Source: a virus
Reading direction: 5' to 3' (one strand)
Virus record (IMG/VR): IMGVR_UViG_3300045936_000038
Coordinates: 1 to 43,684 of that record
DNA: 43,684 bases
Below, in pieces: positions 1 to 43,684 of this stretch. How positions within the stretch are numbered: the stretch's first letter is position 1; each line of letters begins with the position of its first letter. The position numbers were made by a program, and so were the translations under genes. The notes under the pieces are model-generated. The model was given only the letters and a program-made list of their open reading frames with translations. It ran no database searches and was not told the DNA's origin.

Positions 1-176
1 AGTCTTTTTATTTCTACTACCCTGAACGCCCGTTCCATGCCCCATCGGCTGAGACCCTACCTACTGCCGTCCTGCAGGTGCTCTTTCCTGGGTGGGTACC
101 CCTTCTAAATCCCGCGTGTAGGGCCTCTAGCTGCCAATTCTAGGCGCGATCGTCATGCCCCCCAATGGTGGGATAG

Positions 177-232
177 CGGGTAGGTCGCGCAATGGGCTGT
201 AGCGGGCTTGTAGCGCCTGGCCGACCTACCCG
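177..232. repeat. 11-bp inverted repeat with 34-nt loop
   Basis: Arm CGGGTAGGTCG at 177-187 is exactly complementary to CGACCTACCCG at 222-232. It lies in the non-coding end region. There is no U-tract after it, so it does not look like a simple intrinsic terminator; it could be a structured RNA or a protein-binding or replication element. Confidence 0.6.
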
Positions 233-246
233 ACCCGCGGTGGCGA

Positions 247-258
247 CTGTCTAGACAG
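247..258. repeat. 12-bp perfect palindrome
   Basis: CTGTCTAGACAG reads identically on both strands. A palindrome of this length in a non-coding region may be an operator half of a dimeric regulator, but no regulator can be assigned to it. Confidence 0.5.
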
Positions 259-342
259 GTTAGTGGAGATCCGCTGTAACGGTGGCAGGTACTCCTAGTT
301 ATGCGCCTGGGCTCGAGCGCGTGTCAAGCGAATACGTACCGA

Positions 343-381
343 ATTAGGCTCACCTACTTTTCAATATTAGGTGCACCTAAT
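343..381. promoter_or_regulatory. Pair of related palindromes (operator-like)
   Basis: A perfect 16-bp palindrome ATTAGGTGCACCTAAT occupies 366-381. A degenerate copy, ATTAGGCTCACCTACT (13 of 16 matches), lies at 343-358, about two helical turns away. The perfect copy recurs at 43666-43681 inside the right inverted repeat. A near half-site, GTGCGCCTAA, abuts the start of the helix-turn-helix gene ending at 16360. Spacing and symmetry suggest cooperative binding of a dimeric protein; this is inference. Confidence 0.45.
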
Positions 382-477
382 GTCGTACTACAAAATCTGT
401 AGTGACGCTAAAATGGGAGTGAACGAACTGCCCACTAGCAGATTGAGCGCGGGTTCTCCGCGCTCGATTTGTTTACG
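363..477. repeat. Left copy of 115-bp inverted repeat
   Basis: Bases 363-477 are the exact reverse complement of 43570-43684. The repeat holds the 16-bp palindrome (366-381), a 6-bp stem-loop (387-403, ACTACA/TGTAGT) and a strong GC stem-loop (442-468). It supplies the stop codon of the TraR-like gene (473-475). Beyond base 477 identity drops, but a shared 16-mer, ATGGGGCATTCTCTGT (525-540 on the minus strand and 43511-43526 on the plus strand), shows that homology continues in diverged form. Confidence 0.9.
442..468 (+). terminator. GC-rich hairpin in left repeat, possible intrinsic terminator
   Basis: GAGCGCGG (445-452) pairs with CCGCGCTC (458-465) around the loop GTTCT, and the stem extends by three pairs including one G-T. 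On the plus strand it is followed by TTGTTTA, a weak U-tract. Outward transcripts from the leftward operon cross the same hairpin without a U-tract. Its role as terminator is therefore uncertain in direction. Confidence 0.45.
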
Positions 478-673
478 TGCGGGCGAACGGACCTCTTCTG
501 CTTGAGCCGGGGCGGCGCTTCGTCACAGAGAATGCCCCATGTCGCGCGCGGACGGCCTCGAGCTTCGCGTCAGCTTCGTGCTTCTGTTGGCAGGCGATAC
601 AGCGTGTGGCGCGAGGAAGAATGTGTAACCGCTGGGCTGGGATTTCCTCGCCGCAATCCCAACACGGAATCAA
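473..673 (-). CDS. TraR/DksA-family zinc-finger protein
   Basis: A 66-residue protein with the TraR/DksA C4 zinc finger: CWDCGEEIP, then RLHILPRATRCIACQ, giving C-x2-C-x17-C-x2-C. Family members bind in the secondary channel of RNA polymerase and shift promoter choice, as TraR of F and phage homologues do. The start is TTG at 673, directly after the upstream TAA, with GAGGGG eight bases before it; no earlier start is possible in frame. It is shorter at the N terminus than typical TraR and lacks an obvious acidic DxxDxA tip. It is the last gene of the leftward operon and its stop lies inside the inverted repeat. Confidence 0.8.
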   Translation of the reverse strand: MIPCWDCGEEIPAQRLHILPRATRCIACQQKHEADAKLEAVRARHGAFSVTKRRPGSSRRGPFART

Positions 674-674
674 A

Positions 675-767
675 TTACTGCGCCCCTCGGTTGGAAGTTC
701 CCACGTGACGTCTCACGTGATTCGCGCTCACGCGATATTCTGACTGGCCGAGGGGCGCAGAGGTCAT
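675..767 (-). CDS. Tiny hypothetical protein (30 aa)
   Basis: ATG at 767 overlaps the stop of the upstream membrane peptide (ATGA). The product is hydrophilic and unrecognised. TAA at 675-677 abuts the TTG start of the TraR-like gene. The same frame is open back to an ATG at 850 (58 residues), but that start has a Shine-Dalgarno-like AAGG touching the ATG and would displace the membrane peptide. It could be non-coding. Confidence 0.35.
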   Translation of the reverse strand: MTSAPLGQSEYRVSANHVRRHVGTSNRGAQ

Positions 768-841
768 AACCGCCACGTCCAAATACTCACCACGATCCAC
801 AGGATGAATCCCGCGGCGACGGCGATCCACTCCCAGCTCAC
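764..841 (-). CDS. Small single-span membrane peptide (25 aa)
   Basis: GTG at 841 overlaps the stop of the gene before it (GTGA) and follows an AAGGATG Shine-Dalgarno-like sequence. The peptide begins MSWEWIAVAAGFILW and is one continuous hydrophobic helix ending in WRL, so it should sit in the inner membrane. It has no recognisable family. Its stop overlaps the start of the next small gene (ATGA). The hydrophobic pattern and coupled overlaps are the only support. Confidence 0.45.
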   Translation of the reverse strand: MSWEWIAVAAGFILWIVVSIWTWRL

Positions 842-945
842 GGATTCTCATCCTTCAACAAATGCGTCTCCGCGGCCAGGAGGTCGTTAACGGGCCGGCG
901 CAGTGATCCATCGTGCGACCCTTCGGCAATCTTGGGTTCACGCAC
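838..945 (-). CDS. Small hypothetical protein (35 aa)
   Basis: Starts with GTG at 945, overlapping the end of the 60-residue zinc-motif gene, and ends at 838, overlapping the GTG of the membrane peptide (GTGA). It reads MREPKIAEGSHDGSLRRP and ends in an amphipathic helix (DLLAAETHLLKDENP). It is unrecognised. It fills what would otherwise be a gap in a fully coupled operon. Confidence 0.45.
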   Translation of the reverse strand: MREPKIAEGSHDGSLRRPVNDLLAAETHLLKDENP

Positions 946-1120
946 CGCGCCGACCCGAACCGATTACCTTGTGTGCGTCCGATAGCCATTCGTCCGGATC
1001 TTCGGCACGCATTGCGCGCTCTAATAGTCGCCGCAATTCCTCATTCTCTTCCTTCAATCGCACGTTGAGCGCCCAGCCGTCGACTGGATGACCGCAGCAC
1101 GGGCACTCGTGGGGGTTCAT
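938..1120 (-). CDS. Small zinc-motif coiled-coil protein
   Basis: A 60-residue product. It opens with CPCCG (a Cys-rich knuckle) followed by a charged helix (NVRLKEENEELRRLLERAM) that should form a coiled coil. ATG at 1120 overlaps the TGA of the upstream nuclease-like gene (ATGA), implying translational coupling. The function is unknown. Confidence 0.65.
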   Translation of the reverse strand: MNPHECPCCGHPVDGWALNVRLKEENEELRRLLERAMRAEDPDEWLSDAHKVIGSGRRGA

Positions 1121-1554
1121 GGTCGATCATCCACGCATGGCAATGGGCTACACACGCCGCACTTACGCTTTCGTCCAAGGGTACGGCTTGTCGAAACAAT
1201 GCGTGAATCCGGCGGCGCGGATGAGTTCGTCGCACTCTTCATCAGTCTTGCAGCCAGGAATTTCCTCACCGTATTGGCTGTGAGTATTACCAAAAGCGGC
1301 GTCTGAATTCCTTTCCCCGAGCTGCGCTTTAGTACGAGTGCCCCGAACTTGTTGCCAGCCGCTAGCCGCTCGCACTCGAGCGCCAGGCGTTCTATCTCTG
1401 GAAACGAGATCTTCTTGACGTTCTTTACTTGTCCGCAAAATTCAGGCCCCTCGAAATCAAGTCGTCCTCCCATATTAGCAGGAAACCGTTTCGCTCCGAG
1501 TAGCGCGGCGCTATCACGCTCGCATTGCTTCCACGCCGAACGCGATCTAGCCAT
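1117..1554 (-). CDS. Putative PD-(D/E)XK-type nuclease / resolvase-like protein
   Basis: A 145-residue protein. The N-terminal half resembles small phage Holliday-junction-resolvase-like or VRR-type nucleases: a helix with ERD near residue 12, then GGRLDFEGP (about 29-37) and EFCGQVKNVKK with a Q-x-K hairpin, followed by FPEIERLALECERL and a strand VLVI-like segment. The conventional E-x-K is Q-V-K here. The C-terminal third is basic and ends with a C-x2-C-x4-C knot. Start ATG at 1554 overlaps TAA of the upstream gene, and the stop overlaps the next ATG, supporting the whole frame. Confidence 0.45.
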   Translation of the reverse strand: MARSRSAWKQCERDSAALLGAKRFPANMGGRLDFEGPEFCGQVKNVKKISFPEIERLALECERLAAGNKFGALVLKRSSGKGIQTPLLVILTANTVRKFLAARLMKSATNSSAPPDSRIVSTSRTLGRKRKCGVCSPLPCVDDRP

Positions 1555-1832
1555 TACGCCGACTCACGCTCACCCTCTTGCGCCCGCGACATCTCCCGCG
1601 CCACCTGCATGTAGCCGCGCTCGCAAAGCGCGATATCCAAGGGCCATTTGCCGCAGAATTGACAGCATTCGATAGGCGCAGCGCGATGACCGCTGATCTC
1701 GCGACGTTTCTCAGCAGCCTCATCGGTGGGTGTGACGCGACGGTGACACGTCTCGCACGTGTGGCCTTGGCATCCGAGGTTTGTCATCTTGCCAAGCGGT
1801 CGGCCGTTGGGTCGTCCAGTCAACGCGGTCAA
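1554..1832 (-). CDS. Small protein with two CxxC zinc motifs
   Basis: About 92 residues from TTG at 1832, which overlaps the stop of the preceding gene (TTGA) and follows a GGGGG stretch; ATG at 1787 is an alternative shorter start. CETCHRR (around residues 26-32) and CQFCGK (around 58-63) look like one C4 zinc ribbon. The C terminus is helical. The family is not recognised. Confidence 0.6.
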   Translation of the reverse strand: MTALTGRPNGRPLGKMTNLGCQGHTCETCHRRVTPTDEAAEKRREISGHRAAPIECCQFCGKWPLDIALCERGYMQVAREMSRAQEGERESA

Positions 1833-1945
1833 TGCTTGTACCCCCGTGACTGCGAGTCGTGGCGATACAGTAAGTCTAAGAGTAACCGAAACAGGGCGTT
1901 CATGATCTCTTGTTTGCGTTTGGGGAGGTCATCAGGCACAAACAT
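1829..1945 (-). CDS. Small helical protein (38 aa)
   Basis: ATG at 1945 lies 14 bases inside the end of the zinc-finger gene before it; TGA overlaps the TTG start of the next gene. The sequence MFVPDDLPKRKQEIM is followed by an amphipathic helix LFRLLLDLLYR. The ribosome-binding site is weak, so expression would rely on coupling. It is unrecognised. Confidence 0.45.
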   Translation of the reverse strand: MFVPDDLPKRKQEIMNALFRLLLDLLYRHDSQSRGYKH

Positions 1946-2111
1946 CGTTGTCGTAGTGTTCGGACCAGCCCTCGATGTCGAAGAACATGCGCCCGCAGCC
2001 GAGGCATTCAACGACCTCCGGTGGCCTATATATAGGCACCGACACGCTCATAACCTGATCGAATATATCCGCCGCATGCTGCCGCTCGCTCGCCGCCTGG
2101 TCAAGGGTCAT
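1932..2111 (-). CDS. C2HC zinc-finger protein, paralogue A
   Basis: A 59-residue product with CLGCG near residue 36, then FFDIEGWSEHYDNDVC, giving C-x2-C-x12-H-x4-C, a compact zinc finger. The N terminus MTLDQAASERQHAAD matches the paralogue at 4301-4468 almost residue for residue, with 41 of the first 45 bases identical. ATG at 2111 overlaps the stop of the NeuA-like gene (ATGA). The two paralogues flank the neuB/neuA genes in the same orientation. Confidence 0.7.
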   Translation of the reverse strand: MTLDQAASERQHAADIFDQVMSVSVPIYRPPEVVECLGCGRMFFDIEGWSEHYDNDVCA

Positions 2112-2827
2112 ATGCCCAGCCCCTTCCCCGCAGGCACCCGCGCCGCCATGATGCGCTCAGCCTCCGCGAAGTCCTCCAAGGTGTCGATGTTCACCAGTTG
2201 GTTCTCGACCCACACGTACCCGGCCCGCTTGCCCATCGTGGTTTGTTGCTCCAGTAGGCATTCGCGGGTGAACACATACGCCGCGCCATTGCGGTAATAC
2301 GTCTGCTTCAACTGCTGGCGGGCGATGATCTGGCGGCCATCCTCGAGCAAGTAGTAGAGTTCGTCACCTTGGAGTCCCAACTGTTTTAGCGGATGGTATC
2401 GCTTGTCGGTCTCGCTGATCGTCCACACCGAGTCGAAGCCGCCGTCAATGAGCCGTCGCACCGCGAGCGTAACTTGGCCCGCCGTCCTGAGCGGGCACGT
2501 CGGCTGGAGCATGACGACCACGTCATAGTATGAATCGCAGATTACCTTGATTGCGTGCGTGAGAACGTGAAGATCGCTGATAAGATCGCCGCCCAACTCC
2601 GGGGGCCGCATGAACGGCACCTCGAGCCCGCAATCCGCCGCCGCCTTAGCAATGTCCGGATGGTCGGTCGAGCAGATCGCCCGGTCGACGTATTGCAGCC
2701 GCTTGACGAGGTTGCCGGTGTGCGCAATCAGCGGAACGCCGGCGAGCGGCCTGATGTTCTTCAGCGGTACGCCCTTGCTACCCCCGCGAGCCGGGACGAC
2801 GACGAGGATGGACTTACCGTCTAGCAT
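2108..2827 (-). CDS. neuA: CMP-nonulosonic acid synthetase (NeuA-like cytidylyltransferase)
   Basis: A 239-residue nucleotidyltransferase of the acylneuraminate cytidylyltransferase family. It would activate a sialic-type nine-carbon sugar acid with CTP to give the CMP-sugar donor. Visible motifs: VVPARGGSKGVPLKNI near the N terminus (nucleotide-binding loop), GVPLIAHT, and LQPTCPLR around residue 107 (family hallmark). Length fits the family. ATG at 2827 is preferred over 2836 because GGAGGG lies nine bases before it. It directly follows the NeuB-like synthase, its pathway partner. No glycosyltransferase is adjacent, so a host enzyme would have to use the product. The exact sugar cannot be told from sequence. 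Confidence 0.88.
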   Translation of the reverse strand: MLDGKSILVVVPARGGSKGVPLKNIRPLAGVPLIAHTGNLVKRLQYVDRAICSTDHPDIAKAAADCGLEVPFMRPPELGGDLISDLHVLTHAIKVICDSYYDVVVMLQPTCPLRTAGQVTLAVRRLIDGGFDSVWTISETDKRYHPLKQLGLQGDELYYLLEDGRQIIARQQLKQTYYRNGAAYVFTRECLLEQQTTMGKRAGYVWVENQLVNIDTLEDFAEAERIMAARVPAGKGLGI

Positions 2828-4182
2828 GGCCCCCATCCCTCCACGATGGTCTTCCGCTGGTCTCTCGGGATCTTGGCGATGAGCGGATCGGTGTAGAAGG
2901 AGTCACCGTCGATGTGCGTGGTGGAGATTTCCTCCACTATGGCGCCGTCCGTAGTCCAGAAGTTGTGATATTGCATCGGGCTAATATTCACCGAATCTCC
3001 GGCACGCATTGCGCGGGGCTCTAGGCCATCAATGCTCATGAACAATCGCCCCGACAAGACATGGAACGTCTCATCTTTAACTTTGTGCGCATGGGACGGA
3101 TGGGTTTGGTCTGGCGTCATGACAATAAGCTTCTTGCAATACGCCCGGTTGACGATGGGGATGATGGTCGCGCCCACGTAAGGAAACCGCACAATCCCCT
3201 CGTGGTGGGAGAACTCCAACCTGAACTCGGGCGGCAGCGCGATCTTGGCCTCGGCCAGCATGCCGCGCACTTGGGATGCAGCGGTCGCGAGAATGCGCTG
3301 ATAGGGGTCCATCTCGCGTCGACCTGATACTGAGCGCCGAAGCCCTTGGAGCGCTTCGGTCTCGGCGTCAGTGACAATGCGCACGCCGTTAAGTTGCATT
3401 CCGCCGCATTGAAGGCGAGCCTCTTGATACTCGCCCAACCACGCCCGCACCTGATCAGCATTGGCCGAGTAGGCGTTGGGCGCATGGTTCACCAGATCCC
3501 ACCCGACGTGCTTCTCAAACATCCTCGCGCCCTTCGCCACGGCCACCGCAATGCCTGATGGAAAGCGCGGGTTCTCATGCGTCGAGAGCCCGATCACGCG
3601 CCCCGGATACCGCCGTCTGAGCACGTCGATCTGGTTCAGTTGCATGTCGACGTTGAGCGTCGGGTAGATGGACACGCAGTGCATGATGGCGAAGTCCGCG
3701 CGGCGAGATTCAAAGAACGCGACGAGCTCGTCAATCTGAGGTATCTCGAGCCCGCCAGTGGAGAAGATGACGGGTTTGCCGGCCCTCTCCACCCGCTCAA
3801 TCAAAGGCCAATCCTGGTTGGATGGGCTACCAATCTTAATGACCTCGATACCCGCGCACTCGATCCGATACACGGAATACTCATCGAACGGCGTACACAT
3901 GGTGATGAGCCCCTGCTTGCGCGTCTCGTCCACGAGTTCCTCGAATTGCTCCCACGACAACCGCGTCTCCAGAAACCGCTTGATGTGCTTTGGGTCAAGG
4001 TCGGGGTTCGCGGGAATGAACGTGTCAAGGTCTCGAAACTGGAGCTTGATCGCGGCGCGGATGCCGTAGTCCTGCGCGATCTTCGCCATCTGGAAGATGA
4101 TGCGCCGGCCGTGCTCCACGTTGCCCTGGTGGTTATTGGCGAGCTCAAACACGAACAGATCGCGGAAGTCGAAGGCCGTCAT
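2821..4182 (-). CDS. neuB: NeuB-like nonulosonic acid synthase fused to a cupin domain
   Basis: A 453-residue protein. Residues 1-250 are a NeuB (sialic acid synthase) barrel that condenses phosphoenolpyruvate with a hexose derivative: FELANNHQGN (11-20), KLQF (46-49), FSTGGLE (140-145), MHCVSIYP (167-174), GLSTHE (198-203) and FEKH (222-225). Residues about 345-430 are a cupin: HPSHAHKVKDETFHVLSG (361-378) gives H-x-H, E and H metal ligands, with H406 later. The antifreeze-like SAF domain usual in NeuB is not apparent. Start ATG overlaps the preceding stop (ATGA). PEP, the hexose precursor and downstream transferases must come from the host. Confidence 0.88.
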   Translation of the reverse strand: MTAFDFRDLFVFELANNHQGNVEHGRRIIFQMAKIAQDYGIRAAIKLQFRDLDTFIPANPDLDPKHIKRFLETRLSWEQFEELVDETRKQGLITMCTPFDEYSVYRIECAGIEVIKIGSPSNQDWPLIERVERAGKPVIFSTGGLEIPQIDELVAFFESRRADFAIMHCVSIYPTLNVDMQLNQIDVLRRRYPGRVIGLSTHENPRFPSGIAVAVAKGARMFEKHVGWDLVNHAPNAYSANADQVRAWLGEYQEARLQCGGMQLNGVRIVTDAETEALQGLRRSVSGRREMDPYQRILATAASQVRGMLAEAKIALPPEFRLEFSHHEGIVRFPYVGATIIPIVNRAYCKKLIVMTPDQTHPSHAHKVKDETFHVLSGRLFMSIDGLEPRAMRAGDSVNISPMQYHNFWTTDGAIVEEISTTHIDGDSFYTDPLIAKIPRDQRKTIVEGWGPC

Positions 4183-4301
4183 CTCACCACGTCCTTGTCA
4201 AGTTCTTCTCTGCATGAGTCGCAGAATTTCGACCAGCGGACACTCATGGGCATATGGCAGCGCAAGCATTCTAGGGCAGTAAGCCATTGCCAGAAGCCCA
4301 T
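4179..4301 (-). CDS. Small zinc-ribbon protein (40 aa)
   Basis: Forty residues with CLRC (12-15) and CDSC (27-30), a single C4 zinc ribbon, and a tryptophan-rich start (MGFWQWLTAL). ATG at 4301 overlaps the stop of the upstream zinc-finger gene by one base, and its TGA overlaps the NeuB-like start (ATGA). The coupling on both sides supports it as real. The function is unknown. Confidence 0.6.
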   Translation of the reverse strand: MGFWQWLTALECLRCHMPMSVRWSKFCDSCREELDKDVVR

Positions 4302-4468
4302 CATTCACACACCTCGTCGTAGTGTCGAGACCAGTCCTCGATATTGAAGAATGAGCGACCGCAACCGAGGCATGTGACGACCTCTGGCATCGCGGTCCTT
4401 AGTCGATACATTGCATCCCCCAGATCCGCCGCGTGCTGCCGCTCGCTCGCCGCTTGGTCGAGGCTCAT
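4301..4468 (-). CDS. C2HC zinc-finger protein, paralogue B
   Basis: A 55-residue protein: MSLDQAASERQHAAD at the N terminus and CLGCGRSFFNIEDWSRHYD with a final Cys, giving C-x2-C-x12-H-x4-C. Paralogous to the 1932-2111 product. The open frame extends upstream to 4750, but ATG at 4468 is chosen because it overlaps the stop of the preceding gene (ATGA) and matches the paralogue's start exactly. Confidence 0.7.
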   Translation of the reverse strand: MSLDQAASERQHAADLGDAMYRLRTAMPEVVTCLGCGRSFFNIEDWSRHYDEVCE

Positions 4469-4662
4469 GACTTCTCCCGCTCCTTCGCATACCGTTTCAG
4501 GTTGGAGAACCCGGCCCGCACGCGATAGAGGGCCGTCTCCAGCTTCGCCGCCGATACTGTAACCGAAAAGGTGATCTTCCCATCGGCCGTCTGGCTCAAC
4601 GTGGCCCGGTTGGGGAGCTCCCCGTTCATCTTGATGACCTCGATGATCTTGCGCTTGGTCAT
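4465..4662 (-). CDS. Hypothetical protein (65 aa)
   Basis: A basic protein, MTKRKIIEVIKMNGELP, with alternating beta-like and helical stretches (KITFSVTVSAAKLETAL). No family is recognised. ATG overlaps the preceding stop (ATGA) and the stop overlaps the zinc-finger gene's start (ATGA). Confidence 0.6.
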   Translation of the reverse strand: MTKRKIIEVIKMNGELPNRATLSQTADGKITFSVTVSAAKLETALYRVRAGFSNLKRYAKEREKS

Positions 4663-4820
4663 TGCTTGGGCCTCTCCTTAATGAGAGCGATGGCGGCGTC
4701 CCTCGCCCACTCCACGCCCGCCTTGTAGCCCGCCGTATACCCATCGACATAGCCGCGCACCCAGTCCTCGGGCTTGTCGGGCGGGAGCCGGATCTCGATG
4801 GGGTCAGTATTCTTCCTCAT
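4659..4820 (-). CDS. Hypothetical protein (53 aa)
   Basis: Begins MRKNTDPIEIRLPPDKPEDW and contains a Tyr/Gly-rich helix (VRGYVDGYTAGYKAGVEWAR), a pattern common in small phage proteins. Coupled on both sides by ATGA overlaps (4817-4820 and 4659-4662). The function is unknown. Confidence 0.6.
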   Translation of the reverse strand: MRKNTDPIEIRLPPDKPEDWVRGYVDGYTAGYKAGVEWARDAAIALIKERPKQ

Positions 4821-5026
4821 AGTTCGGTCAACTCCCAGCGATCAGCGCCAGCCGCCTCAAGCGTCGGGTATTGGAATGCCCACTGTCGGCCCCATCGGCG
4901 CACCATCTCGGCGCGTGCATCGTCATGCGTTCCGATGATTCGGACGTACTTGTTTCTCAGCGGTGCCCCGTTTTCATCGGTGTGTCCGAAGCCAAACGTA
5001 AAGATCCACTCCCGTACCTCGTTCAT
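4817..5026 (-). CDS. Hypothetical protein (69 aa)
   Basis: MNEVREWIFTFGFGHTDENG starts a small, likely mixed alpha/beta protein with a helix DDARAEMVRRWGRQWAFQY. It resembles the small phage proteins that begin with a beta strand and a loop naming an attribute of a cytoplasmic fold, but no family can be named. ATG at 5026 overlaps the stop of the gene before (ATGA). Longer in-frame starts up to 5194 would overlap the upstream gene heavily and are rejected. Confidence 0.6.
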   Translation of the reverse strand: MNEVREWIFTFGFGHTDENGAPLRNKYVRIIGTHDDARAEMVRRWGRQWAFQYPTLEAAGADRWELTEL

Positions 5027-5286
5027 ACCACCCTCAAATGCGGCCGGTGCTCGCCGGTCGCCGTCCCGAAGATCGCGGTGCAGAACAAGCACAGCTCCTC
5101 GCCCCACGACTCGGTGGGGAACAGCACGCGCCCGAGCGTCCCCCGATCGATGAGGCCCACGAACCGGAGGAAGTCCGTCGTGTCCCGCTCCCACAGGGCG
5201 TCGTGACCCTGCACCAGCGAGGGCAGAATGGTCACCTTCTCCGGGTTCACCACCGTTCGCACGTTGATGCAGATCTTAGGGTCCAT
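5023..5286 (-). CDS. Hypothetical protein (87 aa)
   Basis: MDPKICINVRTVVNPEKV opens with a beta strand. CLFC (about residues 66-69) is a lone CxxC. No family is recognised. It starts four bases after the stop of the first operon gene and overlaps the next start (ATGA). Confidence 0.6.
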   Translation of the reverse strand: MDPKICINVRTVVNPEKVTILPSLVQGHDALWERDTTDFLRFVGLIDRGTLGRVLFPTESWGEELCLFCTAIFGTATGEHRPHLRVV

Positions 5287-5289
5287 TAA

Positions 5290-5532
5290 TTAGGCCCCCC
5301 AGATCGCGTCGGCCAGTTGCTTGCGGTCGATCAGGCCCATCGACACGCACTCGTGGCCGTCCTCGTGATGGAGGATGCAGCGGGCCGAGGCGATCCCCTC
5401 GTACCGGCGCTCGTAGATGTGATACATGGCGGTCGGCCAGATGTCCTCCAGTTCCTTTTCCGGTACGGGCTCGACGGGATACACGTACGCCTTATCCGTG
5501 TGGGTCAGCGTCTCGCCTTTGAGGTAAGCCAT
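5290..5532 (-). CDS. Hypothetical protein, first gene of leftward operon (80 aa)
   Basis: Start ATG at 5532 is chosen for the excellent AAGGAGG site ten bases upstream and a sigma70-like promoter just before it; the longer frame to 5694 would run through the promoter. The protein is acidic (EPVPEKELEDIWPTAMYHIY), with RCILHHEDGHEC in the middle, a possible His/Cys metal site, and ends in IWGA. The function is unknown. Confidence 0.65.
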   Translation of the reverse strand: MAYLKGETLTHTDKAYVYPVEPVPEKELEDIWPTAMYHIYERRYEGIASARCILHHEDGHECVSMGLIDRKQLADAIWGA

Positions 5533-5553
5533 CGTCGTTTCCTCCTTGCCGCG

Positions 5554-5582
5554 ACTATGACACAGGGGAAAGAGGGTGTCAA
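5554..5582 (-). promoter_or_regulatory. Sigma70-like promoter of the leftward operon
   Basis: Reading the minus strand: TTGACA (5582-5577), 17-bp spacer, CATAGT (5559-5554). The -35 is perfect and the -10 matches 4 of 6. The predicted start near 5547 leaves a short leader containing the AAGGAGG site of the first gene. Confidence 0.7.
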
Positions 5583-5589
5583 CATTTAT

Positions 5590-5618
5590 TTGACTGTCAC
5601 CGGAACCTGTGAGACTAT
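5590..5618 (+). promoter_or_regulatory. Divergent rightward promoter with inverted TTGAC boxes
   Basis: TTGACT (5590-5595), 17-bp spacer, GACTAT (5613-5618; 3 of 6 matches). With the leftward promoter it forms an inverted pair: GTCAA (5578-5582) and TTGAC (5590-5594) are seven bases apart, so the two -35 boxes almost touch and one bound repressor could shut both. Transcription start would be very near the ATG at 5626. Confidence 0.45.
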
Positions 5619-5625
5619 GCCGAAC

Positions 5626-5763
5626 ATGGATACTAAAAAGGTCAAGGTAGCCCTGTTCCTCGCGCCCAAGGTAGCGCATGCTCTCAAGGTGCAAGCCGTG
5701 ACGGCGGGCTACCGCGCCCTATCGGACTATGTGACGACGCTGGTGATGAAGCGAGAGAAGTAA
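5626..5763 (+). CDS. Ribbon-helix-helix (CopG/Arc-like) regulator
   Basis: A 45-residue basic protein. KKVKVALFLAPKVAHALK has the strand-then-helix pattern of ribbon-helix-helix repressors, followed by the turn AGYRALSDYVTTLVM typical of the second helix. Family members bind DNA as dimers through the beta ribbon. ATG at 5617 would add three residues. It lies directly beside the divergent promoter pair and is the obvious candidate to control it. Confidence 0.65.
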   Translation: MDTKKVKVALFLAPKVAHALKVQAVTAGYRALSDYVTTLVMKREK

Positions 5764-5773
5764 AAGGAGAGCC

Positions 5774-6085
5774 ATGATGACTTGGCGTGAACGAACTGCT
5801 CAAGCCGAAAGCCATAAGATACTGCGGGTCATTCCATGGGCCAGATTTACCGAGGACGATCACGCGGCGTGGTGCAGGCCACAGACTTGTGTTGTGGGTG
5901 AGGCCGCTAGTCAGTTCTACGACTACGCAACATGGGCATGGCACGACATGTATATGGCTCTGATCGTGAAGACCGACGGTAGCCGCCGCGCATTGAATGC
6001 ACTCTGTGCCAACAATGCCAAGGCCATGTCGCGACTGCTGGATGAAGTGGAGGATGCGGCGCTGGAGATTAAGCGCGGTTTCTAA
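5774..6085 (+). CDS. Hypothetical protein (103 aa)
   Basis: Good Shine-Dalgarno site AAAGGAG six bases before ATGATG. The protein is Trp-rich at the start (MTWRERTAQAESH, IPWARF), followed by helices ending KRGF. No family is recognised. It sits between the regulator and the recombinase gene. Confidence 0.65.
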   Translation: MMTWRERTAQAESHKILRVIPWARFTEDDHAAWCRPQTCVVGEAASQFYDYATWAWHDMYMALIVKTDGSRRALNALCANNAKAMSRLLDEVEDAALEIKRGF

Positions 6086-6094
6086 AACGAACGA

Positions 6095-6121
6095 GGCCGC
6101 CCGGTGACGAGCCGAGCGGCC
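6095..6121 (+). other. Stem-loop in the leader of the ERF gene
   Basis: GGCCGC (6095-6100) pairs with GCGGCC (6116-6121) in the 53-base gap between two genes, ending four bases before the AAGGAGG site of the ERF gene. It has no U-tract. It may mark an mRNA processing or attenuation site. Confidence 0.4.
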
Positions 6122-6138
6122 CCAAGGAGGACCACGAC

Positions 6139-6966
6139 GTGAAACAAGAAGAGTCTAGCATGACCGCCCTAGTAAAGTCACAAGATCCGAATGCGCTGAT
6201 CGCGCTCGCCATTGAGAAGGGCGCGCCGATCGAGACGCTGGAGCGCCTGGTCAGTCTCGCCAAAGAGGTTCGGGCGTTCTCGGCCCGCGAAGCGTTCTTT
6301 GAGTCGATGGCGCGATTCAAGACGGAGTGCCCGAGTATCAAGAAGGACGCGACGGCCAACCTCGGGCAGTACTCCTACAGCTACGCCACGCTGGACGGCA
6401 TTCTCGACGTGGTGGTGCCGATCCTCGGCCGGTTTGGGCTCACGATCTCATGGAAACAAAAGCACGAGGGGAACGCCGTCCATGCCTCATGCGTGGTCAC
6501 GCACCGCTTGGGTCACCAAGAGGAGTCGGGCTTCATCGCGATCCCCTTTGAGACGACGACCCGCATGAATCCCGCGCAGCGTGTCGGCAGTGCGGCGACC
6601 TATGCCAAACGGTATTCGCTGCTAGCCGTGCTCGGGCTCGCGCCGGAGGATGACGACGACGCGCGCTCGACGGGCGAACGCCACGCGCCGATGCCACATC
6701 TGCGGGAAACTCGGGTCGCAGAAGAATCCCGTCTCGCCGCCGAAGCCGAACCTCCAGCCGAGACTCTCTTCCCGACCCCCACCGAGAAGGACGCACTCGT
6801 GGGGCGACTGACGAACCGCTGGCGGGAGCTCGGGCTCACCAAGGCCAACGTCAAGGCGATTCTCGACAAGCGCGGTTTGCCCGAAACGCTCGTACGGCAT
6901 AACGCCGACTGGTCGATGGTGGACCTCGCGGTGATTCAGGACATGCTGACGGAGGCGGGGGGATGA
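6139..6966 (+). CDS. erf: ERF-family single-strand annealing recombinase
   Basis: A 275-residue protein of the ERF superfamily (P22 Erf type), which anneals single strands during phage recombination and genome circularisation. Signature: FFESMARFKTECPSIKK (about 53-69), YSYSYATLDGILDVVVPIL (about 78-96), GLTISW, and the C-terminal core VGSAATYAKRYSLLAVLGLA followed by the acidic PEDDDD. The last 80 residues are a linker and small helical tail. GTG at 6139 has AAGGAGG eight bases upstream; ATG at 6160 is possible. No partner exonuclease is seen. Confidence 0.88.
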   Translation: MKQEESSMTALVKSQDPNALIALAIEKGAPIETLERLVSLAKEVRAFSAREAFFESMARFKTECPSIKKDATANLGQYSYSYATLDGILDVVVPILGRFGLTISWKQKHEGNAVHASCVVTHRLGHQEESGFIAIPFETTTRMNPAQRVGSAATYAKRYSLLAVLGLAPEDDDDARSTGERHAPMPHLRETRVAEESRLAAEAEPPAETLFPTPTEKDALVGRLTNRWRELGLTKANVKAILDKRGLPETLVRHNADWSMVDLAVIQDMLTEAGG

Positions 6967-7211
6967 GCGTGGGGCTGCCGTGCTACGGATGTATCCATCA
7001 CCGTACTGTGCCGGGTAATGCGCATATTCAGTGCGTCGCGAAGTGGACGCCCGAAGAGATCGGCATGGCCATGCGGCTCGCGAGTCCGCATGGCGTCAAG
7101 CATGGATGGTTCTATTTCCCATTCCTCTATGATCCCATCTGGGCGCGTGACTGGAAAGAAGGTCAAGAGCGTGACGTGCTATGCCCGCAGTTTAGCGAGT
7201 CCAGGCCATGA
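6963..7211 (+). CDS. Small Cys-containing phage protein (82 aa)
   Basis: GLPCYGCIHHRTVPGNAHIQC gives a CxxC-xHH-C pattern, then GWFYFPFLYDPIW and a final Cys. This arrangement (CxxC, later Cys, FPF-DP motif) is common in small conserved phage proteins of unknown role. ATG overlaps the ERF stop (ATGA). Confidence 0.65.
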   Translation: MSVGLPCYGCIHHRTVPGNAHIQCVAKWTPEEIGMAMRLASPHGVKHGWFYFPFLYDPIWARDWKEGQERDVLCPQFSESRP

Positions 7212-7474
7212 CCGAGACCCAGCGCGAGGCCCAGACGCGCAAGAAGCTCGGCCTGCGAGCGCCGATCTGCCGGTGCAAGCCGGTGAACCCGAAGCACAAG
7301 GACTCGTATCAATGCGTCAGTCCCGCAGAACTTGAGGCGTGGCGCGCGCGTCACCCGGACTCATTGGCGAGTCTCAGGACGCAGAAGATCCTCGCCTCGT
7401 GGGAGATCGAGTTCGGGCGTGGCGTCATCACCCTGGCCGAGTGTGACCATCTGCACAGGATCACGGGGACGTGA
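7208..7474 (+). CDS. Hypothetical protein (88 aa)
   Basis: Basic N terminus TETQREAQTRKKLGLRAPIC with three Cys (CRC and a later C) and an acidic C-terminal helix. No family is recognised. ATG overlaps the preceding stop (ATGA), and its TGA overlaps the start of the helicase gene. Confidence 0.6.
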   Translation: MTETQREAQTRKKLGLRAPICRCKPVNPKHKDSYQCVSPAELEAWRARHPDSLASLRTQKILASWEIEFGRGVITLAECDHLHRITGT

Positions 7475-8862
7475 TGGACTACGGCGAGTTCCTCTCGTCT
7501 AAGGGCCAGTTCGGGGCGGGCTCCGGGTTCGCCCCGACTTGGCTCCCACCGTCGCTCTTTGACTTCCAGGCATCGCTAGTGGACTGGTCTATCCGTCAAG
7601 GCCGGTCGGGGATCTTTGCGGACTGCGGACTCGGCAAGACCCCGATGCAGCTTGTCTGGGCTGAGAATATCGTGCGCCGCACCAATGGCCGCGTGCTGGT
7701 TCTGACCCCGCTCGCTGTGTCGCGTCAGACGATTCGGGAGGGCGAAAAGTTCGGCGTCGAGGTGCGGCGTTCGCAAGACGGCGAAGCGTTCGCGGGAATC
7801 ACCGTAACCAACTACGAGCGCCTACACCTATTCAAACCCGGCGACTTCGCCGCGGTGGTCTGCGATGAGTCCAGCATCCTGAAATCCTTCGACGGGGTGC
7901 GACGGGCCGACATTACCGAGTTCATGCGCCGGGTCCCGCATCGCCTACTCTGCACCGCAACCGCAGCGCCGAATGACTATACGGAACTCGGCACGAGTAG
8001 CGAGGCCCTCGGCGAGCTCGGCTACATGGATATGCTTAACAGGTTCTTCCGGAATCAGAACAACACGAGCGACACGAAAGGTCGCTATCGGGGTTTTTCA
8101 GCTCCCCGCGCATGGGAGGGCAAACAGTGGCGCTTCAAAGGTCACGCCGAGTCGGCCTTCTGGCGCTGGGTGGCCTCATGGGCGCGCGCGCTCCGGAAGC
8201 CGTCTGACCTCGGCTTTGACGACGAGCGCCTACGACTGCCGGACCTCATCGAACGCGAGCACGACGTGACCGCCAGGTCTCTCCCCGAGGGCATGCTGTT
8301 CGCCATGCCAGCGGTCGGACTCGCGGAGCAGCGTGAGGAACGTCGGCGCACGATGGACGAGCGATGTGAAATGGCCGCCGCGTTGGTCAAGACCACCGAT
8401 CCAGCGATCGTATGGTGTCACTTGAATGACGAGGGCGATCAACTGGCCACACTCATACCTGATGCCGTCCAAGTGTCGGGCTTGGACAGCGACGATGACA
8501 AGGAATCAAAGCTCACCGATTTCGCCGAGGGCAGGACGCGCGTGCTTATCACAAAGCCCAAGATTGGCGCGTGGGGCCTCAACTTCCAACACTGCGCCCA
8601 CGTCGTCTACTTCCCGTCGCACTCTTACGAGCAGTATTACCAGGCTGTGCGGCGATGCTGGCGCTTCGGTCAGACGCGGCCGGTTGTGGTAGACGTGATC
8701 GCCACCGAGGGCGACCGGGACGTGCTGAAAAACCTCCAGCGCAAAGCGGCGGCGGCAACCGAAATGTTTGACCGGCTCGTGGAGCACATGCGCGATGCCG
8801 CGACGATACGACGAGACGACACGCACACGAGACGAATGGAGGTGCCGACGTGGCTGTCATAG
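7471..8862 (+). CDS. SNF2-like DEAD-box ATPase/helicase
   Basis: A 463-residue superfamily 2 motor. Motifs: FADCGLGKT (Walker A, about 49-57), LVLTPLAV (Ia), VVCDESSILK (Walker B, DESS), CTATAAPND (III), IVWCHLNDEGDQL, ITKPKIGAWGLNFQHC (V), and YYQAVRRCWRFGQ (VI, SNF2-type arginine finger). Such single-polypeptide helicases are common in phages and probably act on DNA during replication or recombination. Start is GTG 7471 or ATG 7474, both coupled to the preceding stop. It is followed by a methyltransferase, a frequent phage pairing. Confidence 0.88.
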   Translation: MMDYGEFLSSKGQFGAGSGFAPTWLPPSLFDFQASLVDWSIRQGRSGIFADCGLGKTPMQLVWAENIVRRTNGRVLVLTPLAVSRQTIREGEKFGVEVRRSQDGEAFAGITVTNYERLHLFKPGDFAAVVCDESSILKSFDGVRRADITEFMRRVPHRLLCTATAAPNDYTELGTSSEALGELGYMDMLNRFFRNQNNTSDTKGRYRGFSAPRAWEGKQWRFKGHAESAFWRWVASWARALRKPSDLGFDDERLRLPDLIEREHDVTARSLPEGMLFAMPAVGLAEQREERRRTMDERCEMAAALVKTTDPAIVWCHLNDEGDQLATLIPDAVQVSGLDSDDDKESKLTDFAEGRTRVLITKPKIGAWGLNFQHCAHVVYFPSHSYEQYYQAVRRCWRFGQTRPVVVDVIATEGDRDVLKNLQRKAAAATEMFDRLVEHMRDAATIRRDDTHTRRMEVPTWLS

Positions 8863-9830
8863 CCAGCACCCTTGATGAGCGATATGCCCTATACCACGGC
8901 GACTGCTGTGAACTCATGCCCGACATGCCCGAGAACTCCGTGCATCTGTCGATCTACTCGCCGCCGTTTGCGGGCCTGTATCACTACTCATCGAGCGACC
9001 GCGACCTTTCGAACAGTAAAAACTATGAGGAATTCTTCCGGCATTACGGCTTCGTCGTGCGGGCACTCCATCGCGTCACGATGCCTGGACGCATGACGGC
9101 GGTGCATTGCATGGATGTGCCGGCGAGTAACACCGGGCGCGGCGACTACCTAGTAGACTTCCCCGGCGATATCATCCGACTCCACGAGACCGAGGGCTTC
9201 CGCTATGTGGCGCGATATAGCATATGGAAAGAGCCGCTGACGGTGCGCAATCGCACCATGACCAAGAGCCTCGCTCATAAGACCATCGTGGACGACTCGT
9301 CGCGGTGCAGCAATGCCTCGGCAGACTATCTGCTGTTGTTCCGGAAGGGTGGTGCGAACCCGGTCCCAATCGCGCACCCGCAGGGGCTTTTGGAGTACGC
9401 TGGCGAGCGTCACCCGCCCGCCGACGTGCTGTCCTATCGCGGCTGGACCGGCAATCAGATCGAGAACCGCTATTCGCACTGGATCTGGAGACAGTACGCT
9501 TCGGCGTTCTGGGATGATGTGCGGCTTGACCGCGTGCTGCCATACCGCGAAGCACGGGACTCGGAGGATGAGAAGCACGTGCATCCGCTGCAGCTTGACG
9601 TGATCGACCGATGCCTCGTGCTCTGGAGCAATCCAGACGAGACGGTATTTACGCCATTCATGGGGGTCGGCTCGGAGGTCTATGGCGCGGTGGTCGGCGG
9701 GAGGCGCGGCATCGGCGTGGAGCTCAAGGCATCATACTACCGCCAAGCCGTGAGAAATGTCGCGTATGGCGCGGCCGGATGGAAGAGCGCGCAGCCGCGA
9801 GACCTGTTTGAGACTCAGGTCGCACTGTGA
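8850..9830 (+). CDS. Beta-class DNA methyltransferase (N4-C or N6-A)
   Basis: A 326-residue amino-methyltransferase. The catalytic motif is SPPF (37-40), N-terminal to the SAM-binding motif FTPFMGVGS (267-275), which defines the beta order; the usual DPFxGSG is TPFMGVG here. HPLQLDVIDRCLVLWSNP resembles the helix preceding motif I. SPPF is more usual in N4-cytosine enzymes but does not settle the base. GTG start with GGAGG upstream. No cognate restriction gene is seen; the likely role is protection from host restriction. Confidence 0.85.
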   Translation: MAVIASTLDERYALYHGDCCELMPDMPENSVHLSIYSPPFAGLYHYSSSDRDLSNSKNYEEFFRHYGFVVRALHRVTMPGRMTAVHCMDVPASNTGRGDYLVDFPGDIIRLHETEGFRYVARYSIWKEPLTVRNRTMTKSLAHKTIVDDSSRCSNASADYLLLFRKGGANPVPIAHPQGLLEYAGERHPPADVLSYRGWTGNQIENRYSHWIWRQYASAFWDDVRLDRVLPYREARDSEDEKHVHPLQLDVIDRCLVLWSNPDETVFTPFMGVGSEVYGAVVGGRRGIGVELKASYYRQAVRNVAYGAAGWKSAQPRDLFETQVAL

Positions 9831-11632
9831 AATTCCCGCTCGCCAACCTGGAGCGCTTCTGCGCCGGTCTCTCCATCCCGGCCAAGGATCATAGCGGCCT
9901 GTTCAAGATGGGGAAGCTGTACAGCACGCAACAATACTTCATCCGCGAGCTCGCGGCCGGGATGGAGAACGGCGTCCACGACTTCCTCGTGCTGAAAGGG
10001 CGCCAGCAGGGGATCACGACAATCACCGACGCTCTCGACCTCTACTGGCCCCAGAAGTACGAGGGGCTGCAGGGCATGATGGTGGCCGACGATGACGACT
10101 CGCGGGAAGTCCGCAGGGACACCATTCGACAAATGTACTATTCGATGGCGCGGCCGGAGTTTCAGTTGCCCGTGCGCGTTGACAACGGAAACATGCTGGC
10201 TTGGTCGAATGGCTCACGCCTACTCTGGTCGCAATCCTCCACGAAGGCGAAAGGGACAAAAACCAAACTGGGTCGAGGCCGAGGTATTTCTTACCTGCAC
10301 GCGGACGAGTTCGATGCGTGGACCGACTCGCGTGCTGTAATGGGTCTGCGCGCCTCCCGTTCTGACCGCCACCCGTTCCGGCTCTACACCTGGGCCTCGA
10401 CCGCGCAGGGGCACGGGGTGCTGTGGGCCGCGTGGAGGGAGCATGCAAACAGCCCAACGACTCGACGTGTCTTTATTCCAGCATGGCGACATGATCTTAA
10501 TTACGTCCCTCGGGACAATCGAGCTGTATGGGACGTTTACGGTAGCGATCGCCTTACAGAAGATGAACGGCTCTGGATGGCAGGTGTCAGCAACGAATAT
10601 GGTGTGTCACTTCCTCCCGAATACGTTGTCTGGTACCGCTGGAAGCTAGCGGAAGACATGCACGGCGACGAGGCGATGATGGCGCAGGAGCATCCGAACC
10701 TGCCGGAGGACGCCTTCCAGTCCTTCGGGGATAAATTCTTCCGACCAGCGCTCATCCGCGAACTCCGCGCCGTCGCCAAGCAGGCCCCGGAGCCCCACGG
10801 CTACACCTACAACTGGGGGCGGTGGTTGGACACGACGGAGGTCAACCCGAGCGCCCCGAACGAGGATGGCACGATTACCGTATGGGAGGAGCCCGATATC
10901 GAGGGCGTGTACGTCGTGGCCTGTCACCCGGCCTATTCGTCCTCAGGAGATGCCCCCGATGACGTGGTGCAAGTGTGGCGTGCGTATCCAGATAAGTTGG
11001 TGCAGGTTGCTGAATACGTCAAAGAGGGTGGGGACCTTACTGTGCGGTGTGCGTGGGCGTGTCTTCATCTGGCAGGTGCTTATCGACAGAACCGCCCATT
11101 CGCGGACATGTACTTCGTCATGGACGTGGAGACGACGGGACTCTCAGTCCTGACCGAGATTCAGCGGTTTGAGCAACGCAACTGGGGCCTCCGGATGCAG
11201 GGCACGCGCGATCTCCAGAATCTCCTCGGCGCCGTGCGACACTACTACTTTCGCCGGCCGGACTCGCTCGCGCGTGGTGTGCGGGCGATGGAGTGGCAGT
11301 CGAAGGCCAACTTCCGCCCGTGGCTCTTGAATCAAATGCGTGACGTGCTCGAGAACGGACACGTGGAGGTCCGGTCGTCTGAACTGATTGACGAGCTCGC
11401 CAACATCCGGCGCGGGGAATTGAACGACGCGGACGTGATCGGCGCAGGCGCGGGGCAGTCGGAGTGTCGCGTGCTCGCGGCGGCGATGGTGGTCGAGAAG
11501 TGGCTGACCGAAGTGCAGCCCGAGATTACCGGGCGCTTTGCGCCGAAGGAGCCACAGCCGGGGGCTGATAACGTGGCGGCGCTGATGATCGGGAACTACC
11601 TGGATCGGGTGAGGGCAACGGGGAGACCATGA
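9827..11632 (+). CDS. terL: Terminase large subunit
   Basis: A 601-residue packaging motor. ATPase half: LKGRQQGITT (about 56-65, Walker A-like), YLHADEFDAW (157-165, Walker B with D160-E161), and a TWASTAQG coupling motif (188-195). Nuclease half: ACHPAYSSSGDAPDDVVQVW (365-384), FVMDVETTG (430-438, E435) and GQSECRVLAAAMVVE (543-557). Where relatives normally carry Asp in the first motif there is H367, and the terminal Asp pair reads E546-C547, so the nuclease site looks altered. GTG start overlaps the methyltransferase stop (GTGA). No small terminase was recognised. Confidence 0.85.
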   Translation: MKFPLANLERFCAGLSIPAKDHSGLFKMGKLYSTQQYFIRELAAGMENGVHDFLVLKGRQQGITTITDALDLYWPQKYEGLQGMMVADDDDSREVRRDTIRQMYYSMARPEFQLPVRVDNGNMLAWSNGSRLLWSQSSTKAKGTKTKLGRGRGISYLHADEFDAWTDSRAVMGLRASRSDRHPFRLYTWASTAQGHGVLWAAWREHANSPTTRRVFIPAWRHDLNYVPRDNRAVWDVYGSDRLTEDERLWMAGVSNEYGVSLPPEYVVWYRWKLAEDMHGDEAMMAQEHPNLPEDAFQSFGDKFFRPALIRELRAVAKQAPEPHGYTYNWGRWLDTTEVNPSAPNEDGTITVWEEPDIEGVYVVACHPAYSSSGDAPDDVVQVWRAYPDKLVQVAEYVKEGGDLTVRCAWACLHLAGAYRQNRPFADMYFVMDVETTGLSVLTEIQRFEQRNWGLRMQGTRDLQNLLGAVRHYYFRRPDSLARGVRAMEWQSKANFRPWLLNQMRDVLENGHVEVRSSELIDELANIRRGELNDADVIGAGAGQSECRVLAAAMVVEKWLTEVQPEITGRFAPKEPQPGADNVAALMIGNYLDRVRATGRP

Positions 11633-11850
11633 CGAAGTTGCAGCGTGCGCTGGTCAAAGACTTCAAGGGGCTAATGGATACCCACGACACTGTAGAGGCC
11701 GCCCTAGTAATTCTGACCCGAGACCCGGTGGGCGAGGATGTGCTGGCGCCGCTGTGGAAATATCACGACGACATTGAGCGAGCTATCATCGGTGTTGCTG
11801 CGGAATTACCCCAGCGGCTCATGGAGCGGCTGAAGCGGGGGGAGTTATGA
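11629..11850 (+). CDS. Hypothetical helical protein (73 aa)
   Basis: MTKLQRALVKDFKGLMDTHD then helices ending ELPQRLMERLKRGEL. Charged and helical, possibly DNA- or terminase-associated by position only. Coupled by ATGA overlaps to terL and to the next gene. Confidence 0.6.
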   Translation: MTKLQRALVKDFKGLMDTHDTVEAALVILTRDPVGEDVLAPLWKYHDDIERAIIGVAAELPQRLMERLKRGEL

Positions 11851-12047
11851 GTATAGCGAGTGATTGGACCATGCGGCATCGTGACGCCCTCCAAAATCAA
11901 CCCTGGTTTTACGATCAGAACAGGAAGGTCGTGGCTAAGGTGAACTCGCTTGGGCATTTGGAGTTTGTTAGTCCATGCGTTGATAGCAAGGACGCCGTGA
12001 TGTTCGCGAAATGGATCGTGGACACATTCGGTGAGGCGACCCCATGA
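11847..12047 (+). CDS. Hypothetical protein (66 aa)
   Basis: MSIASDWTMRHRDALQNQPW begins a small protein with a central beta hairpin (VVAKVNSLGHLEFV) and a C-terminal helix. No family is recognised. ATG and stop both overlap neighbours (ATGA). Confidence 0.6.
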   Translation: MSIASDWTMRHRDALQNQPWFYDQNRKVVAKVNSLGHLEFVSPCVDSKDAVMFAKWIVDTFGEATP

Positions 12048-12697
12048 TCCTCCGCGACCACGGCATCACCGTACTGCCCGATCTGATCTCGCAGGCGATG
12101 CGGGAAGGGCTGCAAGTTGAGGGGCGACATGAAATCGCCCCGGTGCGACGTCATGAGACCGAGAACGGGTGGCGAGTAAACGTCACGCCCGCGCGCGTAA
12201 CCCGCGAGAACAGATGGGACTGCTACTCCCACGCGCGCGCCTTCATCGACCTCATGCGCCCTTATGCCAATTCGTACCTGGGCCTGAAGTGGGGTATCAA
12301 TCAACTGATCTGGGACTACTCCGAGCCCACGACGAAGCCGCTATTCCCTCACCACGTGGACGACTTCAAGGGCCACAAGGCACTCAAGGCGTATGTGTAT
12401 CTGACGGACACGACGCCCGCGAACTCGCCGTTGGAGTACGCGATCGGCTCGCACATCAGCGTGGCCGCGGGGGGCTCGCACATCACCGACCGGCCGACGA
12501 ACTTCAACGGCGCGGCGGGCACGGTGATTCTGTTCGACCCGGCCGGGCTGCACGGCTCGGGGCGATTGATCCAGGGTTCGCGCTACATCTTCCGGGTGCA
12601 TTTCGTGGAGGCATCCTACGTGCGCCGCTATCTCCCCGATCAACTGCCGTGGTACCAGCGGCCGCTGGCCCGCGTGCTGGCGAAGGTGAGTCCATGA
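12044..12697 (+). CDS. Phytanoyl-CoA dioxygenase-like Fe(II)/2-oxoglutarate oxygenase
   Basis: A 217-residue double-stranded beta-helix oxygenase of the PhyH type. The iron triad is visible as H104-x-D106 (in FPHHVDDFKG) and H170 (in DPAGLHGSGR), with R180 ten residues later as the 2-oxoglutarate clamp. Between them is KALKAYVYLTDTTPANSPLE, the family's central strand pair, and an IGSH segment. Family members hydroxylate diverse small molecules and sugars. It sits between terminase and portal, coupled by ATGA overlaps, so it is made with packaging genes; its substrate is unknown. Confidence 0.8.
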   Translation: MILRDHGITVLPDLISQAMREGLQVEGRHEIAPVRRHETENGWRVNVTPARVTRENRWDCYSHARAFIDLMRPYANSYLGLKWGINQLIWDYSEPTTKPLFPHHVDDFKGHKALKAYVYLTDTTPANSPLEYAIGSHISVAAGGSHITDRPTNFNGAAGTVILFDPAGLHGSGRLIQGSRYIFRVHFVEASYVRRYLPDQLPWYQRPLARVLAKVSP

Positions 12698-12900
12698 GCG
12701 AATGCCCCGGATGCGGACTCGAAATGAAAGAGCCCGGAGATCCGATGAGAACCCTGAGAAATATCAGCGCCCACGAGATATTCTGTGCGCCACCCGGGCT
12801 TCTGGACCTCTTGGAATATAAGACGACCGGAAGGATTAGTAAGCGTCTAGGAATGTGGGTCGGGACCTCCATCGAAAAGATGGTGAGGTCGCTGGCATGA
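12694..12900 (+). CDS. Small zinc-finger protein (68 aa)
   Basis: MSECPGCGLEM gives CxxC, then HEIFC at about residues 28-32 gives His and Cys, a likely C2HC finger. The rest is helical and basic (TTGRISKRLGMWVG). ATG at 12694 overlaps the dioxygenase stop (ATGA); a longer open frame upstream runs out of frame through the dioxygenase and is rejected. Confidence 0.6.
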   Translation: MSECPGCGLEMKEPGDPMRTLRNISAHEIFCAPPGLLDLLEYKTTGRISKRLGMWVGTSIEKMVRSLA

Positions 12901-13424
12901 CCGACGAGACGCCCGGCTTTATCGTGAAGCACCGCGGCGCGATCGGCACGGCGCGGGCCATGTTCATGTGTAACTCCAAGACGTGCCGCACCAAGAAAGG
13001 GGCGCGTCAGTACGAACTCCCGACGGCGACCACGCGATGCCCGGTCTGCGGGTCGAAGAAGATCGTCAAGCTCATGAACCCGCCGAACATCTCGCGCGGG
13101 ATCGCCAAGCGATCGGATGCGTTCGTGGAGCCGGTCTACAAGGAAAAGAAGGAAATGAAGGACCGGGCGAAGGAGGCGCAGCGCCAAGCCCCGATGCTCG
13201 CGGTCCCGAATGACGGCAACCTCGCGTCAGCCGTCAGCCGGGCAATGGGGATACCGATTGGCGGCATGATCGGCCAGCCGGGCAAGGCGAAGCCGACGCT
13301 GGGGATCACCTCGCCTGACCTGGCGGGCGTGAAGGCGGCCGGAATGACCAGCGTGAAACCGACCAGCGTGCGGCGATGGAATCCGGATGCGAAGGACATC
13401 GCGGCGGCGAGGAGGGCGACGTGA
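12897..13424 (+). CDS. Zinc-ribbon protein upstream of portal (175 aa)
   Basis: N-terminal half has CNSKTC and, after a short beta stretch, CPVCGSKK, a zinc ribbon. The middle is a charged helix (KEKKEMKDRAKEAQRQ), and the C-terminal half is Gly/Pro/Ala-rich. Start ATG at 12897 overlaps the preceding stop (ATGA). A structural or packaging accessory role is possible from position only. Confidence 0.6.
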   Translation: MTDETPGFIVKHRGAIGTARAMFMCNSKTCRTKKGARQYELPTATTRCPVCGSKKIVKLMNPPNISRGIAKRSDAFVEPVYKEKKEMKDRAKEAQRQAPMLAVPNDGNLASAVSRAMGIPIGGMIGQPGKAKPTLGITSPDLAGVKAAGMTSVKPTSVRRWNPDAKDIAAARRAT

Positions 13425-13747
13425 GCGCTTATCTACTTACCCGAGGTTCGTATTCCGACTATGGCGTGATAGGGCTCGTGTCTCGCGATAAGCCAATCAT
13501 GGATAAGGAGTGGGGGGAGGCATTGAGACGAGCCGACGAAGAATTTTGGGAAGCCCATCGAGCGGCCACTAGGGCCTTTTGCGACAGGACAGACCGCAAT
13601 AAGCAGCAATGGGGTTTAGAATTCTCAGCGGCGTGGATGGCGTCACCGGAGTATGCGGCGCTGAACCTCAATGACAGATTTGCGCGAGCCGTTCAACTCC
13701 TTGGCGCGACCATAATCGAATACACCGAGGTCTGGTGCGACATATGA
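13421..13747 (+). CDS. Hypothetical protein (108 aa)
   Basis: GTG at 13421 overlaps the preceding stop (GTGA) with GGAGG seven bases before. It reads MSAYLLTRGSYSDYGVIGLV, a beta-strand start, followed by long helices rich in Trp and Glu. The opening YLLTxGxYSDY resembles small phage/plasmid proteins of unknown function. Confidence 0.6.
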   Translation: MSAYLLTRGSYSDYGVIGLVSRDKPIMDKEWGEALRRADEEFWEAHRAATRAFCDRTDRNKQQWGLEFSAAWMASPEYAALNLNDRFARAVQLLGATIIEYTEVWCDI

Positions 13748-14100
13748 GAACCTTCGACCAATTGCGCCACTTGGTCCCCGGTGGCGACCCGGTCCATGTC
13801 GTTGTCCTCGGCTTCAATGGCCCGTGGGAAGTGCAAACCGCCGCCTACCGCGTCGGCACCTTCAAGAGCCCGGAAATCGCGGAGTATATCGCGGTGCTTT
13901 GGAACCATGCGCGCTCATGGCATACAATGGGCGATAATGATTCTGCCGGGGGATCAAGCCGACCGGAACGACCTGTACAAGTCCACGATCCGGGAGTGCT
14001 TGCAGAGCCAGGACCGCCGGCGGGCGTACTACCGCCGCCTACGCCAATTAGCGCTGCACGGGAGCGACGGAAGCCAGGTCGTCCACCAAAACAAGCTTAG
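13744..14100 (+). CDS. Hypothetical protein overlapping the portal start
   Basis: ATG at 13744 overlaps the preceding stop. The first 65 residues (MRTFDQLRHLVPGGDPVHVV) look like a small folded domain. The last 54 codons (13937-14100) overlap the portal gene in another frame and encode a Pro/Arg-rich tail ending GRPPKQA. The N-terminal part is more credible as protein than the tail. It may be a genuine dual-coded overlap or the result of a lost stop codon. Confidence 0.5.
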   Translation: MRTFDQLRHLVPGGDPVHVVVLGFNGPWEVQTAAYRVGTFKSPEIAEYIAVLWNHARSWHTMGDNDSAGGSSRPERPVQVHDPGVLAEPGPPAGVLPPPTPISAARERRKPGRPPKQA

Positions 14101-15733
14101 GGAGTGGCAGCAGACCTCTAGCGCCTACTGCTTCGCCCCCGAATTCGTCAAGTTCGGCGTCACCCTGCCGCGGAAGTACGGTGACCAGTGGATCGAGGAA
14201 CTCGACGCCGTTCGCGACGATACCGGCGACGTGTTCTCCGATACCCGGCTCGATATGACCTACGGGCTGGCCGTCGATTGGGCGCACGTGCTCCCGAGCA
14301 TGTTCATCAAGACGATTACCAGCGACGGCAAGGTCTGCCCGGAACTCATCGAGGACCCGGCCGACGTGTGCGTGTGGGAGGAGAACCTCCCGTTCGAGAA
14401 ACAGGAAGCCCTGGTGCACACGTTCGACATGAACCTGCATTCGGTCATCCGGCTGATTAGCGGGGCGATGCCGAACCGCGAGGACCGTGAACGCCTGATT
14501 GCCTTGGCTCGCGATAGCGTCAAGTGGCAATCCGGCGCGGCGCTCGCGCCGGCCATCCCGCGGCTCGTGCTCGCCGCGGCCTCCCCGAACATGATCGGGG
14601 CCGTCCAGAACCTGCCCATCCTGAATCTGGCTCAGGCCGAAGTGCTGGCCGAAGTCGTGCCCATGTGCGAGTTGTGGATTCGCGACGATCTCGCCTATCC
14701 GGCCTGCGAGAAGTGCGAGCACCGAGAGTCGGACGACGTGCACCACGGAGCACTGAAGGATCACAACTTCACGCCCTCGGGCAAGCACGAGTGGGAGTGG
14801 CGGCGGATGCTCGCGATGGGCTACAAGGGCGAGCACCTACTGTGGGGTTCGCTGAACCCGCTCTTGCCCCAGCACAACCCGATCCGGCAACTCTGTCTTG
14901 AGCCCGTCACGAACTACACCTACGGCCTCTCCCCGATGGAATTGATGATCAACCTGCAACTCATGGGCGAGGATCTGCTACGCAAGCACGACCAACTGCT
15001 TGACCTCCAGATTGACCCGCCGATTGCCGTGGTGGGCCTGTCCAACGTCGACGGCGAACGAGCCAAGCTCCTGCGGATCCCCGGCGGCACGTTCACCATG
15101 CCGAACATCCCCCACGCGGATATCAAGCGATTCGCGCCGGAAACGCCTCCGGATGCGGCGGGGATGCACCGGTTGATTGACGAGAAATTTGACCGGGCTG
15201 GCGGCCTGCCGATGGGCGCGATGGGAGCCAACCCTGACCCGAACATGCGCTCAGAGGGTCAGATCATGGCCGGGGCGGCGCTCTCATCGCCGCGCACGGG
15301 TCGACGGGCGCTCCGTGTGGAGCGCGGGCTCGAGGACGTGATGACCGACTGTCTGCGGCTGCGGCGACGGACCCAGAAGGTCGAGTTGCGCGTGCCGCTG
15401 CCACAGCCGGACCCGGAGACCGGGAAGACCTACCGCGACTTGCTGCTCTCGCAGGTGCCCGGCGAGTTGAGCGTCCGCGTATCAGCTCACTCGGCCTCGC
15501 CGCTATTCCGGAACGAGATGCGGGAGATTGCGGCGCTACTCTCCGAGCGTGGCGCGATCAGTAACGAGTCGTTTATCGAACTCGTGGCCCCGCCGCTTGA
15601 GGACATCCTGCGCCCGAAGGCCCGATTGATGGAGAAGGCCGCCGCCGAGTTCAAGAATCGGGCGCTGACCGCGAAGGAAGAAGAGTCGAAAGCGAAGTTG
15701 GTGGCGGCCGAGGCGAAGTCGCGGAAGGTCTAA
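13937..15733 (+). CDS. Portal protein
   Basis: About 598 residues. The N terminus (QSQDRRRAYYRRLRQLALHG) has the arginine/tyrosine helix typical of portal proteins, followed by a long body, a Cys pair region (CEKCEHRESDDVHH), PMELMINLQLMGEDLLRKHD, and a long charged C-terminal helix (KAAAEFKNRALTAKEEESK) that would form the barrel. ATG at 13937 is preferred; the frame is open further upstream but that part shadows the previous gene. The ribosome-binding site is weak. Its stop overlaps the stop of the convergent gene at 15730. Role: dodecameric ring at the capsid vertex for DNA passage. Confidence 0.75.
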   Translation: MILPGDQADRNDLYKSTIRECLQSQDRRRAYYRRLRQLALHGSDGSQVVHQNKLREWQQTSSAYCFAPEFVKFGVTLPRKYGDQWIEELDAVRDDTGDVFSDTRLDMTYGLAVDWAHVLPSMFIKTITSDGKVCPELIEDPADVCVWEENLPFEKQEALVHTFDMNLHSVIRLISGAMPNREDRERLIALARDSVKWQSGAALAPAIPRLVLAAASPNMIGAVQNLPILNLAQAEVLAEVVPMCELWIRDDLAYPACEKCEHRESDDVHHGALKDHNFTPSGKHEWEWRRMLAMGYKGEHLLWGSLNPLLPQHNPIRQLCLEPVTNYTYGLSPMELMINLQLMGEDLLRKHDQLLDLQIDPPIAVVGLSNVDGERAKLLRIPGGTFTMPNIPHADIKRFAPETPPDAAGMHRLIDEKFDRAGGLPMGAMGANPDPNMRSEGQIMAGAALSSPRTGRRALRVERGLEDVMTDCLRLRRRTQKVELRVPLPQPDPETGKTYRDLLLSQVPGELSVRVSAHSASPLFRNEMREIAALLSERGAISNESFIELVAPPLEDILRPKARLMEKAAAEFKNRALTAKEEESKAKLVAAEAKSRKV

Positions 15734-15906
15734 CTCCAGCCAAGCGCGGCTTGCGCCACGAGCGCGGCCTCATGGCACTGATCGCAACAGGTGCTCCGTG
15801 CGATGCTCTCCAGTGCGGTTCGCATGCGCTCGCGCTCAAGAATGGCACGCGCCGCCGTCTCTTCGGCGGCATGGGCGGCCATCCAGCCCTGCTCTTCTTT
15901 GTTCAA
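15730..15906 (-). CDS. Small Cys-rich helical protein (58 aa)
   Basis: TTG at 15906 overlaps the stop of the gene before it (TTGA). The body is a charged helix (EETAARAILERERMR) with CCDQCH near residue 40, a possible metal site. An ATG at 15879 would shorten it. It ends against the portal stop (CTAA shared by convergent stops). The function is unknown. Confidence 0.5.
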   Translation of the reverse strand: MNKEEQGWMAAHAAEETAARAILERERMRTALESIARSTCCDQCHEAALVAQAALGWS

Positions 15907-16181
15907 CTCGGCTTCACCCCGTACTGGTGCCCTTCCTTGTGGTTGAGAGGCATGAGGCACACGGGCGAGTCCTCGTCACCCTTCCGTTGAACCTTCCCGC
16001 AGATCGCACCAGCCCCCAGCGGGGCCGACACCGTTTCCGGCTCCGGGCGTAACTCGCGCAGCACCGCGAGCGCCCGGTTCTGCGCGGGCGTGCGAATGTG
16101 CCCCGTTGAGCCCGTGGACACCTCGTCCGCGAGTTCGGCCAGTAGGCGCTCCAGTCGGTCCAGTCGCTCTTGGGTGTTCAT
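15903..16181 (-). CDS. Hypothetical coiled-coil protein (92 aa)
   Basis: MNTQERLDRLERLLAELADE is a clear heptad coiled coil. The C-terminal half has two Cys and CLMPLNHKEGHQYG, resembling a short zinc-binding stretch seen in small phage/actinophage proteins. ATG at 16181 overlaps the preceding stop (ATGA). The role is unknown. Confidence 0.6.
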   Translation of the reverse strand: MNTQERLDRLERLLAELADEVSTGSTGHIRTPAQNRALAVLRELRPEPETVSAPLGAGAICGKVQRKGDEDSPVCLMPLNHKEGHQYGVKPS

Positions 16182-16360
16182 GCCGTTTTCTCTCCGTCTT
16201 TAACAAGTCCGTAGCGTTTGAGTAGGCGCTGAAGGTGTCCGCGGTCGATACAAAGATCGCGTGAGGCATGGGCCTTGATGCCCTTATGAGTAGCCAGTAT
16301 CTCGCGTAGTAAGTTCTTGATCGCTAAATCCTTTCGGTCATTCCAGGTGCGACGTTTCAT
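16178..16360 (-). CDS. Fis-type helix-turn-helix protein (60 aa)
   Basis: A basic 60-residue protein. The segment ILATHKGIKAHASRDLCIDRGHLQRLLKRYGL follows the Fis C-terminal (HTH_8) pattern: helix, AA-like turn, L-I helix, recognition helix RGHLQRLLK, then GL. It is the first gene of a three-gene leftward island and faces the start of the late head operon across 193 bases, so it is a candidate regulator of one or both. Confidence 0.55.
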   Translation of the reverse strand: MKRRTWNDRKDLAIKNLLREILATHKGIKAHASRDLCIDRGHLQRLLKRYGLVKDGEKTA

Positions 16361-16553
16361 GTGCGCCTAAACGTTAGCACACGATTAGTCGCATTCCAAA
16401 ATCGACATTTATCCCTCATTTTATTGTGCGGAGGTTTCTACATCGCCATTAAGGGAGTGCGCCACGCACGAGCAGCGCGGAGAAATCTCGTGAATGCGAG
16501 ATCGTCACGCCGCAGTCGGACTCGCGCCCGCAATACCTCCGTCCGAGGTCGCC
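16361..16553. promoter_or_regulatory. Divergent control region before the head operon
   Basis: This 193-base gap separates the leftward helix-turn-helix gene from the rightward head genes and is the best place for a late promoter, since everything from 16554 to 43464 is one near-gapless rightward run. It is A/T-rich at 16380-16435. GTGCGCCTAA (16361-16370) is one base off the half-site GTGCACCTAA of the end palindrome. No convincing -35/-10 pair was found. Confidence 0.4.
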
Positions 16554-16970
16554 ATGCCTGACATGATGGGTGCTCCCCCGATGCAGCCGCCGACTGGCCC
16601 CGCTCCAGTCCCGGCCGGTCCCACCGGTCCCGCGACGACTACTCCGAGGCCCGCCGGTATGGAGGCGCGCGTCCCGATGCTCGTGGATGCCGCGATGAAG
16701 CCGCTACGTCAGGCCCTTCGGCTCCTCGATCCGGTCGGCCCCAGCGGACAGGCACTCCACAAAGCGATGGTGATTCTCGCCAAGGAGTTCGGCGTGCCCT
16801 CGCCGGATATGACCCGCGCGGACATGAAGTTGCTGGGCGAACAGGCAGGCACGGCGAGCCCGAGTAACCCGGCCGCATTCCAAGACATGATGCGCCAGAT
16901 CGGCGCGAACAACGCGGGCCGTCCAGCGCCCGCACTTGCACCACAGACGCCTGCGACGGCGGGGGCGTGA
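16554..16970 (+). CDS. Hypothetical head-region protein (138 aa)
   Basis: The N-terminal 50 residues are Pro/Met/Gly-rich and probably disordered (MPDMMGAPPMQPPTGPAPVP). A helical domain follows (MVILAKEFGVPSPDMTRADM), then another Ala/Pro-rich tail. ATG at 16554 has GAGG six bases before; ATG at 16494 is a weaker alternative. Such proteins after the portal are often scaffold- or head-assembly-related; no family is recognised. Confidence 0.6.
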   Translation: MPDMMGAPPMQPPTGPAPVPAGPTGPATTTPRPAGMEARVPMLVDAAMKPLRQALRLLDPVGPSGQALHKAMVILAKEFGVPSPDMTRADMKLLGEQAGTASPSNPAAFQDMMRQIGANNAGRPAPALAPQTPATAGA

Positions 16971-17119
16971 TGGAGCCCCTACTGTTCGTCGTTGTTGGGG
17001 CCGCATGGGGCTTTTGCCTTGGCTTCGCCTATGGTCGGCCACCGTACATCTGCTCCGACTGCGGCAAGCACTGGCGCCTTATCCACTTTGATCTAAAGAG
17101 GAGAACAAGCAATGGCTGA
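16970..17119 (+). CDS. Small membrane protein with zinc motif (49 aa)
   Basis: An N-terminal hydrophobic span (PLLFVVVGAAWGFCLGFAYG) is followed by CSDCGKHWRLIH, a C2H2-like knuckle, and a basic tail. ATG overlaps the preceding stop by one base (TGATG); the stop lies inside the next gene's start. The function is unknown. Confidence 0.5.
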   Translation: MEPLLFVVVGAAWGFCLGFAYGRPPYICSDCGKHWRLIHFDLKRRTSNG

Positions 17120-17369
17120 CCAGCCTGGCGTGATGGGTCCTGAGTCCTTCCCGATCCGCGATCCGCGCGATGCGTCGATGAGCCAAGGCCGGATGCTGAA
17201 TCCCCCGCGCTACATGGCCCGAGGCGGATTCACTGGGCCGTCCAAGTGGTTCGGCAACCAGGACCAGCCCGGCGAGAAGAGCGACAAGAACGTGATCCAA
17301 CTCGAGGGCGGCGGGCCGACCGGCGTCAAGGCCGCGAAGCGCACCAGCCAGAACCAGAGGGGCGTGTAG
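17112..17369 (+). CDS. Hypothetical protein (85 aa)
   Basis: Excellent AGAGGAGAA site before ATG at 17112. The sequence is Gly/Pro/Met-rich and polar (GVMGPESFPIRDPRDASMSQ) without evident fold. It lies in the head gene cluster and may be a minor structural component. It is unrecognised. Confidence 0.6.
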   Translation: MADQPGVMGPESFPIRDPRDASMSQGRMLNPPRYMARGGFTGPSKWFGNQDQPGEKSDKNVIQLEGGGPTGVKAAKRTSQNQRGV

Positions 17370-17372
17370 CGC

Positions 17373-17981
17373 ATGGCGGACCAGGAACGACTCGACCCGC
17401 GCGCGGAGATGCTCGAGAAGGCGTGGGCCACGCCCGAAGCGCGGCCCTACCTCGAGCGCGCTTTGAAGACCGCCTATCCGAACGCGGAAATCCCGGGCAT
17501 GGCGCTGCGCGAGGCGACCGAGGCAGCACGGGCCGCCGCCGCCGAGCGCGAGGCGAAGATCGACGCGAAGATCGCGAAATTCGACGCCGATCGCGACCAC
17601 GACCGCGCCGTAGCCGACCTGCATCGGCAGGGCTACAACGACGCGGACGTGAAAGAGATCGAAGACATCATGGCCAAGGAAGGCATCGGCCTTCACGTCA
17701 ACGCGGCCATCGTGTACGACAACCGCCGCAAGGTCGCCGCGCCACGCACGCCGGCCGACTATCGCGGCTCGATGAATCCCAAAGCGTATGGACGCGGCCA
17801 GCACGCCGCTTGGTTCAACGGGCTGATGGAGGGCGACTTCCATCACCCCGGCGAGGACTGGGCGCGCGCGAAGGCCGACATGATTCTGCAAGACTTTCAA
17901 AATGACCGGGCCGGGGCCGAAGCCCGCTGGGCCAATCAGGACTACTGGCCGGCTGATCCCAACTTCCCATTGAAGGCGTAA
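17373..17981 (+). CDS. Putative scaffolding or head protein (202 aa)
   Basis: Highly charged and mostly helical: ATEAARAAAAEREAKIDAKI with repeated Asp/Lys/Ala suggests a coiled coil, and the C-terminal part is WFNGLMEGDFHHPGEDWARA and similar aromatic stretches. Size, composition and position before the capsid gene are those of a scaffold, but there is no family match. Confidence 0.4.
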   Translation: MADQERLDPRAEMLEKAWATPEARPYLERALKTAYPNAEIPGMALREATEAARAAAAEREAKIDAKIAKFDADRDHDRAVADLHRQGYNDADVKEIEDIMAKEGIGLHVNAAIVYDNRRKVAAPRTPADYRGSMNPKAYGRGQHAAWFNGLMEGDFHHPGEDWARAKADMILQDFQNDRAGAEARWANQDYWPADPNFPLKA

Positions 17982-17991
17982 GGAGGCTCTG

Positions 17992-18720
17992 ATGACTGCG
18001 CGCCGCTGGATTGCCCTTGCTCTCGTCGTCGCTGCATTGGTGGCCATTGCGCCCCCGGCCAGTCACGCGCAGATCCCGATGATTGCGAACGGGATCATTC
18101 ACGCGACCTCGGCGTCCGTGAATGCGGCCAACTCGACCGCCGAAATCCTGCTGTATCAGTACCCGATTCCGGCCGCCCTGTGGGCCTCGTGGACCACGAA
18201 CAACCAGGCGTTCGCGTCCGTGCCGATCCATCTGCGCCTGAACGGCGGCATCAAGACCGTAGGCACCGTCGGCGGCATCACCGGCAACTCATTGGCCGTG
18301 AACCTCACGAGCCAGACCGGCGTGCAGATCGCCACGATGGTGATCATGAACGGCGCGACCATTCCCGCGGACCTCGGTGGCGGGGCATGCGGTGGTGCGA
18401 CCCAGGCCCCGAACGCCTGTCAGGCCCCGATCACGGTGGACGTGGTCGTCAATCCGATCGCGACACTGACCACGCAGAACGCGACCGACCTCCGGCCGCA
18501 GGTCTTCCAGGCGTTCCTGACCGGGCGCGTGGCGGTGGCCAGCACGACTCAGGGCGTCGTGAGCAACACGCTGGCGACCGAGAACGCCTACAACGCCACG
18601 ACGTTCTCGCAGGCCAATAACAATCAGACGGCCGTCCTGAACGTGGTCTGGCGGTGGGGTTCGGCCGCCTCGGGCAACTCGCTGAACATCTACAACGGCG
18701 TACTGAAACTGGGCTTCTAA
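17992..18720 (+). CDS. Virion-region protein with Sec signal peptide
   Basis: Strong Shine-Dalgarno site AAGGAGG. The N terminus has two Arg, a hydrophobic core (WIALALVVAALVAIAPP) and a cleavage site SHA-Q at about residues 25-28, a textbook Sec signal peptide. The mature part is beta-rich, Asn/Thr/Ala-rich, with one likely disulphide (CGGATQAPNAC) and ends WRWGSAASGNSLNIYNG. It sits in the head cluster, where decoration proteins are usual, yet appears built for export. Its function is unknown. Confidence 0.6.
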   Translation: MTARRWIALALVVAALVAIAPPASHAQIPMIANGIIHATSASVNAANSTAEILLYQYPIPAALWASWTTNNQAFASVPIHLRLNGGIKTVGTVGGITGNSLAVNLTSQTGVQIATMVIMNGATIPADLGGGACGGATQAPNACQAPITVDVVVNPIATLTTQNATDLRPQVFQAFLTGRVAVASTTQGVVSNTLATENAYNATTFSQANNNQTAVLNVVWRWGSAASGNSLNIYNGVLKLGF

Positions 18721-18721
18721 T

Positions 18722-19909
18722 TTGCGACGACTCTGGGTCATTCCGATCGCGGGGGCGGTGCTCGCCCCCTTGGTTACCTGGTGGCCGATGCTGGCCTTCC
18801 GGTTTCCGTGGCTGGGGCTTCCTGCGTACCCGGCCGCGCAAGGGATTGACCTATGGTCGGCGCAGACGTTCTACCTCGCGGCCTTCGGGATGATTGCCGT
18901 GCTCGTGGGCCGCGAGGATCGCTATCTCGGTCTCGCGGTGGCCCTCGCCGGGCTCACGATCTTTTTCCGGGGCGCGGCCATGGACCCGACGCATTCCGTG
19001 ATGTTCGCGCTCGGGGCCTTGATGCTGATCGCGCTTCGGCAGACGCCGAACAAGTACCACCCGAAGATCATTTCAATCCTCGTCGCCCTCGGGACATTCG
19101 AGCTCCTGTACGTGCTCCAGCAGCGATTCCTCGGCTACGACTTGCTGTGGGGGCCACTCTTCGGCGGGCAGTTACTAGTGCCGTGTACGCCTGAACTCGT
19201 TGCGGCAGGCAAGCAATGCGGCCCGATTCAGCCGCTTGGCACCATCGGCACGGTCGACGGGGCGGCGGCCTACATCGCGATCATCGCCCCGCTGATGCCG
19301 TGGTGGCTGATGCTGGTGGCCATCTTTGCGGTGGTGAAGAGCCACGCGGTGTCGGCCATTCTCGCGCTCGGCGCCGGCCTTGTGATCCGCTTCCGTCATA
19401 ACAAGCCCGTGCTGGCCGTCGTGATTGCCGGGTGCATGTTCGCCGCAATCTTTGCCGCCTACGCCAAGAGCAACAAGCCGCTGGACGCGCACATGCTCGG
19501 GCGCGGGGCCATGTGGCAGTTCGCGGTGAACGACTGGGTCAGGACTGATCCCATCGTGGGCTTCGGTCTCGGTGGCTGGTCGCAGCGCATCCCGGTCAAG
19601 CAAGTAACCACGGACTACAAGCCCACCGGAGAACTCTGGCGCGAAGCCCATAACGAATACCTGCAATGGCTCGTTGAGCTTGGCGTGATCGGCGCGATGC
19701 TCCTCGCCTTCTGGCTCTGGGCGCATCGGGCGATGTTCGCGCATCCGGTCTATGGCGGCTCGATCGCCGCACTCGGCGTCAATGCGTTGACGTTTTTCCC
19801 GATGCACGTCGTTCAACTCTCTTTGGTCGCGCTCGTCCTCGTCGGGCTGGCGACGGCCCCGATTCGTGACCCATCTTCATTCGCCCCTGAGTGGGGCCAG
19901 GAGAACTAG
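18722..19909 (+). CDS. O-antigen ligase/polymerase-like membrane protein (WaaL/Wzy_C type)
   Basis: A 395-residue polytopic membrane protein with about ten hydrophobic segments. Before the last ones is a soluble loop holding WVRTDPIVGFGLGGW (about 268-282) and AHNEYLQWLVELGVIGAMLL (about 305-324): the Gly-rich motif and H-N-x-Y-L-x-x-L-x-E-x-G signature of the WaaL/Wzy_C family. Members transfer undecaprenyl-linked glycan to lipid A core or another acceptor, or polymerise it, at the periplasmic face. Start is TTG at 18722, two bases after the preceding stop, with no clear ribosome-binding site. It stands between a signal-peptide protein and the major capsid gene. Confidence 0.78.
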   Translation: MRRLWVIPIAGAVLAPLVTWWPMLAFRFPWLGLPAYPAAQGIDLWSAQTFYLAAFGMIAVLVGREDRYLGLAVALAGLTIFFRGAAMDPTHSVMFALGALMLIALRQTPNKYHPKIISILVALGTFELLYVLQQRFLGYDLLWGPLFGGQLLVPCTPELVAAGKQCGPIQPLGTIGTVDGAAAYIAIIAPLMPWWLMLVAIFAVVKSHAVSAILALGAGLVIRFRHNKPVLAVVIAGCMFAAIFAAYAKSNKPLDAHMLGRGAMWQFAVNDWVRTDPIVGFGLGGWSQRIPVKQVTTDYKPTGELWREAHNEYLQWLVELGVIGAMLLAFWLWAHRAMFAHPVYGGSIAALGVNALTFFPMHVVQLSLVALVLVGLATAPIRDPSSFAPEWGQEN

Positions 19910-19911
19910 TC

Positions 19912-20931
19912 ATGCCTCTGATTGGAACGGGCGCAGTTCCGGGCGGTGCAATCGGGACAGAATTGACGGTCGTTACGCGCCGCGCGTTCGTCCCGAAGAT
20001 GGTCGTGCAGATCTACCGCGCGACCCCGATCCTGGCCGGATGTCTGGCGAACGCGCAGACCGCCAGCGGTGGCGTGTCCTCGGTCACGATCCCGGTCCAG
20101 GGCCTGCCGTACACCACGGCGCAGGCGACGGACTACTCGGGCGCGTTCAATCAGCCGTCGATTCAGAACGGCTCGTTTGAGTTGGACGTGAACCTCGCCG
20201 CCGTCGTCGTGCCCATCCCGTTCCCCGGTCTTGAGGGGCTCATTCAGTTGAACGCCGCCGTCGTGCCGCTGATCGAGGCGCGCATGAATGACGCCGGAAA
20301 TCAGGTGGCGGACTACTTGAGCACGCAGCTTCTGACCGGCGCGGGCGGCGGCATCAACGTCGACAGTTTCCCGCTCATGGCAGGGCTCGCCGCGACCGTC
20401 GCGGGGCAGGGCTCCTACGGCAACATCGACGGGACCACCAACACTTGGTGGCGGGCAAACGTCCGCGCGGCGGGCGCCGTCAACCCGACCCGGCAGCTGG
20501 TGCTGCGCGATATCGTCTCGGCCACCAAGGCTGCCACGGGTGAGGCCCCGAACGTGGGCGCGGCGGGGCCGGGCACGTGGGAACTCCTGAGCGAAGACTT
20601 CCTCTCGCTCGAGCAGTACATGATCACGCCGCAGCAGAGCTTCGATCAGTCCTCGCTCGGCGCGCGCGCGGGCTTCACGGCGCTCATGATCGGCGCGGTC
20701 CCGATCTATATGGACCTCGGTGTTCCGGAGGGGCAGATCTGGTACTGGAACACGCGGTACCTGTCCGCGTACATCCACGAGGCGGCGGCCTTCGCCTTCA
20801 CCGGGTTCGCCTCCACGCTGCCGAACAATCAGCTCGGCTACGTCGGCGCGCTGGTGGTGCTCATCAACTTCGTGCTCGCGAAGCGGCGCACGATCGCGGT
20901 GACGACCGGCTACAACTCGAACGCTCTGTAA
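19912..20931 (+). CDS. Major capsid protein (HK97-fold)
   Basis: A 339-residue protein. ATG at 19912 with AGGAGAA upstream is preferred over 19891. Features: an N-terminal strand region (RRAFVPKMVVQIYRATPILA), the spine-helix region PLIEARMNDAGNQVADYLSTQ, an IYMDLG/WYWNTRYL segment, and a C-terminal beta stretch QLGYVGALVVLINFVLAKRR. This order matches phage major capsid proteins of the HK97 type; position after portal and scaffold-like genes agrees. It should form the icosahedral shell. Confidence 0.75.
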   Translation: MPLIGTGAVPGGAIGTELTVVTRRAFVPKMVVQIYRATPILAGCLANAQTASGGVSSVTIPVQGLPYTTAQATDYSGAFNQPSIQNGSFELDVNLAAVVVPIPFPGLEGLIQLNAAVVPLIEARMNDAGNQVADYLSTQLLTGAGGGINVDSFPLMAGLAATVAGQGSYGNIDGTTNTWWRANVRAAGAVNPTRQLVLRDIVSATKAATGEAPNVGAAGPGTWELLSEDFLSLEQYMITPQQSFDQSSLGARAGFTALMIGAVPIYMDLGVPEGQIWYWNTRYLSAYIHEAAAFAFTGFASTLPNNQLGYVGALVVLINFVLAKRRTIAVTTGYNSNAL

Positions 20932-20950
20932 TTGGCGCGACTCGCAATGT

Positions 20951-22081
20951 ATGGCGCGACACAAGGAGTCGAGTAGCGGCCTTCTGATTCTGATTTTGGG
21001 GATCGTCGTCGGCTTTGCCGCGGCGGCGTTCCTCTGTTTCTTGGGTCCCACCATCCCGGCCGACGCGCAAGGCGTCGGATTTTTCGGCACCGCCGCCACT
21101 GGCACGCGCACCTCATGCTCACAGATCACGAACCCCGTGCAGGGGCAGACGGTCTGCTTCGAGCAATCCGAAAACCTCTGGAAGCGGTGGACAGGGCTCC
21201 AGTGGGCCATGACCCCCATCAACGTCGTCGCGGGCGGTCTGCCCACGGGCGAGGTCTTGGTTCTCTATGGCGGCGACGGCTCGAACGGGCCGTTCATCGT
21301 GGCCTCCGATAGCTCGGTCCTCCTCGGCAATCAGATCACATCCGGCATGACGGCCCCCGGCGTCGGGCTCTCCAATAGCCGGTACGTGTATGGCCTGAAC
21401 TTCGGCGGCACCTCGCATATTCCGCTCATCGGCCTAAGCAACATAGACACGGTGACCATTGCGACGAGTGCGACGGCGACCACGGTCGGCGGCAAATTCT
21501 TGGTGGGCTTCGCCACGTCCAATCTCGGCAACGTGGGCCAGATTCAGATGCTCAACAACACGAGCCTGGTCGGACTCAACTTCGCCGCCGATGGCGTAAT
21601 CCCGATCGCGAGTATCAACACGAGCAACCACATCGGATTCGATCCGAATGGCACCGGCTCGACGTTCAACGGGCATGTCTTCATCGGCGCAACCACGGCC
21701 ACGAACAACAACGCCAACAACCTCGGGGCACTCACCGTGGCGACGGCGCTGAATCTCAACGCCACGCGGACGCTGTGGGTCGGCGACGACCCGCGCGGCA
21801 CGCCGCGCTGTACGGATAAGTGCGGCAACGCGCCAATCCTCAGCGGCCATAACAGTTCCATGCGTGTGACGATGGGCGCGACGGGCGTCCCGGCCTCGCC
21901 GTTCCTCGTGCTATTCAACGGCACGTGGACCTCGATCCCGTCGTGCATCGCCCAGCAGAACACCGCATCGGGTGCCACCGTCACAGTGTCGAACGCGACC
22001 ACGACCGGCGTCCAGGTCAATACGTGGATCAACCCGGCGCAGGGTAGCGTGTTCTCGATTCACTGTCACGGTGCTGGATGA
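20951..22081 (+). CDS. Virion-region protein with N-terminal membrane/signal segment
   Basis: 376 residues. A hydrophobic stretch (GLLILILGIVVGFAAAAFL, about 10-28) is followed by ADA-Q, so it is a signal peptide or anchor. The rest is beta-rich, Gly/Thr/Asn-rich, with periodic segments such as SSVLLGNQITSGM and LWVGDDPRG that resemble phage fibre or beta-helical shafts, ending in a cysteine-containing domain (SIPSCIAQQN, HCHGAG). Probably a fibre or surface protein. Confidence 0.55.
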   Translation: MARHKESSSGLLILILGIVVGFAAAAFLCFLGPTIPADAQGVGFFGTAATGTRTSCSQITNPVQGQTVCFEQSENLWKRWTGLQWAMTPINVVAGGLPTGEVLVLYGGDGSNGPFIVASDSSVLLGNQITSGMTAPGVGLSNSRYVYGLNFGGTSHIPLIGLSNIDTVTIATSATATTVGGKFLVGFATSNLGNVGQIQMLNNTSLVGLNFAADGVIPIASINTSNHIGFDPNGTGSTFNGHVFIGATTATNNNANNLGALTVATALNLNATRTLWVGDDPRGTPRCTDKCGNAPILSGHNSSMRVTMGATGVPASPFLVLFNGTWTSIPSCIAQQNTASGATVTVSNATTTGVQVNTWINPAQGSVFSIHCHGAG

Positions 22082-23700
22082 TCCTTCGTCTCTTAGTCGC
22101 CCTCCTCCTGCTGGCCCCGGCCGTCGCGCACGCGGCGATTGCCGAGGTCTCAGGGCGGAAGAATACGGGCGTCGGCAACAATGTGACCTCGGCCACATGC
22201 TCGCTCTCTGCCAATGCCTCCTCGGGCAACTTCGTCGTCGTCATGGGAGGCGTCTGGAACTCGGGTAGCGGCGTCACGTCAGTCAGCGTGTCGTCGTCTG
22301 GTGGCGGCTCCACGGGGGCCTTTTCCACGATCCTCGGCGCGACCGGCGTGTCCTATGCGGGCGGCGTCGGGAAGGCGTTTATCTCCTATGCCTCGGTCAC
22401 GGGCTCTGGCTCACTCACCTTCACGGTATCGACCGACGTAGGTTCGGGAAACTATCTCAACCTCGCGTGCGACGAGTTCTCAGGCACGGCGATTGCGCTC
22501 GACGTGAACGGTGGGGAAGCCCTGGCCTCTGCGGATAACATTGTCGACACGATCACCACGTTGACGGCGAATGACCTCATTATCGGCGTGGCCGTCATTG
22601 CTAATGGTGGGGCGACAAAAACGTTTGTCGATGGCGCTGGATATACGAACATTGCGACTGACGGATCCAGTACGACTCAAGCCTATGATGCCATGTTCCA
22701 GGTTGTGACGACGGCGACCACCTACAATGTGGACTGGTCAATACCCGGGTTTGCTTTTGACTGGTCTGCGGTCAACGCCGCGTTCAAGGAAGTAACCGGC
22801 GGTGGTGGTGGCGGCGACACGACGCCCCCGAGTACGCCGACTAATCTCGTCGCCACGGCGACGGGCAGCGATCGAGTCAGCCTTACGTGGAGTCCGTCGA
22901 CCGATAACGTGACGACCGTGCCGACCTACCGGCTCGAGCGCGCTCCGTTCTCGGGTTCATGCGGCACCTACGCCCAGATCGCTGCGCCGACGGTCACGAC
23001 CTATCTCGACACCGGCCTCGCGGCGTCCACGACGTACTGCTATCGCGTGCGGGCACAGGACGAGGCGCTCAATCTCAGCAGCTATAGCACGGCGGCATCG
23101 GCCACCACGCTTGCGTTACGGACGTTGATCCTCTACTGGAACGATAACTCCCCGAACGCCCAGAACTCGGTGAGTGAGACCGGCTTCCAGATGGAGCGAT
23201 GCACGGGCGCGGCGTGTTCGGATTTCGCCGTGCTCGCCACGCTCGGTGCGAACGTGACGACCTACACCGACACCGTCGCCCCAAACCCGATCGCGGGGTA
23301 TCGGGTGACGGCGCTGCCGGCCGGAAGCGGCTACAGCAACATCGTGTACAGCGACACGACTATTCCGCCGATCCTCCTGACCCATCCGCCACTGTTGGCC
23401 TTTTCCGCCGCGCCGGGCTTTACGCCGGTGCCGCAGTCCATCTCGATCACCAAGAACGGCGGAAGCCCCACGATGACGTGGACGGTCTCCGATGATCAGA
23501 CCTGGCTCTCGGTGTCGCCCGGGTCTGGCACGGACGATGCCATCGTGGTCGCCTCGGTGGATACGACCGGTCTGACGGCTGGCATCTATACCGCGAACAT
23601 CACGGTCACGGCGGCGGGGGCGACCGGAAGTCCGCAGACCATTCCCGTCACGCTGACGATGTCCTCGTCGGGCTCGAGCATCGGCGGGAGAGTGCGATGA
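22078..23700 (+). CDS. Secreted adhesin-like protein: FN3 and BACON-type domains
   Basis: 540 residues with a Sec signal peptide (LLVALLLLAPAVAHA then A). Residues about 20-235: beta-sandwich domain shared with the 41335-42177 product. After a Gly linker (GGGGGG) come a fibronectin type III domain (TPPSTPTNLVATATGSDRVS to about 345, ending TTYCYRVRAQDEAL) and a degenerate second one to about 425. Residues about 430-530 form a BACON-like Ig domain (WTVSDDQTWLSVSPGSGTDD, GIYTANITVTA). Carbohydrate-binding or adhesion is the usual role. ATG overlaps the previous stop (ATGA). Confidence 0.7.
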   Translation: MILRLLVALLLLAPAVAHAAIAEVSGRKNTGVGNNVTSATCSLSANASSGNFVVVMGGVWNSGSGVTSVSVSSSGGGSTGAFSTILGATGVSYAGGVGKAFISYASVTGSGSLTFTVSTDVGSGNYLNLACDEFSGTAIALDVNGGEALASADNIVDTITTLTANDLIIGVAVIANGGATKTFVDGAGYTNIATDGSSTTQAYDAMFQVVTTATTYNVDWSIPGFAFDWSAVNAAFKEVTGGGGGGDTTPPSTPTNLVATATGSDRVSLTWSPSTDNVTTVPTYRLERAPFSGSCGTYAQIAAPTVTTYLDTGLAASTTYCYRVRAQDEALNLSSYSTAASATTLALRTLILYWNDNSPNAQNSVSETGFQMERCTGAACSDFAVLATLGANVTTYTDTVAPNPIAGYRVTALPAGSGYSNIVYSDTTIPPILLTHPPLLAFSAAPGFTPVPQSISITKNGGSPTMTWTVSDDQTWLSVSPGSGTDDAIVVASVDTTGLTAGIYTANITVTAAGATGSPQTIPVTLTMSSSGSSIGGRVR

Positions 23701-25124
23701 GACGACTCCTTCTTCTGCTGGCGCTTTTGGTGATTCCTGCGCCCGCAGCGGCGGTCACCTACTACGTGCATCCGACCGGCACCAATCCAGCGTGTTCGAC
23801 CGTCGCCAGCCAGGGCGCGGGAAACCTGCTCCAGCGCAAATCGACCATTGCGGCCGGCATCGCCTGTCTGGCAAGTGGCGATACCCTCGTGATCGGGGCC
23901 GGGACGTATGTCGCGATCATCCCACCCGATACGATCCCGAACGGAACTGGGCCAGGCGGGGAAGCCCGCGAGGCGACATGGCCGGGGGCCACCGTCATCC
24001 GGGCCGAGACGCCTTGCACCAACGTGGGCGCGGCGTCAGGCCCCTACGCCACGCCATCATGCTCGACCATCATTCGTCCGACATCTGCCCTGTGCTCGGG
24101 GAATGCCGATGATGTGGTCTGGATTACCAACAATAGTCAGGCGCGGTACATCATCTTCCGGGGTTTTGAGATTGACGCGAACTCTCAGTGCGTGCAGATC
24201 GGGCGCTTCTATACCCAGAACAGCATTGCCGCCCCGGATCATATCCGCGTGCAGGACGTGTATTGGCACGATGCGCTGGCGGCAGCATCCGGCGCAGGGC
24301 TCGTCGCGGTTCACCCGTCGAGCACCACGTCAACCTACATGGAATTTCTTGACAGCACCTTTAAGAACTTCAACCTGGCCGGGAGCTTCCCTACTGGCGG
24401 CGGCAAACATTGCCTCTACTTCGGCGGGAGCGGCACCATCCGCCGTAATGTCATCGCGCAATGCTCGCCGACCGATCACAACGGCATCGGGATCACCACT
24501 CACAATGCGGCGAGCCTCGATCTGGACATCAGCGGCAATGACATATGGGGCTGGGGGTTCGGCGGGGTGGCGGCGGCGGGAGTCACGAACTCCGAGATTT
24601 ACAACAACATCATCCACGATGGCGGCACCACGACCAGCTATTGCAGCAGCGGGTGTGGGGCCATTCTCGTGAATAGCTGCGGTGGTGGCGGTGGGGCGAG
24701 TCCTGTGAATACGCTCATCGCCAACAACACAGTGTATGGATCACTGAATTTCACTGGTCAAAGCAGCGGCATTGTCTTCCTGTGCAGTGGTTCTACAGGC
24801 ACGACTATTCAGAACAACATCATGTTCGGCGGCACCAACGACACGATTTCGGGTAGTGACAGCGGCACCATCAGCAACAACCGTTGCGCGAGCGGGTGCA
24901 CGACCGTCGACAACCCGCAGTTTGTCAACGCGGCGGGGGGTGATTTTCACCTCACCATTTCCTCTCCGACGGCGATCACGCAGGGCGGGGTCAATCAGTC
25001 GGCGCGTTACACGACCGACAAGGATGGCGTGGCGTGGGGCTCCACGTATAGCCTCGGGGCCTACAAGTTCCCCGTGCCGTCCAGCGCTCCCGCTGCACCC
25101 ACTAACTTGAGGTTTACGCCATGA
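23697..25124 (+). CDS. Secreted right-handed beta-helix protein (tailspike/lyase-like)
   Basis: 475 residues. Signal peptide MRRLLLLLALLVIPAPAAA, then YYVHPTGTNPAC, the usual opening of parallel beta-helix carbohydrate enzymes (DUF1565/pectate-lyase-like). Repeated short strands with Asn ladders follow: IRRNVIAQCS, LDISGNDIWG, SEIYNNIIHDGG, IANNTVYGS, TIQNNIMFGG. A depolymerase or glycan-binding spike is likely. Catalytic residues cannot be assigned. The Cys content is high, consistent with an oxidising compartment. Confidence 0.7.
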   Translation: MRRLLLLLALLVIPAPAAAVTYYVHPTGTNPACSTVASQGAGNLLQRKSTIAAGIACLASGDTLVIGAGTYVAIIPPDTIPNGTGPGGEAREATWPGATVIRAETPCTNVGAASGPYATPSCSTIIRPTSALCSGNADDVVWITNNSQARYIIFRGFEIDANSQCVQIGRFYTQNSIAAPDHIRVQDVYWHDALAAASGAGLVAVHPSSTTSTYMEFLDSTFKNFNLAGSFPTGGGKHCLYFGGSGTIRRNVIAQCSPTDHNGIGITTHNAASLDLDISGNDIWGWGFGGVAAAGVTNSEIYNNIIHDGGTTTSYCSSGCGAILVNSCGGGGGASPVNTLIANNTVYGSLNFTGQSSGIVFLCSGSTGTTIQNNIMFGGTNDTISGSDSGTISNNRCASGCTTVDNPQFVNAAGGDFHLTISSPTAITQGGVNQSARYTTDKDGVAWGSTYSLGAYKFPVPSSAPAAPTNLRFTP

Positions 25125-26068
25125 AGCGACTGCTGGCCGTTCTCGCGATGCTTGCGCTGCCCAGCAGCGCGTTTGCCATCGACACCAACGTCATGCCCGA
25201 GGCGGCCTATGTGAAGGGCGCGACCAGCGTCATTCATCTGATCTTCATCAAAGACGACACGACGGGCCTCGGCAAGACGGGACTGACGAGTGGATCGTCG
25301 GGGCTCACGATCGCCTACGGGCGGGCGGACCAGGGCAACGCCGCGGCCTCAACCTGCACGGTGGCCGCCGCAACGCGAGGATCCTACACGTCCTGTGGGT
25401 TCGTCGAGAAAGACTCCACGAACCTTGCGGGCTGGTACGAGTTCGGCCTTACCACGGCGATGCTCGCCACGGGCGCGGATTACGTCACGGTGTCGGTCTA
25501 TGGTGTGTCGGGCATGGTGCCGACCGTGCTTCCGATCGCCCTCGTGGACTTCGGGCTTGCGGCGGTCTACAACCGGCTCGGAGCTCCCGCCGGCGCGAGC
25601 ATGAGTGCCGATACGGCGGCCGTGCAGACCTCGGCCACAGCGATCAAGGCGAAGACGGATTCACTGACGTTCACGGGGGCAAATGTCGGCTCCATCGTCA
25701 ACACCTACGCCAGCGGCCAGGCCCCGGTGCTTCCGACGGTGGCCGGGCGCACGCTGGACGTGGCCGCAACTGGAATTGTCACGGCGGGCTCATCGTGGCG
25801 GCGAAACGTGGCAGGACAGGCAAAGTTTGCCCTCTTCATGCGCGACTCTACCTCGCCCTCGACGCCAAAGACCGGGCTGACGCTCACGGTCCAGGTGTGG
25901 AAGGACACCGGGTCCTTTAGTAGCGCGACGGGCACGGCCGAAGAGATTGGCAACGGCTGGTATGCCTTCTCCCCGTCGCAGGCTGATACGAATTGCGCTC
26001 TCTGCATTTTCAGCGTGACCGCGACGGGCGCCGTCCCGACCGGGTACACGATCAATACCGCGCCATGA
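25121..26068 (+). CDS. Secreted fibre-like protein with duplicated domain
   Basis: 315 residues. Signal peptide MKRLLAVLAMLALPSSAFA. Two related beta domains: the first HLIFIKDDTTGLGKTGLTSG to WYEFGLTTAML (about 35-145), the second FALFMRDSTSPSTPKTGLTL to GWYAFSPSQ (about 235-310), joined by a helical linker with LDVAATG. The I/F-x-D...P/G-K-T-G-L pattern is seen in phage tail-fibre and neck-appendage proteins. Coupled to both neighbours by ATGA. Confidence 0.55.
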   Translation: MKRLLAVLAMLALPSSAFAIDTNVMPEAAYVKGATSVIHLIFIKDDTTGLGKTGLTSGSSGLTIAYGRADQGNAAASTCTVAAATRGSYTSCGFVEKDSTNLAGWYEFGLTTAMLATGADYVTVSVYGVSGMVPTVLPIALVDFGLAAVYNRLGAPAGASMSADTAAVQTSATAIKAKTDSLTFTGANVGSIVNTYASGQAPVLPTVAGRTLDVAATGIVTAGSSWRRNVAGQAKFALFMRDSTSPSTPKTGLTLTVQVWKDTGSFSSATGTAEEIGNGWYAFSPSQADTNCALCIFSVTATGAVPTGYTINTAP

Positions 26069-26145
26069 ACTGGCGTTATCTCCTCTTCCCGTTCTGGATG
26101 CTCTGGCAGACCGTCGGTACAGCGGTCGCTAGGCTGGTGCGCTGA
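26065..26145 (+). CDS. Tiny membrane peptide (26 aa)
   Basis: MNWRYLLFPFWMLWQTVGTA is followed by a basic end. ATG overlaps the preceding stop (ATGA) and TGA overlaps the next ATG (TGATG), so it fills the gap between two structural genes exactly. Hydrophobic, likely a single membrane span. It might only serve to couple translation. Confidence 0.4.
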   Translation: MNWRYLLFPFWMLWQTVGTAVARLVR

Positions 26146-26540
26146 TGCCCCAGGAAGACCTCGGCTCCGCAATCGGTGGCGGGCAGGTTGGCGGCGCGAT
26201 CGGCGGCGCACAGGTCGATCTGCCGCCGCCGCTATTCGACACCACGCCCGCGCCGGTTCCACCCGACACCCCGCCGCCGGTCGTGGTTCCGCCTGGCGAG
26301 TCGATCCCGATGTACCGCGTCTCGTCGCAGCAGGCCGGGACCGAGAACGTGGCAGAGGGGGCCGACTTCATCACGGTGAGCGGGACGTTCGTGGTGCCCT
26401 ACTCCCCCAAGATCGTCACGTCGTGGGCCACAGATCGGTGGGTGGTGCCGACTGAGAAGCTGACGACCGCGTTTACCGTGCGGTTCACGCAACTGGCCCC
26501 GGCGAATAGCACGATGGACTGGGGCACGGCGGGGGCCTAA
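26145..26540 (+). CDS. Structural protein with a domain shared with the adaptor (131 aa)
   Basis: The N-terminal third is Gly/Pro-rich and disordered (SAIGGGQVGGAIGGAQVDLP). The C-terminal 70 residues form a beta domain: AEGADFITVSGTFVVPYSPK, SWATDRWVVP, FTVRFTQLAP, STMDW. The same domain, with AEG, GWAT..FV.P and SSFDW at equivalent places, opens the following gene. Probably a head or neck component. Confidence 0.5.
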   Translation: MPQEDLGSAIGGGQVGGAIGGAQVDLPPPLFDTTPAPVPPDTPPPVVVPPGESIPMYRVSSQQAGTENVAEGADFITVSGTFVVPYSPKIVTSWATDRWVVPTEKLTTAFTVRFTQLAPANSTMDWGTAGA

Positions 26541-27428
26541 ATGTCGACCTTCTACGCTGGCACGCAAGCGGTAGCCGAGGGCGACGTCCAGGTCGGCGTC
26601 AACTTCACGGGCTCGCTGCCGTTACCCTTTCAGATCACAAGCCTCGTGCCGGGCTGGGCGACGACGCCATTCGTGGACCCATCGAGCAAGTTCGCAGGCG
26701 GTTTCATCGCGCAATTCACCAACCCGGCGCCACCCGGCGGCTCGAGCTTCGACTGGGAAGTCTCGGCCCCCACGGCGGCGGCCTCGTCACTGTCGCAATA
26801 CATCGAATGCCTGCGCGATCTACTCCACGATCCGGATGATGTCTACTGGTCGGCGGCGCAGAAGACGAACTACATCAATCAGGGATTGCAGAAGCGCGAC
26901 CGGGAGACCGGGCAGAATCGCGTGCAGATTTCGTTCACCACGACGGTTGGGACGGATACGTACAACTTCACCCAGTTGGGTAACGACAACGTGTTCGACC
27001 TCATCGGCGTGAACCTGCTCTATCAGAACCAGCGGTATGTGATGGGCTCGTGTTCATTTAGTGAACTGAACGCCACGCTCCGGATGTACAACCCGGCCTT
27101 TCAGTGGGCTCCGGTGGCGTTCGCGCGCTACGGCCCGGCGCAATTCGTGATCGCGCCCGCGCCGGCGATTGCCTACACGCTCGAGGTCGACTGCGCACAG
27201 ATCACGCCGCAAGGCTACCTCGTGAGCCTGACCGATACGGACCCGCTGCCCGCGCCGTTCGATGCGCCCGTGTGCTACTGGGCGGCGCGGATGGCGAAAT
27301 ACAACGAGCGGGCGTATGACGAGGCGCGGGAGTTTGAAGAGAACTTCAACGACGAGGTGAACCGGCTGGACGCCAATAAGGTCGGCACGGTGCCGTCACT
27401 GACCGGGCGGATGTGGGGCTGGCGATGA
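26541..27428 (+). CDS. Head-tail adaptor with extra N-terminal beta domain
   Basis: 295 residues. The first 75 repeat the beta domain of the preceding gene (TQAVAEGDVQVGVNFTGSLP to SSFDWEV). From SLSQYIECLRDLLHDPDDVY (about residue 87) onward it resembles podoviral adaptor proteins of the P22 gp4/gp6-like kind: helix, YINQGLQKRDRETG, then beta strands, and a C-terminal helix KYNERAYDEAREFEENF. This would sit under the portal. TAA of the previous gene abuts its ATG. Confidence 0.6.
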   Translation: MSTFYAGTQAVAEGDVQVGVNFTGSLPLPFQITSLVPGWATTPFVDPSSKFAGGFIAQFTNPAPPGGSSFDWEVSAPTAAASSLSQYIECLRDLLHDPDDVYWSAAQKTNYINQGLQKRDRETGQNRVQISFTTTVGTDTYNFTQLGNDNVFDLIGVNLLYQNQRYVMGSCSFSELNATLRMYNPAFQWAPVAFARYGPAQFVIAPAPAIAYTLEVDCAQITPQGYLVSLTDTDPLPAPFDAPVCYWAARMAKYNERAYDEAREFEENFNDEVNRLDANKVGTVPSLTGRMWGWR

Positions 27429-27589
27429 AGAATAGCCCGCTGGTGGTAGGCGTGGCATCGACGCCTCGTTGTGTCCCCAACCCGTGTCATTCCACGGACC
27501 GCGTGCCCTCGGAGCGTCTTTCGACGCCGGCAACACCCAGCGGGTGCCCTGGGGGCTCCACCAGCGAACCGCCTGAGAGTCTAGCATGA
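27425..27589 (+). CDS. Small hypothetical protein (54 aa)
   Basis: ATG and TGA both overlap neighbours (ATGA at each end). The product is Pro/Ser/Thr-rich with four Cys (RCVPNPC and later) and no predicted fold. Codon composition is less convincing than its neighbours, but leaving it out would give the only sizeable gap in this stretch. Confidence 0.4.
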   Translation: MKNSPLVVGVASTPRCVPNPCHSTDRVPSERLSTPATPSGCPGGSTSEPPESLA

Positions 27590-29166
27590 GACTGCCCTCC
27601 CCGGACCTCATCGGCGCAGGCCAGCCGAACGGCAAGCGGCCGCCGCCGCCGTCCAAGCGGAAGACGGCCGAGTTCCGGCGCTGGACCGGCGTCAACCTCA
27701 CCGATGCGCGCACGGACATCGAGGACACCGAACTCTTCTGGTTGGAGAACGGTATCAGCATCGGCAAGGGCGTTGTTCAGTTTTTGAACGCTCCGGGTTC
27801 GGCCGTCGCCACCATCCCCGAGGGCATCGCGTCGATGTGGGGCTTCACGCTCAACAACGTGCCGGTGGTCATCGTGGTGGGCCTCAACGGATCGCTGACG
27901 CAAGTGGCGATTCCAGGCGGCGCGGCCACGATCATCGGCGGCGCGGCTACCGTGACGCCCTCGGCTCACCTCACCATCTGGCAGGGCTCCACGGTGCTGA
28001 TCGTCGACCCGACGGCGGGCTATTCCTCGTGGGACGGGACCACGTACACGGTCATCGACGCCGCGATGGTCGGCACCTCGATTGCCGTGTTTGAGGGGAG
28101 CGTCTGGATCGGCAACAACCGCACGATCACCTTTACCGCGCCGGCCTCATTCAGCGACTTCACCGTGGCCTCGGGCGCGGGCGCGACGACCATCACCGAC
28201 GAGGCGTTCATCGGCACGATCACCTTCATGCTATCGTCCGTCGAACAGTTGTGGATTGTCGGCCCGGCGTCGGTGAACACCATCTCAAACGTGGTGGCCT
28301 CGGGCTCGGGGCCCGTGGTGCGGACCTTTGCCATCACCAACGTCGTGCCCTCGGTGGGCTCGGTCGGCCCGTCCTCAGGCGCAGCCTACTTCCGGGCTGT
28401 CACGTTTATGTCGCCGGGCGGGATCTATGCCATCTCGGGCGTCACGCCGCAGAAACTCAGTGCCAGCATCGACCGGATGTTTCCGGGGCTCACGCTGACG
28501 CCCGATACGCCTGCTGCCGTGGCGCTGGTGCAGAACCTCTATTGCCTGCTCTTCCTCGTGAAGTACACGCAGGCGCTCGTGACGGGCCTGCCGATGCCCG
28601 CGAACGATCTGGCGACCGAGACGCCGCTGATCCTCGGGTTCACGCAGGGCAAGATGTTCTTTGCCTCGCAAGGCGAGACGCTAAAATGGATGACCACGGT
28701 TATCGTCAACGGGGTCAGCCAGGTGTGGGGCGCGAACACGGCCGGGGAGATTTACCAACTCTTCGGCGCGGAGAATGACCAGCCCGTGCGCTACAAGGTC
28801 GTCGGCAAACTCTCGGGGTTTGGCAAGCCGACCAGTATGCACGCCCTCTACAAGATCGGCGTCGAGGTCCAGTCGGCTTATCCGATCGCGCCCACGCTCA
28901 CGGTGGACTCGGACATCGGGATCAAGGCGTTTAATCTCGCGCCAAACGTGACGCTCAATCTCCGAAACAACCTCAACCAGCTCTTGCGGCTGGTGAACTC
29001 CTCGAATCAGACGCTCGTGCTGCAGGGTCAGGGGCTCGCGCTGCCGAAACAGGATGCCGCGATGTTCGGGCATTATTTGGGCTGGATCTATCAGGGGAAT
29101 GACCCGCCACATCGGCTCCAAGCCGTGCAGATGGAATATGCAGAGACAAGGGAGTGGAACGCATGA
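27586..29166 (+). CDS. Tail hub / DNA stabilisation protein (P22 gp10-like)
   Basis: 526 residues, beta-rich throughout. RRWTGVNLTDARTDIEDTEL then FWLENGISIGKGVVQFLNAP is the opening pattern of podoviral hub proteins such as P22 gp10. A repeated-blade body follows (NGSLTQVAIPGGAATIIGG, SVWIGNNRTITFTAP, GEIYQLFG) and a C-terminal LQAVQMEYAET. It would close the portal channel and carry the fibres. Coupled to both neighbours. Confidence 0.6.
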   Translation: MRLPSPDLIGAGQPNGKRPPPPSKRKTAEFRRWTGVNLTDARTDIEDTELFWLENGISIGKGVVQFLNAPGSAVATIPEGIASMWGFTLNNVPVVIVVGLNGSLTQVAIPGGAATIIGGAATVTPSAHLTIWQGSTVLIVDPTAGYSSWDGTTYTVIDAAMVGTSIAVFEGSVWIGNNRTITFTAPASFSDFTVASGAGATTITDEAFIGTITFMLSSVEQLWIVGPASVNTISNVVASGSGPVVRTFAITNVVPSVGSVGPSSGAAYFRAVTFMSPGGIYAISGVTPQKLSASIDRMFPGLTLTPDTPAAVALVQNLYCLLFLVKYTQALVTGLPMPANDLATETPLILGFTQGKMFFASQGETLKWMTTVIVNGVSQVWGANTAGEIYQLFGAENDQPVRYKVVGKLSGFGKPTSMHALYKIGVEVQSAYPIAPTLTVDSDIGIKAFNLAPNVTLNLRNNLNQLLRLVNSSNQTLVLQGQGLALPKQDAAMFGHYLGWIYQGNDPPHRLQAVQMEYAETREWNA

Positions 29167-30287
29167 GTCTATGGGGGGGTGGTCGCCATACCCACGGAAC
29201 CGTGGACGGTTCAACGAAGCCCAGGCCTCGCTTCTTCGGGGCCTGGGCTTGGATTCTCGGCGCAATCCTCGTACCGGCCATCGTCTACGCCACCGGCACG
29301 TTGACCGTGCCGAACAACATTTTCACGCAGGCGGGCGGTACGAACGTCGCGCCCCTGCTGGACGCGAACTACACCGCGATCAAGAACTACGTCAACACCC
29401 GCGAGGTCACGGTGGGCCTCTTGGCCTCACGTCCGGCCGCGGGCACGCAGGGGCGCTGGTACCTCGCCACCGATCAGGGCGGCGGCACCACCTACGTCGA
29501 CTCGGGCACGGCATGGGTCCAGACGGGCGCGGGCGTGTCGACCACACTCGCCAATCAGCGGGCGTCGATGACGCTCTCCAACAACGGGACGGCCACGTCG
29601 ACCTTCCTGGTGTTCCCCGGCGCGGTCTCGAGCGATGACCTCCTCGTCAATGACAAGGTGCTTATCTCTAACACGTCCACCAAGACTAAAACGCTGGCAG
29701 CGTGGGCGGTTGGCAATAATACCGGGTGCCTCGACACGGGCACGGTCGCTGCGTTTACGTTCTATCACGTCTACGTCATCACACGAGTCGATACGGGTGT
29801 GGTGGATATCCTGTGCTCGGTCTCGGGGCCAGCGTCCACGACGCAGCCGACGATGCCGACGAACTACACCAAGAAGCAACGGCTGGGCGCGATCCGCACG
29901 ACGTGGTTCGGAACACCGGGTGCGGAGATTTACCCGTTCACGCAGATCGGGCGCACCTTCCGGTGGGCGACGGTAAGCACTACGCTGGACGTGAACAACG
30001 CTACGCCGGGAACGAACGCGGTAGCGGCGACCCTGTCGGTACCGAACGGCGTGTTCGTCGAGGCGTTGCTGAATTGCGTCACCGCGAACACCGGCCAGAT
30101 TTATGCCACCCCGCTGTTCGCATCCGATGAAGCCCCGGCGGGGCCGATCTCCTGTTCCGCGTTCACGGCGAGCCAAGGCAATGACGTGGTGATCATCCCG
30201 AACGCGACGGCCACGTTCCGCTATCGCAACGCGGCGAACGTGTCGACCCAGTTTCGCACGCTCGGCTGGAAGGAGTTGTGGGACTGA
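29163..30287 (+). CDS. Tail-fibre-like protein with signal anchor
   Basis: 374 residues from ATG at 29163, which overlaps the preceding stop. A hydrophobic segment (WAWILGAILVPAIVYA, about 28-43) ends in VYA-T, a possible cleavage site. It is followed by TLTVPNNIFTQAGGTNVAPL then LDANYTAIKNYVNTR, the pattern found near the N terminus of many phage fibre proteins, and a beta-rich C terminus with two Cys pairs. Likely a virion fibre or appendage. Confidence 0.55.
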   Translation: MSLWGGGRHTHGTVDGSTKPRPRFFGAWAWILGAILVPAIVYATGTLTVPNNIFTQAGGTNVAPLLDANYTAIKNYVNTREVTVGLLASRPAAGTQGRWYLATDQGGGTTYVDSGTAWVQTGAGVSTTLANQRASMTLSNNGTATSTFLVFPGAVSSDDLLVNDKVLISNTSTKTKTLAAWAVGNNTGCLDTGTVAAFTFYHVYVITRVDTGVVDILCSVSGPASTTQPTMPTNYTKKQRLGAIRTTWFGTPGAEIYPFTQIGRTFRWATVSTTLDVNNATPGTNAVAATLSVPNGVFVEALLNCVTANTGQIYATPLFASDEAPAGPISCSAFTASQGNDVVIIPNATATFRYRNAANVSTQFRTLGWKELWD

Positions 30288-30640
30288 TGCAACTCAAGGA
30301 GGGGGTCTCCATCGCGAAGTCCGTACCAGAGATGGATGCGGCGCATGTCGAGATCGAGAAGTGCTTTAAGCACTTCGGCTGTGAAGCCGTTGTTACGTCT
30401 GGCGATGAGGAGACGGCTATTCATGCTGGTCGCCCGCTCGCGGGAGACACCGTAAATGCTCATTATCTTGGCAAAGCCAGAGACTATCGCATCTGGAACG
30501 TACCGGCGGCGAGGCGTCAAGCCCTGGTTGATTTGATCGAAGACACGCTCGGCCCTGCGTTCGTCGTCATCTGGGAATCGCAGGGGACGCCCAACGAACA
30601 TTTACACGTCCAATCTGGCCATGTGAGGATGACCGCGTGA
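30287..30640 (+). CDS. Putative M15-type peptidoglycan peptidase (endolysin)
   Basis: 117 residues. H59-x6-D66 (in NAHYLGKARDYR) and E104-x2-H107 (in NEHLHVQ) reproduce the zinc-binding pattern of M15 D-Ala-D-Ala/L,D peptidases, which cleave the stem peptide of murein. It is small for the family but complete across the core. First gene of a cluster with holin-like and spanin genes, which supports a lysis role. ATG at 30287 overlaps the preceding stop (TGATG). Confidence 0.6.
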   Translation: MQLKEGVSIAKSVPEMDAAHVEIEKCFKHFGCEAVVTSGDEETAIHAGRPLAGDTVNAHYLGKARDYRIWNVPAARRQALVDLIEDTLGPAFVVIWESQGTPNEHLHVQSGHVRMTA

Positions 30641-30969
30641 CAGACAAGTACGCTGGCCCGGAGCGTCGCGGGAAGAACGGCAATGGCGTCACTTGGAAGT
30701 GGATTGCGGGCGCGCTGATGGGCCTATCCTCGGTCATCGGCGCGGCGTGGCTCAACGCGAACACTGGCGAGATTGCCTCGCTCAAGGTGGCCCAGAAGCA
30801 AGCGGACACCGAGCAAAGCAAGATCCGCGAGAAAGCGGGCGTGATCGAAGAGAAGGTGCGGCGGATTGAAGAGGATGTCAAAGACGTAAAGGAGCAGCAG
30901 AAAGACACCAATAGAAAACTGGACGATCAGAAGAAGAGCCTCGACGAATTGCTGAGGAGAACGAAATGA
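30637..30969 (+). CDS. Membrane-anchored coiled-coil protein of lysis cassette
   Basis: 110 residues, GTG start (GTGA overlap). Polar N terminus with GPERRGKNGNG, one hydrophobic helix (WIAGALMGLSSVIGAAWL, about 22-39), then a long charged coiled coil (IREKAGVIEEKVRRIEEDVK onward). Similar small proteins in phage lysis regions are annotated as holin accessory or unknown. The topology is type II or III; the function is not certain. Confidence 0.55.
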   Translation: MTDKYAGPERRGKNGNGVTWKWIAGALMGLSSVIGAAWLNANTGEIASLKVAQKQADTEQSKIREKAGVIEEKVRRIEEDVKDVKEQQKDTNRKLDDQKKSLDELLRRTK

Positions 30970-31166
30970 TTAAGACGATGACCACGAATTGGTGGACGAC
31001 CCTGATTGGGGCGGTTGGCGCGATCCTCGTGTATGTGCAAGAGAACGGGGCCGCCATGCCGCAGACCAAAGAGGGCTGGAAGGCCCTGCTGATCGGCGCG
31101 GCCATCGCGGGGCTCGGCTTCGTCGCCAAGAGCGCCACGACGGGCTCGACGCCGCAGGCGAAGTGA
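30966..31166 (+). CDS. Putative holin (66 aa)
   Basis: Two hydrophobic helices (TTLIGAVGAILVYVQ and ALLIGAAIAGLGFVA) separated by a short polar loop, with a polar C-terminal tail. Size and topology fit a class II holin controlling lysis timing, and it lies between the peptidase and the spanins. Coupled by ATGA. Confidence 0.6.
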   Translation: MIKTMTTNWWTTLIGAVGAILVYVQENGAAMPQTKEGWKALLIGAAIAGLGFVAKSATTGSTPQAK

Positions 31167-31444
31167 GCCCCAGCCTCTATGTGGGCGTGGCGGTCGTCGT
31201 CGGCGCACTCGCGCTGGTGGGGGGACTTATCTGGGCCTCTGTCCGATACGGCCGAGCCAAGCAACTCGCTGAGGATCAGGCTAAGGTCACTGGCGTCGAG
31301 CGCGCCTTGGTCGACGTGGTGGAGAACGCTAGGCGTAATCCTGTGCCTGTCTCTCGTCAGTGGCTGCGCGGGGGTGGGGACGACAAAGCCCCCACTGGAG
31401 CTCCCGAGGGCCGAGTACCGCCCGGTGATCATCGACCAGAATGA
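31163..31444 (+). CDS. Rz-like inner-membrane spanin (i-spanin)
   Basis: 93 residues from GTG at 31163 (GTGA). N-terminal membrane anchor (SLYVGVAVVVGALALVGGLI), then a charged helix (RAKQLAEDQAKVTGVERALV). It overlaps a lipoprotein gene in the +1 frame, the standard Rz/Rz1 arrangement. Together the pair would fuse inner and outer membranes at the end of lysis. The periplasmic part is short. Confidence 0.65.
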   Translation: MSPSLYVGVAVVVGALALVGGLIWASVRYGRAKQLAEDQAKVTGVERALVDVVENARRNPVPVSRQWLRGGGDDKAPTGAPEGRVPPGDHRPE

Positions 31445-31583
31445 CCAGATCACAGACGAGGGGGTCGCGTGGCTGAACGAAATCCTCAACCTCTACGTGC
31501 GAAACTGTATGGTGCTCTCGACCATGCGCGGGGAGGCGACCAAGCAATGCAAGCGCGGACTCGAGCGACCACCGAGTAATTGA
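31179..31583 (+). CDS. Rz1-like outer-membrane lipoprotein spanin (start uncertain)
   Basis: A lipoprotein signal TLGVILCLSLVSGC ends in the lipobox LVSGC with Cys at base 31365. The mature part is short and begins AGVGTTKPPLELPRAEYRPV, Pro-rich as in Rz1. The frame is nested in and runs past the Rz-like gene. The only ATG (31179) gives an implausibly long 60-residue leader; a non-standard CTG at 31290, after AAGG, would give a normal signal peptide. The real start is therefore open; the lipoprotein itself is well supported. Confidence 0.6.
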   Translation: MWAWRSSSAHSRWWGDLSGPLSDTAEPSNSLRIRLRSLASSAPWSTWWRTLGVILCLSLVSGCAGVGTTKPPLELPRAEYRPVIIDQNDQITDEGVAWLNEILNLYVRNCMVLSTMRGEATKQCKRGLERPPSN

Positions 31584-32942
31584 ATGGCGACTGATCCCAT
31601 CACCGGCCTGACGCTAGAAGGCGGCGACCGCACGCAAGACGTGCTGGACTACCTCGGGCGCAAGGCCCCGCTAGGCTTGGCGCAGCAGTCGGCCATGCCG
31701 AGTGTGGGGGGCGCGGCTCCGGGTTCTGCCCCGGCGTCGGCTGGTGGTACGGGGGTGCCGAGTCCGTCGGACTCGGGGGTGTCGGCGGGGTTCGGGCAAA
31801 ATGCCTTTAGCCCTGACATTCCGGGGCTGGGCGAGCAACTAGGGCGCGCGGCGGCGGGACAGATCTTGGGTCAGGCGAAGGGCCGGGCGCAAGGGCTCCT
31901 AAACCCTAGTCCGGGCGCCGGGACGGTTACTGGCGACTTCAATCTGCTACAGGGGGCCCCCGTCAGCGGCAGTGGCCCGACCATGACGTTCCCATCGGAC
32001 TTCGCTAGCAGCCTGGCGCCCATCTCTAGCGAGTCAGTAACGGCCCCTGCTGGGGCGTTTACCGGGGCGGAGGCTAGTGGCCCAGTTTCCACAGAATTAG
32101 GGGCTAGTTTGGGCAGCGAGGCGGCTTCTGCGGCCGCTGGGGGCATCGGGAGCAACCTTCTCGGCCCCCTCGGGCTCTGGTCGGGGGCCTACGACCTCGG
32201 GAAGCTCGGTTTGAGCCTCGGCGGGATCAAGGGCGGGGAGACCACCGGCAATCAGTGGGGCGACATGGCCGTAGGGCTCCTCGGGGGGCCTGTCGCGGAC
32301 CCGCTCAAGGGGCTGATTGGCTCCTTCACCGGGCCGTCGAACGCTTGGCAGCAGTTCGGCGGCAAACTCTCGGGCACCCTCTACGGAGAGTCAAGCGCCA
32401 TCAACACTTTGCTGCCATGGCTCGGGAAGGCCCAGACGCAGGGTGACATCGGCCAATCCCTCGATATGTTCCGGCAACTGGTGGAGACAGGGGCGGGGGT
32501 AGGGGGCTACCAACTCGGTAAGCCGACCGACCTCGGCGCGCCGCAGATCGGGGCGCTACCGGGGGCGACTGGGACCCGGCACGAGGGCGGATTGACCGCG
32601 GACTTCGGCCCGGTCACTACGGCGATGAATAACTATATCGCCGCGCTCTATGCGGCCCTGCCTCCGGGCGGGCCATCGGGCACCATGACCTACGAGTCCT
32701 TCGCCGCAGGCATGTCGCCCGACGAGCTCGGGAACTTCACCCGACTCGCGCAACAAGGGATGGCGCTCCCGGCCGACCAGCAACAGGCGTTCGTGGCGCA
32801 GTCGGGGCTGGACCCGCAGCGGCAGGATCAGCTCTTGCGCTACATCGGCAATCCGCTGTCACCAGGAAATGAGCGGATGCTGTACCAGCCGGATGTGGGC
32901 GGGCCGGGGGATGGCGGCGGCGATGGTGGAGGCGGCATCTGA
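31584..32942 (+). CDS. Gly/Ala/Ser-rich virion protein (452 aa)
   Basis: Low-complexity N-terminal half (VGGAAPGSAPASAGGTGVPS), a small hydrophobic region (GIGSNLLGPLGLWSGAYDL), then mixed helical segments, ending in a Gly/Asp-rich tail. No enzymatic motif. First of four large proteins after the lysis genes that resemble internal ejection proteins of podoviruses by composition and position; the identity is inferred. Confidence 0.45.
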   Translation: MATDPITGLTLEGGDRTQDVLDYLGRKAPLGLAQQSAMPSVGGAAPGSAPASAGGTGVPSPSDSGVSAGFGQNAFSPDIPGLGEQLGRAAAGQILGQAKGRAQGLLNPSPGAGTVTGDFNLLQGAPVSGSGPTMTFPSDFASSLAPISSESVTAPAGAFTGAEASGPVSTELGASLGSEAASAAAGGIGSNLLGPLGLWSGAYDLGKLGLSLGGIKGGETTGNQWGDMAVGLLGGPVADPLKGLIGSFTGPSNAWQQFGGKLSGTLYGESSAINTLLPWLGKAQTQGDIGQSLDMFRQLVETGAGVGGYQLGKPTDLGAPQIGALPGATGTRHEGGLTADFGPVTTAMNNYIAALYAALPPGGPSGTMTYESFAAGMSPDELGNFTRLAQQGMALPADQQQAFVAQSGLDPQRQDQLLRYIGNPLSPGNERMLYQPDVGGPGDGGGDGGGGI

Positions 32943-33280
32943 TTGACCCCGGCCTACTCGCTGGTACCCCGTTCCGGTCCAAAACCGCCTACGAGGATAT
33001 GCTCGGCACCGTTAAGGTCATCCACGATGGCCTGATCGATGCGACCAATAACCTCACGGGGACGTCCGTCGCGCGTTACAACTTCGACTCTGGCGAGCCG
33101 CCCGATGACGTGCTCGAGCAGATTCAGAACCAGCACCGGGCATTGTCGCGGGCGCTCGGGGTGGAGGACCCGCCCGACCTCCAAGAGTTCGACTTGCGGC
33201 AGGAGACCGACTGGGTGTCGTGGACGTTTATAATGGCTCAGGATTTGACGCGGCTGAAGAATGCCGCAGGAGTCGTGTAA
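32942..33280 (+). CDS. Hypothetical protein with probable non-standard start
   Basis: About 112 residues if it starts at ATT 32942, or 94 from ATG 32999. Reading from 32942 gives IDPGLLAGTPFRSKTAYEDM before the first ATG; this part has coding-like composition. GGAGG lies nine bases before ATT, and TGATT overlaps the preceding stop exactly as TGATG does elsewhere here. CTG at 32939 is also possible. The body is helical (DDVLEQIQNQHRALSRALGV). The family is unknown. Confidence 0.5.
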   Translation: MDPGLLAGTPFRSKTAYEDMLGTVKVIHDGLIDATNNLTGTSVARYNFDSGEPPDDVLEQIQNQHRALSRALGVEDPPDLQEFDLRQETDWVSWTFIMAQDLTRLKNAAGVV

Positions 33281-34120
33281 ATGGGCGACTACGATTTCAT
33301 GGGCGGCAACTTTGACTTTGGCGACATGGGGAATATCGCGGCCGGTGGCACAGGCGCGAACGTGCCCAACTTGCCCGATTTCAGCGGACTCTCGTCGTTC
33401 AACATCCCCCAATTCGATCAGGGCATCATGGGCGACGTGAACATTCCCGGCATCTCGGCACCGGCCGGGATCTTTCAGGGCGTGAGCCCGAGCGGCCCGG
33501 TGGACTCGAGCCGGTTCACGTTGCCACCGGGTGCGGGCGTAACGACAAGCCCCGGCGGCGCACCGACGCCACCCGACAAAGGCTTCGGCATGGGCGACCT
33601 CGGGAGCATCGCGAAGAACATCGTGCTGCCCGGCATGGGCCTCGGGATTTCCGCGATGGGGATCAAGTCGAGTCTGGACGCGGCCCGGAACGCCCGCGAG
33701 CAGGCGGGCATGCAGCGCGGCTTTCAAGAGATTCAGCAGAAGTCGGCGGCACCGCTCCAGACCTTCGGCACCAATCAGTTGCAGCAGGCGTCGGCGGGCC
33801 ATCTGGACCCAGCGGTGCAGCAGTTCATCGACGACTGGGCGCAGACCGAAAAGGCGAAGCTCCAGCAACAGTTCGCCCACATGGGCATCACCGACTCCTC
33901 AATGATGCAGTCGGCCCTGTCGGAGATTGATCGCCGCGCAATTTCGCTCCGGGCCGAAATGCTTGGCAAGGACAAGACGACCGCGATTTATGCCCTCCAG
34001 TCCGCGATGGGCGGGGCTGGCGTCGGCGCTCAGGTCGCCAATCAGGAACAGGGGCAACTCGATAACCTCATCCGGTCTTCGCAGCAGGCGCTGGCCCAAC
34101 TCAACGCGATGGCGCAATGA
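33281..34120 (+). CDS. Putative internal virion protein (279 aa)
   Basis: The N-terminal 100 residues are Gly/Asp/Pro-rich (MGDYDFMGGNFDFGDMGNIA). A hydrophobic stretch (IVLPGMGLGISAMGI) is followed by a long helical region (FQEIQQKSAAPLQ, FIDDWAQTEKAKLQQQFAHM). This composition is common in podoviral ejection proteins that travel with DNA into the cell. Confidence 0.45.
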   Translation: MGDYDFMGGNFDFGDMGNIAAGGTGANVPNLPDFSGLSSFNIPQFDQGIMGDVNIPGISAPAGIFQGVSPSGPVDSSRFTLPPGAGVTTSPGGAPTPPDKGFGMGDLGSIAKNIVLPGMGLGISAMGIKSSLDAARNAREQAGMQRGFQEIQQKSAAPLQTFGTNQLQQASAGHLDPAVQQFIDDWAQTEKAKLQQQFAHMGITDSSMMQSALSEIDRRAISLRAEMLGKDKTTAIYALQSAMGGAGVGAQVANQEQGQLDNLIRSSQQALAQLNAMAQ

Positions 34121-34266
34121 TGACCACGCTCGACGTGCTTGGGCTCGCCGGGGATTACGCGCTCGTTGCGTTCTTGGTGATGGTCGTGCTCTCGATTCTC
34201 GTCGCGCTCGGTTACGTGGTGCGCGAGATGTGGTGGCGCTTCGTGGATTGGATTCATGGCTACTAA
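34117..34266 (+). CDS. Small single-span membrane protein (49 aa)
   Basis: ATG at 34117 overlaps the preceding stop. One strong transmembrane helix (YALVAFLVMVVLSILVALGY) and an aromatic C terminus (REMWWRFVDWIHGY). Its end overlaps the start of the next gene. The role is unknown; perhaps a holin-like or ejection accessory peptide. Confidence 0.5.
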   Translation: MMTTLDVLGLAGDYALVAFLVMVVLSILVALGYVVREMWWRFVDWIHGY

Positions 34267-35761
34267 TCTCCAAGACACCTACGTCGTCGCGCCGGATCAG
34301 CCCGCGCCCGAGGTCCCGGCGTTCAAAGACACGGCACAGAACATTGTGGCCACCGACCCGGTCGGCATCATGCAGGGCGCGCGAGCTATGCTCCCGCCAG
34401 CGCCGACTCAGCAGGAGATTCAGGCGGCGCGAAACAATGCCGCCGACGTGAGACAGGCGGCACGGCAACGGCAGATCAGCGCCGATGAGTCCTTTGCGGC
34501 GCAGAAGAAAGAATACGAACTCGCCATCCAGCAATACGAGGCCCAAGCGGAGCAGGTACCGCAACCGAGCCCGGTCACGCAGCCGCCGGATCGTGGCCTC
34601 CAGCCGTTCCTTTCGTCGACGGCCGAGGAGTCGCCCTACGCGACCATCGGGAAGTTCGTGCAGGCCGCATCGCTCATGGCGACGATGGCGGGCGGTGGAC
34701 GCAATGGCGCCCGTGCCTCACTCTCGGCGCTCACGGGCGCGATGGAGGGCTGGCGCGAAGGCAGTCGCTACAAGGCCGACGCCGCGTATCAGACGTGGAA
34801 GGACGAGACCAAGGCGATGCTCGAGCGCTTCGACGACGAGATGCGTTCATACAACTCCATCATGATCGCGAAGCGGATTCCGATCGAGCAGAAGTGGCGG
34901 ATGATGGGGATCACCGCTGAGCAGAACAGGAACGCCTTGCTCGCGGACGAGATCCAAGCGAAGGGATATGACGGCATCGCCGACGCACTGGAGAAGCGTA
35001 TTGACGCCCGCATGAAGTTTGAAGAAGAGTTCGCCAAAGTCGTCGCGGCGAAGGATGCAGGAGATCAGAAGCACCAGGCGACGCTCGCGAAACTAGAGGA
35101 GCAGATCAGGACCAACAATCTGCTAGCAGACGCCCGATTCGCCCGACTCGACGTGCAACGACAATTGGCGGATATCCAGGCCCAGAATGCACAGCTACGA
35201 CTTGACAAGTCATTGGCCGGAAAGACCATCCCGCTGGGCGAACAGAAAGTGTTTCGGGATATCGAGAACAATGACCGGACACTGAAAGAACTGGATGCCT
35301 TGGCCGATCAGGTTGACCTCAACAAACTCGTCGGCGGCATCCGGCCGTGGATCAATGGCATCGCCCAGAAGTGGGGTCGCTCTCCCGGTCCCATGCCCGA
35401 GGGGCAGTCGATCGGAACTCCAGCAGTCAAGGGGGCTATGACTGATAAAGAGCAGCGCTTCCTTGCTCTCCTGGCCCAGTACAGCGACAACATCATGCGC
35501 CAGCGTTCCGGGGCCGCAGTCGGCGTCAAGGAAATGGAGCGCATGATGACGTTCCTGCCTAATCAGGGCGTCACACCGCAGGCCGTGCGGACCCGATTTA
35601 CGCTCGCCCGCGATCTCAATACTCAGGCTGGTGAGGCTGAACTTCAGAGAATGCGGCAATTCGGCTATGACACCGGCACGTATCAGACGCCGGGAAGGAA
35701 TGTCGCGCCCGCGCCCGGAGCGCCGTCCAATAATCCGAGCGACCCACTGGGGATCCGCTAA
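34256..35761 (+). CDS. Large coiled-coil internal virion protein (501 aa)
   Basis: Mostly helical. Polar, Pro-containing N terminus, a hydrophobic patch (IGKFVQAASLMATMAGGGRN), then long coiled-coil (KFEEEFAKVVAAKDAGDQKH, ARLDVQRQLADIQAQNAQLR). The C-terminal domain contains FLALLAQYSDNIMRQRSGAA, resembling the conserved end of uncharacterised phage ejection proteins. No catalytic motif is seen. Confidence 0.5.
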   Translation: MATNLQDTYVVAPDQPAPEVPAFKDTAQNIVATDPVGIMQGARAMLPPAPTQQEIQAARNNAADVRQAARQRQISADESFAAQKKEYELAIQQYEAQAEQVPQPSPVTQPPDRGLQPFLSSTAEESPYATIGKFVQAASLMATMAGGGRNGARASLSALTGAMEGWREGSRYKADAAYQTWKDETKAMLERFDDEMRSYNSIMIAKRIPIEQKWRMMGITAEQNRNALLADEIQAKGYDGIADALEKRIDARMKFEEEFAKVVAAKDAGDQKHQATLAKLEEQIRTNNLLADARFARLDVQRQLADIQAQNAQLRLDKSLAGKTIPLGEQKVFRDIENNDRTLKELDALADQVDLNKLVGGIRPWINGIAQKWGRSPGPMPEGQSIGTPAVKGAMTDKEQRFLALLAQYSDNIMRQRSGAAVGVKEMERMMTFLPNQGVTPQAVRTRFTLARDLNTQAGEAELQRMRQFGYDTGTYQTPGRNVAPAPGAPSNNPSDPLGIR

Positions 35762-36861
35762 TGGACCGCAACGCCGTATTGGCGGGCGTGCGAGCGAAGT
35801 ACCCGATGTATTCCGACCTGAGCGATGACGTGCTCGCGGGCAAACTCGCGGCGAAGTATCCGCAGTATCGCGACCTCGTGCAGACCGCCGAGCCTCGCGT
35901 CATTCAGGAAGGCGGGAGTACTCCGCGCAACGTGCCGGGACCAGCCTCGCACCCATGGGTCCAAGTGAATAAGGCGGCCAGTGATCCGTCCATGCAGATT
36001 CCTGGCACGGAAGACCTCCCGCATCCGGCCGAGGTGATCGCGACTGGCGCGAGCATCCCATTGACGATGGGCGGCGGCGCACTCGGGGCGAAACTTCTAC
36101 CTCAACTTCCCAAGGTTGGCGCGGCCCTCGGCCGCATTGGGTCCTCGGGGATTCTCGGGGCCGGTGAGGCGGCAGTCAAAGGCGGCGACCCCTTAGCCTC
36201 TGGCGGTCAAGCCGCGGGCATATCGGCGGCGTGGGAGGCGATTCTGGGCACGGTCCCGCATTTGCCGAAACTGAAACTCGCGGCGCGAGCAGGCGATCTT
36301 GAAAAGCGCGAGTGGTCATTCGAGAATGCCAAGAATGCCGTGAACGTGGCCTATAAGAAACTGTCGCCATACGTCCCCAAGGGGGCATGGATGGAGTTGC
36401 CGTCCATCAGTAAGAAGCCGCTCACATTCCAACAGGCGACGAATCGCTTGGCGAATCTGGAACGAGTGGACTTTGATGTAGCACGCGCTGAGATCCAAGA
36501 GGCGCTGAAGAAAGTACCAAGTGCCTTATCTGGCCCGGCGCTGAATCCGCCCGTAAAGGCATCCGTCGCGCTCGGGTCGCAACCGATCCGGCCATCTCCT
36601 GACGCGATGGCGGCCAGCTTCGGGGCGCGGACGAGTGAAACGCCATTCACACCACGGTCAACGCCAATGGAGCGATTTGCGCGTGGGACTGTGGGCGCGA
36701 TGGGGGATAACGCTGTGCGTGCGGGTGTGGATACGACGGCGCGACAGGAGCCCGAAGACCTTTCCGGGGTCTCGATGGGCGCAGTCCCGCTCATTATTGC
36801 CGGTGATTACATCGGTTCTGGCCTCAATAGTCTGGCGCAGAAGATCGTCGGCGGCCGATGA
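35761..36861 (+). CDS. Putative ejection/internal protein with YP-repeat N terminus
   Basis: 366 residues. Residues 8-40 hold two copies of a short motif, VRAKYPMYSDLSDDVLAGKL and AAKYPQYRDL, often found at the N terminus of podoviral internal proteins. A Gly/Ala hydrophobic region (IPLTMGGGALGAKLLPQL) could insert in membranes. The C terminus is Pro-rich then LIIAGDYIGSGLNSL. ATG overlaps the preceding TAA. Confidence 0.5.
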   Translation: MDRNAVLAGVRAKYPMYSDLSDDVLAGKLAAKYPQYRDLVQTAEPRVIQEGGSTPRNVPGPASHPWVQVNKAASDPSMQIPGTEDLPHPAEVIATGASIPLTMGGGALGAKLLPQLPKVGAALGRIGSSGILGAGEAAVKGGDPLASGGQAAGISAAWEAILGTVPHLPKLKLAARAGDLEKREWSFENAKNAVNVAYKKLSPYVPKGAWMELPSISKKPLTFQQATNRLANLERVDFDVARAEIQEALKKVPSALSGPALNPPVKASVALGSQPIRPSPDAMAASFGARTSETPFTPRSTPMERFARGTVGAMGDNAVRAGVDTTARQEPEDLSGVSMGAVPLIIAGDYIGSGLNSLAQKIVGGR

Positions 36862-37073
36862 GTGACCTCAACGCCCTCGTCGAGCAACGGCTGATGGAGC
36901 TCTTGGATGGCTCCAAGGAGCCCGAGTGCGAAGTCTGTGGCCGCAAGCCCATCACGCCCGCGCAAATGACGGGCGCGCTCCGAGTGGCGTTGCAGTATCT
37001 GGCCACGAAAGCCCCTAAGCCCGAAGGGCCAGCGGCTGGCTCGGGATTCCAAGAAGATGAGGATGGCGAGTGA
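36858..37073 (+). CDS. Small Cys-motif protein (71 aa)
   Basis: MSDLNALVEQRLMELLDGSK is a helix, followed by CEVCGRK, another helix and an acidic tail. A one-CxxC protein of unknown role. Coupled on both sides (ATGA, GTGA). Confidence 0.6.
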   Translation: MSDLNALVEQRLMELLDGSKEPECEVCGRKPITPAQMTGALRVALQYLATKAPKPEGPAAGSGFQEDEDGE

Positions 37074-37441
37074 AGATACCCATTGAGGACAGATTTTGGG
37101 CCAAGGTCGAGCCCGAGCCCAACTCTGGATGCTGGATCTGGGTCGGCACTCGTGCCTATAAGGATTATGGCTATATCCGGGGCAGCGGCGAGTGGGCGGC
37201 AATGATCGGGGCGCATCGCGTGTCATGGGAACTCCACAACGGCGCAATTCCGGATGGCCTCCACGTTCTTCACCGTTGCGATAATCCGTGGTGCGTCAAC
37301 CCGGACCATCTATTTCTGGGATCATCGAAGGATAATCACTGGGATGCGGCATTGAAGGGGCGCAAGATTGTGGCACGCGGGCAAAGATTCTCCGGCCCCG
37401 GTCATATCGTATTATGTTCTCCATCAAGGAGGCCGATATGA
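37070..37441 (+). CDS. HNH endonuclease
   Basis: 123 residues, GTG start. Pattern: CWIWVGTRAYKDYGYIRG, AHRVSWELHNGAIPDG, VLHRCDNPWCVNPDHLFLG, DNHWDA. These give the HNH beta-beta-alpha metal site (H of LHRCDNPWC, N-P-D-H). This is the free-standing phage HNH type, either a homing-like nuclease or a packaging cofactor. The last 20 residues diverge from the usual ending, so the C terminus may be altered. Confidence 0.82.
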   Translation: MKIPIEDRFWAKVEPEPNSGCWIWVGTRAYKDYGYIRGSGEWAAMIGAHRVSWELHNGAIPDGLHVLHRCDNPWCVNPDHLFLGSSKDNHWDAALKGRKIVARGQRFSGPGHIVLCSPSRRPI

Positions 37442-37677
37442 GCACGTTGCATCCTGATGATGCGCCGCCGACCGAAGTCGGGACCCCAGTCGAGCCCGAG
37501 GAGTTCATCGCGTTCTGTATGGGGCCTGACGGCAAGTTCTTCATCGACTGCGCCCCGGACGACAAGCCGGAACGCATCTGGCAACTCGTGACGCTCGGGC
37601 TCCAGGCGCTTGAGAAGCACTATGACCTCAAGCGCCCGCTGATCGAACTGCCGAAACAGATTCGGGGGATTCGATGA
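37438..37677 (+). CDS. Hypothetical acidic protein (79 aa)
   Basis: Excellent AAGGAGG site before ATG 37438, which overlaps the HNH stop (ATGA). Acidic, with FIAFCMGPDGKFFIDCAPDD in the middle and a C-terminal helix. No family is recognised. Confidence 0.6.
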   Translation: MSTLHPDDAPPTEVGTPVEPEEFIAFCMGPDGKFFIDCAPDDKPERIWQLVTLGLQALEKHYDLKRPLIELPKQIRGIR

Positions 37678-37892
37678 GTGCCGACGCGGATCTCACCTAC
37701 GGCAACTTCCTCGTGGTCATGACCCGCGTGCTGTCTGCCCAGCTCTTTCGTTGGGTCGCCATGCTCCTCGCTGGTGGCATTGCGATCGGTGCGATGGTGC
37801 GGCCCGATCCCGTTCGTGCGGCGGTCGCGTTCCTTATCATCATGCTCCTGAGTCCACTCTGGCTACGCCGAGAGAAAATGCCCGATGCCTGA
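37674..37892 (+). CDS. Small two-span membrane protein (72 aa)
   Basis: Two hydrophobic helices (FRWVAMLLAGGIAIGAMV and AAVAFLIIMLLSPLWL) separated by a short charged loop with RPDPVR; basic end. Could be a second holin or antiholin by topology, but it is far from the lysis cassette. Coupled by ATGA. Confidence 0.5.
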   Translation: MSADADLTYGNFLVVMTRVLSAQLFRWVAMLLAGGIAIGAMVRPDPVRAAVAFLIIMLLSPLWLRREKMPDA

Positions 37893-38028
37893 CATGACGG
37901 ATGAGGAGTTCGACGCTTGGCTTCAGGAGATTGTGAATTCGGACGAGTTTGATGATCTGCTGGAGAGTTTTCTCAGCGCCGAGACTTACACCGTCACCCC
38001 AAGTCGTACATTTGAGGAGGATACATAA
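37885..38028 (+). CDS. Small acidic protein (47 aa)
   Basis: ATG at 37885 lies inside the preceding gene's end and the TAA overlaps the next ATG (TAATG). Strongly acidic helix (MTDEEFDAWLQEIVNSDEFD). GAGGAGG near its end serves the next gene. The function is unknown. Confidence 0.5.
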   Translation: MPDMTDEEFDAWLQEIVNSDEFDDLLESFLSAETYTVTPSRTFEEDT

Positions 38029-38342
38029 TGGCAAAGAAGAGACAGCCGGGGTTCGACTACCCCGTGCCGGGCCGCGACGAGTTGAGGCCGAACATGCGCT
38101 CGTGTAACCCGGCCGATGGTCCGCTTGCCTACGCGAAGCCCAATCAGACCGTGATGGATCTGGGCGCGCCGCGCGGCTCGTTGGATGACTGGATCGGCGT
38201 GAAGTCACCGGCCAGCGCGACCTTCAAGGCGGGCGTGCCGATGGGCATCAACCCGAGCCCGAAGCCTGAGGAACAGTCGGCGCACATCCAGACCGGCATC
38301 ACGTGGCCTAATCGCAACAAGAAGGACGTGCCGCAGAAGTGA
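38028..38342 (+). CDS. Hypothetical protein (104 aa)
   Basis: Strong GAGGAGG site. The sequence is polar, Pro/Gly-rich (MAKKRQPGFDYPVPGRDELR), with no clear fold. Possibly a minor structural protein given its place. It is unrecognised. Confidence 0.55.
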   Translation: MAKKRQPGFDYPVPGRDELRPNMRSCNPADGPLAYAKPNQTVMDLGAPRGSLDDWIGVKSPASATFKAGVPMGINPSPKPEEQSAHIQTGITWPNRNKKDVPQK

Positions 38343-38470
38343 GTGTGTCAGGCATCTTGCTGAAGACTTGCTATACGACGGTGAAGCAAGACGCTGGGAA
38401 GATCTGTCCTATCTGTTGGCTTCCGATGCAGTACATCCCGCCGGAGCCTAAAAAAGAGTGGGACACATGA
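38339..38470 (+). CDS. Small CxxC protein (43 aa)
   Basis: GTG at 38339 overlaps the preceding stop (GTGA), with AAGGA eleven bases earlier. CPIC (about residues 23-26) and one earlier Cys. The end overlaps the next gene's ATG (ATGA). The function is unknown. Confidence 0.45.
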   Translation: MSVSGILLKTCYTTVKQDAGKICPICWLPMQYIPPEPKKEWDT

Positions 38471-38658
38471 GCATCCAGCGCGGCGTCGAGCACACGAAGG
38501 GGCCGATCGTGAAGAACGCCACGCATACGGTCGAGTGCTCCTGTGGGTTCAAGAGTGACGTGGTGGCTCGCGATACCGGGGACGCGACGTCGCAATTCAT
38601 TGGTCGTCATATCCATCCAGGGGCGACGTTCATCGCGCAGGCCATCGAGAAGACATAG
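38467..38658 (+). CDS. Small zinc-finger-like protein (63 aa)
   Basis: VECSCGFKSDVVARDTGDAT gives CxC, with two later His (GRHIH), a possible zinc knuckle found in small actinophage and proteobacterial phage proteins. ATG at 38467 overlaps the preceding stop; its TAG overlaps the GTG of the next gene by one base. Confidence 0.55.
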   Translation: MSIQRGVEHTKGPIVKNATHTVECSCGFKSDVVARDTGDATSQFIGRHIHPGATFIAQAIEKT

Positions 38659-40916
38659 TGCCCGGCCCGTGGGGTCCTGACGACGAGCGCTGGAAACCCC
38701 TGATCCTCGCCGCCCTCGTCGTCATGGTCCTCGCCCTGATGTTCGGGGGCGCGGTCTTCGGGCAGGGCGACGGCCGCCCGCCGTTCCAAGCGATCCCCAT
38801 ACTCGGGGTTACGACCACCGACGAAATGGTCAAGACGGGCGACCTCGCCAATCATGCTTTCCGCGTCAACGTCGTGGCGGGCTCAGGGGGTGGCGTGTCG
38901 GGCACCATCGGCACGCTCCAAGGGCCGACTGTCGCGCCGGCCGGGGCGGTAGACCCATCGGGCTTTACCGCTTCGCTTAGTGTGTCGAACACTGGGGCAC
39001 TCAACGTCACGTGCGACAACTGCTCGAGCAGCGCCAGCACGTTCGCGGCTCCATTCCCGGTGTTCGGCGGCGCCATCGGGTTCAAGGACGGCGGCGGGAT
39101 GCTGGCCTCGGCCACTGTCGACAACGCCGGCAATCAATTCGTGATTGCCTCGCAGAGTTCGTCGGCGTGGACTGTCATCGCTACTGGCACCGTGACTGCC
39201 CATCAAGGGGACACATGGACCGTACAACAGGGTGGATCATGGACGGTCAACTGTTCGAACTGCGGTGGTTCGAGCACGACCAGTTATGGTGCTACGTTCC
39301 CGTCGGCTGGGGTAGCGATCGGAGTGAAGGACGGCTCGGGGGTGTTCGCGTCGATGGTAGTGGACAACGCGAGCAACCTATTCGTGATTGCCTCGCAATC
39401 GAGCTCGCCGTGGACGGTCAACGCCACCGGAACGATCACCGCGCATCAGGGTGACACTTGGACAGTGCAATCTGTCCAGTCTGGCGTGTGGCTCGTGAAC
39501 GCGACGGGCACCATCACGGCGCATCAGGGCGATACGTGGAGCGTGAATTGTACGAACTGCAGCGGAGCGAGCACGACGAACTTCGGGAGTGTGTTCCCAT
39601 CAAGCGGCAGTGCCATTGGGTTCAGGGATGGAGCGGGCAACTTCGCCTCAGCGACGGTGGACCAATCATCGAACTTGTTTGTGATCGCCTCGCAGGGTCA
39701 AGCGAATGCGAATCAGCCCTGGTTTGCTACTGGTACGATTTCCGCCCACCAAGCTGATACGTGGACCGTGCAGGCCGTCCAATCCGGCACATGGACGGTC
39801 AACGCCACGGGCACCATTACCGCCCATCAAGGTGACACATGGACTGTCAACTGCTCCAACTGCTCGGGGACGAGCACAACGAACTATGCGGCAGCGTTCC
39901 CCTCTGCCGGTTTAGCGATTGGTTTCAAGGATGGGGCGGGGCGGTTTGCGTCCGCGACTGTCGACAACGCGGGAATTCTCCTCGTCACGGCGAGTCAGGG
40001 AACGGCTAACCAAGCGTCTCCGTGGTATGTGCGCTCGGGCGCGGCGATCGGCGCAGCTTACCCGACCTCGACGGTGTTCCCGATTGGCTTCAAGGATGGT
40101 CAGGGCTTCCTCGCCTCGGCCACGGTCGATAACACGGGCACACTCACGGTGATTGCGTCTCAGGGCGCGGCCAATTCCGCGCAGCCGTGGTTTGCTACCG
40201 GCACGATGAACGTCCACCAGCAAGACACATGGACCGTTCAGCAAGGCAACGCGCCGTGGTCGATCAATATCTCGCAGTATGGCGGCACCACGGTTGTCAA
40301 CGGCGGCACCTCGGGCCTCGTCGGCGTCGGTGGTCCCACGGCATCGGGTTCACAGGCCAGCGCGAACCCATTGAGAAGCGGTGCGGTTGGACGGCCCACG
40401 AATAAGCCCACGGTAACGGACGGTCAAGTTGCAGACCTGATTGTGACGGGCTCGAGCGAGCTCTGGGTGCGCCCTGATACCTCGGCCGCCACGGGCACGA
40501 TTGCGCCGGGGCGTGTGAACATGAATGGCGGCATGGGGCGCGGCGGGATCGCGACGGCGGTCACGGTCTGCGACCAATTCGCCACGGTCTCTCTGGGATG
40601 GCAGGCCGGTAACACCCAAGTCATCACCGGCATCGGCAGCGGGCAGATTCACATCTGTTCCATCAATCTAATCGTGGCATCCGCTACGGCCTTGAGCATC
40701 TTTGAGGGCAGCGGCACGCTCTGTAATACCAATCGCACGCCCATCTTCGGAAGCACGGCGACATTCAACGGCATCAATCTCGCGACCAACGGCGGCTTTA
40801 CGCAAGGGACGGGCTTCGGTGACATCGCCGTGGGCCAGTACACCAACTCGAATATCTGCATCGGTAACAGCACCTCGGCCGGAGTCACGGGCGGGATCAA
40901 GTGGACAAGTTACTAG
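38658..40916 (+). CDS. Large repeat-containing fibre with N-terminal anchor (752 aa)
   Basis: GTG start. A hydrophobic segment (PLILAALVVMVLALMFGGAVF, about 14-34) acts as signal anchor. Residues about 125-525 consist of alternating repeats: five copies of an AIGFKDGAGxFASATVDNAG-type unit and six of ATGTITAHQGDTWTV. Pairs of Cys (CSNCSG, CDNCSS, CTNCSG) recur between them. The C-terminal 200 residues are a beta-rich head ending GGIKWTSY. Likely a long trimeric fibre or adhesin for receptor binding. The last 16 bases overlap the next gene. Confidence 0.65.
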   Translation: MPGPWGPDDERWKPLILAALVVMVLALMFGGAVFGQGDGRPPFQAIPILGVTTTDEMVKTGDLANHAFRVNVVAGSGGGVSGTIGTLQGPTVAPAGAVDPSGFTASLSVSNTGALNVTCDNCSSSASTFAAPFPVFGGAIGFKDGGGMLASATVDNAGNQFVIASQSSSAWTVIATGTVTAHQGDTWTVQQGGSWTVNCSNCGGSSTTSYGATFPSAGVAIGVKDGSGVFASMVVDNASNLFVIASQSSSPWTVNATGTITAHQGDTWTVQSVQSGVWLVNATGTITAHQGDTWSVNCTNCSGASTTNFGSVFPSSGSAIGFRDGAGNFASATVDQSSNLFVIASQGQANANQPWFATGTISAHQADTWTVQAVQSGTWTVNATGTITAHQGDTWTVNCSNCSGTSTTNYAAAFPSAGLAIGFKDGAGRFASATVDNAGILLVTASQGTANQASPWYVRSGAAIGAAYPTSTVFPIGFKDGQGFLASATVDNTGTLTVIASQGAANSAQPWFATGTMNVHQQDTWTVQQGNAPWSINISQYGGTTVVNGGTSGLVGVGGPTASGSQASANPLRSGAVGRPTNKPTVTDGQVADLIVTGSSELWVRPDTSAATGTIAPGRVNMNGGMGRGGIATAVTVCDQFATVSLGWQAGNTQVITGIGSGQIHICSINLIVASATALSIFEGSGTLCNTNRTPIFGSTATFNGINLATNGGFTQGTGFGDIAVGQYTNSNICIGNSTSAGVTGGIKWTSY
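39040..40250 (+). repeat. Tandem coding repeats within the fibre gene
   Basis: Six copies of a short module encoding ATGTxxxHQxDTWxV begin near 39183, 39423, 39504, 39729, 39807 and 40197. They are interspersed with five copies of a module of about 100 bases encoding IGFKDGxGxxASATVDN. Spacing of the copies is uneven, suggesting past gain and loss by recombination. Confidence 0.7.
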
Positions 40917-41338
40917 CCAAGTTACTAGCCATTGTCCTAGCGCTCGTCATCGCCAGCACGGCGTGGGCGCAGGTTTCCACGATCCCGATGGCCACGCGAT
41001 CGGCCGGGACGCACGCATTCACGGCGGTCTCAGTGCCCTCCAATATCAGGGGGCTTACGGTTGCGCTGGATGTTTCTGAAGCCACGGACCCGCTGCCCGC
41101 CATCGAAGTTAGACTTGAAGGATCGGTTGACGGTGGCGTGACGTGGATACCGGCGGGAGGATTCAAGCGACTCGCAGGGAATCGCGGGATTGATGCCAAG
41201 AACGGACAGCCCGTCATTTCCATCGCAGCCAAGTTCACTGGGGGCACGATCTGGTCGGCCTCGAGGTCGAGGCAATTGCGCGGAAGCACCACGATCGGCG
41301 GCACGATGCGATTCTCCATGACGGTGACGCCGCTATGA
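40901..41338 (+). CDS. Secreted small beta protein (145 aa)
   Basis: GTG start inside the end of the fibre gene. Signal peptide: KLLAKLLAIVLALVIASTAWA then Q. The mature part resembles a carbohydrate-binding or fibre-tip beta domain (LEGSVDGGVTWIPAGGFKRL) as found in phage proteins of unknown role. The signal peptide contains an exact 12-bp tandem duplication. Confidence 0.55.
   Translation: MDKLLAKLLAIVLALVIASTAWAQVSTIPMATRSAGTHAFTAVSVPSNIRGLTVALDVSEATDPLPAIEVRLEGSVDGGVTWIPAGGFKRLAGNRGIDAKNGQPVISIAAKFTGGTIWSASRSRQLRGSTTIGGTMRFSMTVTPL
40906..40929 (+). repeat. Tandem duplication of 12 bp across a gene junction
   Basis: CAAGTTACTAGC occurs twice in a row (40906-40917, 40918-40929). The first copy contains the TAG stop of the fibre gene and both copies encode KLLA in the next gene's signal peptide. 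Being a multiple of three it keeps the frame. Confidence 0.85.
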
Positions 41339-42177
41339 CGACGTGGCTGCTGATTGCTCTCCTGCTCATCCCGAGTCCGGCGCTTGCCGCCCTCGCATAC
41401 GTCCAATCTGCCACGTGTACGATCGTCGGCGGCGGCGCCTCGTCGTGTGATACCGGCTCGATCACCTCAACGACCGGGAATCTGCTTGTAGCTAACTGGT
41501 CGACCTATACGGATATCTTCTCGGCCATCACTGATAACAAAAGCAACACGTTCACGGATGCGATCGCCAAGCTCACCACTGGTAATACCAATGCCGGAAT
41601 GCAACAGAAAGCCAACGCATCCGGCGGGGCCTTGCACGTCTTTACAATGACTCTCACGGGTAACGGCTACACCTATCTAAGTGTGAGCGAAGTGTCGGGT
41701 GCGGAAACGAGTTCACCACTGGATCAAACGTCCACCGATATCACATCGAGTGTCTCGAGTCATACATCCGGATCGACCTCGGCCACGACCCAAGCTGACG
41801 AAATCTTGATCGGCTTCGGAACGGGCGAGTCGGGCCTCACGGGTCCTTGGACAACTGACACTGGGGCCGGATGGACTGAGATCACCAATGACCCCACGAC
41901 GGGCCTCATTCAGGGCATCATCACCGGCTATCGGATCGTCTCGGCGACGGGCTCCTATGCCTACACGTGTACATCGACCACGAACAGCAACACGTTCGCC
42001 AATGGGATTGCGACGTTTAAAGCGTCGTCCTTCGTCGGCGGCTACATCTTGAGCGAAGTGGGCGATTGCATCAACGCTGAGAATAGCAACCGGCTCATCA
42101 CTGAGGACATCTCGGCTGGCGTCGGCCCATGTGGGAGCAACGTGCCTGAGCGTGCGAAAATGGGCGTAGGCACGTGA
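41335..42177 (+). CDS. Secreted adhesin-like protein, paralogous domain (280 aa)
   Basis: Signal peptide MTTWLLIALLLIPSPALA. The mature domain (about 20-235) follows the same plan as the N-terminal domain of the 22078-23700 product: opening AYVQSATCTI, a middle strand YLSVSEVSGAET, then ADEILIGFGTGE, GAGWTEI, and final FANGIATFKAS. The C-terminal 45 residues hold two Cys. Likely an exported surface or virion adhesin. Confidence 0.55.
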   Translation: MTTWLLIALLLIPSPALAALAYVQSATCTIVGGGASSCDTGSITSTTGNLLVANWSTYTDIFSAITDNKSNTFTDAIAKLTTGNTNAGMQQKANASGGALHVFTMTLTGNGYTYLSVSEVSGAETSSPLDQTSTDITSSVSSHTSGSTSATTQADEILIGFGTGESGLTGPWTTDTGAGWTEITNDPTTGLIQGIITGYRIVSATGSYAYTCTSTTNSNTFANGIATFKASSFVGGYILSEVGDCINAENSNRLITEDISAGVGPCGSNVPERAKMGVGT

Positions 42178-42887
42178 AGCGCCTGCTTGTTCTCTTACTC
42201 TTGCTCGGCGTCTCGGTCGCCCATGCGGCCGATGTGAAGATCTCTGCACTCACGGCGGCCTCGAGCGCCAACATGAGCGACGAGTATCCGGCGAATCAAT
42301 CGGGCACGACGCGCAAGGTCACGGGCGCGCAGATCGCCTCGCTGGCCATCACCAACATCGTCACGGGCTCATCGGGCACGCTCGGCCCGCTCGAGACGTG
42401 GCAGGTGCTCGACGCGAACTGCACGCAGACCACCAGCACGACGATGGCCACGTGCATGACCACGAACTCACTGACGGCCGGCACGTATGACTTCGAATAT
42501 CACGTCATTTGGAATGGCGGCTCAACGGCGACGGGTCTGCGGCTCGAGGTCGGGACCACGGGCATCTTTTCGCGCTTCCGTGCGATTGGGTGGGGCGCGG
42601 CGACATTAACCGGCGCGAACTCCACGGCGGTCAGCGCCCAGATGAACAAGTTTGCATTCAATCTTGGCGTGTGGGCGACCACGGCGAGCTCGAACACATC
42701 AAACAATCAAGTCGTGTCGTATAGTGGTGTAGACACGGCTGGCGCCCATCAAATGACAATCGTGCAAGGCTCGTTTGCGCTGTCCAATTCTTCCTCGTCG
42801 CTATTCCTTCAGGCGGCGTCAGAGACATCAGGGCGCACAATTCAAGTCCTTCAAGACTCGGTATTGATCTTGAGGAAGCTTCGCTAA
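42174..42887 (+). CDS. Secreted tail-fibre-type protein (237 aa)
   Basis: GTG start (GTGA overlap). Signal peptide MKRLLVLLLLLGVSVAHA. The mature N terminus ADVKISALTAASSANMSDEY then GTTRKVTGAQIASL is a pattern seen at the start of many phage tail-fibre or appendage proteins, which normally have no signal peptide. The rest is beta-rich (TYDFEYHVIWNGGSTATGLR). Its place at the 3' end of the genome suits a host-recognition protein. Confidence 0.6.
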   Translation: MKRLLVLLLLLGVSVAHAADVKISALTAASSANMSDEYPANQSGTTRKVTGAQIASLAITNIVTGSSGTLGPLETWQVLDANCTQTTSTTMATCMTTNSLTAGTYDFEYHVIWNGGSTATGLRLEVGTTGIFSRFRAIGWGAATLTGANSTAVSAQMNKFAFNLGVWATTASSNTSNNQVVSYSGVDTAGAHQMTIVQGSFALSNSSSSLFLQAASETSGRTIQVLQDSVLILRKLR

Positions 42888-43090
42888 TGCCGACCGTCCA
42901 GGCGTTTCTTGAATTGCGCTTCGTGATTGATATGACGCGCCCGCTTCCAGGGCCCGAGCGGAAGCTGATGCTGAATGCGCTGGCTCTGGCAAAAGAGATG
43001 CGGCGCTTATCGACGCACCATCCGCTCGCGACGGATGATTTAATCGCGGCCGAGAATCATTTGCTGAAGGCCGAGAGTGAGGGCCAATGA
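42887..43090 (+). CDS. Hypothetical helical protein (67 aa)
   Basis: ATG overlaps the preceding TAA (TAATG). Helical, with RPLPGPERKLMLNALALAKE in the centre. It is unrecognised. Coupled by ATGA to the next gene. Confidence 0.55.
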   Translation: MPTVQAFLELRFVIDMTRPLPGPERKLMLNALALAKEMRRLSTHHPLATDDLIAAENHLLKAESEGQ

Positions 43091-43464
43091 CACGCTACGA
43101 CGAGGCCCAGGCGAAGGCGCGGGATATCGTCAATGGATGGATGCGTGACGCCCTACGCGCCGAGTTGGCCCAAGCCCAGGCGCGGGTGAAGGAGTTGGAG
43201 CAGATTCTTGCTCATGGGCGGTTGCTGTCAAAGGCTGAATTAAAACTAATCCTCGATACGTCTGGGGCGGTGCTCAACGGTGCGGACGGCGGACCCGAAA
43301 TCTGGACTGCTGACATCGTGAACACAGCAATCGACATGGCGAACAAACTCACCGAGTCCCGCGCCGAGGTCGAGCGAGCCAACAAGTATGAGCAGGAGTT
43401 ACTTGGGAACATCGCTGATCTTCAGGCTGAGGTCGAGCGTCTGAAGTCACACGACATCTCTTGA
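43087..43464 (+). CDS. Hypothetical coiled-coil protein (125 aa)
   Basis: Two long heptad regions (ALRAELAQAQARVKELEQIL and NIADLQAEVERLK) flank a short beta/loop stretch. It is the last full gene of the rightward run; about 105 bases remain before the right inverted repeat. The function is unknown. Confidence 0.6.
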   Translation: MTRYDEAQAKARDIVNGWMRDALRAELAQAQARVKELEQILAHGRLLSKAELKLILDTSGAVLNGADGGPEIWTADIVNTAIDMANKLTESRAEVERANKYEQELLGNIADLQAEVERLKSHDIS

Positions 43465-43470
43465 AGACGC

Positions 43471-43560
43471 GTGACGAACCTTGATCTCCTCGATGTTCAA
43501 CCACACGGCGATGGGGCATTCTCTGTCGCGCGTGTCGCCCTGAGTCGAGAGAAAGCGTGA
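43471..43560 (+). pseudogene. Short remnant resembling the TraR-like gene's 3' end
   Basis: A 29-codon frame from GTG 43471 to TGA 43558-43560. It contains GAFSV in the same frame as GAFSV in the TraR-like protein (473-673), encoded by an identical 16-mer, and lies at the equivalent distance from the inverted repeat (43 versus 47 bases). No zinc finger remains. Best read as a decayed copy of that gene's end produced with the inverted repeat; it could also be an unrelated micro-gene. Confidence 0.45.
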
Positions 43561-43569
43561 CCCACCGAG

Positions 43570-43684
43570 CGTAAACAAATCGAGCGCGGAGAACCCGCGC
43601 TCAATCTGCTAGTGGGCAGTTCGTTCACTCCCATTTTAGCGTCACTACAGATTTTGTAGTACGACATTAGGTGCACCTAATATT
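43570..43684. repeat. Right copy of 115-bp inverted repeat
   Basis: Exact reverse complement of 363-477. Contains the GC hairpin (43579-43605), the small stem-loop (43644-43660) and the 16-bp palindrome (43666-43681). The window ends inside or exactly at the edge of this copy, so the true repeat may be longer. Confidence 0.9.

Follow-up and report, generated by a model that had tools for sequence, protein, structure and literature searches.

About ten proteins encoded in the virion gene region of the phage DNA analysed here (the window, a stretch of 43,684 nucleotides) begin with predicted Sec signal peptides or membrane anchors. Export of these fibre-type proteins is well supported by sequence, since cleavage boundaries are conserved, cysteine counts show a marked parity, and cysteines were gained together with the signal. 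From this we infer that the proteins are truly exported, form disulfides, belong to the virion and attach to it at lysis. It is probable that the clade exports most of its fibre- and spike-like appendages as Sec preproteins, which would be oxidised in the periplasm and join the particle at lysis. The signal trait is a property of the clade and is not peculiar to this contig.

Gene content and signal peptides

By gene content the phage is tailed and podovirus-like, with a terminase large subunit, portal, major capsid protein and short-tail core genes. Homologs of the terminase are so annotated in MW202753 and MW202825, and portal homologs are present. A filamentous phage (Inoviridae) was considered and rejected, as terminase, portal and capsid genes are present. 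The features discussed below are as follows, with predicted cleavage sites marked by an arrow.

17992..18720, +, predicted exported beta-sandwich protein, MTARRWIALALVVAALVAIAPPASHA↓Q; score 6.8, boundary kept in homologs
18722..19909, +, Wzy_C-family polytopic membrane protein (O-antigen ligase / O-oligosaccharyltransferase superfamily); PF04932, 45.4 bits (cut-off 31.7 bits)
19912..20931, +, major capsid protein without leader; phrog_9953, E=1.9e-26, and start context of relatives
20951..22081, +, predicted exported fibre/decoration-like protein, likely PADA↓Q, 6 Cys past the signal; score 7.9
22078..23700, +, predicted exported adhesin-like protein, AHA↓A, 6 mature Cys; score 7.5
23697..25124, +, predicted exported beta-helix (tailspike-like) protein, AAA↓VTYYV, 14 mature Cys; score 8.0
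25121..26068, +, predicted exported protein, AFA↓I, 4 Cys; signal call, homolog in G001
26541..27428, +, signal-less structural protein, placed as a tail adaptor; phrog_399, 2.8e-6
27586..29166, +, conserved signal-less tail protein, placed as a nozzle; clade-wide homologs
29154..30287 (start 29154, 29163 or 29202), +, predicted exported tail-fibre-type protein, IVYA↓TGTLTVPN; phrog_19294 tail fiber, 3.9e-5
30278..31583, +, lysis cassette by sequence: endolysin-like, i-spanin-like, small membrane protein, o-spanin-like (lipobox LVSGC)
38658..40916, +, protein with repeats, its N-terminus an anchor or a signal (VFG↓Q), 12 Cys; hydrophobicity 3.3, homologs
40901..41338, +, small predicted exported protein, AWA↓Q; score 7.9, signal in G001 homolog
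41335..42177, +, predicted exported protein, MTTWLLIALLLIPSPALA↓A, uncharged n-region, 5 mature Cys; signal call, G001 homolog PVHA↓ALAVVQ
42174..42887, +, predicted exported fibre-type protein, MKRLLVLLLLLGVSVAHA↓ADVKISALTAA; score 7.9, tblastn and blastp

Such a lysis cassette points to an outer-membrane-bearing host; it also has a weak match to an Rz-like spanin profile (phrog_456, 0.073). Capsid matches come from MAGs assigned to Chloroflexi, Balneolaceae and Proteobacteria, too mixed for a host to be named. Neither Rfam families nor tRNAs turned up when the window was scanned for them.

N-termini were scored with a rule-based scorer of n-, h- and c-regions, which is not SignalP, and a score of at least 6.8 was counted as a strong call in the clade-wide gene and ORF counts. 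Seven ORFs of the window (17992, 20951, 22078, 23697, 25121, 40901 and 42174) score 6.8–8.0 and have the positive n-region, h-region and A-x-A-type c-region of Sec / signal peptidase I substrates. Among 224 spurious window ORFs of at least 60 aa, 12 gave any call, and the highest score, 5.4, lies below all seven. When residues 2–40 were shuffled, six of the seven had their real score reached in at most 0.15% of shuffles. The figure for 17992 was 5.7%; its signal is supported through homology instead.

The n-region deviates in the remaining three. In 41335 no positive charge precedes the h-region, which is itself good, and the c-region reads SPALA↓A. The fibre gene at 29154 has an uncertain start (it scores 6.4 from the GTG at 29202), with clear signals in four orthologs, and 38658 has signal-bearing homologs in G001 and G020. 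The preliminary description, which had listed about ten N-termini with Sec signals or anchors, is thus borne out as seven classical signals and three weaker ones with homolog support.

The same pattern holds across the clade. A score of 6.8 is reached by 36 of 502 called genes across ten related contigs, against 3 of 1619 spurious ORFs from the same genomes. Sister phages without the Wzy gene have signals in 2 of 397 genes, and cultured controls (five podophages and part of a Bradyrhizobium phage) in 1 of 319, the single positive being the P22 lysis protein at 38988. The high-GC phage phiKMV has none in 49 genes. An extra, unsignalled start giving a cytoplasmic form was also considered and rejected: internal starts with a good ribosome site are absent near the mature ends, the exception being a weak GAGG site near codon 31 of 25121.

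Two of the proteins, 29154 and 42174, have homology to known fibre proteins. The 22078 protein contains an fn3 domain (PF00041, 29.6 bits) and a BACON-like match slightly below the cut-off, 23697 has a Beta_helix match in Pfam below threshold, and 38658 has internal repeats D1 and D2. The model of 17992 (mean pLDDT 71) is jelly-roll/lectin-like from about residue 30, and its weak matches to jelly-roll/lectin-like entries in the PDB, with Z about 8, are within the stated noise range of the tool. The AlphaFold model of the 29154 fibre has a mean pLDDT of 39. No muralytic family was matched by the exported proteins searched against PHROG and Pfam profiles, tblastn in cultured phages found no match for 20951, 41335, 23697 or 38658, and single-protein scans of IMG/VR with 17992 and 42174 gave no confirmed relatives.

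Cleavage boundaries and cysteines

In three families the boundary is retained while the signal sequence diverges. Homologs of 17992 at 27–60% identity keep an A-x-[A/G]↓Q-type boundary, the 20951 family keeps A-x-A-QG in G001, G004, L008 and G020, and the G001 homolog of 23697 keeps VEAA↓VTYYV.

Cleavage of 42174 and 29154 at the predicted sites would regenerate almost exactly the N-terminus of signal-less fibre homologs. The mature 42174 would begin ADVKIS..., which aligns with residue 2 of CRP-4 gp53 (MANIKIS), a Roseobacter phage 'putative fiber protein'. Similarly, the mature 29154 would begin (T)GTLTVPN, matching the M-PGSLTIPN of the signal-less orthologs in L008 and G021 and the MPGSASVPN of G003.

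The mature parts had been described as rich in cysteine, a remark which is upheld and sharpened by parity. Including homologs, mature signal-bearing proteins have even cysteine counts in 31 cases and odd in 3, compared to 94 and 87 for other genes (Fisher p=8e-6, a value that overstates independence because homologs are counted). Two families have cysteines only in the version that carries the signal. The 29154 fibre has pairs at 176/205 and 292/318 (numbered from 29202); all five fibres with a signal have C176/C205, which every alignable homolog without a signal lacks, and on the tree the pair and the signal form a single event. The 25121 protein has four cysteines and a signal, and its G001 homolog has neither signal nor cysteine.

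A proposed route to the particle and its alternatives

On these observations, we propose that receptor-binding and decoration proteins of this podophage and its clade are made as Sec preproteins, exported by the host Sec machinery and relieved of their signal by signal peptidase I, and that folding and disulfide formation would follow in the periplasm of a host that has an outer membrane. The head, portal and tail core, which have no signals, would assemble in the cytoplasm. Once the spanin-type lysis cassette opens the envelope, appendages and particles could meet and bind through the N-terminal domains recreated by signal cleavage. Infectious phage can form when extracts of T4 mutants are mixed (PMC9576892). 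That about ten proteins should arrive efficiently at particles solely at lysis counts against the proposal.

Among three options put forward earlier, the best fit is that these are virion parts which join after export or at lysis, since sister phages have signal-less fibre orthologs at the site equivalent to 29154 (in the window directly after the nozzle-like gene) and the window contains no further, signal-less copy for any of the ten; the virion step is one that we infer. Some of the exported proteins may not be virion parts, as several have no phage match at all.

The strongest competitor, unlikely but of some weight, is that none belongs to the virion, and that they are produced in the course of infection as periplasmic, surface or shed proteins. 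They might block or mask receptors (against superinfection and readsorption to debris), or change the host surface together with the Wzy_C protein and nonulosonic-acid genes. The lectin- and adhesin-like domains are in keeping with this, as is the lack of cultured-phage homologs for most of the proteins. So are the glycan genes. The Wzy_C gene has a fixed position throughout the clade, between a conserved exported protein (17992 in the window, with sequence homologs in each of the nine other Wzy+ contigs but G019) and the capsid gene, and the three form a conserved block. R261, H310 and E312 of its product are invariant in six homologs, and no match was found among 50,697 phage records. A PglL/PilO-type role is suggested, and only suggested, by the adjoining exported gene; the protein matched the general Wzy_C model alone in Pfam and nothing in NCBIfam. 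CMP-nonulosonate-type genes lie at 2108–4182 of the window. The coordinated surface remodelling first proposed, in which the glycan genes would take part, is only partly supported: the Wzy_C gene has its fixed place, and NeuA/NeuB-like genes were seen only in the window, G001 and (with weaker matches) G019. Against a non-virion role stand the same signal-less orthologs at the same site, and with no second copy in the window the particle would be without these fibres.

It is rather doubtful that the lineage assembles across the envelope, with heads at the inner membrane on its cytoplasmic side, in some members held by a capsid protein tethered through a signal-plus-transmembrane leader, with disulfide-bonded and perhaps glycosylated appendages supplied from the periplasm, and with a dedicated Wzy_C enzyme encoded between the two. 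Envelope-associated assembly as such, in which heads built against the inner membrane, on its inner side, would acquire fibres from the periplasm ahead of lysis, with the capsid protein itself membrane-anchored in some relatives, is about as doubtful, and we know of no tailed phage that assembles so. This idea, also raised in the preliminary description, gains unexpected support from capsid ORFs in four relatives (G002, G018, G020 and L100c) that open with a signal and a transmembrane segment, or with a hairpin. Their leader ATG is preceded by AGGAG/AGGAGG, and the usual start has no such site. The capsid bodies of G002 and L100c are nearly identical (3 nonsynonymous and 90 synonymous codons), while the leaders diverge and are both hydrophobic. 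However, the leader may be removed, and capsid starts are normal in G001, G003, G004, G019 and the window, whose own capsid protein has no leader (ATG at 19912, AGGAG upstream).

It is very improbable that these hydrophobic N-termini serve the virion, in anchoring or membrane insertion at infection, and are not export signals: the atypical n-regions of 38658 and 29154 would suit this, but the conserved A-x-A boundaries would not, and it gives no reason for the cysteine parity or for cysteines gained with the signal. Pseudo-signals arising by chance or from high GC, which favours Ala/Leu-rich N-termini, are refuted by the spurious-ORF and phiKMV controls and have a negligible probability.

Comparison with known systems

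Assembly of tailed phages is taught as entirely cytoplasmic, which would rule out fibre disulfides and periplasmic modification. If export as proposed here is correct, phages have a second way of building receptor-binding proteins, one that makes disulfides and periplasmic glycosylation available to them.

The pIII and pVIII of filamentous phages are virion proteins with signal peptides that are processed, and pIII is disulfide-bonded outside the cytoplasm. Those phages, however, have ssDNA and are extruded through the envelope, whereas the window has tailed dsDNA phage genes and a lysis cassette. The Wzy_C family comprises WaaL, Wzy and PglL/PilO and includes serotype-converting phage polymerases such as D3 Wzy-beta. 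The window protein shares the Wzy_C domain with its conserved Arg and His, but unlike the D3 type, which belongs to a conversion cassette, it is encoded inside the virion gene block, flanked by the exported protein and capsid genes.

CRP-4 gp53 shares an N-terminal motif with 42174, and tail-fibre-domain proteins of Rhizobium, Bradyrhizobium, Achromobacter and Microcystis phages share a domain with 29154, yet all of these are without the signal peptide and without paired cysteines at matching positions. The Manatee Spring phages ctz7E20 and ctah5458 (MW202753, MW202825) have a capsid protein about 50% identical and a related terminase, portal and tail core, but neither the Wzy_C gene nor strong signal peptides.

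The open-access literature contains signal-bearing endolysins and occasional predicted signals; a description of fibre export in tailed phages was not found there. Signal prediction on phages is commonly limited to lysis genes, and if our reading is right, applying it to structural genes can uncover biology. Endolysins that differ from canonical ones chiefly by a secretion signal (such as Lys44 of Oenococcus phage fOg44; PMC6116005) likewise add a signal to a phage protein with otherwise similar signal-less relatives, and use host Sec export during infection, but they are lysis enzymes, one per phage, whereas the window has about ten fibre- or spike-like proteins with no lysis role. Whether head assembly may be linked to the membrane is a question prompted by the leader-bearing capsid proteins of the four relatives, and the orthologs with and without signals make the export idea directly testable.

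Predicted signal peptides in the phage and its clade

The IMG/VR record of 43,684 bases comes from an uncultivated tailed phage. Its landmark genes are:

9827, terminase
13781/13937, portal
19912-20931, capsid gene (phrog_9953 match)
26541, adaptor-like structural protein (phrog_399 match)
27586, conserved nozzle-like protein
31179, lipobox protein of the lysis cassette

The lysis cassette, with its lipobox protein, suggests that the host has an outer membrane. Capsid relatives occur in 239 IMG/VR stretches, of which the best 80 were kept; a set of 50,697 phages, cultured or deposited, yielded capsid matches in two Manatee Spring genomes only. A nearly perfect inverted repeat of 120 nt (363-482 and 43565-43684), holding a terminator-like GC hairpin and T-run, lies close to both contig ends. 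The related contigs G001, G002 (at its exact ends), G003 and G020 also have end-proximal inverted repeats, at other coordinates. Judged by eye, the product of 12044-12697 is PhyH-type dioxygenase-like; its G001 homolog lies elsewhere (7940-8593).

The preliminary description placed signal peptides or anchors at ten N-termini, here named by ORF start. N-termini were scored with a rule-based scorer (not SignalP) that took account of charge, the hydrophobic core and an A-x-A site. Seven of the ten scored 6.8 to 8.0, against a best of 5.4 among 224 spurious ORFs of the window. As for the others, 41335 fails solely through having no charge, the call for 29154 varies with the start chosen, and 38658 begins with either an anchor or a signal cleaved between VFG and Q. 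All three have signal-bearing homologs in close relatives. The original assignment is upheld. Repeats within 38658 (39048-40237; four copies of 107 nt and six of 56 nt) encode TGTxTAHQGDTWTV and NCxNC motifs.

Genes of related contigs were called with a codon model, and signals scoring 6.8 or more were counted. They number 36 in 502 genes of the ten contigs (window included) whose capsid gene adjoins a Wzy_C gene, against 2 in 397 genes of seven relatives without it and 3 in 1619 spurious ORFs of the same ten contigs. The control set (phiKMV, P22, Palo, CRP-4, LUZ24 and part of a Bradyrhizobium phage) gave 1 in 319, the P22 lysis protein (38988-39425). Signal-bearing genes are a property of the clade. 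The ten genes first listed are each single-copy in the window; G003 has the 17992-type exported protein twice, the additional copy (L093:3499-4131) lying within a run of other signal-bearing genes.

Cleavage boundaries, cysteines and fibre N-termini

The signal-bearing proteins are very probably exported and processed, to judge from their predicted junctions and cysteines. In the 17992 family, the A-x-A or A-x-G junction with its following Q persists where the remainder drops to about 30% identity; A-x-A-Q-G is kept in the 20951 family, and AA followed by VTYYV at the cleavage point of 23697.

Pairing of cysteines would lead to even counts. Non-zero counts in mature signal-bearing proteins are even in 32 cases and odd in 5, or 31 and 3 with leader-bearing capsid proteins left out, against 94 and 87 for non-signal genes of at least 100 aa. 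One of the three odd cases is the window's 20951, which becomes even with the more likely site between ADA and Q. The p-value for parity, 8e-6, is optimistic because homologous proteins enter the counts more than once; the bias is nevertheless present in separate contigs, with different proteins. The earlier remark on cysteine-rich mature parts is upheld and made more precise by this bias.

The five signal-bearing orthologs of the 29154 fibre family all carry C176 and C205; both are absent from every alignable signal-less homolog, most of which have Gly and Phe. These five orthologs form one clade in the tree (support 82-91), so that cysteines and signal together count as a single joint event. 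C292 and C318 arise together on the window/G001 branch. In 25121 there is a signal with four cysteines, and the G001 homolog has neither.

ADVKISALTAA, the N-terminus predicted for mature 42174, lines up from its first residue with the second residue of CRP-4 gp53 (MANIKIS), annotated 'putative fiber protein' (59% identity over 39 residues). That of 29154, TGTLTVPN, resembles MPGSLTIPN of the L008 and G021 orthologs, which adjoin the same nozzle-like gene, and MPGSASVPN of a G003 gene two genes further on; none of these has a signal. Because both mature starts match signal-less homologs, an existing fibre N-terminus appears to have acquired an export signal directly in front, and signal peptidase would restore the original N-terminus. 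The middle domain of 29154 also occurs in Rhizobium phage proteins annotated as tail fibres. Virion membership of 17992, 20951, 22078, 23697, 25121, 38658, 40901 and 41335 is based on position and domain type only.

Proposed route to the particle

On this orthology argument, the exported fibres are probably incorporated into the virion. Filamentous phages export coat proteins. Phage endolysins with Sec signal peptides are established, and some are set apart from their relatives chiefly by the signal (PMC6116005). In open-access texts, no description of fibre export by tailed phages was found. Attachment at lysis would be the simplest route, because the head and tail core carry no signals and mixed extracts support the assembly of T4 parts (PMC9576892).

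The main rival to virion incorporation is that the exported proteins serve as decoys or modify the surface, on the host or outside it. Membrane-linked assembly comes second. In four relatives (G002, G018, G020 and L100c) the start of the capsid ORF lies 32-43 codons before the usual one:

L131:12390-13529, leader-bearing capsid ORF
L148/L149 (L100c), leader-bearing capsid ORF
L125 (G020), leader-bearing capsid ORF
L005 (G002), leader-bearing capsid ORF

The leader consists of a signal peptide and then a transmembrane segment, except in G002, where it is a transmembrane hairpin, and its ATG is preceded by AGGAG or AGGAGG. At the usual place these four genes lack a start with a full ribosome site, which nearly all other capsid loci examined possess. 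Comparison of G002 with L100c shows 3 nonsynonymous and 90 synonymous differences in the 333-codon body; in the leader, 26 of 35 codons differ in amino acid, yet it is hydrophobic in both. Predicted topology is N-out with the body in the cytoplasm, and we read the capsid protein of these four as putatively membrane-tethered. The finding does not apply to the window's own capsid protein.

The Wzy_C gene and glycan genes

The gene at 18722-19909 encodes a Wzy_C domain above cut-off, with Arg261, His310 and Glu312 invariant. It sits inside the virion block and adjoins the capsid gene across the clade. A 17992-type gene is on its other side in the window, G001-G004, L008, G018, G020 and L100c; in G019 that place is held by a signal-bearing gene without detectable similarity. 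The protein had no match at E 1e-3 in cultured phage records. Pilin and PilO are a dedicated acceptor/transferase pair, and by analogy the 17992-type protein and Wzy_C may be a candidate pair of this kind.

For the nonulosonic-acid genes (2108-4182), PseF and PseI are the best NCBIfam models, and neither reaches cut-off. The genes are:

2108-2836, PseF-like cytidylyltransferase
2821-4182, adjoining NeuB/PseI-like synthase with a cupin-like C-terminal part

The proposed link between exported proteins and glycan genes is supported in part: Wzy_C is fixed in position between an exported-protein gene and the capsid gene, and the nonulosonic-acid genes are not fixed partners, since beyond the window they are present in G001 and, weakly, in G019.

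Follow-up and report, generated by a model that had tools for sequence, protein, structure and literature searches.

Why should a phage carry the gene for an O-antigen ligase-like membrane enzyme directly in front of its major capsid gene, among the genes that build the head? The question is raised by an uncultured phage DNA of 43,684 nt (the whole stretch analysed here, called the window), and we address it through the family and active site of the enzyme, its gene neighbours and its recurrence in other phages.

A WaaL-type enzyme gene within the head cluster

The initial annotation had read the gene as an O-antigen ligase or polymerase of the WaaL/Wzy_C type, lying immediately before the major capsid gene in a phage without an integrase, and this description is borne out. 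Residues 197–328 of the protein match Wzy_C (PF04932) with an E-value of 9.2e-12 and 45.4 bits, above the curated Pfam cut-off of 31.7. The other Pfam match listed is Syndecan at E 0.24, which leaves Wzy_C as the one meaningful assignment, and a PHROG search returned no match below E 0.18. The transporter match that would have spoken against this family did not appear, and a transporter or other polytopic family was rejected on the grounds that Pfam gives Wzy_C only and the top structure is WaaL. A single base separates the start of the enzyme gene from the stop of the preceding ORF, and the ATG of the capsid gene lies 2 bp past the enzyme stop, with an AGGAGA box within the last enzyme codons. 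The major capsid protein shares 50% identity with that of MW202753. No integrase (PF00589/PF00239) was detected in the window and five relatives (6/6 records, which may be incomplete). Between the window and its nearest relative (L002), the enzyme has a dN of 0.284 and a dS of 1.27 (dN/dS about 0.22), and the gene is under purifying selection; the corresponding values for the capsid protein are 0.115 and 0.679. Elsewhere in the window, a weakly PhyH dioxygenase-like gene (12044–12697) stands between terminase and portal and has a homologue elsewhere on the contig of L002, and the segment just before the terminase-like gene (7471–9830) holds a helicase-like gene and then an N6/N4 DNA methylase.

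Table 1 Features of the window, and the contigs that carry relatives of its enzyme
Feature	Position	Strand	Remarks
CMP-nonulosonate synthetase-like cytidylyltransferase	2108..2836	-	PF02348 E 3.2e-15
NeuB-family nonulosonate synthase–cupin fusion	2821..4182	-	PF03102 E 2.8e-37; Cupin_2 E 5.5e-09
Scaffold-like gene	17373..17981	+	just 5' of the partner–enzyme pair; label from position and composition
Partner: signal-peptide-like N-terminus, then beta-sandwich	17992..18720	+	242 aa; 1 bp before enzyme start
Wzy_C/WaaL-fold membrane glycan transferase	18722..19909	+	open ORF, 395 aa, TTG start
Major capsid protein	19912..20931	+	ORF listed from 19891, ATG at 19912; phrog_9953 E 1.9e-26
Protein with hydrophobic signal-like N-terminus	20951..22081	+	
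Signal-peptide-like protein with fn3 and BACON-like domains	22078..23700	+	fn3 E 8.2e-07; BACON_2 E 5.1e-05
Signal-peptide-like protein, weak beta-helix	23697..25124	+	Beta_helix E 0.0084
Signal-peptide-like protein, no family	25121..26068	+	Pfam search
Fibre-like protein, hydrophobic signal-like segment before conserved core	29154..30287	+	tail fiber phrog_19294 E 3.9e-05
Enzyme relatives in IMG/VR			L002–L004, L086 (contig of L010), L011, L087 (L008), L088, L089 (L009)
Further enzyme relatives in IMG/VR			L090–L094, L095, L167

Fold and active site

An AlphaFold2 model of the enzyme built from 10 sequences (pLDDT 67.5, pTM 0.70) agrees best, among the top-ranked Foldseek chains, with WaaL (7tpg_B; Z 12.1, rmsd 4.5 over 269 aligned residues), followed by FtsW (Z 9.9), RodA (8.1–8.8) and then structures at 5.8 and below. 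Z values of this size can be reached by helical bundles, as the comparison tool itself cautions; we find the match to WaaL credible because of the gap in Z to unrelated structures and because it agrees with Pfam. Foldseek with the enzyme model returned nothing at E ≤ 0.001, a profile of the enzyme family matched none of the sequences of solved structures, and comparing profiles with E. coli WaaL by itself, a single and diverse sequence, gave nothing useful.

The catalytic Arg/His pair that had been anticipated for this protein is found in R261 and H310, which align with R288 and H338 of E. coli WaaL. Together with E312, G321 and G324 they are identical in all 29 sequences of an alignment comprising 10 phage enzymes, 18 bacterial enzymes and E. 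coli WaaL, and in a second set that includes distant phage enzymes H310 is kept in 22/22 and R261 in 21/22, L170 having a T in that alignment. R288 and H338 are named in PMC3643930 as residues that matter for WaaL and are retained in PglL. Arg215 of WaaL has no clear counterpart: E. coli residues 213–216 fall opposite residues 208–211 of the window protein, where there is no arginine and the alignment is locally unsure. Since the PglL_A motif (PF15864) is absent at E ≤ 1 from 10/10 phage enzymes, we do not file the enzyme as a PglL. Nor do we file it as a WaaL ligase in function; its likeness to WaaL is one of family, fold and an aligned Arg/His pair.

The enzyme is paired with an exported-looking protein

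Searching IMG/VR with the enzyme sequence and with alignments of its family recovered full-length relatives 5' of the capsid gene in 16 other contigs, a recurrence beyond chance; they represent 10 further distinct sequences of 40–65% identity (11 with the window). One of them, L096, came from a genome scan and belongs to a Chloroflexi MAG, where it sits on a contig of 38 kb; the PF04932 matches listed for that MAG fall on other contigs. PF04932 is above cut-off in 14/14 virus records of relatives, and hmmscan matches it in 8/10 of the aligned phage enzymes. We encountered no case of absence combined with misassembly, and misassembly as the source of the gene was rejected, as the gene order is repeated in independent contigs.

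The feature that the initial annotation overlooked is the gene directly upstream. In the window its product is modelled as a helix (residues 4–18) followed almost only by strands (pLDDT 73), and a fold comparison was uninformative, returning only general beta-sandwich, lectin and VP2-like matches with Z of about 8 or less. Between the window and L002 its dN is 0.296 and its dS 0.975 (dN/dS about 0.30). At 10/10 distinct close loci the gene directly 5' of the enzyme encodes 196–268 residues with a hydrophobic, signal-peptide-like N-terminus, and the ends of the two genes are mostly −25 to 13 bp apart. At L089 a second copy of the partner stands between the enzyme and the capsid gene. An HMM of the partner matches, among loci with related capsid genes, only those that bear the enzyme.

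Forty-nine capsid-relative loci with more than 3 kb of upstream sequence have neither enzyme nor partner, a count from which 25 loci with less upstream sequence were set aside. In a capsid tree of 59 rows, a single clade with full support holds 48 of these 49; the remaining one, L012, has an ORF in the scaffold-like place and its capsid gene about 120 bases further on, with no pair between. The presence/absence label needs at least two changes on this tree, which suggests that enzyme and partner are gained or lost as a unit, a few times.

Recurrence beside unrelated capsid genes

A scan with the 10-member alignment also returned distant Wzy_C genes in other phages, for which we inspected 12 new loci, and scans with L171, L175 and L177 added L182–L185 and L187. 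The capsid families beside these distant enzymes include phrog_9953 (L171, L173), phrog_3437 (L177), phrog_133/phrog_4523 (L170) and SU10_MCP (L187), and a signal-peptide-like protein of 151–185 residues lies directly 5' of the enzyme at L170, L171, L173, L175, L177, L179, L182, L184 and L185. The enzyme–partner pair thus recurs beside unrelated capsid genes. The partners of L171, L175, L182, L184 and L185 resemble capsid cement (PF09956, E 1e-4 to 0.034, below the curated cut-off), and that of L171 also head decoration phrog_122 (E 7e-4); the partners of L170, L173, L177 and L179 have no cement match in Pfam. These weak likenesses to cement and head-decoration proteins are leads and not assignments. 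When the enzymes of the window, L170, L171, L175 and L177 were searched by tblastn against 50,697 GenBank phage records, no match was returned.

Of the 21 distinct Wzy_C loci, a fixed rule finds an exported-type N-terminus directly 5' of the enzyme at 18. The number rises to 20/21 with L087 and L088, which fail the rule and are counted because they are orthologues of L096 and share its type of N-terminus. The exception is L187, where the small ORF directly 5' lacks a signal-like N-terminus, signal-like ORFs lie on both sides and the enzyme itself appears as two ORFs. In this count the near-copies L169, L178 and L183 were counted once, and L172, L174 and L176, with no readable upstream gene, were left out. 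Signal peptides were called throughout by a home-made rule, and export is a prediction. On the contig of L172, a protein with a signal-peptide-like N-terminus (3299–4582) is seen further downstream.

Signal-like proteins are concentrated around the capsid gene at enzyme-bearing loci

The partner is not the only exported-looking protein in the neighbourhood. In an interval that begins 4 kb before the capsid gene and ends 8 kb after it, we counted signal-like ORFs of at least 100 aa by a home-made rule and found 29 in 101.8 kb at enzyme-bearing loci (n = 10; one of the 29 is the enzyme of L090 itself) versus 4 in 325 kb at enzyme-lacking loci (n = 35, distinct capsid sequences), a density about 20 times higher with the enzyme than without it. 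Any such ORF is present at 10/10 of the former and 3/35 of the latter, and a stricter count of signal-like genes gives 15/90 versus 1/232. As the contrast is nearly one clade against its sisters, the statistic has few independent points.

The signal-like proteins of the window downstream of the capsid gene are given in Table 1. Among 9 distinct homologues of the fibre-like protein, a hydrophobic segment precedes the conserved core in 6, two have the core as their start and the last has a different N-terminus. In the window, Ser/Thr make up 18–30% of the mature parts of the signal-bearing proteins, a content that is also usual for fibres. A separate observation concerns the major capsid ORFs of L087 (9150–9350), L088 (9714–10862), L095 (9367–10503) and L096 (9681–10868), which have an in-frame N-terminal extension that is signal-peptide-like and/or transmembrane and starts at an ATG behind a Shine–Dalgarno-like box.

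Sugar genes are an optional addition

The window also carries a NeuB-family synthase and a cytidylyltransferase, the latter closest to the PseF model TIGR03584 (E 1.1e-34, below cut-off). Both genes are found on the contig of L002, NeuB on that of L003, and on the contig of L090 NeuB and a cytidylyltransferase are joined by genes for an aminotransferase, an epimerase, an oxidoreductase and a formyltransferase and by a second Wzy_C gene. Three relatives for which 37.6–41.5 kb of sequence is at hand lack both NeuB and the cytidylyltransferase. We considered the sugar cluster as a part of the cassette and rejected this, since among virus records it was found only in the window, L002/L003 and L090; nonulosonate synthesis thus appears to be an optional addition and not core. 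A distant NeuB match is present in 3 of the 50,697 GenBank phage records. The conserved gene order on the contig of L090 fits a circularly permuted genome; a search of neighbouring contigs for the wraparound gave no match to its start. On contig G009 (L141, 12874–18759; L142, 623–5037 on the minus strand), a larger group of sugar genes that includes a second Wzy_C gene was noted inside an apparently circularly permuted phage genome.

A proposed role in glycosylation of exported virion proteins

Members of this family act on undecaprenyl-linked glycans at the outer face of the inner membrane, as is established for WaaL and PglL. With a probability that we put just short of even, we propose that the enzyme works in the periplasm, transferring glycan to virion-type proteins exported through Sec, much as PglL and PilO modify pilins. 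It would be a WaaL/PglL-type integral membrane protein whose active site faces the periplasm, forming a two-gene cassette with its upstream partner. During the late phase of infection, Sec would export the partner together with further virion-type proteins that bear signal peptides; the enzyme would move a lipid-linked glycan, either the host's own or one altered by the phage NeuB/NeuA, onto them; and the glycosylated proteins would join or coat particles at or after lysis. We infer the export, the role of the partner as acceptor, its presence on virions and the choice of glycan. Precedent for reading gene order in this way comes from PMC3643930, in which protein O-oligosaccharyltransferases and their acceptors were recognised by such pairing: pglL adjoins the gene for a pilin acceptor in 21/31 cases, and P. 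aeruginosa pilO, which lacks PglL motifs, also adjoins pilin.

Of the three functions that the initial annotation had offered, glycosylation of exported virion proteins is the one we favour, because an exported-looking partner lies directly upstream and many signal-peptide-like proteins stand among the structural genes. Its interpretation is thereby supported in part: the family, the position among the capsid genes and the failure to detect an integrase are upheld, and the exported-looking partner is added. Several points count against our reading: the absent PglL_A motif, the pLDDT of the enzyme model, the want of a significant Foldseek match, the few independent points behind the export statistic, the home-made signal-peptide rule and the distant partners without a cement match. 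Moreover, heads are assembled and filled with DNA in the cytoplasm, and proteins of the coat that had been exported would have to be added late, an unusual order of events. We hold more loosely, as a generalisation with distinctly less probability behind it, that in several phage groups cement and adhesin-like proteins are Sec-exported, glycosylated by an adjacent WaaL-type transferase and added to the particle coat at lysis.

The enzyme could instead act on the host surface, as a lipopolysaccharide or exopolysaccharide ligase or polymerase whose late change would block the entry of other phages or stop progeny from rebinding debris, with the exported partner as an auxiliary surface protein. 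We regard this as possible though doubtful. The fold is that of WaaL, the Wzy-beta proteins of D3 and epsilon15 act on host O-antigen (PMC4815439), and nonulosonate genes occur in the window and two relatives, with the larger cluster and second Wzy_C gene on the contig of L090. Those converters, however, are lysogenic genes, and no integrase was found in the 6/6 records, which may be incomplete; this gene lies among head genes, and the three relatives of 37.6–41.5 kb do without NeuB and the cytidylyltransferase. What leads us to favour protein glycosylation over remodelling of the host surface is that the gene is almost always paired with one for an exported-looking protein, in some cases a cement-like one, and not with glycosyltransferases.

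The tight pairing, with gene ends mostly within −25 to 13 bp, would also be expected if the partner were exported only to serve the enzyme, as its chaperone, as an anchor or by regulating length (compare Wzz for Wzy), and were neither an acceptor nor a virion protein. This seems improbable to us, as the partners vary widely by lineage, several being cement- or decoration-like, where one fold would be expected of a regulator, and as L089 has an extra copy. We think it very improbable that the protein is a SEDS-type (FtsW/RodA-like) enzyme of the cell wall with peptidoglycan precursors as substrates: FtsW and RodA are indeed the next structural matches (Z 8.1–9.9), but WaaL scores higher and the sequence is that of a Wzy_C protein with the WaaL Arg/His pair.

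Relation to known systems

The enzyme shares with the WaaL ligases (PF04932; 7tpg) its fold (Z 12.1), length, Wzy_C domain and equivalents of Arg288 and His338, and it differs from them in lying in a phage head operon beside an exported-looking partner, with no lipid-A-core genes seen nearby and Arg215 not clearly conserved. With PglL and PilO it has in common Wzy_C, the Arg/His pair and a gene that stands away from lipopolysaccharide loci and next to that of an exported candidate acceptor; unlike PglL it has no PglL_A motif (nor does PilO; PMC3643930), and unlike both it is phage-encoded and its partner is a beta protein and not a pilin. The Wzy-beta proteins of the seroconverting phages D3 and epsilon15 are likewise phage-encoded membrane enzymes for O-glycans, that of epsilon15 with Wzy_C (PMC4815439), but they are lysogenic conversion genes, in contrast to a head-cluster gene with no integrase detected. 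Halomonas phage YPHTV-1 has a gene annotated 'O antigen ligase'; however, an integrase is present, the ligase is ORF43 and the capsid ORF31, and the available part of the description reports no partner (PMC10305713).

The literature searched gave no example of a head-cluster Wzy_C gene that adjoins genes for exported, cement-like proteins across several phage groups. Mycobacteriophage particles are said (Freeman, 2023, cited in PMC10955285) to carry glycans, reportedly added by cytosolic glycosyltransferases, unlike the arrangement proposed here of a membrane transferase whose acceptors are exported through Sec. Seroconverting phages are an established source of phage Wzy_C enzymes. The loci with the pair form a compact set of candidate glycan transferases, each beside a candidate acceptor. 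If our proposal is correct, phage particles would consist partly of secreted, glycosylated proteins, by a route that we did not find in the literature searched; virions would wear the host's own surface glycan or one edited by the phage, and phages could disguise or re-target their virions with host surface sugars.
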